Source: Sinohyriopsis cumingii
Lineage: Eukaryota > Mollusca > Bivalvia > Unionida > Unionidae
Direction: 5' to 3'
Length of the DNA: 64,000 nt
NCBI GenBank assembly: GCA_028554795.2
Contig: CM068826.1
Span: 106,292,602 to 106,356,601, forward strand
Below are positions 1 to 64,000 of the stretch, piece by piece (the first letter of the stretch is position 1; every line of letters starts with the position of its first letter). The translations under genes and the position numbers were made by a program. Under the pieces are notes generated by a model that worked only from the letters and a program-made list of their open reading frames with translations, made no database searches and was not told the origin of the DNA.

Positions 1-259
1 ATAATAATTCAAATTGTGACTTTTTGTCATGTGATTTTCTGTCCATTTACCAGAGAATCCTGACAAGAAGGGTTTTCATATTTGTACACATGGCTGTCAT
101 TACTCAAATTATATTACCCATTTAAATGAGATCCTCACAAAAACGGCTGAGAAGAATTTGATCAAATTTTACTGAAAGCATTTTGGCAGGAAAACCTTTA
201 AAATTTGTACAAATTATGCTAATCTGCCATCAAATATAGACACCATAACTAAACAAGAT

Positions 260-469
260 GGGGCCCCGATTGGCCGAGTGGTCTGAAGCACTCTCCGAGT
301 CTTGGATTCGGCTAATGTCGGTATGTGAGAAAGCTTGCCAATAGCTTCTCATGAGTTGGTGGTTCTCTCCGGGGTTTTCCTGGGTTCTTCCTCCACCATT
401 AATACTGGACGCCATGTATAGCCTATCATGTGCTGAAAAATGGCGTTAAACCCTACAACAACAACAACT
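260..469 (+). mobile_element. tRNA-derived SINE, internally deleted copy
   Basis: It starts GGGGCCCCGATTGGCCGAGTGG, a tRNA-like A-box head, and ends in the family tail TGGCGTTAAACCCTACAACAAC. Compared with the copies at 16562 and 36810, about 47 bases covering the B-box are missing, so it can no longer be transcribed by Pol III. Confidence 0.85.
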
Positions 470-2534
470 AGACAAGAAAAACATCTGCATCACTTATCCA
501 GAACTTTACTATAATTTGACCTAACCAGACCAAAAGCCTCCTAACAAATTTATTCCAGAAATGTAAAAAGGGGTTCCAAAGGTCCCTCCCAGTTCAAAGT
601 GGAGTCATTTAAAAACGCACAAACGTAGGTTATTATTCTTACCTGTTAATTGTTTGTATAAGCAGACATCTTGCAGGCACTTGCATCATGAATTGATAAA
701 TTTTTGCAACAAATAGTCCCATTTCCAGCTTCATCTGTTTTGACTCGATCGTAGACTCTGACTGCAGCATGGTTTTCTACAGTTTTCATGTCCACTGATA
801 TAACCATGTTTATTGATCAGGACAAGAATATATTTGTGGACCATGCTACAGTCTGACTCAGACTGATTTAGAGTGATACTGGAACAGTGAATATATATTG
901 CAGAAATTAATAAATCCATGCCCAAAGTGACTGTGTGTCCATTATCACCCACCCCCACCCCATCGTGAACCTTGCATAAATGGATTTTAATTCTTCATGC
1001 TTGAGTAAATCTTACTATATCCCCACTATAGTATTCTCACACCATCCTGTTTCGATTTTAGAAACAGAATGCATCAAGGATATAAAAAAATACACAAACT
1101 TAGTTATTTCATTCATTGATATATAATTTTTAACTTGATTGTCACCTGGGGATCTTAAACACTATCATCTTGTTGATATTTTGAATTAAAAGAGAGTTTC
1201 TTTAGCAACACGGTTGCCATATTTTCTTGGGTTAGTCTATGTTTTCTAACAAAACAGATGGGATTAGTTCACCATCTTTGAAAATCTCTTTGAACAATAT
1301 GTATGCAAGACTTTTTCCTCTTGATTTGTTCAGTTTGTTTTAGAAATATTAAAATTTGACATACAATGTATCCCCTGGGGGGTGCAAGACTGAGAGTAAA
1401 ATATCTCCTTGGTGTCAAAACGGGGGTGGGGGGGTGCAGTCAGACTGAGTAAAAAACAAACGTTGATATAAAAACTATGGGTCAAATTAAAAATTTGGAG
1501 GTCTCTGAAACACAAATGAGGGTAAAGGGAAACACTGACATAGCAACCAAAATAGTCTATTCTAGTAACCAGAAATGGACAATGAGCAGTCTGTTTTTGT
1601 GTTTATATCAGGAGCTTCTGTTTGCATTGAAACACCAATAGTTCAACAGCGTTAGGAAATCTTGGCAACAGTCAGGTTATAAATCATAAATCAGTGAATG
1701 AAATGACTAAATTTGTGGATATTTTTTTCTTTGATGCTTTTCATTTTTAGAATCAGGAGGGGATACAAACAAACAAGAGGGTATGCGAATACTATAATTG
1801 CAGCAGTATTTTTGCTGAAGGTTTTGTCTTACATTTTCTTCCAATTATCATTGACCATGTGTGCTCAGTTGGTGTCCTAAGTTAATTAAAATCAGTATGA
1901 GATATGTTAGCCAGTATTTTTTACTTTCTTATTCCTAATGGGCACTGGATGCACTGTATTCAATACGTTTGTGATACACTTTATTCTGTCTGTTGTCAGC
2001 TCAGATGATTATCTTGGGTCATTTTGTGCACCTATGAGTACCACAGAGGGGAGCTTTTTTCTACTATGAATGAAAAATAAGGCCCACTGGTACAAGGGCA
2101 CAGCTGGAAATGAACCCTGATGATGTGAAGACCTTTCAGATTTGTACAAATGTTGCAGTTGTTGTAAAAGACTTCTCCAAAATATGGAATAGAATTTGAT
2201 CATATTTAACAGAAATTATCAAGGTTTATAAATCTTTCCAGTTCATACAAATGAAGCTTATCCACCATCAACTATTCTGCCCCCAAAAAACAAATCTTTA
2301 CATCACTTTTCCCCCACATTTTTGAATAAAATTTGACCTGACTCACCAGAAGGCATTATGGCAGGAAGACCTTTCAGATGTATATAATGATGCTGATCCA
2401 TCATCAGATGTGTTCAGTGTTACCAAAAATTGGAAAACCTTAAAACCATATTTTTCCAAAACTGCTGAATTGAATTAAAATGGATGTAATTTCATATAGC
2501 CATCATGACAAAAAATGGAAAAATCTTGAAATTA
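470..2534. other. Gene-free DNA
   Basis: This is AT-rich DNA with no recognisable exon. All open frames are short, with no domain or splice context. A G-rich patch lies at 1373-1440. I see nothing else. Confidence 0.5.
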
Positions 2535-2808
2535 CAGTAGAACTTTGATTATCTGACACCTGATTAACCATCAGTCTCTGTTAACCATCAGGTCATTGTA
2601 CATCAAAATAATAGAAACAGGTCCATGTACAAATGTAGACATTATGATTATTTGATGACTGGGTCTATTGTATAATGTAGACATTATGATTATTTGATGA
2701 CTGGGTCTATTGTATAATACTTTCAATGTACATATTCTTTTATCCATCTATTCTCATATCCTTCATGGTCTCGGTCCCACACCCTGATGGATAATTGAAG
2801 TTCTACTG
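2535..2808. mobile_element. pogo-like MITE with TA target duplication
   Basis: The terminal inverted repeats are CAGTAGAACTTTGATTATC on the left and, read from the right end inward, CAGTAGAACTTCAATTATCC. Both are flanked by TA. This is the classical pogo/Tigger terminus and TA target preference. The element is 274 bp and non-coding. It contains a tandem duplication of about 48 bp at about 2630-2722. Confidence 0.8.
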
Positions 2809-3644
2809 TACTTCTTTTCCAGGTACAGTATGTGAAATGCAGTTTTATCATAGAAAGCATCCTGGCATATAGACCTTTCAAATTTATACAGAAAAGTTGG
2901 CATTACTAAAAGTAGAAATAAGTTTAAGAGACTTCTCAAAACTGCAGTTTGGATGCTGACTACTGGTAGTTTTGATAGAGATGTACACAGATGGTGCAGA
3001 TCCTTCATCAAGTACAGCCACCATTACTAAAAACAGAAAAATAGAGAAACGTTTATACAACTTTATCTAAAAAATAAATGCTGATGAGAATTTGACCTAC
3101 ACTGACACATTTTTCTTGGGCATTTGGCTGTCAGATGTCAGAAGTTTGTTATTTGGTTTTATTTAGACATCCAGTATGGCCATCTTGAAAAATTTTTATC
3201 ACTACTCCTCCTGAATGGAGATTCATATCAACATATGGTTTTCACTAAAAGGCTTATTAGGATGTCTGGTTGGTCTGAGATGAAATGGGATAAATCTGAT
3301 GTCTGTCACTGCCACCACAGTGACCATCTTGACAATCTTGTTATCACTGTATCTCCTATATGGATGGTCATATCATATGTCCTCACTTAAAAGGAAGAAA
3401 TGGTCTTATCTTAAATTCCTTAAATTCTTTTTAGCCAGTATGGCTTTAGTCTCTTTCGAGGGACTCTTGTCAAAATTAGTGTGATAAGATTTTTTGTGAG
3501 ATATATTTGTATGCTACACAGTGCATTAATATCATCATTATGTAGTTCTGAACTAACTAATCAGTCACACACACATTCAGGTTTGTATTTTGGACCATGA
3601 GAGCTTCATAAGCAATCATCATCATGAGATTAAACAAGAATATG

Positions 3645-3835
3645 TTAGGAATAACCCACATGCCCCAAAGAATTGATGTGTCCATACCAGTTTCTTTGTC
3701 TCTCGATTATTGTCCAATGTAAACAGTACTTAGAATTTGTTAGGAATAACCTCATGCCCCAAACAATTGATGTGTCCATACCAGTTTCTTTGTCTCTCGA
3801 TTATTGTCCAACGTAAACAGTACTTAGAATTTCTC
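3645..3835. repeat. Two-copy direct repeat, about 95 bp
   Basis: TTAGGAATAACC-CATGCCCCAAA starts each copy, at about 3645 and 3740. The copies are almost identical, including the shared block TGTCTCTCGATTATTGTCCA, so the duplication is fairly recent. Confidence 0.85.
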
Positions 3836-6289
3836 CAACTCGGAGATCACTCCAGGACCCATTCTCTTGTCAGTGGTCATTTTAGTACAAGATATTGTAA
3901 GTGTACTTGAAGTTAATAAGAACAAGATGAAGTTTTGTTTTAGTTAATTCATTGCTTACTACCCAAGAGTTCAAGTTGAGTTACCAGAACCAGCATCTGA
4001 ATGGTGGACTATGTATAGCAGTGACTAGATATGAAGTAGAATGTCAAGGTCACTGTGACTGAAAGAATAAAATGGTTTCTGCACAAAAATGTCAGTTATC
4101 TATATTGGAGAATTATTTAATATGGAGGTGACATGATTTGCAATTCATGGTACTCTTGTTAAAATAACAGAATATCTTCAAAACTTAAAAGAAAAATGCT
4201 TCAGCATTGCAAATATGTGCATTCTGTGATAGTGAAATAATCTGAGTTACTATTATGCAAGACCAGTATTATCTAAAATTGTTATGAAAATAATTATGTC
4301 TGTTTTTATCACTTCTATAGATATGTATGGCATATTTTATTAATATAAATATACAAATTTTGTATGTTTGGGTTAGAAACTCATCTAATATAGAACTCTA
4401 GTTATTATGTTTACAATCTCCCAATCCCAGTGAATTGAACTTTGTCTGGAAAAAAAGAACAAAAACTTAACAATTTACTTCTAATAAGAGGGTATTCATA
4501 TATTCTGTCTCCATCTTATAAGAAGATCTATGAAAAGCATTTTGCATTTTTTTTTTTTTACAGAGATGAAAACATTGGCTGTAACCTCATTCAGCTATTT
4601 CTCTATTGCAAATTTTTAAAATGACAAAAAGACAGATTTGTATAATTTCAGGATTCATATACACCCACCATAAGGTGGAGCATATTGTGAGGTTGTCCAT
4701 CCATTTTGTTGCCATGTCTGTTACCAATTTGGTTTCTGAACAATGACTTAGGTTGTCTACAGTTACCAAACTTTGTGGATGGCTTGCACTTGGGATGAAG
4801 AAGAACCATAACAATTCTGAGTTCAAAATTTCAAAGGTCAGGTCACTGAGAATGAAAAATGTTTATTTGTATCTGAGTTTCCAGCATGGTCGATTTATTA
4901 ATCTGTGGTCTTCTTGAGGACACGTTATGACAAATCATTCATTTTAATTCCACCATACTGCATTACAGAAGTTAGTATGGATATTTTATTGCTGTTGAAA
5001 AGTTGTAATACTGTGCCCTACTAGAAATATCCTCATTTTCTTGTCATCTTCATGAATGATGATGATGGTTCACATAATTTTCTAGCTGTGAAAAAAAGTA
5101 ATTAAATAAAGAAATAAATGTAATGACATAAATTATGTGTTTAATAGCAGTGCCATAAAGATGCATCATCAATTAAGAATTTATTGTCTGTATCCAAATA
5201 TATTACGGAAGACTGTTTTACAGGAACCCATTGCAAAAAATAAAATAGACATTTATTTTTAAAAAATGATTTCAGTGAGTTGAATCGTTTTTATTTACAT
5301 ATTTTCTGATGCTTGGATCCAATTTTATAGTGTTACAGATTACTATAATAATATTGTATATACAAAAATTAAATTGTATTTTCAAAAAGAAACAAATGAT
5401 AAGTATACATGTTTTACAACAAAAAATTACAAAATTTGCATTGAACATTCCAAAATGAAGTATTCACTATTCACTCTGAAAAATCTCTTGAAAATGCATA
5501 ATTGTTACAAAAAAAGATGATACCCAAGTGGTTATGCTGATTTTTCAAAACAGATCTAAGACTGTTCTTTTAAGATGATTAATATTTTCTTGTATTCTTC
5601 AAACTTTGTGCAGCCCATAACCTTATATTTTATGAGAATTTATGACCTTAAATAAATGTGCACATGTGTGAATCACATAAATTTTCATAAACAAAATCCC
5701 ATATTACATTTTTTATATGTTAACAGAAATAAAAAAGCACTTAAGAGATCATCAGAAGTGTTATTAATCTTTAACAATCATTTTCTTATAAACGATGTTT
5801 TGAAGAAAGCACACTCAGGTAACAGAAAATTATATTTTTAAGTAGTTTGACAATAGATGAATTATTCTTATAATAATTGAACTCGAAAAATACATTTTAG
5901 CAAAACCATTTGCAAACTCATTTTCTTCTGTATATGGTAATTGAGGCAAGTTTGTTTATCTCTTTGACTCTTGTGATTGTAACGGGTGACTCAAGATTTC
6001 CACTTTTTGATAACGTTTGTACCACACTGTTCATCAGGCCCATCAGATAAAGACTAGAGTGGTCTAACCTTTTGCAGATTGATGGCAGATGGTTTCCAAT
6101 TGCACATCCCACTGATTGTTAAGAGATTTTTTTCCTTTGTTAGGATCTACATCTCCCGAGAGATTCGATTGAGATGGGTCTTTTATATGTCATGGTCAGG
6201 TTTGAAGGTGCAAATATTATTGCCCCATTGCATCATTCTGTCCATCTGTCTCCATGGCAATGCTTGCAGTCACTTTTCCTGCAACGCTT

Positions 6290-7010
6290 CTTGGAAGATT
6301 TTAATGAAGCTTAGTAGATAAAATACATGTTTGGCGTAGGTGCATAGTAAGGTTTTGCTTTTTCCCCCGACCCATTCTTTGGAAAATTTGTTGATTTTTT
6401 TTATTAAAAAAGCAGTATATTTATACATGTAATTGAGTCCACAATTACATCTTCTACCACACAAACTTTGTAGGCTAGTAAAGTGTTTGGTTAGGTGTGT
6501 GACAAGGTTTTTGTTTTTTTTCCTGACTGACTTCTGGGGACATATGTGAAAAATTTGTCAGAAAGGGGTGTTTGGGATATTTAGTTTATCATTAGTACTT
6601 CTCCTTCACTGCATTTATGAAATTTAAATATCTTATGTTCTGTATGTGGTTGATGTAACTACACAGTAAGATCTTCCATTTTCCCTCTGGCCTATTGTTT
6701 TTGACATTTCTTTGCACATAGTCAAAAATGGGCTCCAGGCCTTTTTGAAACATTGTAGCCCAGATATAATGTTGTTGTAGATGTGAAATAAGGTTTTGCT
6801 TTTTTTTCCTCTGACTCAGTTTTGGAGACATTTCTTGAAATGCTTTTTAAAGAAGATGTATTTTGAGAAATCAGTTAATCATTATTTCTCCTCCCACATC
6901 ACATTTTTGTAAAACTTTGTAGTTTAGATATATGACGAAAATATGCAGTAAGGTCTAACATTTGTCCTCTAGCCCATTTTTAATGAAATTACTTTTAAAA
7001 AATTTCAGAA
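6290..7010. repeat. Degenerate tandem array, about 150-bp unit
   Basis: Five loosely spaced blocks share 'aaggttttgctttttt-ccc-ctgacccattttgg-aaat'. They look like an old satellite-like array with heavy divergence. Confidence 0.55.
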
Positions 7011-7042
7011 AAGGTGAATTGTGAGAGTATAGCTTGATAATT

Positions 7043-7175
7043 TAGGTTTATTTGACTGTTTGCAATATTACTGCTGGACATGTTAATTTCGTGTTTATTT
7101 GACTGTTTGCATTATTACTACTGGACATGTTAATTTAGTGTTTATTTGACTGTTTGCAATATTTCTGCTGGATGG
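7043..7175. repeat. Three-copy 47-bp tandem repeat
   Basis: GTTTATTTGACTGTTTGCA begins each copy at about 7046, 7093 and 7140. The middle of the unit is ATTACTRCTGGACATGTTAA. Confidence 0.8.
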
Positions 7176-9555
7176 ACATTCACAAATATACAGGAAACAT
7201 TCTGATGTTTTGTAGCTCTCAGGGTCTTAGAGAGGTTTTGTTTGCCATAGAGAAAAATCATGTTAAAAACATGCATGAGGAGATATGCATGTCAGTGAGT
7301 TCATTTATACTTAGTTGGACTATTGGTGTAGATTTTTCTTTTGCTTTTCACAATTCTTCATTTTCAATATTTATTTGTCATTTTCATCATTTTTATGTCA
7401 ATCTGTCCATTATTCACATGTTTATTTCAGGAGCACAACTCCCAAACCATTCAAGATATCTAAGTGAATGTTAGTACACATGTTTAAAATGTGCCTTTGA
7501 CTATCACAGTTCCTTAGTTTCTATTTTTTGTGTGTGGTCCATTTATCTACCATCAATCCATTTTCTATTCAGTTGTTTCCAGTGCAGTAAACTTCACAAC
7601 CATTTTAAGAAACATGTTGCTCATTGAAATTTATTATACATATTAGACTAGTGATGTCAGTGTTCCTTTTGCTATTTCAATATTTGTAACATTTTTTGTT
7701 TGTTTGTTCATCATCCATCACCCATTCACACTTTATTTCCGAGACATAGCTCATGATACCTATCACTTCTCTGTGCACTTTGCAAATACAAACTGCCTCT
7801 TTATAAAATCTTTTTAAAATCATTCAGTCTACTTCCAGACAATTTGGCCTGGCAGGGGAATATATAGATGGCTTTATCTTGATAGAAAATATAGTTATCA
7901 CTACATCTGTATGTCTGTCTGTATATCAGTCTATGGATATTTTCATTTTAGGATCAACTCTCAAACCAGTTATTTTAACCCGGATTGGTCAAGCAAAGTT
8001 TTGTAGAAGTGTCTTTTGTTACTCAGACTTTCCATATTCAGTATATTTTTATGTTACCATGGAAACAAAGTGTAGCATATGTAGTATGTAAAGTGTGCAC
8101 AATAGAGTACTAGCATAAGTAGTACAAAATTGAGAGTTCTGGACCATAGTGATCTTGAAGTAGAAGGCACTATATATGCTGGAAATGGGGAGGATATGCT
8201 ATCTTTTAATGACAGTTATAATGTGTCTGCCCTTTTGTTTTGCCTTGCCCATAAGAAAAATGCAACAAATTCATGGAAGTTCCACACATTTGGGTTTTTG
8301 ATCTGTAATTATTCATGTTACTCAAGAATGTCCTAGATGCTGGTAGGCTTGGCTAGTAGACAGATGCACAACTAGTTTTATTTTATATAATTGTATATGG
8401 CCTTGTGGCAATACCAACACCACAGCATATGCAATTAAATACAGTGTAAAAGGCTTTCAAAATACAACCAGCCTATGCCTCTAGACCATTCCACATTACT
8501 AAAGACATATATTAGCATTGCTTTTTTTTCCTCCAAGAATAATTCTTCAGTGGAATTCCCTTGCTGAACATATTGCTTGAATGTAGAAGCAGCTTTAAAT
8601 GATAAATATAATCGAGTAACATTAAATATAACAGAGTAATACCCATTTGGAGAAACAGTATTTAATTCAACTGATTAAAATGGAATTGTTACCAAATTAT
8701 TACTATCAAAAGAATGTAATGGGTAAGTGTTATGTTAATTGAGTAATCTATTACACCATTTGAGTGATTCCCTATATCAATTGGTTAAAGAGGCATATAG
8801 ATTTAATGAATGCTTTTGATGCATTTTATGAATATTAGAAAAGGCATCAACAGTGAATGCAAACTACAAGGTACCTACCATCTTAAAGAATCCTGATATG
8901 ATAGGATGGATTCAATTGATTTTTAACATTTAAATAAATGGTATTGGGAATTTAAGATTTTGCAAGCCAGTTTGATAAATATATTCCCCCAGGGAAATGA
9001 TGGATTCATGAAATGAACCTTGTTATTGTAACCAGTACAAATGCTACCAGTGTTTTTAATCATCAATTGATATCGAGTTTTAAAAGCTGTGTTAAATTTA
9101 AATCTTTATTTTCAGACATTTACACTAGACCAGAAACTGGTTGATTAGCAATTAAATGTCCAAGTACTGGCAGTCATTGATAGGCAGAAAATGTGTTCAT
9201 GGTTTTTGTTTATCAAACCGACAATTCAGTATTAGGCTGCTTTACCTCATTGTACAGACTGTAACTGATCTTATTTTCATGTTGCTGAAAATTAGGGTCA
9301 AGAATAAAATTATCAACTATGACATAGTATTTTCATTACGCAGACAGATTTAGAGAAAGAATTATGGGTGTCTTGAAATAGGTTGTCTGAAGAATTAGGC
9401 TACAACAGCATTGTTTTCACTGAGTATGCAAGAAATGGTGTTAGAATTCTTAAATATAAGCACTCCCAGCATTTTTAGAAAGACTTGCTGTGTAAGGAAG
9501 TGATGTGCATTTTTGCACCACTCTTTAACCAAGAAGAATATTTTATTTTTTGCAG

Positions 9556-36568
<27,013 letters not shown>

Positions 36569-36809
36569 GTACTGTCTGTGATGATAGAAAGCTGTTTTTG
36601 AAAATTGCCTGAGTTTTAGATCATTCTTGTAGACAATGGACCAGTTAGATTCATATGAATTGGAATATTTCTTTTTGCCATAAAACAGTCTGTTGGAACA
36701 GAATCTTTTTGTACTTGTTCATGTATTTATATGCTGTGCATTTATTTGCTGTGATTAAGATTAAACAGAAAAATCATGTTTTTGGTTTATTTTATTTCTA
36801 TCTGGGTGT

Positions 36810-37062
36810 TGTTGTAAAGTTGTTGTAGGGTTTAACGCCATTTTTCAGCACACGATAGGCTATACATGGCGGCCAGTATTAATGGTGGAGGAAGAACCCA
36901 GGAAATCCCTGGAAAGAACCACCAACCCTCGAGAAGCTACTGGCAAGCTTTCTCACATACCCACATTGGCCGAATCCGAGACTCGAACCCACGCAGACAG
37001 AGGTGAGATGGCAGTGATCCGTAACGGAGAGCGCTTTAGACCACTCGGCCATTCGGGGCCCC
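36810..37062 (-). mobile_element. tRNA-derived SINE, inverted full-length copy with target duplication
   Basis: It is the reverse complement of the 16562 family, with head GGGGCCCCGAATGGCCGAGT and the AACAAC tail at the left. It is flanked by a perfect 13-bp direct repeat, TCTATCTGGGTGT, at 36797-36809 and 37063-37075. That is the expected LINE-mobilised target-site duplication, so the insertion is relatively young. Confidence 0.92.
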
Positions 37063-37075
37063 TCTATCTGGGTGT

Positions 37076-37619
37076 GGGTTGGTTGGTAGGAGATTAGAAA
37101 GGAGACAGAAAGAAGGGATTGACCACCATGCATATACACTAGTGCTAAATCCATAATTTCTGCTGGCTGTAAAGGAGAAAATGCATGCACAGACAGAATT
37201 ACTGAACACTATGTCATGAATATCTTAGCAGTTTGTATCAAAGCACACTACTTCTTACAAGTTTCAGCTTCATCATAATCATGATAACAACAGTAATAAT
37301 GCATAGAGAAAAATATTTAATAGTGATTGAAGAACATGACAACGTTGATCTAGAGTTAGCTGTCTTTTACTTTGCTTTTCTCGGATAACCTCATTAACCC
37401 AATAAAATTTCTTGTACCATGACATGTCGCACACCCACGCACACTTTTCCATACCACAGTTAGTAACAATATTGGATAGCACAATGCTTGCAAAGTTGAT
37501 GTAAAGGTGTAGAATTTAATCCAGTTTTTAGAAGAAGATATATTTATGTTTGTGTTCATATAGCTGAAACTAGAGAAAGTTTTAAAATTTTAAACATGTG
37601 CTTAATAACTAATTATATA
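37076..37619. other. Gene-free DNA downstream of ECHS1
   Basis: No recognisable gene or element. Confidence 0.5.
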
Positions 37620-37815
37620 GGGTCAGGGCAGTGGGTTCGAGTCTCAGGCTTGGACAATGTGGGTACGTGAGAAGTAGCTTCCCGTGGGTCGGTGTTTCTT
37701 CCCTTGGTTTTCCCGGGTTCTTCCTTCACCAATTACATGTATATTGACCGCCATGTATATTCTATCATATGATTAAAAATGGCATTATACCCAATAACAA
37801 CTACTACTACTACAT
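37620..37815 (+). mobile_element. 5'-truncated SINE of the first family
   Basis: It begins at the B-box-like GGGTTCGAGTCTCAGG and runs through the family body to ATGGCATTATACCCAATAAC and an (ACT)n tail. The A-box head is missing. Confidence 0.8.
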
Positions 37816-37817
37816 AA

Positions 37818-37985
37818 TTGTCTTAATCCCCAAAGCCTACAGAAAGCATGAAACAGTCATTGATCGGAGCTTTCTAAACCAACACATTCAGGCACCCAAG
37901 TTCAACATGAAACACCGAGGTCGATTATCATAGCTATTCAAAAGGAGGCTGTAGTCGGTTTAGATCTATAATATGAATACCCTCC
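37818..37985 (+). pseudogene. Fragment of an older DIRS-like reverse transcriptase
   Basis: Reading + strand frames gives IPKAYRKHETVIDRSFLNQH then IQAPKFNM and, after a one-base shift, RSIIIAIQKEAVVGLDL. This matches the fingers/motif A region of DIRS-type reverse transcriptases (compare PIIHLSRLNQYI..PPKFKMETARSIR at about 40870-40940 in the main element). It stops where the left terminus of the main DIRS element begins, so the younger element inserted into or beside an older relative. Confidence 0.7.
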
Positions 37986-37987
37986 TA

Positions 37988-38175
37988 TTTCTCCTTCAAA
38001 TACATTCCCCGATCACATTAACATTAGGAATATAAGCCTGCTACCTCTCGAATCCAGCCCTACTAAAAGATGAAAATTTGTCTTTTCGGTCTATCTTATA
38101 TAGACCAAAGGGCAATAACTCTTGCCCCTTACCTCCCCTTGCCACCGCCAAATGTCGCTAGTTTTTAAGCTTCGC
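37988..38175 (+). repeat. DIRS left inverted terminal repeat
   Basis: It contains CCCCGATCACATTAACATTAGG, then CTCGAATCCAGCCCTACTAAAAG and TTGCCCCTTACCTCCCCTTG. The same blocks appear inverted at 63478-63640. The outermost bases (TTTCTCCTTCAAATAC) are matched by the internal complementary region instead, as expected for DIRS. Confidence 0.9.
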
Positions 38176-38529
38176 TTGTACTGATAACACGTGCATTATA
38201 CCGCCAAACAATCCAAGCCATCTTAGTGTTAAATTGGACCATCCGAAGTGAAATTTGGATTTATTGCGTTGGACAATCATTCTTCTACAGGTTGTATACA
38301 TTATTTTAACAATTTTTCTCAAAATTGAGTGACTTTGTCACCCTTATGGATTTTGTTTACTGAAGACCATGTTACACACGCTATCGCGGAACTCGTGTTG
38401 TTAATTAAGAGTTAACGCAACACTAATTTTGCTTACTTCGTTAGTAACGGTTGTGGTATTAGCGAATTAATAACATGCTGAATTGCTAATTTGTGCTTTG
38501 TTTTCTTTTCTTGTGTCGTTTCAGTAGAA

Positions 38530-40539
38530 ATGTCAACCAAATGCATGAAATGCAAAAAGTTCAAAGCAAAAGAAGACAACCATGACTCTTGTATTGTATG
38601 TACCAAGTGTACATCATCTATACCATGCAGCATGTGTAATACTTGGACAGAGCAAATGTGGGCTGATGTAGTCCAGAACGCAGCAGAAGGGAGGGATAGA
38701 CGGAATAAGTCGAAGAAAGATAGCATTGATGTCCTCAGTATACATCCGAAGACAGCCTCCATTGCGAGCCTTGTGGGGGACGTTGGGGTCCCCCCTCCAA
38801 CTAAAGTTCGTCATTTGCAACTGTCAGCCACAGTAACATCAGCGGCAATGGAGGGAAATAATGTTGACAGGGTACAACAGTCCAACTTTGAACAGATGCG
38901 TCGTTTGGTCCAGGAAACGACGACGCAGCTATTGACATCAGGCCAGGTATTACCCTTATTTCCCTTGCTCGCTAACACAGCTTTGTCTGACTCTTTGGGG
39001 GAATGTTCCCCCAATTTTAGGCTGCCCAGTGGGCGTAAGTTCCCCCGCATGTCCGAGCATGGCCTTCGGGCCTGTAAGTCAGGACGCATGGGGTTTTTAC
39101 CGGATCCATCGGATCCATTTCTTTATACAACCTCTACGTCACCAGCCGTCCAACCGTCCCAGCATGAGGACCCTATTGGTAAAACAATCCGACTAAACAT
39201 GACTTACGGGGATTTTAGTGATAAATCTGTCCATCAAGCTGTACTGCCGGCAACATACCAATACTATGGCGGAGATTTTGGTGAGAAATCTGTCCATCCA
39301 GCCAGGCCATTGGAGCAGCCGGTACTGGTGATAGCAGGACCGTCGCCAACATTCAGACCGACCACAAGCCAGACAAACCAGCTGGCAGGGCCGTCCATCC
39401 ATATGTTCATGGCTTATCCACAAGGGAGAGTTAGTGACAGTGTTAAGGATGATGGAATCGCGTCATCTATGCCACCTGGTATGTTCTATCCAGAAATGTA
39501 AGCTATTACAGAACACGACTCGGCACACAGTGAGGGTGACGAAACTCCTGCAAATCAGCCGTACACAGATCCAACCATGGAACGGACTGAGTTTGGCTTC
39601 AAGGCGGCAGTGGAAGAAATTTATAGGGTATTGGCAATTTCAGAATGCCCTCCACCTCCTACCGCCACTCATGACTACAAAATTAAGGCGTCTGGTGATC
39701 TTGACGGGGAAGAAGAGACGCCGTCCTTCCGGCTCCTTCCCCAGTCGGCAAAAATTAAGGAGATCAACGATCGTCTATCAGGACGAATAGGTGATCCGGG
39801 GAATGCTAAGGGGTTCTTTTCAGAAAGCCAAATACCAGCGACGTTCTCGGGTCGCTGGTACAAAACTCATTCAGACGCCTTCAGTACGGATCTTCCGGCC
39901 CTGGACAAAAATATGTCAGCAGTTCACATGTCCACTCCACTGTTTTACAAAGTGGACAAAAATGTGTTCCATGCCACGTCAAAGCTAGTCAGGAACGTAG
40001 TCGCTACGTCTTCAGTGTTAGACTTGGCTTCATTAGCCATTTTCCGACTCGCAGAAAAATCCGACAATGACCACGCTTGGGAAGCGACGGCCCGGATTGC
40101 TAGAGTTATTAACAGGGCAGCTCACCATTCCATGGCTAATGCGTTGACTGCTTCTGCCAACTTAGACCTGATACGACGTGACGCATGTCTGCGGTCCACG
40201 TCTCTCAAGCCCCATCATACTCTGGCGTTACGGATGACACCGTTTGGGTCGCCTTTACTCTTTGGAGGAAAAATTGAAGAAGTTCGGAAACAGGCAGCTC
40301 AGGAACTGCCCCTCCAACTCGCCGCCCAGCCCTCACAGGCGTTTAGAAAAAATCAGCCCCTGCCACAGCGGAGGGATGATTGGCGGACCAGGGACACGGA
40401 ATCCTTACAATCAAATGTGCAGTATAGATCCCAACCCAATGCCAGGAGACAACAGTCTAATCAAGCTAGGAGGCAACCATACAGAGGCGGTAAGAAACAA
40501 AGTTTCTCCGTCTTCAAGCCTCCTAACTCTAAAAATTGA
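38530..40539 (+). pseudogene. DIRS gag-like protein, one in-frame stop
   Basis: The ATG at 38530 was chosen because it follows a 5' leader and starts the cysteine-rich block MSTKCMKCKKFKAKEDNH, a C-x2-C...C-x2-C zinc-ribbon-like N-terminus typical of DIRS gag. A single TAA at 39499-39501 interrupts the 670-codon frame, which continues in the same frame to 40539. The second half has a conserved helical capsid-like part (about 39580-40270) and a basic tail rich in R, Q and N (RRQPYRGGKKQSFSVF). The protein should package the element's RNA. The end overlaps the start of the RT frame. Confidence 0.78.
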
Positions 40540-42330
40540 CATACCCTCTCCACCACCCGCGGACAGCCTACCTGTGGGCGGCCGCCTCCTGCAATTTCAG
40601 GACCACTGGACCACCTTTTTTCCTCAGAACGATTGTGTGATCCAGATCATTTCGGAGGGACTTAGGATTTCATTTATCCAACCCCCTCCCCTGTCCTCCT
40701 CTCCCCTCTTCACGGACGTACCGTCCGATTGGGAGAAGGATACCTTTCTACAACAGGAGATACGGTCGCTCATAGAAAAACGGGCGGTGGAGATTGTGAA
40801 AAACCCGCAATCGCCGGGGTTTTATTCCAGGCTGTTTCTTATCCAGAAGGCAAACGGAAAGTTGAGACCGATCATCCACCTGAGTCGCCTCAACCAATAC
40901 ATTTTACCACCGAAATTCAAGATGGAAACGGCGAGATCAATCCGTCTTTCCATCCGGCGTGAAATTTCTCCGATTCGCTTACCGCGACGAGGTTTATCAG
41001 TTCCAGGTCCTACCCTTTGGCCTCAACAACAGCCCTTGGGCTTTTACCAAGGTTATGGATTGCGTCGTCACCCTGTTCCGCTCGACTTTATCTACAGGGA
41101 TGGCATTGTACTTGGACGACATCCTCCAGAAACATATGGTAAGTTCTATTCTGCTCAAAGGCAGAAACGATCTTTTAGCACTTTTAGATCATCTAGGCTT
41201 TCTCGTGAACTGGAAAAAGTCCGATCTCCGTCCATCTCAGCGTTTTGTCCATCTGGGTATGGAGTTTCTCACCGATCTGAATCTGGTACGACTTCCTCGC
41301 GCTCGCGTAATTCGGATCGTCGAACTCGTTGAGTCTGTTTCCAACAGGACGTGGATTTCAGCGAGAGAATTCTTGCAACTCCTCGGATTATTCAATGCGG
41401 CGGCGGACTTGATCCCGCTTGGCCGTCTTTTTATGCGTCCCTTACAAATGACGTTAATGGCACAATGGCGCCCCTTTTCAAGTCCTCTCAATCAAACAAT
41501 AATGTTCACGCACGAGATATGATCATTCCTGAGTCAGTGGCACAACCCAGGTTGGCTGTCCACGGGGATTCCTCTGGAGATGCCCCAAGCGGAGATAACG
41601 GTATGTACCGACGCCAGGACCTACGGTTGGGGTCAGCGGTACGTGGGAGCCAGAGGAGAGGTCTCTCCACATCAACCTTTTAGAAATGAGGGCTGTCATC
41701 AATGCCTTTCATTTCTGGAAGGATCGACTCTCAGGAAAAACTGTCCTCATTATGTCAGACAACTCTGGGGTAGTGACTTACCTCCTTAAACAAGAGGTCA
41801 CCAAATCACCAGACCTGTGCATTCTGATCTGGCAGTTTCTACGTTGGTGCGACAACCTCCACATCAACGTACAAATCAGACATTCCCGGCAGACTCAATG
41901 TTTTGGCCGACACTCTGTCCAGGAAAGGTCAAATCATTCACACGGAATGGTCACTCCATCAATCAGTCTTTCTTCGGATTTGCACACTTTGGGGGCATCC
42001 GATGATAGATCTTTTTGCGACAAGGTGGAATCGCAAGTTGCCCACCTTCGTCTCTCCGGTTCCAGACCCAGAGGCTTGGGCTGTGGACGCTCTGTCAATC
42101 AGCTGGAAGGGGTTGTGGGCATTCGCCTACCCTCCCACTGTTTTGGTACCAAAAATAATCAAGAGGTTAAGGGGTCAGAACTGTCGGATGATTCTTGATT
42201 GCCCCTCTCAGATGGAACAAGTCCTGGGTCACCGATCTACTCGATCTAGCGATAGATCTACCCAGGAAGATTCCAACCAGCCCAAATCTTCTCAAACAAC
42301 CGCAGTCATGGGTGTTCCACCCCTGCCCGG
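40500..42330 (+). pseudogene. DIRS reverse transcriptase / RNase H, multiply frameshifted
   Basis: The fingers region (WEKDTFLQQEIRSLIEKRAV, then LRPIIHLSRLNQYI) reads to about 40950. The frame then shifts, and the stretch that should hold catalytic motif A and its first Asp is absent. The next frame resumes at KFLRFAYRDEVYQFQVLPFG and has the YLDD box at 41109-41120. A TGA lies at 41520-41522. RNase H follows with TVCTDARTYGWG, then (after a shift near 41650) LIMSDNSGVVTYL, and (after a shift near 41882) LADTLSRKGQ. Further shifts occur near 42190 and 42300. The enzyme cannot be active. Confidence 0.85.
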
Positions 42331-42859
42331 ATCGTCGTCTTCTTCACGCTTGGCTCTTGTCCGGGCAGCCTTGCGAGACAAACAATTTAAACCTTCGATT
42401 GTGGAGAGAATTTCAAGAGCAAGAAGGCCCTCCTCTCTGAAGGCTTACGAGGGAAAGTAGCGTGTTTTCAGGGACTTATGCCATATCAATAACATCGTCC
42501 CTTTGAGTGTCTCAATCCCTCAACTGGCCGACTTTTTTCTCTGGCTTTTCGAGGAGAAACAGTTGGCCCCAATTACTATCAAAGGCTACCGCTCCATGAT
42601 ATCAGACACGTTCCACCATCATGGTAGATGTGACATTGGGCATAACAAAGATCTATCAGATCTTTTAGCCAATTTTGATTTCAATCGACCAAAATCCCTC
42701 ACCCTGTTTTCAAAATGGAATCTGTCCTGGGTTTTAACATGGCTCAATTCAGACAAATTTGAACCTTTAGGCCACACTTCGTTAAAGCTATTATCACACA
42801 AAACATGTTTCTTGATAGCCTTAGCTTCAGCATGCAGGGTGAGCGAGTTACATGAGTAG
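42330..42859 (+). pseudogene. DIRS tyrosine recombinase, N-terminal part (interrupted by Polinton)
   Basis: In one frame this reads LALVRAALRDKQF through RRPSSLKAYEGK, a TAG at 42458-42460, then SVSIPQLADFFLWLFEEKQL and so on to the first catalytic Arg in ACRVSEL (AGG, 42836-42838). This is the core-binding and beginning of the catalytic domain of a DIRS-type recombinase, which integrates the circular DNA form. The Polinton target TACATG starts 10 bases after the Arg codon. The terminal GAG TAG in this frame is Polinton sequence. Confidence 0.85.
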
Positions 42860-43195
42860 TAAATAGGGACGATAGGGGGACAATGGGACTTATCATTAAA
42901 AACACCCCTGGGACGATATAGGGACTATGTAAATTTAACATGGAGAAAACCACTGGGACGATATAGGGACAAGGGGAATTAACATTAGGGAATAGTTCGT
43001 GGGACTGTCTAGGGACAAGGTTAATTAACATGGGGAAAAATCGTGGGACGATATAGGGACAAGGGAAATTGAACATGGGGGAAAAAGTCTTGGGTCACTC
43101 TATTTTTTTTAAAAAAAATAAAAAATGGGGTAGGCAATTGAAAGTCAATCTCTTTTTGAGACCTATGAGTGGCCCTGAAAAGGGCCTTTGGGTTT
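42855..43195 (+). repeat. Polinton left terminal inverted repeat
   Basis: It is about 341 bp, matching 62153-62504 inverted with about six substitutions and one A/T-run indel by eye. It contains four subterminal units of about 45 bp starting TGGGACGATATAGGGAC (42909, 42954, 43000, 43044) and, at its inner edge, a histone-type stem-loop used by the adjacent - strand gene. Confidence 0.95.
43171..43186 (-). promoter_or_regulatory. Histone-mRNA-type 3' stem-loop (SL1)
   Basis: The - strand reads GGCCCTTTTCAGGGCC, matching every position of the metazoan histone stem-loop consensus. It is flanked 5' by CCCAAA and followed 13 nt later by the purine-rich AAAAAGAGATTGA, like the U7-binding downstream element. 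It is 28 nt after the gene 1 stop codon. Confidence 0.85.
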
Positions 43196-43214
43196 CTTCT
43201 TCTTCTAATTTCTT

Positions 43215-43595
43215 CTATTTCTCTACCAACTTCTTATTTTCTGTCCTACACTCTTTCTCTTCTTTTCTTTCTTTTCTTCCTTTTTTTTCCTCTTCTTTCT
43301 TCTTCTCCTCCTCTTCTTTCTTCCTCTTCTGATTTTCTTCTTCTTTTTCAATTTTTTCATTCCATGCTCTTATCCTTATCTTTTCCTCTTCATCCTCCTT
43401 CTCCTCCTTTATTTCTTTCATCACAGCACTTATCATTTCCTTTACTTTTCTTAAGTTGTTAATTTCCATCTTCACTCGATGTGGGCTATAAGAATAGTGA
43501 TCCTCGTTTAACCTCACTAACATTTGCTCCATCGTACCCAAATTGTCCAGGACGTCTTGCAATGTTTTCATTTTATCAAGCTGGTTCGAAGCCAT
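43215..43595 (-). CDS. Polinton end gene 1: coiled-coil protein with histone-type mRNA end
   Basis: The 126-residue protein starts MASNQLDKMKTLQDVLDNLG. It has an amphipathic helical first half and a very long charged helix rich in E and K (residues about 55-126), a probable coiled coil. I know no family for it. The ATG follows a TATA-like CTATAAGAA (43650-43657) and a conserved upstream motif (43661-43687). Downstream, 28 nt after the stop, is a perfect histone stem-loop (43171-43186), not a poly(A) signal. Layout and likely paralogy link it to the genes at 44093 and 44887. The frame is intact. Confidence 0.75.
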   Translation of the reverse strand: MASNQLDKMKTLQDVLDNLGTMEQMLVRLNEDHYSYSPHRVKMEINNLRKVKEMISAVMKEIKEEKEDEEEKIRIRAWNEKIEKEEENQKRKKEEEEKKKEEEKKGRKERKEEKECRTENKKLVEK

Positions 43596-43649
43596 CTTCT
43601 TTTTTTTTTATTCTTTGTAGAATGGTTTGAACGACGAATACTGAGGGTT

Positions 43650-43687
43650 CTTATAGTGAAAGCGCGGACGTGATGGAAAACATCCCC
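43650..43687 (-). promoter_or_regulatory. Shared promoter of end gene 1
   Basis: On the - strand the block GGGATGTTTTCCATCACGTC, then CGCGCTTT, is followed by CACTATAAGAACC. It lies about 60 nt upstream of the ATG at 43595. The same arrangement recurs at 44455-44491 and 45295-45331. A second copy of the upstream block sits at 43730-43755. Confidence 0.7.
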
Positions 43688-44048
43688 CAAGACATAAAAT
43701 TGATATTACCTAGATCATGACCAAACAACGCGCGGACGTGAAGGAAAACATCCCCTACTTTTCTCATTTCATATGATCTACTATTCACTTACGTGAAACA
43801 GCAATAAACAATCCCCAAATCTACTATCCACACACGCAAAGCATTAAAATGAAACCCTAATCTGCTATTCACACTAAGCAACTTAAGCTCTTACATAGCC
43901 CAATAATCTACTATCCACACTAACCTACGTGAGCGCTTACAAACACACACACACACATAAATAAAAAGAGTCAGTGTTTATATTCACACTACTCTACATA
44001 CACACACATTGGCAAATTGATTACTATTTCTTTTCTAAAGGTTTGGGT

Positions 44049-44064
44049 AGCCCTGAAAAGGGTT
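44049..44064 (-). promoter_or_regulatory. Histone-mRNA-type 3' stem-loop (SL2)
   Basis: The - strand reads AACCCTTTTCAGGGCT, followed by the canonical ACCCA flank and AGAAAAGAAATAG as downstream element. One stem pair is mismatched (A/C). Confidence 0.7.
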
Positions 44065-44092
44065 GTTTGTTTTTGAACTCCAGGACACCTGG

Positions 44093-44404
44093 TTAATGCT
44101 GGCACCTTCGTGGCCTGGCACCACACACACATCTTCTATTCCAATCTTTCCAGTTGACTCGTTTGACTGGGAGTGCAGAGGGAGGATGATTAGAATCATC
44201 ACCCCAATCCTCTGTCTCTGGTATCTTGTAAGCCATCCTGTCTCCTATTTTCTTTTCCTCCTCTTCCTTTTGTCTTCTCTCCTCCTCTTTTTTCTTTATC
44301 CTTGCCTCTTCTACTATGGCCTCCGCGGCCAGTTCATTTACTATGCGCCTGGCATATTCCAGGTGTATCTGGAGTTCTAACAGTTTCACAGTTCTGGTAT
44401 TCAT
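44093..44404 (-). CDS. Polinton end gene 2: coiled-coil protein with histone-type mRNA end
   Basis: The 103-residue protein starts MNTRTVKLLELQIHLEYARR. It has a helical N-terminus, a central E/K-rich coiled coil (residues about 33-53) and a C-terminal CVCGARPRRCQH motif with two close cysteines. No known family. The promoter block and TATA (44455-44491) match those of gene 1. The transcript end is the stem-loop at 44049-44064, 28 nt past the TAA. About 80 bp around its 3' end is duplicated at gene 3 (AGAGTCAGTGTTTATATTCA and the following sequence), showing tandem gene duplication. Confidence 0.72.
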   Translation of the reverse strand: MNTRTVKLLELQIHLEYARRIVNELAAEAIVEEARIKKKEEERRQKEEEEKKIGDRMAYKIPETEDWGDDSNHPPSALPVKRVNWKDWNRRCVCGARPRRCQH

Positions 44405-44454
44405 TGTCTTGTCAACGAATGAACAGGGTAGTTAGACTGCCCAGTGATTTTCAG

Positions 44455-44491
44455 TTTATAGTAAAAACGCAGACGTGATTGAAAACATCCC
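44455..44491 (-). promoter_or_regulatory. Shared promoter of end gene 2
   Basis: The - strand block GGGATGTTTTCAATCACGTC, then TGCGTTTTT, is followed by TTTACTATAAACTG. A second partial block is at about 44532-44550. Both are separated by the sequence TTACCTAGATCATGACCAAA (+ strand), which is also found upstream of gene 1. Confidence 0.68.
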
Positions 44492-44844
44492 TAAAACAAA
44501 ATTTATATTACCTAGATCATGACCAAACAAAGCGCGGACCTAAAAGAAACACTCACTTTTTACTATGCAATGCTAATTTAAAAATTTTCATTAATCACTT
44601 CAATATACTATTCACATACGCAAAGCAATCCAATCAAACCCCAAATCTACTCTCTACTCACGTAAGAAAAAAACATGATCATAATCTACTATCCACACAA
44701 ACCTACTTGAGCACTTACAAACACACAATCATATACACAAACACATACGCTCACACTATAAAAAAGAGTCAGTGTTTATATTCACACTACTCTACCTACA
44801 CACATTGGCAAATCGATTGTTATTTCTTTTCTAGAGTTTGGGGT

Positions 44845-44860
44845 AGCCCTGAAAAGGACT
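44845..44860 (-). promoter_or_regulatory. Histone-mRNA-type 3' stem-loop (SL3)
   Basis: The - strand reads AGTCCTTTTCAGGGCT, a full 6-bp stem (one G-U) with a TTTC loop. It is followed by ACCCC and AGAAAAGAAATAAC. The changed stem positions still pair, which suggests selection on structure. Confidence 0.75.
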
Positions 44861-44886
44861 GTTTTTTTGTTTCCTATGGCAATCTT

Positions 44887-45246
44887 TTAGTTTCTAAGAA
44901 TGCGACGTCCTCTGAGGATATACTTTCTGACGATAGGTCTGCTTCTTCGGAAAGAGAAGAACTCTTTGGTGTCGATACGATAATCGACAAAGCTTCTCTC
45001 AGGTTCAGGTTCCTGCTGCTGCTGCTGTTGTTGCTGCTGCTGCTGTCTCTGAAGTCTGTACTTCTCTGTCCATTCTTCTTTCTCCCTGTTCACTTCTTCT
45101 CTGAAGAGCTCTTCTATCAGGTCTTCAGTGACTTTTAACATTCTCACATTCTCTATCTCTTCAGCTTTCGGTATCAGACTGTGTCTGACCCTATGCAAAT
45201 TCACGTAGGCTTCGTTTAGCTTAGCTAGTTTGGAGCACATCTTCAT
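44887..45246 (-). CDS. Polinton end gene 3: coiled-coil, poly-Q protein with histone-type mRNA end
   Basis: I start at the ATG at 45246 (MKMCSKLAKLNEAYVNLHRV), although the frame is open to 45369, because the shared promoter block lies inside that extension (45307-45331). The 119-residue protein has a helical coiled-coil region (residues about 5-60), a run of 11 glutamines (an interrupted CAG/CTG trinucleotide tract, about 45014-45050), then a basic C-terminus with SFRRSRPIVRKYILRGRR, a likely nuclear-localisation or nucleic-acid-binding tail. No family is recognised. The stem-loop at 44845-44860 follows the stop by 26 nt. Confidence 0.7.
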   Translation of the reverse strand: MKMCSKLAKLNEAYVNLHRVRHSLIPKAEEIENVRMLKVTEDLIEELFREEVNREKEEWTEKYRLQRQQQQQQQQQQQEPEPERSFVDYRIDTKEFFSFRRSRPIVRKYILRGRRILRN

Positions 45247-45294
45247 AGGAGGATGAGTCGACAATGGATGGTTTGACTGGAAACTGCCCCGGTT

Positions 45295-45331
45295 CTTAAA
45301 CTCAAAGCGCGGACGTGAAGGAAAACATCCC
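45295..45331 (-). promoter_or_regulatory. Shared promoter of end gene 3
   Basis: The - strand block GGGATGTTTTCCTTCACGTC, then CGCGCTTTGAG, is followed by TTTAAGAACC at the position where gene 1 has TATAAGAACC. It decides the start codon at 45246. Confidence 0.68.
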
Positions 45332-45454
45332 TCCACGGTTTTCGAGCCGGAACGATCAATGAGTGTCATGAGAGAGATAGAGAGAAGTCAAAGACCATGA
45401 ATCAACATTCTTATAGCCAAACAAAAGACAAAGGCATTTTTTCAAAACACGTTT

Positions 45455-45460
45455 TTTATT
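45455..45460 (-). terminator. Poly(A) signal for the morphogenesis module
   Basis: AATAAA on the - strand lies about 145 nt after the protease stop, followed by ACGTGTTTTGAAAAAA. The same AATAAA-ACGTGTT arrangement recurs at 53812-53817. I noticed no other clear AATAAA on this strand between the genes of the module, which suggests nested 3'-coterminal transcripts. Confidence 0.6.
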
Positions 45461-45605
45461 CAAAAATCAATTAACACTAACCAACAACTCTAACATTTTT
45501 TAACAATAATCCAACAATATAACATCAAACATTTTTTTTAAATGACAAACATTTTTTTCAATTCACACTCTACTTTAAACAGGGCTGACAACGTTGTGAA
45601 TGAAA

Positions 45606-46130
45606 TTAAGATTTCCACTGTTGGAAGTCATTAGGCCATTGATGGACACTACGTTTCCTAGCTTGAGACAAAAGATAAGCATAATGGTCACAAAACCATC
45701 GATCTACTTTCACATCATTTCTGGAAGAAGAACGAGGATCAAAATGAGTCACTAAATGTTCTAAGGAATAGCCCAGGCTGCGATGATGCAGAAAATACAC
45801 ACAATATTGTCCACACACCAAGGAATCTGTGCCTTGTAATTTCACATTATTGAATCGGGTAGTCTGAGCATTTCTTCTCATAAAGTCGATGATGTCGTCT
45901 TCCAAAGGGGGCAATCCGTACGAATCGAAATATTCCACACATCCTTCTTCAGGAAAGTAGACGGCTACCCAATGGGTTCCTGGGAGATGACTGTCGTCCG
46001 TGTTGATGACATAAGCTAGATGGTCTTGAGGTTTGCGATGAGGGAGTTCATCTTTAGCACAGACGACAGGATTCCAAGAAGCCGTATACGAACTGTGATT
46101 CAAAAGGTAATAAAGTTCCCAGGTATCCAT
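45606..46130 (-). CDS. Adenain-like cysteine protease (capsid maturation)
   Basis: The ATG at 46130 (MDTWELYYLLNHSSYTAS) is chosen; the frame is open 8 codons further but only from a GTG. The protein is 174 residues, in the usual range for Polinton/adenovirus-type proteases (ULP1/C5 fold). Visible catalytic elements are His in GTHWVAVYF, Asp in EYFDSYG, the oxyanion Gln in LQGTDS and the nucleophile Cys in CGQYCVYFL, in the correct order. It should process capsid precursors. No stop or frameshift is seen. It is the last gene before the module's poly(A) signal. Confidence 0.92.
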   Translation of the reverse strand: MDTWELYYLLNHSSYTASWNPVVCAKDELPHRKPQDHLAYVINTDDSHLPGTHWVAVYFPEEGCVEYFDSYGLPPLEDDIIDFMRRNAQTTRFNNVKLQGTDSLVCGQYCVYFLHHRSLGYSLEHLVTHFDPRSSSRNDVKVDRWFCDHYAYLLSQARKRSVHQWPNDFQQWKS

Positions 46131-46150
46131 TTGTGTGGTTTTTTTCTTCT

Positions 46151-46651
46151 TCACAGGTAATAATAAATCATCAATTCGATCCTGACTTTTTGCTTGAAAA
46201 TGTCTGACAAATAACCGTTTCTTCGTTTCGTCTCCTCACTCTGATTCAGGACAGCCTCGATATGATGGATCTCTTGAGTGGTTAATGGTGGACAAGAATG
46301 TTCACGCAAGTCTTTATACCACTGATGCAACACGACTTCGTCCGAGATGAGACTCCAAGCTTCGTCCAGATACTCGTTCAATTTTTCTTCTTGACTCAAC
46401 ATCAGGCATTTATCGTGTTGAATTTGACTGGGATGATCGTTTTGACATCCATAGCAATCTTTCTTGATCAATTCCGTCATTTTTTCGACCAAGTGTTTGG
46501 CAAAACAGGAGACTAAATGGGCTTCTTGTTCTGGCCATCTTGACTTCATCATAACTTCGTCGTCTTTGTCTTGGGATTCTCCTTCCACGGTCTCCTCACA
46601 TTCCATCTCCAAAGTTTCTCCACTAGGTAAAGAGGGATAACAGTCTTCCAT
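46151..46651 (-). CDS. Polinton protein of unknown function with a Cys/His motif
   Basis: The 166-residue protein starts MEDCYPSLPSGETLEMEC. It has an acidic N-terminus (to about residue 35), a central CYGCQNDHPSQIQHDKC motif that could bind zinc (C-x2-C, then H and C), and a helical C-terminus. Proteins with this C-x-G-C...HPSQ..H..C motif are, as far as I recall, frequent in metazoan Polintons near the capsid genes, but no function is established. It sits between protease and major capsid gene and is intact. Confidence 0.72.
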   Translation of the reverse strand: MEDCYPSLPSGETLEMECEETVEGESQDKDDEVMMKSRWPEQEAHLVSCFAKHLVEKMTELIKKDCYGCQNDHPSQIQHDKCLMLSQEEKLNEYLDEAWSLISDEVVLHQWYKDLREHSCPPLTTQEIHHIEAVLNQSEETKRRNGYLSDIFKQKVRIELMIYYYL

Positions 46652-46656
46652 GGCTT

Positions 46657-47964
46657 CTAATAGTCTAGAATGACTTCTCTCAAACTGTTGATTTCTATGG
46701 TATTATCGAATTCGGCATACAGGAGGACGTTCACCGTCTCTGTTAGATTTGTAGTAAACTGAATTTCCACACGAATCTGGCCAGATTTTATAGGGTGGAC
46801 ATGTCCCTCGTCGCTGCCTTCGTCTAGAGTGAAATCGAAAGCCCACAAAGCGTAGCCTCCTGCGTAATCCTCGTACGTGATGCCGTGACTGGTGTTGGTT
46901 CCTAACTGACCGGTGGCTTCGTACAGGGACAAGTACGACCTCAAGTAATTCTTCTTGTCAAAGTTAGGTTCGAAAGGTCGGGTACACAAGGTCTTGCCAT
47001 CGCGACTGACTTCGATCTTGGACACGTCAAAGTGTTTAAAGTGGAAAGGATTTTTGGCCAAAGCTCCGTTGAAGGCTGCATTCTCGACGATAACAAGGAT
47101 CAAACGTTTGGGCAACTGTCCTTGGAACAGATGATCTTCGATCATGGATCACAGCCCCGTAGGAATGGTGAAGGTTTTCACTTCCACGCGTCGTATGGGA
47201 TACTTGGCGGTCGTTCTGCTCAACGTCTGACTGATGTCGTTACCCACTTTAGGTAACACTTCCACGCGTCGTACGTAGAGCCTGGCTTCCTCGATGACAG
47301 TTTTGCAAGCACTAGTACCTATCAAATGGAAAGCGGCACTACTATGATTCAGTCTCAGGCGGAGATTCACTCCGTTCAGCAAATACTTTTCTTGTAACCA
47401 CATGTCCAAATGCAAACGATCCATCAGTTCTAAATTATCTCCACTATTGATTCTGTCTCTTCGTTCTACAAATCCCGCATTGTGTTCTTTGGTTGTATTA
47501 ATTTCGAATTCTTCAAACTGGCCTGCATCGTCAGCTTCCCATACCACACAGGCATTGAGATGAGTGTTCTTGGCGTCTATTCCGTACGTCAAGAGATTTT
47601 CCAGGCACGCTCGATAAGGGTAAGTATCCATGCTGCTACTGACTAGTTTGTTATTCAAGTACAAGTCCACTCCACTGAACAAGGAATGCATGAAATTGTT
47701 GACGGGAGCTATTACCTCATCACCATCTAGGGGCGTATTATCCTCATCGACAACTTTGACTTTCAGGTACAAGTAACTGCTATTCAGATCGATGTAATCT
47801 TCGGGCTGTCCTTTGATTTCAAAATCGATGGGAGCTGAGGCTGTCAAAGAGGAGACGGGATGAAATTCCACCCACTGGGATTCTTGCATGGTCATCATGG
47901 TGGGGGGCATGGCAAACAGATCCAGTTCCGACTTGGAACAAGCGCAAGATTCTCGGTGCATCAT
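46657..47964 (-). pseudogene. Major capsid protein (hexon-like double jelly roll), one nonsense codon
   Basis: The family is the 'F54H12.2-like' Polinton/adintovirus major capsid protein. Matching blocks are VEFHPVSSLTASAPIDFEI, EDYIDLNSSYLYLKVKV, LFSGVDLYLNNKLVSSS, TYPYRACLENLLTYG, AKYPIRRVEVKTFTIPTG, LFQGQLPKRLILVIV, FNGALAKNPFHFKHF and YEDYAGGYALWAFDFTLD. The full length is 435 codons. A TGA at 47149-47151 separates the two jelly-roll halves, and the frame is otherwise open. The start is the ATG at 47964; the frame extends 5 codons to a non-ATG codon that overlaps the stop of the upstream gene. Confidence 0.93.
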
Positions 47965-47975
47965 TTTGTTCTTTC

Positions 47976-48401
47976 TCAATAATCGAAAACGTCTAAGTCT
48001 CGAACGGTTCTTCTTTTCTTTGTCTTTCTAGCTTTAGACGTGTGAAGTCTGGTGAAAGGGTGTTTTCTTCGTCGTCTCTTTCTGCCTTGTCCTTGCTGAA
48101 TGCCTGACTCGGTAGCGTGCAGGGCATTTATAGGTGTTTCTCGTCGGCCTAAAAGGTCTTTGCCCGTTTGCAGCAAGACATTTTTGCCTGCCCTCATGAA
48201 GGCTTCTTTAGGGTTTTGTTTGTCGATGATGACATTTTGGAGAAATTCTTTGCCGTGTGTCAGTGCCGTATCTTTCAAGGCGTGCAATCCGCGGGTCACC
48301 ATCGGTTTCAACACCGGGGCCACCGAACGAAAGGCCGATTTTAACATATCTCCTAAACCGTGTCCTCGCTGTCGAGCAACCCCTCGGTACACTGGATACA
48401 T
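47976..48401 (-). CDS. pX-like basic minor virion protein
   Basis: The 141-residue protein starts MYPVYRGVARQRGHGLGDML. A glycine-containing amphipathic hydrophobic segment (residues about 15-35, GDMLKSAFRSVAPVLKPMV) and a C-terminus dense in Arg/Lys (RKRRRRKHPF, KARKTKKRR) resemble the adenovirus pX/core-like proteins described for adintoviruses. It probably binds DNA in the particle or acts on membranes. It is placed directly before the major capsid gene, has a 3-nt gap to the penton gene, and is intact. Confidence 0.72.
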   Translation of the reverse strand: MYPVYRGVARQRGHGLGDMLKSAFRSVAPVLKPMVTRGLHALKDTALTHGKEFLQNVIIDKQNPKEAFMRAGKNVLLQTGKDLLGRRETPINALHATESGIQQGQGRKRRRRKHPFTRLHTSKARKTKKRRTVRDLDVFDY

Positions 48402-48404
48402 GAC

Positions 48405-49337
48405 TTACGAGTCGTGAGAGAACCGTTTTCGAAAATGGAGTTTCACCATGACTTTTCCTTTGGTGAATGGAATATTTTGTCCCAAATCTCCTTTTATAGC
48501 AATGTTGACCGTGTCCAAATAAGACTTACTGACAGGCAAATAGTGAGGATGTACAAATTCGCGGTGAACGTGGTAAGTGTTTCCACCTTCCTCGTCAGCG
48601 TTCGTGGCAGAATCCACTTTGAAAGGAATGACACGCAGTAACGGTACGGAGGTGTGTCCCACCACGTTGTACTCCACCACATCATTGTACACAAACATCA
48701 AATTCAGTCCTTGGTTCAGTTCTACCGGGGAACGAAATAACTTGCTAAAAGACTCGTTGTCGTAAACGATTGGTAATTCGTTTTTCTTGATCATGGCCAT
48801 GCTCATGTCCATGTCTCCGCCCAACATGTCAAACAATTCAGGACAAAATAAAATGGACACGATTTTACTCCCGTCAAATTTCATCGAGAAGCGACGAGCT
48901 GCTTTGTGGTATTCCATAGTGACACTTTTTTTGACACTTTCCAAAGCTTTCAGAAACACGACATTAAACCTGGAGGCAATGGTGCTGACCAAATGTTGAC
49001 CACTAAAATAATAGCCTGGGGGAATGAACAAGTGATAGGTGGTGTACTTTTGATTTTTTGTGCCAGGGGTTTTCCTGTCATATTTGCCATGGGTATCCAA
49101 GTACTGTTGCATTTGCTCGTCATAAACTTCCACATCAAAAAAGTTTTGATTGGGAAGGACATTGAGGACTTGGGTCGGGTGAATGATTTCCACTAAAGAC
49201 ACTTCCCAATGGGCTTCGTGATCTAAGGGGATGGCGTGAGGTAATTTGACCGTGTAACAGCACAACGTGTTGTTGGGAAACACCTCCATGGAACTGTCAC
49301 TGGGTAAGGTTAAGTAAAATTGGTTTTGGTGACTCAT
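48405..49337 (-). CDS. Penton-like minor capsid protein
   Basis: The 310-residue protein starts MSHQNQFYLTLPSDSSMEVF. The N-terminal pattern FY.TLPS....FP.NT....TVKLP followed by HWEVSLVEIIHP is characteristic of the single-jelly-roll minor capsid protein of Polintons, which forms the vertex pentamers. A conserved C-terminal half includes FVHPHYLPVSK and VMVKLHFRKR. The frame is intact. It overlaps the upstream membrane-protein gene by 4 nt (ATGA), which suggests coupled expression. Confidence 0.88.
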   Translation of the reverse strand: MSHQNQFYLTLPSDSSMEVFPNNTLCCYTVKLPHAIPLDHEAHWEVSLVEIIHPTQVLNVLPNQNFFDVEVYDEQMQQYLDTHGKYDRKTPGTKNQKYTTYHLFIPPGYYFSGQHLVSTIASRFNVVFLKALESVKKSVTMEYHKAARRFSMKFDGSKIVSILFCPELFDMLGGDMDMSMAMIKKNELPIVYDNESFSKLFRSPVELNQGLNLMFVYNDVVEYNVVGHTSVPLLRVIPFKVDSATNADEEGGNTYHVHREFVHPHYLPVSKSYLDTVNIAIKGDLGQNIPFTKGKVMVKLHFRKRFSHDS

Positions 49338-49750
49338 AATTCCAGAGTTCGGTAGCTGTCCGAGGGGTTACTGGACGTCAGAGGTGTGTCTGCGCCCAAA
49401 ATGGGGTTCTTGTTCTTGTTATTGGAGTGGTGACTGGCACTGGCACTGGACACAAGGTTCCCGTGGTTCCCGTTGGAAGAGAATTTCAGGGAGGGATTGG
49501 GAAGCAGGTAACCGATGCATCTGCTCAATAAAATGGTCCACAATTGTTTGTCTCCTTGTTGCAAACTCAAATTGGCGATGGCTGCCCCGATGACACAATA
49601 CACCACGAAGATTTGGCAGAAAAAGACGATTTGCGTTTTAGGCACACGTTCTCCGCACCACACCCACAAGGGTTGTTTTTGTAAATCTTGCACAGAAGAA
49701 CTGGGTGAAGGAGTGGTCGAAGTAGCTGCGTCTGTGTGAAAAGGCATCAT
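49334..49750 (-). CDS. Small membrane protein of the capsid module
   Basis: The start is the ATG at 49750 (MMPFHTDAATSTTPSP), giving 138 residues. A Ser/Thr-rich N-terminus precedes PLWVWCGERVPKTQIVFF and a single transmembrane helix (QIFVVYCVIGAAIANLSL), then GDKQLWTILLSRCIGYLLPNP and a polar Asn/Ser-rich tail. The combination VPK..IVFF..QI..VY...I..NLSL..GD..LW..LLS...GYLLP.P is a recurrent small Polinton ORF beside the penton gene; its function is unknown. The frame is intact. Confidence 0.78.
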   Translation of the reverse strand: MMPFHTDAATSTTPSPSSSVQDLQKQPLWVWCGERVPKTQIVFFCQIFVVYCVIGAAIANLSLQQGDKQLWTILLSRCIGYLLPNPSLKFSSNGNHGNLVSSASASHHSNNKNKNPILGADTPLTSSNPSDSYRTLEL

Positions 49751-49752
49751 GG

Positions 49753-50861
49753 TCACTTCTTTTTATAGTCGATGACTTGCGAAGCGTCGATCCAATAATC
49801 AAAACTGGGTGGATATCCTTTCCAACGTACTTTGACTTTTTTGACACGTCGTTTGCCCACTTTACGGGTTCTGCGTTCGAGAATGCTTTCGATGTCGTAC
49901 ACGTCGTCTTCTTTTTGGTGACACGTTGTAACTCGGGCAAATAAAACGTTCCTTTGAGCACTTCTCCGTTCATGTCTTCCAATTTATAGACGGCAGGATG
50001 ACGGCCATGCACTCGTCCAGTGACACGAAACAACTCGGTCGTCCAGTTAGGTAAGTAACCTTTGTCGAAAGTGTGTTTGGTTTTGCCAATGCGCACCCAA
50101 TCTCCTACGGCCAACTCTCCACTTCTCTTGGGGACAGCCCTCGTCTGGGACATACCAAACAGGCGCTCAAACACGAGCAGTTCGTTGTCGGGAGTCACGT
50201 CTTGCGGGGCACATCCGATGCTTCGATGGTAAGATTGGTTGTACGCTTGCACCAGGTGCGGTAAGATGTCGATGTACTTCAGAGTGTGGTGATGCGTAAA
50301 ATATTTCCACATGCGTTCTTTCAAAGTGCGTTGAAAAGGTTCCACGATGCTGGCTTTGGTTTCGGGATTCTCGGTGGTAAAAAAATGAATGTCACGTTTC
50401 TTTAATTCTTTTTGGAAAGCTTGGTTCAGAAATTCGGTACCTTTGTCCGTTTGCCATCGAAAAGGGTGACGACCGCTTTGTTTCAACACCCGTTGCAGGA
50501 CTCGCACTAACTCGCTGCTCGATTTGGAAGTCAAGGGCACGACCCAGGCAAATTTGGAAAAGACGTCGATGACACAAAACAAATATTTGTAGCCGCGATT
50601 GTAGCTGGTCAAATGAGAGACATCGGCTAAATCGGCTTGCCATTGATGATCGATGCCTTCCACTCAGGTGCGACTTCTGGAAAATTTGCGTCGAATGGGT
50701 TTGTGTAAAGTGTAGGTAGCTTGTTCTTGTAACCATCGTTGCACTTGAGGTAAACGGAGACTTTTCAGTCGCATTTTGGCAGCACGATACAATTTTTGAA
50801 CTCCTGCGTAACCTGCAGGATGGGAGGGATCGTAGTAAATGCTGGCTAAGACTTTTTCCAT
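49753..50861 (-). pseudogene. Retroviral-type (DDE) integrase with chromodomain, broken twice
   Basis: It starts MEKVLASIYYDPSHPAGYAG, the normal Polinton integrase N-terminus. TGA at 50664-50666 (codon 66) interrupts it. The rve core follows with Asp in WQADLADV, Asp in WQTDKGTEF and, 35 residues later, Glu in KASIVEPF. After YLPELQRV a one-base frameshift in an A-run near 49915-49922 shifts the last domain to another frame. There it reads VYDIESILERR and VKVRWKGYPPSFDYWI, a chromodomain, ending TGA at 49753-49755. The enzyme integrates the linear genome with 6-bp duplications. This copy cannot make it whole. Confidence 0.93.
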
Positions 50862-50879
50862 TTTTTGTTTGTTTGTGTG

Positions 50880-51531
50880 TTAATAAGGCACCCACTCTTG
50901 GAAGATGCTACTCTTTTTCTCTTGGGGTACTTTCTTGGATTGCAATACTTTGCGTGTGCGACCGGCAATAGGTGTCGAGGAGGAGGATGTCAGAATAGGG
51001 GATATTTTTTCTTGTTTCACTTCTGTCTTCACTTTCTTTTTCTCTTATGATGAAGAAGGGGTGGTCATCATCTTTTTAATCCATCCAATTCTGGAGGTAG
51101 GTGGTGTTGTTAACTTGCGTACTTTTCCTGGTGGAGTTTGAAAACCTTCCTCTTATTCTTCTCCTTTTTCTGTCTTGGTCACTGGTAGCGGTGGTGGTAC
51201 TGGTAATGGTGCTGGGTTTTTCATCAAGGTCTTAAAATCTTTCAGAGTGGGTAGAGCTGTTTCGTCTAAAGCTTTCTGGTGAAAGAGTTGCAGTCGTTGC
51301 AAGAGTTGACCTTACTTTTGCGATTTTTCTGTTTCGGACAAATCTTGGCGATCCATCAAGGACTGCAATTCGTGTTGTAACTGGGACATCTCGCTCAAAT
51401 GGGGACTGGGAGGTAAATGTGGGGTGCGTTGTTCTTGCCAACGATGGTATTCCATCCATCGTTTGTAAGGCACTAAAGCTAGTTTTCGTCCTTCAATGGA
51501 GTTGTCAGGGGTCGATTCTGAGATCTTGGGA
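50880..51531 (-). pseudogene. Conserved Polinton protein of unknown function, multiple stops
   Basis: One - strand frame reads LALVPYKRWMEYHRWQEQRT, then LSEMSQLQHELQSLMDRQDL and SETEKSQK, and later GQLLQRLQLFHQKALDE and IGWIKKMMTTPSSS. It resembles the Polinton ORF with a '...L...LQ..L..IL.R.DLS..EK...Y.QLLQRY' core that usually lies beside the pVI-like gene. Three in-frame stops break it (in AAGTAAGGT near 51313, GAATAAGAGG near 51155, TCATAAGAG near 51045). No ATG start survives, and its true start probably lies near 51531. It ends TAA at 50880-50882. Confidence 0.6.
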
Positions 51532-51546
51532 CTTCAGAGGGCCTTT

Positions 51547-51948
51547 TTATCTTGCTCCCACCAGTCCTCCCAACATGGTTCCCAAGACTCCTTTCAGCAA
51601 GGGGCCTAACAAGAGGGGTAAAATACCTCCACGTTTGACCAACATCTTCTTCTTTTGACGAATGGGAATTTTCTTTTGAACCATTTGGCAAAGAACGTGA
51701 CGATGTTTGCCTAAGCATTGTTTCTGGTGTTTGGACAAAGGGATCGTGCCTTTCAAGACGTTCAAACAACATTCGCACACGGTATCGATGACCTCTTTGG
51801 AGGCCGATTGAATGAGTTTTTTTCGTAGAGGTGGAGAAGCTTTGGACAGGACAGATAACATGTCCCCATGTTTGACTAAACGTGGTGGCAGTCCTTTCCT
51901 TTTCATTCCTTGGGTTTTAGAAGAGGGATGTTTTCTGGAGGGTGACAT
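51547..51948 (-). CDS. pVI-like membrane-active virion protein
   Basis: The start ATG at 51948 (MSPSRKHPSSKTQGMKRK) lies about 50 nt below the TATA-like AATATAAAAAA at 51995-52005. The 133-residue basic protein has KEVIDTVCECCLNVLKGTIP, a KKKMLVKRGG motif and a hydrophobic Gly/Leu-rich end, LLLGPLLKGVLGTMLGGLVG. That is the pattern of the Polinton protein with 'CL..VLKG.VPL' and 'KRGG...LL.PLL' blocks, thought to be the equivalent of adenovirus pVI. It is related to the next gene (51999-52945). The frame is intact. Confidence 0.75.
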   Translation of the reverse strand: MSPSRKHPSSKTQGMKRKGLPPRLVKHGDMLSVLSKASPPLRKKLIQSASKEVIDTVCECCLNVLKGTIPLSKHQKQCLGKHRHVLCQMVQKKIPIRQKKKMLVKRGGILPLLLGPLLKGVLGTMLGGLVGAR

Positions 51949-51998
51949 CTTCAGGAGCACCAATAACACTGATACCCCGACTTGGTCACAGGCCTTTT

Positions 51999-52945
51999 TT
52001 ATATTGGAACGCGTCGCCACTGATTGTCTTTACGTCGTATCAACTTCAGGACAGGTATGACACGTCGTGCAGGAGTACGCAACGGACTAAATCGAGGCAG
52101 TTCTTGCTTGGACAAATCCAGTAAACTTTGTAACATGCCCGATCTTTCTTGGACTTTGATTTTGGGAGAAGGTACTTTGTGAGCAGCAGCCACTGCCACT
52201 AAATTGGAGGGTCCTGCCACTGGGGAAGTTCTTCGTGGTCATCAACGGAGAAGTTCTTGGTGTGATCAACGTCTCCAAGTACTCTTCAGTTCTTGGTGTC
52301 ATCAACGGAGAAGTGGATGAACGTGAGTCTGCCGGAAACGCAGTCACCGCCGTGGCAGGTCGTGGTTTGCGAGTGTAAGGTTGCATCCTGGCCGAAGTGC
52401 CTCTCTTGCGACTAGTTTTCTTCTGTGGACTTTTCTTTTTCTGGGGACTTTTTCTCTGTTTCTTTTTCTGGGGGCTTCTTTTCTTTTTCCGGGGTGGTGT
52501 CTGGTAAGAGGAGGGTCCCGCCACTGGAGAAGTTCTCCTTGGGGACCTGGTCTTTTTCTTCTTCTTGGAGCTTCGTTTGACTTTTTTCTTGGGGAGAAGT
52601 TTGGGGGCATTAGGATCCCATCTTAAGAGAGAACGAATGATGATCCCTCCTAGAGTACCGCTCCCTCCAGGTTTCAAAATGATTTGTTTTTTGGTTTGAG
52701 TGTCGATGCGGGGATCGGCCAGTTGGGTCAAAGCGACTTTGTTTTGATCAAAAAAGCGTTTGGTTTGATGAGGAATCTGAATGATCCCTTGGAGTAATTG
52801 ACGTGCCGTCACCGTGAACCATCATAAGACTTCTTTGAGACTAACTTCTAAGACACGAGCTCGTATTTGTGGATTTTTTTCTCGACTGATGCCATACAAG
52901 GCACGAATCAATTTGACGGGAAGATGCGACTGAAGGGACGTCGTG
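51999..52945 (-). pseudogene. Basic virion-type protein, diverged paralogue of the pVI-like gene
   Basis: A frame from about 52945 (no ATG, the likely start codon now TTG) reads LPVKLIRALYGISREKNPQI, then ARVLEVSLKEVL, a TGA (about 52834), and ARQLLQGIIQIPHQTKRFF through KQIILKPGGSGTLGGIIIRS. The core aligns with CLNVLKG..PLSKHQKQCL...KKKMLVKRGG of the gene at 51547. A long lysine-rich linker with SPQKKK-type repeats (52400-52600) follows, and a frameshift near 52215-52230 leads to the last frame (AVAAAHKVPSPKIKVQER). A TATA-like TATAAAAA lies at 52984-52991. Likely DNA-binding or core protein. Confidence 0.6.
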
Positions 52946-53011
52946 TTCAAAATGTGTGTGAGACAGACGAAAAGGGTCTGAGGTTTTTATAGATTTTTTT
53001 GTGGAGTGAAA

Positions 53012-53740
53012 TTAAGTCGAGGACGGAGACGTATACAGGACAGGCCCTCCGTCTTGGCACCAGTGGTGAAACAAGTGGGTACGAAATCGCAAATCATCGG
53101 GGCTCGTAGGTTTCAAATCGACGAGTAAATAGGCGTGTGGCGTTTGAGTGGCATCGTCGTACGCCTGAGTCAGCCAAGGCGTTCCTAACTGTTTGGCTAA
53201 CACTTGCACTTGCGATTTATCTCGAGGGCTTTTAAACAAGACCACGTAATGCGCATTGAGATTGATGGTGCGATGGGATTTACTTTCTTGAAACAAATTT
53301 TGGGTGATGTAAACGACACTGGCATTACGGTGATGCCCTTTGCGCGTGAACCACAGTTTAATTTCTTCTTCGTCTTCTCCTAACATGTCGTCAAAAATGA
53401 CCAAATGGGTTTGACGGGAGTCAGAGACGATGCCGTCGTCTTCTTTAGGAATGCCTTCCACAAACACGATGGGATCGCCTTGACTTTCTCGCAAGAGGCT
53501 GTACGCCGATCGCCACTCTTTGTAACACCACACGATCCGCTGAGGTGTTCGATCGATCAAATGATGTTTATGTTCGATCAAACGTTTGACAAATTCGGTT
53601 TTGCCTGAACCGCTAGGTCCAGCAATGAGCATGTTAAAGGGATGGCGAAGTTACAAAGCCTCCCAACTGGCACGATCTAAGTGTTCGTCGATGACTTTGA
53701 CAGTGGAGGAAGAGGGAGCAGAGACAGCAGAAGTAGCCAT
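53012..53740 (-). pseudogene. FtsK/A32-type genome-packaging ATPase, one nonsense codon
   Basis: The ATG at 53740 (MATSAVSAPSSSTVKVIDEH) lies about 50 nt below a TATA box (GTATATAAA, 53787-53795). TAA at 53651-53653 (codon 30) breaks the frame, which then continues unbroken. Walker A is GPSGSGKT (codons 41-48), Walker B HLVIFDDMLGE (Asp pair at 117-118), and VVYITQN is a sensor-like strand. The full length is 243 codons, normal for Polinton ATPases. It should pump DNA into the capsid. The stop lies upstream of Walker A, so an internal restart at the Met of codon 37 would still include it. Confidence 0.93.
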
Positions 53741-53786
53741 AGTGTCAAGAATGTCACTTGTGACACGAAAACAAACAAGACGAGAG

Positions 53787-53795
53787 TTTATATAC
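53787..53795 (-). promoter_or_regulatory. TATA box upstream of the packaging ATPase
   Basis: GTATATAAA on the - strand, about 47 nt before the ATG. The interval contains the palindrome TGTCACAAGTGACA. Confidence 0.7.
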
Positions 53796-53811
53796 TTTTT
53801 TTCAGAACACG

Positions 53812-53817
53812 TTTATT
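53812..53817 (-). terminator. Poly(A) signal for the replication/accessory module
   Basis: AATAAA on the - strand, 8-13 nt past the stop of the 53825 gene and followed by ACGTGTTCTGAAAAAA. This is nearly the same downstream sequence as at 45455-45460. Confidence 0.65.
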
Positions 53818-53824
53818 GAATGTT

Positions 53825-54127
53825 TTAAACATGAATACGAAAGACAAAAATACATAAAAGCCAAAGGCTTAAGTACAACGATAAAAGGAACATGATAACG
53901 ATCAACGTGGAATAGAAACAAGTGTCTGTACAACATGTTTTGGGTAATGTTCTGACCAGTTCTATAGGGGGTAAGGTCACACAAGTGTCCTCCCGAAAGG
54001 GTCTTTCAGGCCTGTCCACGACAGTCCTGTCCTTGGTGACGGGTTCTTCTGGCACCGTCACTAACACAGGTTGAAAAGTAACTTTTTTCTTTGGACGTTG
54101 AAAGGAAGGATCACAACTCTCGAGCAT
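53825..54127 (-). CDS. Tail-anchored membrane protein with a PP1-docking-like motif
   Basis: The ATG at 54127 (MLESCDPSFQRPKKKVTFQP) is chosen because it overlaps the end of the upstream gene by 17 nt; the open frame extends 27 codons further. The 100-residue protein has KKVTF near residue 15 (RVxF-type protein phosphatase 1 docking pattern), a Pro/Val/Thr-rich middle, then CFYSTLIVIMFLLSLYLSLW, a single C-terminal transmembrane helix running to the end. No family is recognised. It is the last gene before the AATAAA at 53812. Confidence 0.6.
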   Translation of the reverse strand: MLESCDPSFQRPKKKVTFQPVLVTVPEEPVTKDRTVVDRPERPFREDTCVTLPPIELVRTLPKTCCTDTCFYSTLIVIMFLLSLYLSLWLLCIFVFRIHV

Positions 54128-54356
54128 ACTGGGCCACTTCTTGGGTCCAAGCCTCAAAATCCCATTTTTTCCAGGCACGGACATCTGTCCAATGGGGGTG
54201 TAAGTCACAAGCTACACACACATCGTCATACACGTCTTGGGTAGCTAAAAGTTGACGAATCTTTTTTTCCCGTAGAGGTCGAGAAGTATCCAGATGAAAA
54301 CGTAAGGCTTTGAGCAAAAGGAGTCTCTCGTGAACATTTAAAGGCACCACTTTCAT
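54111..54356 (-). CDS. Small Polinton protein, unknown
   Basis: The 81-residue protein starts MKVVPLNVHERLLLLKALRF, helical with a Trp-rich end (HPHWTDVRAWKKWDFEAWTQ). The start was chosen for the 4-nt ATGA overlap with the preceding frame (54353). A two-cysteine motif, CVACDLH, is present. No function is recognised. Confidence 0.5.
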   Translation of the reverse strand: MKVVPLNVHERLLLLKALRFHLDTSRPLREKKIRQLLATQDVYDDVCVACDLHPHWTDVRAWKKWDFEAWTQEVAQYAREL

Positions 54357-54565
54357 GTTGAATGGGTGGTAAATACTGTCCACAAGGAATCGGCTGGTAA
54401 ACGAAATCCCAGAAAACAAGTCACTAAGACACACACCACTTGTCGACCCAAATTGAATGGATACAGTTCTTGTAATAATCGATGGTAATGATCCACGGTT
54501 TGAATATGGTCATTGAGTTCCTTGCACGGAATCTGTTGGATTACATGCGATAATAGTCGTGGCAT
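54353..54565 (-). CDS. Small Polinton protein, unknown
   Basis: The 70-residue protein starts MPRLLSHVIQQIPCKELNDH, with a hydrophobic stretch VVCVLVTCFLGF. It lies within 4 nt of the next gene and overlaps the 3' end of the 54510 frame by 56 nt. It may be a real overlapping gene or part of its downstream neighbour after a frameshift. I cannot decide. Confidence 0.4.
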   Translation of the reverse strand: MPRLLSHVIQQIPCKELNDHIQTVDHYHRLLQELYPFNLGRQVVCVLVTCFLGFRLPADSLWTVFTTHST

Positions 54566-55028
54566 GGCAGCCTGTTTTTATAGTCTCTTTGTTTCGGAAA
54601 CAATACACGTACTTTCTAGCCAGAGATCTTCGTTCTCCAGTGGGGAATTTAAATGTTACATACTGTAACCGAAACGTCAGACTTCGTTTAGAAGTTTCCT
54701 CTTCCGCTAAGTAGATTCCACGTAAAATATGTCGGTAATCCTTTACCTTGTCTTCCTCAATGTGTTGTACTAGGTGAATCTCGAAGTAACCAAAATGATC
54801 AACACGTAGATCATCGGGGGCCTGGAAGTATTGAACAAGGTCTGACCACTGAAACAATTTCTGACGAATCAGTTCTCTTATACCATTCAGGTACCAGTGG
54901 TTAAAGATCTGGTGACGTAACGGATGCAACTGTTCTTTGCGTTTGACTTGTATTTTGACCAGCTCTCGGTAAATGCGCTCTCTCAACTCCACAGGCAAAG
55001 CACGAATGTTCTCTTGTAAAGTATCCAT
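54510..55028 (-). CDS. Polinton protein with F-box-like N-terminal helix
   Basis: The 172-residue protein starts MDTLQENIRALPVELRERIY. The ALPVELRERIYREL segment (residues 10-23) resembles the first helix of F-box-like motifs; the rest (SDLVQYFQAPDDLRVDHFG, TFRLQYVTFKFPTGERRSLA) matches nothing I know. Near its end the coding DNA contains CTATAAAAA (about 54573-54581), the same box seen before other genes. The frame is intact. Confidence 0.55.
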   Translation of the reverse strand: MDTLQENIRALPVELRERIYRELVKIQVKRKEQLHPLRHQIFNHWYLNGIRELIRQKLFQWSDLVQYFQAPDDLRVDHFGYFEIHLVQHIEEDKVKDYRHILRGIYLAEEETSKRSLTFRLQYVTFKFPTGERRSLARKYVYCFRNKETIKTGCHATTIIACNPTDSVQGTQ

Positions 55029-55050
55029 GAACAGATTATGGTAAGTTACT

Positions 55051-55686
55051 TCAATGTCTCGGTCCCACTAAGGGTAAGTAATGACAATTCGGTGACCATC
55101 GAGCATGTTCTACGTAGGCTGAATCTTGCGGTTCCCAGTGGTGAAGTGACACACCGCAACTGAAGCACTTGACTTTATCTCCTTCGTCCAAGTAGAAAAA
55201 TCCGGCTCTGGCTAATTCTTCGGGGGTCGGTCCTCCCAGATACTTAGACCATTTTCCTTTGAACGATTGAAGACGATTTTCAAAGTCGCAGTATTCAGAC
55301 AAACGCACAGGAAACGAATATTCGTCTTTCACAGGTTCGTTTCGATGAGGGTTGGGTGACATGGACAGGAGTTTGCTCAGAGCTGGATGACATCCGTAGG
55401 GGGGTAGACGTGAAGGTGAACATTCACCTTTAAAACGAAACCCAGTAAAATGTCCAAGAGGATGAGCGGCATCGCTTTCGCATCCCTCAGGTTTGACACG
55501 CACAGCATCACTTTCCATGATAGGGGTAGTGAGAACAAAGTCCCCACGATGCTTTACGGCATCGCTAAGGTCACAACGTACAGCATCGTACCCATCGCAA
55601 GGCTCACAATCGCATTCCACTTCAGAAGCCCCACACTTGAATTGTGCCTTTCTAAACTTGTTTTGTGTTTCTCTGAAAGTATTCAT
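55051..55686 (-). CDS. BIR-domain (IAP-like) protein 1
   Basis: The 211-residue protein starts MNTFRETQNKFRKAQFKCGA. It has a Cys-rich N-terminal third (VECDCEPC) and one C-terminal BIR domain at about residues 136-204: NRLQSFKGKW at the start, LARAGFFYLDEGDKVKCFSC, and a Zn site of C174, C177, H194, C201 (AYVEHARWSPNCHYL). No RING domain. BIR proteins bind caspases or regulate inflammation and division; many invertebrate DNA viruses carry them. A TATA box (GTATAAAAAG, 55741-55750) lies 55 nt upstream of the ATG. Intact. Confidence 0.88.
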   Translation of the reverse strand: MNTFRETQNKFRKAQFKCGASEVECDCEPCDGYDAVRCDLSDAVKHRGDFVLTTPIMESDAVRVKPEGCESDAAHPLGHFTGFRFKGECSPSRLPPYGCHPALSKLLSMSPNPHRNEPVKDEYSFPVRLSEYCDFENRLQSFKGKWSKYLGGPTPEELARAGFFYLDEGDKVKCFSCGVSLHHWEPQDSAYVEHARWSPNCHYLPLVGPRH

Positions 55687-55740
55687 CTTGTTCGCTTGGT
55701 CTTGGTAGTCACAATGAACTATCGATCTTGACCATAGTCC

Positions 55741-55750
55741 CTTTTTATAC
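55741..55750 (-). promoter_or_regulatory. TATA box of BIR gene 1
   Basis: GTATAAAAAG on the - strand, in the gap between the two BIR genes and overlapping the end of BIR gene 2. Confidence 0.65.
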
Positions 55751-56203
55751 TAGTCGCAATGCAATCTCAAGCTTGTACATCGTTCCTTTTTTATGTTTTT
55801 TATGTTTAGTTTTGGAAGGTACCGTCTCTAAGGTGCCGTCATGATTGTACCGTACTGTCATGGGTGGAAAGGCCATAGAAAGGTAAGGACAGTGCGGAGA
55901 CCATCGAGTATGTTCCAGAATAGCTGAATCTTTGTAGATACAGAGATCCATTCGTAACTTCAGTCCGCAAGCGAAACACTGTACTTTGTATCCCAATCCT
56001 GACTCAGGTCCCAAGTAGACAACTCCTGTTCTAGCTAAAATATGCGAAGAAGGTAATCCTTTCCTATCCGTAGGCCATGCTTGAAACGTGTCCAATCGAC
56101 AGGCACAATCACAATAGTCAGGCAAGAAAACCGGAAAAGGGTAGGCTTTGAACTTGGAGTTCTCATCGGTTTTCTCACTCGATTCTTGCTGTGGCGAAGT
56201 CAT
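55745..56203 (-). CDS. BIR-domain (IAP-like) protein 2
   Basis: The 152-residue protein starts MTSPQQESSEKTDENSKFKA. A single BIR at about residues 33-108 has RLDTFQAWP, LARTGVVYLG, KVQCFACGLKL and AILEHTRWSPHCPYL, with Zn ligands C76, C79, H98, C105. It ends in a basic tail (KTKHKKHKKG). No RING. TATA-like GGTATAAAA at 56239-56247 precedes the ATG by 36 nt. Its strong resemblance in plan to the neighbour at 55051 suggests tandem duplication followed by divergence. Intact. Confidence 0.88.
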   Translation of the reverse strand: MTSPQQESSEKTDENSKFKAYPFPVFLPDYCDCACRLDTFQAWPTDRKGLPSSHILARTGVVYLGPESGLGYKVQCFACGLKLRMDLCIYKDSAILEHTRWSPHCPYLSMAFPPMTVRYNHDGTLETVPSKTKHKKHKKGTMYKLEIALRLV

Positions 56204-56226
56204 CCTTCTGGTGGGTGGCTATCCGC

Positions 56227-59200
56227 TTACAACCAATGTTTTATACCAACATGTCCATACGGCAAAGTAAAGTGGTTGGGCAGTCGCACCCGCTTCTGGT
56301 ACACGATTTGATAGACTTTTTCCAAGGGTCGACTGACGATGTGGTGAGTGGGTAAACGTACAATCTTGTTCGGTTGATAGGTGGTCACTTTAAAGTGTTC
56401 ATCCTCTCCCGATTGCAAGGCTTCTTTCAATACCCCAAAGTTGACCACACGACTGGTACGATAATTTAGAGTCAGTCCTTTCACTTTGCACTTCGTGTGC
56501 ACTTCTCCTTGTTTGTCCCGGTATTCGTAGCCGTAATTTTTTGGACCGCCACTGACGAAACTTAGAATCTTGTCGTCAGGATCCTCGTCTGTCCAGGCTC
56601 CTAAACGGTCTCCTTCGATGTCAGGGTGCTGTTGACTCGGGTGATGGATGTAAATGCAACTGTCCGTGTCAAAGTACAGGACGCGTTCCCCTAACAGTTC
56701 TAAAGCTTAGTACAATTTTAAGCGAGCATGGGCTGTCACGTAAGCCGCAATGATGACATTTCCAAAAGGGTCGTCTTGCACAAGGTCCAGATCTTCTTCG
56801 TAATTGACCAAGATCAAATCCTCACGAACGACGTCCACGTGTTTCATGTATTTGGTTTTGTCGTGAATCATCTGGAAGTAGCGGGAAGGTTCTGTCAAAT
56901 ATTCCGTCTTGGGTAAACACGGTCGTTGTGCCATTTTACCCCACAAGCAATTTAACATCACTTTGGCAAACGATCGCCTGCCTTCGTTTTTCTCGATGTG
57001 GTCTAAAGAGATGCCTTCTTGTTCATAGTATTTCTCTTTGAATTTTATTTGGTGTTCGGGAGTGTGACACCAGGACGGATAGCGGCTGGCTTCTTGCTTC
57101 AGTTTCAAAAAGGCATCCACGTAGTCAGCGAAAATGCCTTTCTGACTGGGGTCACCCTTGTGGTATTGTTGTGTCTTGGGAAAGTGACAAATTTCGTACA
57201 CTTCTAACAGTTGGTATCTTATGTCCAGAGCTTTGAACAATTCTACGCTGACCCAGGTTCCCGTCAAAGCCCGTTCTTCCTGGGTGTGCTGACAAGGCTG
57301 ATCTTGGTTGCACGTTTCGGCACAAGTACGGCACAAAGGAAACATCAGTTTGCCTTGGCAATGGTGAGGTAACACGGGATGGTACAAGTCCGTGGGAGGC
57401 AAGACTTTGCACTTGATCAAGCCTTCGTATTGTCGAATGTTGACCAGGTCGATGTGTTCCGTCAACAATTGCGGGTGCCCTACAGGAAAGCGACAATATT
57501 TGCACACGTAGGGATACAGCACACGTCCAAGTATTTGATTTCTTCTCCTTTCTCTTCGTCGTCTTGGTACAGCAAACAGGTGGCATTGGTCCTTCCTCCG
57601 TACAAACTATCCCTCGGGTTCAGGGGGTCCATGAACTGATAACTTTCCACGAGGCGTTTAAACTCGGGATCGGTTTTCAAACGGTGATCGTACTCGTGTT
57701 CCCACATTTCCACCACTTGGTTTCCTTCCTGTTCTAACTTTAGGCGTCGCTGACAAGTGTCCTGGTACAAGTCTTCCATGGTTCGTTGTAAAAACTGATT
57801 TTTAGTGTCGCGGTCAGGGTAACAGACGGGACCATCCGTGAAATAAGCAACCGTTAAACTCGTACACGATCTTGGGGTTTTCTAAGTCCCAACCATCGAC
57901 CGAATGCGTTCCGATGGTCTTTTCGCCTCCTCCGTTGCGGGCATGCTGAATCCATTTGTCTTCCTTGTCGCACAAGTAAAGTAACCAGCGTAGGGCTTTG
58001 ACCGAGTATTGACGTTTGACATAGTTGGTCGTTTGAGGACTGATGACAGCCACGGTGTTTTCAGGCATGAATCGTTGCCGGTACACTAAGGAACACGCTT
58101 TGGCAATGGTGCAAGCTTCTTTCAAAGGATCGACCCCTCCGTGTTCCATGAACAGTTCTCGAAATTTTCCACAGCAACGCCGTAAAATGTCCACGTCGGA
58201 ACGACAATACTTTAGCATTTCTTCCTGAAAGTCGAAAGGGTCCGAGGCGTGAGCCTGGTACCAAGCGTAGAAAGCTTCTCGTTGTTCGGTACGCATGTTG
58301 TCGGGGTCGTAATAGTGAGCCACAGGTAAATGGGGTAGAAAGGCGTGTTGATTGGCTTCCGTATTGAAAAAGTGTGGAAAGTACCCTTTAGCCATTTCTG
58401 TCATTCCAAACGTTTTAGGCATTCGGCTCAAAGGCATGGCCAAGTAACTCATCGAATCTTTAAACTGTACTTGTCCCACTTGCATGAAAATGATTTTGGC
58501 TCCGTTCAAAGTCACTTTAGGACGTTCGGTGCCATGTTTCGTATAGTATCTGAGAAGAAACTGTCCATCGTATCCGGAGAAATTGTGAGCCATCACTGTG
58601 GCATGACCATGACAATCTCCGTAACGTTCGATGTCCTCTTGGCTCCACGTCTTGTCGATGGGGTCTAAGACCCATCGAGCGAAATCGGCTAGCGTGTTCG
58701 GCCCTCGAAAAATTTATTCACGTCCTCCAGGAATCTTAATGCAGTGAGGGCAATAACTCAAGATAGGTTCTTGAATGCACTTCTCGCACGCTCGATGAGC
58801 CACGCAGAAATTAGGAATGTGAATGCCGGTCCCTTGCATGCATTCGAAATCGAAAAAGATGAAATTGCCTTTCTTCTTCTTGTGACCATCCTCTTTCTCT
58901 GGTGGGGGTTGGTATTTTTGCACGTAGCACTGGTGTTCCAAGTCCACGATGTGATGACAAATGTGACATTTTTTCTTTCCTCGACATACGTGTGCCTTGA
59001 CAGTATTGGTACATAGGCCTTGTCCACAGGTAGGGCACAATCTCAGGAGTTGACAAGCACATTTCTGCTGTGAACTTTGCGTCTTCAGATGTTGTTGGTA
59101 ACAGGCAGGGCTGACAAACGTGCGCAGACAAGCAGGACAATGTACTCTTTCTTGTCCTTCGCTCAGACAGGGTGGAGAGGCCAAACATCCTGAGCATTTC

Positions 59201-60270
59201 AATCCGCAATGTTTGTGTTGCTCTCGATTATTATAACCATGGTCACATTTCTCACAGTAATAACCGTATCCCAGGAATGCAGTGATACTAGTAATGGTAT
59301 GGAAATGTTCATCGTGATAATAGACATGAATGTATTTTCCGTCCTTAAAGTCTTGGCCTCGAAACAACAGAGGTCCGCGCACTTCTTGAGGGTGCACTTT
59401 CAAGGTGTAGCGTGGAGCTAGGGCATCTTGCAATTTTTGCATTTCAGGAATGCCGCAGGGTGTGTCTTTGGATAGGCCAGCTTGTTGTAACAGGAGTTCT
59501 GCTTCACTTCGTTGTTGGCTCGGTTCGATTTTCGAATGTTCTCCCAGGCTCTTTTCCATTCTGTCGTGTCGTTCTTGTTGGCATAGGTTCGTCCCACCAC
59601 GATGGCTCGGGCTAACACATCTGGTCTTGAGAATTGTGAATTTGGACGAGGCTACGCTTAATGCTGCGAAGGTAGTTCACCAGTAACACCTTATTGCGTT
59701 GTCCGGTCCCTTGAGGAGGAGAAACATGGGTCATGTCCAGTGTGGATTTCGATCGGTGATGTCAAACTGGTCATTAGATTGTTGCACGTGTTGATACTTG
59801 TCCATAACTATGGGAGCAGTTAGTTCTGCGGGTCTGCTAAACTCGATCCAAACAGGGGATTTCAAACCGTCGTGTTGTATGGAAAGTCTCAAACGATCGT
59901 CTTCTTTGGGTTGACATTGTCGCTTGAGTGTGGTGAGTAAAGAATCCCACACCCTGGTGATGAACCCTTCTGCTTTCTCTAACGGTACTTCGGACTTGAA
60001 ATTTTTAAACTTCACCGTGTATTTGTAAGCCGTGGTTCTAAATTTTCTAGAGGAGCGCTTTTCTGTCTCACGAATGTCATAGTTCTTTTCAGGGTTGACT
60101 AAGGGTGGTGAACTTTGTTTAGAGGGTTCGGATTCTGGTTCACTCATGTCCTCTTCAAAATCACTGGCATGAATTTGTTCCAAGACTTCAGCCCTGGTAC
60201 GAGGCGATAGATCACGTTTCTGCCTCTTACTTTCTTCTTCTTTCTTCTCAAATGAATTGGATCGTTTCAT
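56227..60270 (-). pseudogene. Protein-primed family B DNA polymerase, several nonsense and frameshift changes
   Basis: About 1,350 codons from the ATG at 60270 (MKRSNSFEKKEEESKRQKRD). The N-terminal region (60270-59731) has SSRKFRTTAYKYTVKFKNF and MDKYQHVQQSNDQF. After a shift near 59733 comes QRNKVLLVNYLRSIKRSLV, and after another near 59620 LARAIVVGRTYANKND; one more shift is near 59530. Zn-finger blocks lie at about 59260-58930. Exonuclease motifs are FFDFEC (58857-58840), AHNFSGYDGQF (58590-58558) and YCRSDVDIL (58209-58183). Polymerase motif A (YLDVC then LYPYVCKYC) is at about 57540-57490, motif B KVMLNCLWGK at 56964-56935, and motif C DTDS at 56670-56659. Breaks are TAA 58714-58716, a frameshift near 57845, a frameshift near 57520, and TAA 56707-56709. 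Confidence 0.93.
56239..56247 (-). promoter_or_regulatory. TATA box of BIR gene 2
   Basis: GGTATAAAA on the - strand lies inside the 3' end of the polymerase gene, 36 nt before the BIR gene 2 ATG. Confidence 0.6.
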
Positions 60271-60340
60271 CTTGAGTGAAAAACGTCAAGTGACGAAAGT
60301 TTAAACACCATAGACTAATTTATTGTCATGGCAAACCAGC

Positions 60341-60350
60341 GTATATAAAA
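60341..60350 (+). promoter_or_regulatory. TATA box of the + strand zinc-knuckle gene
   Basis: GTATATAAAA followed by GGG lies in the divergent gap between this gene and the polymerase gene. Transcription would start near 60372-60380. Confidence 0.7.
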
Positions 60351-60356
60351 GGGTGT

Positions 60357-60845
60357 GTGTCTTGTCCTTTCACTATTCATTTCTCTCTCAAACCGAGCAC
60401 AACGACGGAAGAGACTAGCCAAATCGAACGTTTCATCAGAGCTTTGCGAGGGGTCATTAGAAAATTCTCTTCAGACCAGCCGACGGACTACTCTCCTTCC
60501 TTTCGAGATAAAAGTCAAGATACTTGCTATATCTGTCAGAAGAAAGGGCATTGGTCTTCAGAGTGTCCAGACCGTCAAAAAAGAAAAACAGGGGTTAAAA
60601 GAGACAAAAGTCAAGATACCTGTTATTATTGTCAAGAAAAAGGACATTGGTCTCCAGATTGCCCAAAAAAGAAACAAGAGGAGTCAGAAGAAGAGAGGGA
60701 TTCTTCAGAGAAAGAAGACGAAGAGGAAGAAAGCAGACATGTGAAGAAAAAGAAACAGGAGAAGAAAAGAAGAAGGGAAGAAAGTGAGGAGGAAGAAGAG
60801 GAAAAGACTGTGACAGTGAAGAAATTGAAAAAACAGAGAGAGTAA
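60357..60845 (+). CDS. Double zinc-knuckle (CCHC) protein, divergent from polymerase
   Basis: This is one of the few + strand genes of the element. The frame has two retroviral-nucleocapsid-type knuckles, CYICQKKGHWSSEC and CYYCQEKGHWSPDC (C-x2-C-x4-H-x4-C), each preceded by DKSQDT, so one probably arose from the other. A long E/K-rich tail (residues about 98-162) follows. It should bind single-stranded nucleic acid. There is no in-frame ATG. The frame is open from a GTG at 60357, which lies upstream of the expected transcription start, so the start codon may have been lost (an ACG at 60402 or 60405 is a candidate). AATAAA at 60927-60932 ends it. Confidence 0.7.
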   Translation: MSCPFTIHFSLKPSTTTEETSQIERFIRALRGVIRKFSSDQPTDYSPSFRDKSQDTCYICQKKGHWSSECPDRQKRKTGVKRDKSQDTCYYCQEKGHWSPDCPKKKQEESEEERDSSEKEDEEEESRHVKKKKQEKKRRREESEEEEEEKTVTVKKLKKQRE

Positions 60846-60926
60846 ACAATGAGATAGAAGAAGTCTATGAACTTTTTAAAGTGCTCTGTTGTGAATTGTG
60901 AATTGAATTGTAACTATTGATAAAAG

Positions 60927-60932
60927 AATAAA
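60927..60932 (+). terminator. Poly(A) signal of the zinc-knuckle gene
   Basis: AATAAA, 82 nt past the TAA at 60843-60845. Confidence 0.65.
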
Positions 60933-61041
60933 TTAATTATATAAGGTAAGTGTCTTTGGGTTTTGATTTTAAAATAAGAACGTACACTCACGCACTCATA
61001 CACAGACACGTACTATAGGGGTAAAATGGTTCTTTTTTTTT

Positions 61042-61692
61042 TTAGTTATTGGCAATTGAAAGTCGATCTCTTTTCGAGAGATTGGGTGGCCCTGAAAAGG
61101 GCCTTTTTTGGTGTAGGGGTGAGTTTAAGCAATCAACTTTAACTGCCTTAAGACCTTTGCCACGGCCAAGGCCTACTTCTGGACTGCGTACTGTTGATGA
61201 TGATGATTTGGTTGAAATCACTAAGGGTGGTACGGCAGGCTTAGTCACAGGGTTGACGTGTTTAGCTCGGGAAGGTCGTATTCTCTTCGGTCGTAATAAA
61301 GAAGTCTGATACATTTGTTTCAGACTTCTTAACTCCGCTAAAATGTCCAACAGTACCGTGACCGTTTGATTTTCACCCTCTTGTTTCTTTGCTGCTACTT
61401 CTTCTTCTCGTTGTTTTTTTCTTACCTCTTCTTCTTGCTGCTGTTGCTGTAGGAGAAAAGCTTGTTCCGCTTCCTTTTGTCGTTGTATAAATTTCTCCAA
61501 TTCTTCTTTCTGTCTCTGTCTAAAATCCTCCACTTGCGGTAATGAAGGTTACAAAGGTTCCGGAACAAATTCTTGCGAGGTAAGAAAATCCACAAAATCC
61601 CAATTTACCTCTTCTGAAAGTAAGTCTGGGTTCCCTCGGGCGGTCTCCACTGCTAGTGCACCCCAATGGATCGTTTTCTGAGTTTCCGTCAT
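61042..61692 (-). pseudogene. Polinton right-end gene: acidic activation-like segment plus coiled coil, one nonsense codon
   Basis: The ATG at 61692 (MTETQKTIHWGALAVETARG) lies 48 nt below a TATA box (61740-61747). The N-terminus has an acidic amphipathic stretch, EEVNWDFVDFLTSQEFVPEP, resembling transactivation segments. A TAA at about 61549-61551 follows, after which the same frame continues with a coiled coil (DFRQRQKEELEKFIQRQKEA, then a Gln run and charged heptads), a helix ILAELRSLKQMYQTSLLRPK and a basic tail. The histone-type stem-loop (61088-61103) lies inside the present reading frame, unlike in the other end genes. The original stop was therefore probably upstream of it and lost by a small indel. 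Confidence 0.68.
61088..61103 (-). promoter_or_regulatory. Histone-mRNA-type 3' stem-loop (SL4)
   Basis: The - strand reads GGCCCTTTTCAGGGCC with CAAAAAA before, the canonical ACCCA after, and CGAAAAGAGATCGAC as a purine-rich downstream element about 13 nt on. A perfect consensus match. Confidence 0.85.
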
Positions 61693-61739
61693 GTTGAATC
61701 ACTGTCACATAGATTGACTGCACACAGGCGCTAGCGAAT

Positions 61740-61761
61740 CTATATAGACCACGTGACGTCA
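61740..61761 (-). promoter_or_regulatory. TATA box with E-box and CRE of the right-end gene
   Basis: On the - strand TGACGTCA (CRE) overlaps CACGTG (E-box) at 61750-61761, directly before CTATATAG (61740-61747). This is a compact promoter different from the shared one of end genes 1-3. Confidence 0.65.
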
Positions 61762-61911
61762 CAGACTGGTCTCTTCGGATTGGATGAGGGCTGACTGAAT
61801 TTTGTAACCCGTGTTTTGATTGGTGAATGAACTCAATCCGTTTCAATCCTACCTCTACCTAGAAATAAGCGCAGTTCACTGAATTGATTCACCTGTTCTC
61901 GGCGCCTCAAG

Positions 61912-62136
61912 ATGTGGACCGATGTGCAATCTTCTACGCTTATGTCTTCAATGATGTTCCGAACGGACATACCCATGTATGTCCGATCCAAGTTGACAGT
62001 TGTCCACAGGACAGACACCAGTCTGTGGATACGTAGGATCTACGTAGAAAGACAAGGATGCCTCAAAAGAGTGCTGATTTACGGTCCTACAGTGAGACGT
62101 AGCCTAAGGACAAGAAGAAGACCAATGCGGTGTTAA
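61912..62136 (+). CDS. Polinton right-end + strand small basic protein with histone-type mRNA end
   Basis: The 74-residue protein starts MWTDVQSSTLMSSMMFRTDI and ends in an Arg-rich stretch (TVRRSLRTRRRPMRC). No family is recognised. It is supported by position: its stop is 25 nt before the perfect histone-type stem-loop at 62162-62177 on the same strand, the same spacing seen for the genes at the other end (26-28 nt). Its promoter is unclear; the palindromic CTATATAG at 61740 could serve both directions. Confidence 0.5.
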   Translation: MWTDVQSSTLMSSMMFRTDIPMYVRSKLTVVHRTDTSLWIRRIYVERQGCLKRVLIYGPTVRRSLRTRRRPMRC

Positions 62137-62152
62137 TGTATCCATTAACATA

Positions 62153-62504
62153 AAACCCAAAGGCCCTTTTCAGGGCCACTCATAGGTCTCGAAAAGAGAT
62201 TGACTTTCAATTGCCTACCCCATTTTTTATTTTTTTTTTTATTTTTTTAAAAAAAATAGAGTGACCCAAGACTTTTTCCCCCATGTTCAATTTCCCTTGT
62301 ATCTATATCGTCCCACGATTTTTCCCCATGTTAATTAACCTTGTCCCTAGACAGTCCTACGAACTATTCCCTAATGTTAATTCCCCTTGTCCCTATATCG
62401 TCCCAGGGGTTTTCTCCATGTTAAATTTACATAGTCCCTATATCGTCCCAGGGGTGTTTTTAATGATAAGTCCCATTGTCCCCTTATCGTCCCTATTTAC
62501 TACT
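62153..62504 (-). repeat. Polinton right terminal inverted repeat
   Basis: It is the inverted counterpart of 42855-43195 and about 352 bp long. The extra length is in the A/T run near 62222-62258. It ends ATTTACTACT directly before the TACATG target duplication. Confidence 0.95.
62162..62177 (+). promoter_or_regulatory. Histone-mRNA-type 3' stem-loop (SL5, right TIR)
   Basis: GGCCCTTTTCAGGGCC on the + strand, preceded by CCCAAA and followed by CGAAAAGAGATTGAC. It is the inverted counterpart of SL1, so each TIR supplies a 3' end to the gene reading outward into it. Confidence 0.83.
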
Positions 62505-62510
62505 TACATG

Positions 62511-63070
62511 CCCTTTCCAGTGACCCGAACTTTCTTCAGTTCAGATCAGATGGTTCGGTGGTCCTCCTGACGCAACCAGGCTTTGTAGCCAAAAATAGGT
62601 TACCATCCATTGGCAATCAAAGAATTGTCATTCGCTCGCTCTCTTCCATAGATAAATCAAGAGCAGCAGCCATGCAAGATTCTGTTCGTGCACTCAAGCA
62701 CTATTTAAAATGCACAGAGACGTGTCGGGACACACGTAAGCGCCTCTTTCTTCCGGTCAAAGCTGGTAAACGGGATATCACCCCTCAAGCCCTTGCTTCA
62801 TGGCTGAAGTGGGTTATACGCTCAGCGTACTCTGAGGTCTCACAAGATCAGAGTCGCCTCATGAAGATTATGGCTCATGAGATTAGAGCAATCTCGGCGA
62901 GCCTGGCATTCGAACGCAATGTTTCGATCCGAGATATAATAGAAGCTGTTGGCTGGCATGCAGAGTCAACCTTCTCCAGTTTTTATCTCAGAGATTTGGC
63001 TTCTCAGAGGCAAACCTTGAATCTGGTAGGTCCAGTGTCGGCAGCCCAGATCACCACCAGACCCATTTAA
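62511..63070 (+). pseudogene. DIRS tyrosine recombinase, C-terminal part
   Basis: The frame continues on the far side of the Polinton and lacks its own ATG. It holds the rest of the catalytic domain, with HEIR (His and second Arg, 62876-62887), GWHAESTF (Trp/His position) and the nucleophile Tyr in SSFYLRDL (about 62984). It ends TAA at 63068-63070. It is open throughout, and its frame is the one that matches 42503-42850 across the 6-bp target site. Confidence 0.88.
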
Positions 63071-63311
63071 AACAATCAGCACAGCCTATCAGCTTCGCTG
63101 GATTCGCCAGTGAAATTTCGTAGGTAAGAAGATTTCAATAACTATCTTCTTAACCGTATATAGGGGTCACACATCACGTGACCCTAGTCTGTGTTGCTGA
63201 TGAAATTAGGAGAACGGGTTATCGTTCAAATGGGGAATCCAGCCATCATTCCCTAGAAGGTACCCGGGGTGGAGGTAGGATGCTCAGCATTCCCTCCTCC
63301 TATTACTTATT
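63071..63311 (+). other. DIRS 3' untranslated region
   Basis: Non-coding sequence between the recombinase stop and the internal complementary region. Confidence 0.6.
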
Positions 63312-63406
63312 CTCCTAACGTTAATGTGATCGGGGAACGTATTTGATGGAGAAAGCAAATTTTTAGTAAATTATGTTTCTCCAAGAATACTTACCCGATC
63401 ACATTA
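63312..63406. repeat. DIRS internal complementary region
   Basis: The first half (CCTAACGTTAATGTGATCGG through GTATTTGATGGAGAAA) is complementary to the left end. The second half (GCAAATTTTTAGTAAATTAT through TTACCCGATCACATTA) is complementary to the right end. In the DIRS model this region templates the circle junction. Confidence 0.88.
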
Positions 63407-63469
63407 CTTAAAAACCCTCCCAACCACCCCGCTATGCGAACATCCTCGTATAATATATATCGCTCAGCT

Positions 63470-63673
63470 TAAAAAACTAGCGACACCTGGCGGTGGCAAG
63501 GGGAGGTAAGGGGCAAGAGTTATTGCCCTTTGGTCTATATAAGATAGACCGAAAAGACGAACTTTCGTCTTTTAGTAGGGCTGGATTCGAGAAGTAGCAT
63601 GCTTATATTCCTAACGTTAATGTGATCGGGTAAGTATTCTTGGAGAAACATAATTTACTGAAAATTTGCTTTC
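63470..63673 (-). repeat. DIRS right inverted terminal repeat
   Basis: It is the inverted counterpart of the left terminus (AAAAACTAGCGACACC, CAAGGGGAGGTAAGGGGCAA, AGTAGGGCTGGATTCGAGA). Its extra end, GTAAGTATTCTTGGAGAAAC to about 63673, is absent from the left terminus but is complementary to the second half of the internal region. Confidence 0.9.
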
Positions 63674-64000
63674 CATTAACATGTCTTCATTCGAAGCTCC
63701 TGTGGTTCGCTGTCAAAAATACCATGTGCCAGTTCATGACTTCTGTTTGATTTGAATATCAGTGTTTGGGTGTTTACATCAGTCATGATACGGGTCATAT
63801 CACGCCTCTGAACCACCTTCACATCGTTGAAATCGAATAAATTGAATGACGTTCTCAAAAAATACAAGGTGGGCAGCCTTCTGTACATAGACGGGAGTTC
63901 TCTCTCTCTCTCTCTCCTTCCTTCCTTTCTTTCTTATTCCTTATCAGCAAGGACAAATCCTATTTGAGTTCATTCCAGCTCTTAATTCGCCTGGGAATGG
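63674..64000. other. Host flank right of the DIRS element
   Basis: A (TC)n run lies at about 63900-63920. No gene or element is recognised, and no continuation of the older DIRS fragment seen at 37818-37985 is found here. Confidence 0.5.

Follow-up and report, generated by a model that had tools for sequence, protein, structure and literature searches.

The closest described counterparts of the signal reported here are the 3' ends of replication-dependent histone mRNAs, which are built from a stem-loop and an HDE (Rfam RF00032) and depend on SLBP and the U7 snRNP. They share with the sites described below a 6-bp stem, a 4-nt loop, an ACCCA-type cleavage region, a purine element at 15-16 nt and a position 25-28 nt behind the stop codon. 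To our knowledge, an mRNA end of this kind, with a hairpin, a downstream signal and no poly(A), has been described in animals for histones only. Giant viruses also have hairpin-ended transcripts, made by virus-encoded processing and carrying poly(A); the hairpin at the 3' end of a viral mRNA is the common feature, whereas the element described here would use the host histone signal instead. The second point of comparison is the Polinton/Maverick elements and the adintoviruses, for which no earlier description of histone-type 3' ends was found in the literature searched.

The window, the whole 64,000-nt stretch of DNA analysed, contains a Polinton/Maverick element of 19650 bp (42855..62504), recognised from its terminal inverted repeats (TIRs), target duplication and domains, with the ends 5'-AGT...ACT-3'. 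The 6-bp target duplication TACATG, read by eye, flanks it at 42849-42854 and 62505-62510. The left TIR (42855..43195, + strand) is 97-99% complementary to the right end, where repeat comparison delimits the right TIR (62153..62504, - strand). A Pfam scan of the ORFs identifies an rve integrase (PF00665, 2.9e-13), a PolB of the viral/organellar family B type in two pieces (PF03175, 8.5e-15 and 8.7e-17) and a BIR domain; an adenovirus-type protease (PF00770, 15.2 bits against a threshold of 21.3) and an A32-type ATPase (PF04665, 22.6 against 22.8) score below threshold. The N-terminal piece of the capsid has 773 relatives, and the named ones among the best 120 of these are mostly 'F54H12.2-like', a protein that we take to be the Polinton capsid protein; a protein search found no capsid relatives in IMG/VR or in a phage collection. 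The element thus has in common with Polintons/Mavericks and adintoviruses its TIRs, 6-bp target duplication, length of ~20 kb, rve integrase, PolB and capsid protein, and differs from them by the histone-type 3' ends on its end genes. Adintoviruses are defined, in an excerpt of PMC11071296, by a PolB with an N-terminal OTU-like domain and an integrase with a chromodomain; Pfam gave no OTU and no chromodomain match on 20 window ORFs, in a copy whose frames are broken.

An earlier note on this DNA had reported five histone-type stem-loops near the ends of the element, and all five are where it placed them, on the strands it named and in gene sense. Stem-loop A (GGCCCTTTTCAGGGCC; 43171..43186, - strand) stands at the inner edge of the left TIR behind end gene 1 (43215..43595, - strand; 126 aa, charged and coiled-coil-like by eye, with no Pfam family). 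It is followed by ACTCA and by AAAGAG, a purine element of the U7 type that begins 16 nt beyond the stem (43146..43170, - strand); both are conserved in copies. Stem-loop E (GGCCCTTTTCAGGGCC; 62162..62177, + strand) occupies the inner edge of the right TIR behind end gene E (61912..62136, + strand; 74 aa) and is likewise followed by ACTCA and AAAGAG at 16 (62178..62202, + strand). Behind end gene 2 (44093..44404, - strand; 103 aa) lies stem-loop B (44049..44064, - strand), which reads AACCCTTTTCAGGGCT in the window copy and AGCCCTTTTCAGGGCT in 11 of 16 class B copies; its ACCCA and its AAAGAA purine element at 16 (44024..44048, - strand) are conserved across copies. End gene 3 (44887..45246, - strand; 119 aa from the likely start) precedes stem-loop C (AGTCCTTTTCAGGGCT; 44845..44860, - strand), with ACCCC and AAAGAA at 16 (44820..44844, - strand). 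Stem-loop D (GGCCCTTTTCAGGGCC; 61088..61103, - strand) lies at the putative end of the right-hand (-) gene, whose ORF (61042..61533, - strand) is open across it in the window copy, and has ACCCA and AAAGAG at 15 (61064..61087, - strand). Counted from the stop codon, the distances are 28 nt for A, 28 for B, 26 for C and 25 for E, so that the interval of 25-28 nt given previously for four sites is borne out.

Scored with the Rfam covariance model of the histone 3' stem-loop (RF00032, gathering score 34 bits), the claim of five such sites stands for A (38.7 bits over 43146-43191), D (36.5 bits over 61064-61108) and E (37.5 bits over 62157-62202) and falls short in the window copy for B (21.3 bits over 44024-44069) and C (22.0 bits over 44820-44865). 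The 16-nt pattern at up to 3 mismatches has 7 matches in the window against a shuffle mean of 1.02, and none of 100 shuffles reaches 7; a chance origin is set aside on these scores and counts. Since A and E are two copies of one TIR inner-edge site, they are not independent by descent, and repeat comparison within the window shows the surroundings of A, B, C and D to be partly related repeats. At B and C the basal G-C pair of the stem is replaced by A-U (in most B copies, and in C). Two of the 7 pattern matches, at 41470 and 42352, are not among the five sites and fall outside the Polinton.

We consider it highly probable, from the sequence and its conservation, that the small genes located at the two ends of the Polinton terminate their mRNAs through a histone 3'-processing signal of the host type, here read as stem-loop, ACCCA, spacer and AAAGAG/A element, and are predicted to yield poly(A)-less mRNAs via SLBP and U7. 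On established histone biology, SLBP would bind the stem-loop, the U7 snRNP would pair with the purine element and CPSF73 would cut ~5 nt past the stem, leaving a capped mRNA without poly(A). By the same analogy we infer S-phase coupling as well as the missing tail and SLBP binding; expression of the end genes would occur mainly when SLBP is present, that is in S phase and possibly in oocytes or early embryos.

The distribution of poly(A) signals is consistent with this. Within 480 nt past the stops of genes 1, 2, 3 and E, on the gene strand and up to the element tips, there is no AATAAA or ATTAAA, the two signals scanned for inside the element. In contrast, AATAAA follows the final ORF of the core block at 146 nt (45455..45460, - strand; the ORF is protease-like and ends at 45606) and the CCHC gene (60357-60845 +) at 82 nt (60927..60932, + strand), which agrees with the earlier note in setting the end genes apart from the other modules. 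Because an ordinary AATAAA closes the core block, its mRNAs and those of the end genes would form two classes that differ in 3'-end control. An explanation that overlaps with the histone-type reading is that the 3' ends are dual or switched, with the stem-loop used in cycling cells and poly(A) elsewhere through weaker or non-canonical signals. H2A.X is a histone gene for which two such modes are reported in an excerpt of PMC7807067, and a scan for two hexamers alone leaves such signals out of account; genes 1 and E, however, have neither hexamer downstream in the element, within which the scan was confined. We hold dual 3' ends to be possible, if on the unlikely side.

The signal of the end genes closely matches that of two histone genes of the host itself. 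These genes, for H3 and H2B, carry GGCCCTTTT[T/C]AGGGCC with AAAGAG/AAAGAT at 16 nt and score 35.9 and 38.2 bits; in these 3' ends, one gene each, core letters and spacing equal those of the Polinton sites. Significant blast similarity between the H3/H2B 3' regions and the Polinton ends covers 40-53 nt at the signal only. Unlike the histone ends, the Polinton sites follow non-histone mobile-element genes, and C as well as the majority of B sites have A-U as their basal pair. That none of the sites belongs to a histone gene, as previously stated, is confirmed by the 75 of 75 loci of ~3 kb in which H2A, H2B, H3 and H4 are unmatched. AAAGAG is the purine core that pairs with CUCUUU of U7 in the account excerpted from PMC7026596. 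A search for the host U7 by RF00066 in its own genome gave 0 matches, which is uninformative, as the control genomes also gave 0. A U7-like pattern occurs at 6 places in the host genome against 17 with the reversed control. The best-looking of these (G000:C13:13576116) was rejected, since by eye it is a decayed Polinton site B in antisense orientation and it has no U7 match; the five others, two with weak U7 matches (16.4 and 16.0 against 34 bits) and three with none, were likewise rejected, a convincing 3' hairpin being found in 0 of 5.

Across the 2.9-Gb host genome, 75 of 75 RF00032-scored matches are ends of copies of the window's Polinton family; they are the best 75 of 589472 candidates and so not a census, and the all-Polinton outcome is partly due to the ranking of candidates in the first pass. 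Both checked host histone sites rank under the 69 best scored matches, and the same search gave a below-cut-off signal in 1 of 14 control genomes. Conservation was therefore counted at sites other than the scored matches. These number 79, including the 5 window sites, and were taken as the best stem-loop-like 16-mer at most 170 nt from the mapped place, a choice that favours finding one; all six pairs are kept in 65, at least five pairs in 77, and AAAGAG/AAAGAA at 15-17 nt in 71. For site B, none of whose 17 sequences had been selected by the model, conservation is 0.971 for the stem-loop, 0.976 for ACCCA, 0.809 for the spacer, 0.982 for the purine element and 0.797 for the next bases. Stem-loop and purine element are conserved better than the intervening spacer in four site classes; in class E, the AC after the stem is kept in only 11 of 25 non-picked copies. 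Conservation is therefore bipartite, as in histone pre-mRNA: the stem-loop and AAAGAG/A are kept, and the spacer varies in its letters and is nearly fixed in length. With the basal pair A-U for G-C, 94.4% of cells are paired, a value reached in 0 of 500 shuffles, while the numbers of pairs changed on both sides and of additional pair types are no greater than after shuffling (387 and 484 of 500 shuffles reach them); the covariation is essentially one basal-pair difference between paralogous sites.

Related elements conserve the stem pairing, as the earlier note's reading implied; with the RF00032 scores above threshold at three of the five sites, both sequence tests by which that reading could have been refuted turned out in its favour. 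Stem and loop are retained in the copies together with the purine element and its spacing, and the same holds for L011, a distant Polinton contig whose capsid is 32% identical; its stem-loop (35.8 bits with RF00032, AAAGAG at 16) follows a C2H2-like ORF, 28 nt beyond the stop. A capsid match identifies four distant relatives, of which L011 is the only one with a stem-loop; L009 and L012 end before the relevant element end and L010 has no visible TIR, which makes them uninformative rather than negative. These observations bear on the idea that the signal goes back to a single capture of a host histone 3' end, which duplication and TIR homogenisation then multiplied and which is now functionless. 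A and E do share one TIR, and the partly related surroundings of A to D would fit such a relic, but against it stand a stem-loop and purine element that outconserve the spacer in four site classes, a register nearly fixed despite variable spacer letters, a basal pair exchanged as a pair, sites standing behind ORFs on the gene strand, and a signal that reappears in so distant a contig. We judge it improbable.

Three of the genes that precede the sites are themselves constrained. The ratio of non-synonymous to synonymous changes is 0.22 of expectation in gene 1 (12 copies), 0.28 in gene 2 (18 copies) and 0.14 in gene E (52 copies; 414/184/1072 changes by codon position), so that genes 1, 2 and E are under protein-level constraint at 0.14-0.28 of expectation. 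Gene 3 has 0 copies among the 75 genome loci. Pfam assigns no family to three of the end ORFs in the window, and gene E has a single relative among 5.8 billion proteins. Protein-level constraint is unneeded if abundant stem-loop transcripts serve as a decoy that titrates host SLBP/U7 and disturbs histone supply during element replication, an idea that the several sites in each element and its high copy number would suit and that we find very improbable. Still less probable is a role at the DNA level, with the palindrome serving the element ends during replication or transposition: A and E do lie at TIR inner edges, but the tips are >300 nt away, B, C and D fall outside the TIRs, five of five sites are oriented in gene sense, and a DNA palindrome does not need a one-sided conserved purine element that matches host histone genes.

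Beyond this family, we see an even chance that a further, histone-type mRNA class exists in Polintons/adintoviruses from several animal lineages. It would come from small end ('early' or host-facing) genes whose transcripts lack poly(A) and are tied to S phase via host SLBP/U7, and would comprise the first such non-histone protein-coding mRNAs in animals. In IMG/VR, the strict stem-loop pattern had 0 matches; three matches to a looser pattern were discarded, two lying, to judge from their ORFs, in coding DNA that looks phage-like, and none of the three reaching the RF00032 threshold. If the histone-type reading is true, mobile-element genes on the histone signal break the histone-only rule, and a virus-like element would have a simple route to couple its expression to host DNA replication. 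It would also give a reason for the end genes to escape poly(A)-selected RNA-seq, and is directly testable by 3' ends in total RNA of any animal carrying such Polintons.

The end genes of the left side also share a repeat in their promoter regions, GGGATGTTTTCC(T/A)TCACGTCCGCGC. Two copies precede gene 1 (43646..43754, - strand; repeat comparison and pattern search), a diverged copy precedes gene 2 (44451-44491, - strand; repeat comparison) and a further copy precedes gene 3 (45307-45331, - strand; pattern search). At up to 3 mismatches the repeat has 3 matches, against 0.00 expected.

The interval 42855-62504 is a Polinton with broken reading frames. It is 19650 bp long and is bounded by inverted repeats (42855-43195 and 62153-62504) that are 97-99% complementary; read directly from the sequence, its first bases are AGT and its last ACT, and TACATG stands on either flank (42849-42854 and 62505-62510). 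It codes for an rve integrase and pieces of a family B polymerase, and its protease-like and ATPase-like ORFs fall short of the Pfam cut-offs, in part only narrowly. The capsid protein is in two pieces, and its relatives include bivalve proteins named F54H12.2-like, which point to a mollusc as host; in the window copy it is split across the ORFs 46657-47145 and 47149-47964 on the minus strand, and longer relatives of 430-440 aa exist. The core also carries two adjacent BIR (inhibitor of apoptosis) ORFs on the minus strand, at 55051-55686 and 55745-56203 (PF00653, 2.2e-22 and 1.6e-12). The Polinton is itself enclosed by another element, which spans 38005-63633, has inverted ends (38005-38166 and 63472-63633) and looks DIRS-like, its ORFs resembling reverse transcriptase and tyrosine recombinase by eye.

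All five histone-type 3' stem-loops that the earlier note had read in this element were recovered at the positions and on the strands first reported: 43171-43186 (A), 44049-44064 (B), 44845-44860 (C) and 61088-61103 (D) on the minus strand, and 62162-62177 (E) on the plus strand. Matches to the stem-loop pattern are more numerous in the window than in every one of 100 shuffles. With the Rfam histone 3' stem-loop covariance model (RF00032, gathering score 34 bits) A, D and E are all over the gathering score at 38.7, 36.5 and 37.5 bits (E-values 8e-8 to 6e-7), and the window copies of B and C lie under it at 21.3 and 22.0 bits. A and E are one site in two copies, at the inner edge of the terminal inverted repeat (TIR).

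Four of the stem-loops had been placed 25-28 nt past a stop codon, and the distances are indeed 28 nt at A, 28 at B, 26 at C and 25 at E. A, B and C follow genes 1, 2 and 3 of the left end (minus strand), and E follows a 74-aa ORF (gene E, 61912-62136, plus strand); at D, the ORF 61042-61533 reads open through the stem-loop in the window copy. Past the stop of gene 1, and likewise of gene E, the gene strand has no AATAAA or ATTAAA as far as the element tip, and the next such signal on the gene strand, at 43612, lies 481 nt past the stop of gene 2 and more than 1.2 kb past that of gene 3. In contrast, among those core genes whose own signal was checked, AATAAA lies 146 nt behind the protease-like ORF and 82 nt behind the CCHC gene. 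Genes 1-3 have an upstream repeat in common; the repeat GGGATGTTTTCCTTCACGTCCGCGC occurs ahead of the left end genes (43646-45331, minus strand) in three close copies and one diverged.

Changes in gene E number 414 at first, 184 at second and 1072 at third codon positions (52 copies). In comparisons that are not independent, the window being the common partner in each, the ratio of non-synonymous to synonymous changes is 0.14 of expectation for gene E (52 copies), 0.22 for gene 1 (12 copies) and 0.28 for gene 2 (18 copies), against 0.32 for the core ORF 59731-60270 on the minus strand (26 copies) and 0.72 for the CCHC ORF when read from a GTG start (26 copies). Gene 3 had no copies among the 75 loci of the host genome described next. 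The CCHC gene (60357-60845, plus strand) has two zinc knuckles in a duplicated block, and is unlike its neighbours in its AATAAA end and weak constraint.

In the 2.9-Gb host assembly, the RF00032 search gave scores to 75 of its 589472 first-look candidates and is no census. Taken with 1.5 kb on either side, all 75 loci match the ends of the window Polinton, with a median best-piece identity of 85% (range 73-96%) and a shortest best piece of 241 nt. That the sites do not belong to histone genes, as originally claimed, is borne out by tblastn with the four core histones, which found none in these loci.

Stem pairing in related copies had been named as a test, and it is retained: with the site in each copy taken to be the 16-mer most like the stem-loop no more than 170 nt from its blast-mapped place, a rule that favours finding one, all six pairs are present in 65 and at least five in 77 of 79 sites that were not themselves an RF00032 match (the five window sites included, two locus-edge sites dropped). 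The purine element AAAGAG or AAAGAA, the putative U7 partner, starts 15-17 nt past the stem in 71 of these 79. Against the pattern, AC directly past the stem is kept in only 63, as it is lacking from 14 of the 25 copies of class E. Column profiles from the first 48 loci and the window cover site classes A, B, D and E with 19, 17, 30 and 34 rows, of which RF00032 had picked 16, 0, 9 and 23. Conservation in class B is 0.971 in the stem-loop, 0.976 in ACCCA, 0.809 in the spacer, 0.982 in the purine element and 0.797 in the following bases; classes A, D and E give 0.98-0.99 for the stem-loop, 0.81-0.87 for the spacer and 0.956-0.974 for the purine element. Values are also high further downstream in class B (0.917) and in the upstream stretch of B and D (0.89), where conservation can therefore be judged only by contrast with the immediate neighbours. 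In an alignment of 54 sites, 30 of them distinct (48 sites outside the RF00032 matches, the five of the window and one from the distant contig L011), 94.4% of cells are paired, more than in all 500 shuffles. Among the distinct rows, 13 have A-U and 12 have G-C as basal pair. Two of five covariation measures are no higher than in shuffles, and pairing is still 65.6% when the structure is shifted by +1; the covariation is mainly one difference, that between the paralogous sites B/C and A/D/E.

PF00125 matches in the host genome form tandem histone clusters that repeat about every 8.3 kb, and such arrays lie on many small contigs (e.g., G000:C14:13099924). Two histone 3' ends were compared, behind one gene that we take from its C-terminus to be H3 and another that we likewise take to be H2B. 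They read GGCCCTTTTTAGGGCC-ACACA (RF00032, 35.9 bits) and GGCCCTTTTCAGGGCC-ATACA (38.2 bits), and their stems start 28 and 34 nt past the stop (by count). The purine element, AAAGAG behind H3 and AAAGAT behind H2B, stands 16 nt past the stem, the same spacing as at Polinton sites A, B, C and E; at D it is 15 nt. Compared by blast with the Polinton ends, these 3' regions are significantly similar over only 40-53 nt, at the signal.

In animals, according to PMC7026596, the stem-loop is bound by SLBP, the downstream element base-pairs through its AAAGAG core with CUCUUU in the 5' end of U7 snRNA, and CPSF73 cuts between the two. All these cis elements are present at the Polinton end genes, in the form that the host uses; what we observe is the signal, its upkeep, its match to the host and its gene context. 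The host U7 gene was not found in the genome search, and U7 pairing is therefore deduced from the host histone genes alone. By inference from these parts, the SLBP, U7 and CPSF73 machinery would most probably process the end-gene transcripts, cleaving them to mRNAs that lack poly(A), whose level would follow SLBP and whose timing would be that of S phase.

A literature search, with subscription literature largely outside it, returned no report joining Polintons, or transposable elements, with the histone stem-loop; an earlier report is possible. Titles and abstract openings among the matches listed from the broader literature likewise hold none. The text of PMC11071296, which gives a definition of adintoviruses, lacks the words 'stem-loop', 'hairpin' and 'polyadenylation', and that of PMC8097293, on vertebrate Mavericks, lacks these and 'histone'.

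A capsid-alignment scan of 84,980 prokaryote species, one genome per species, returned four contigs, which are probably animal DNA that was binned with bacteria. The earlier note had pointed to other Polintons as a place to search for the signal, and among the four contigs L011, with a capsid 32% identical, scores over the RF00032 threshold (35.8 bits); L009 and L012 stop short of the matching region and L010 shows no TIR. The L011 stem-loop is 28 nt downstream of the stop codon of an 89-aa ORF in which C2H2-like motifs can be made out by eye; AAAGAG follows at 16 nt, and the short repeats alongside look, again by eye, to be terminal. CRE (TGACGTCA) and CCAAT-type motifs precede genes D (the right-hand minus-strand gene at site D) and E as well as the L011 gene; one TGACGTCA per window is expected by chance, so this likeness is only a lead. 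Between genes D and E (61694-61912) lie the CRE-like TGACGTCA and CCAAT-type boxes, and L011 has three TGACGTCA and one ATTGG at 842-1160, upstream of its stem-loop gene. In L010, a Bathymodiolus-symbiont contig, a weak twister-P1 ribozyme-like match (28.9 bits, threshold 67.2) lies at 11731-11795, downstream of the capsid match.
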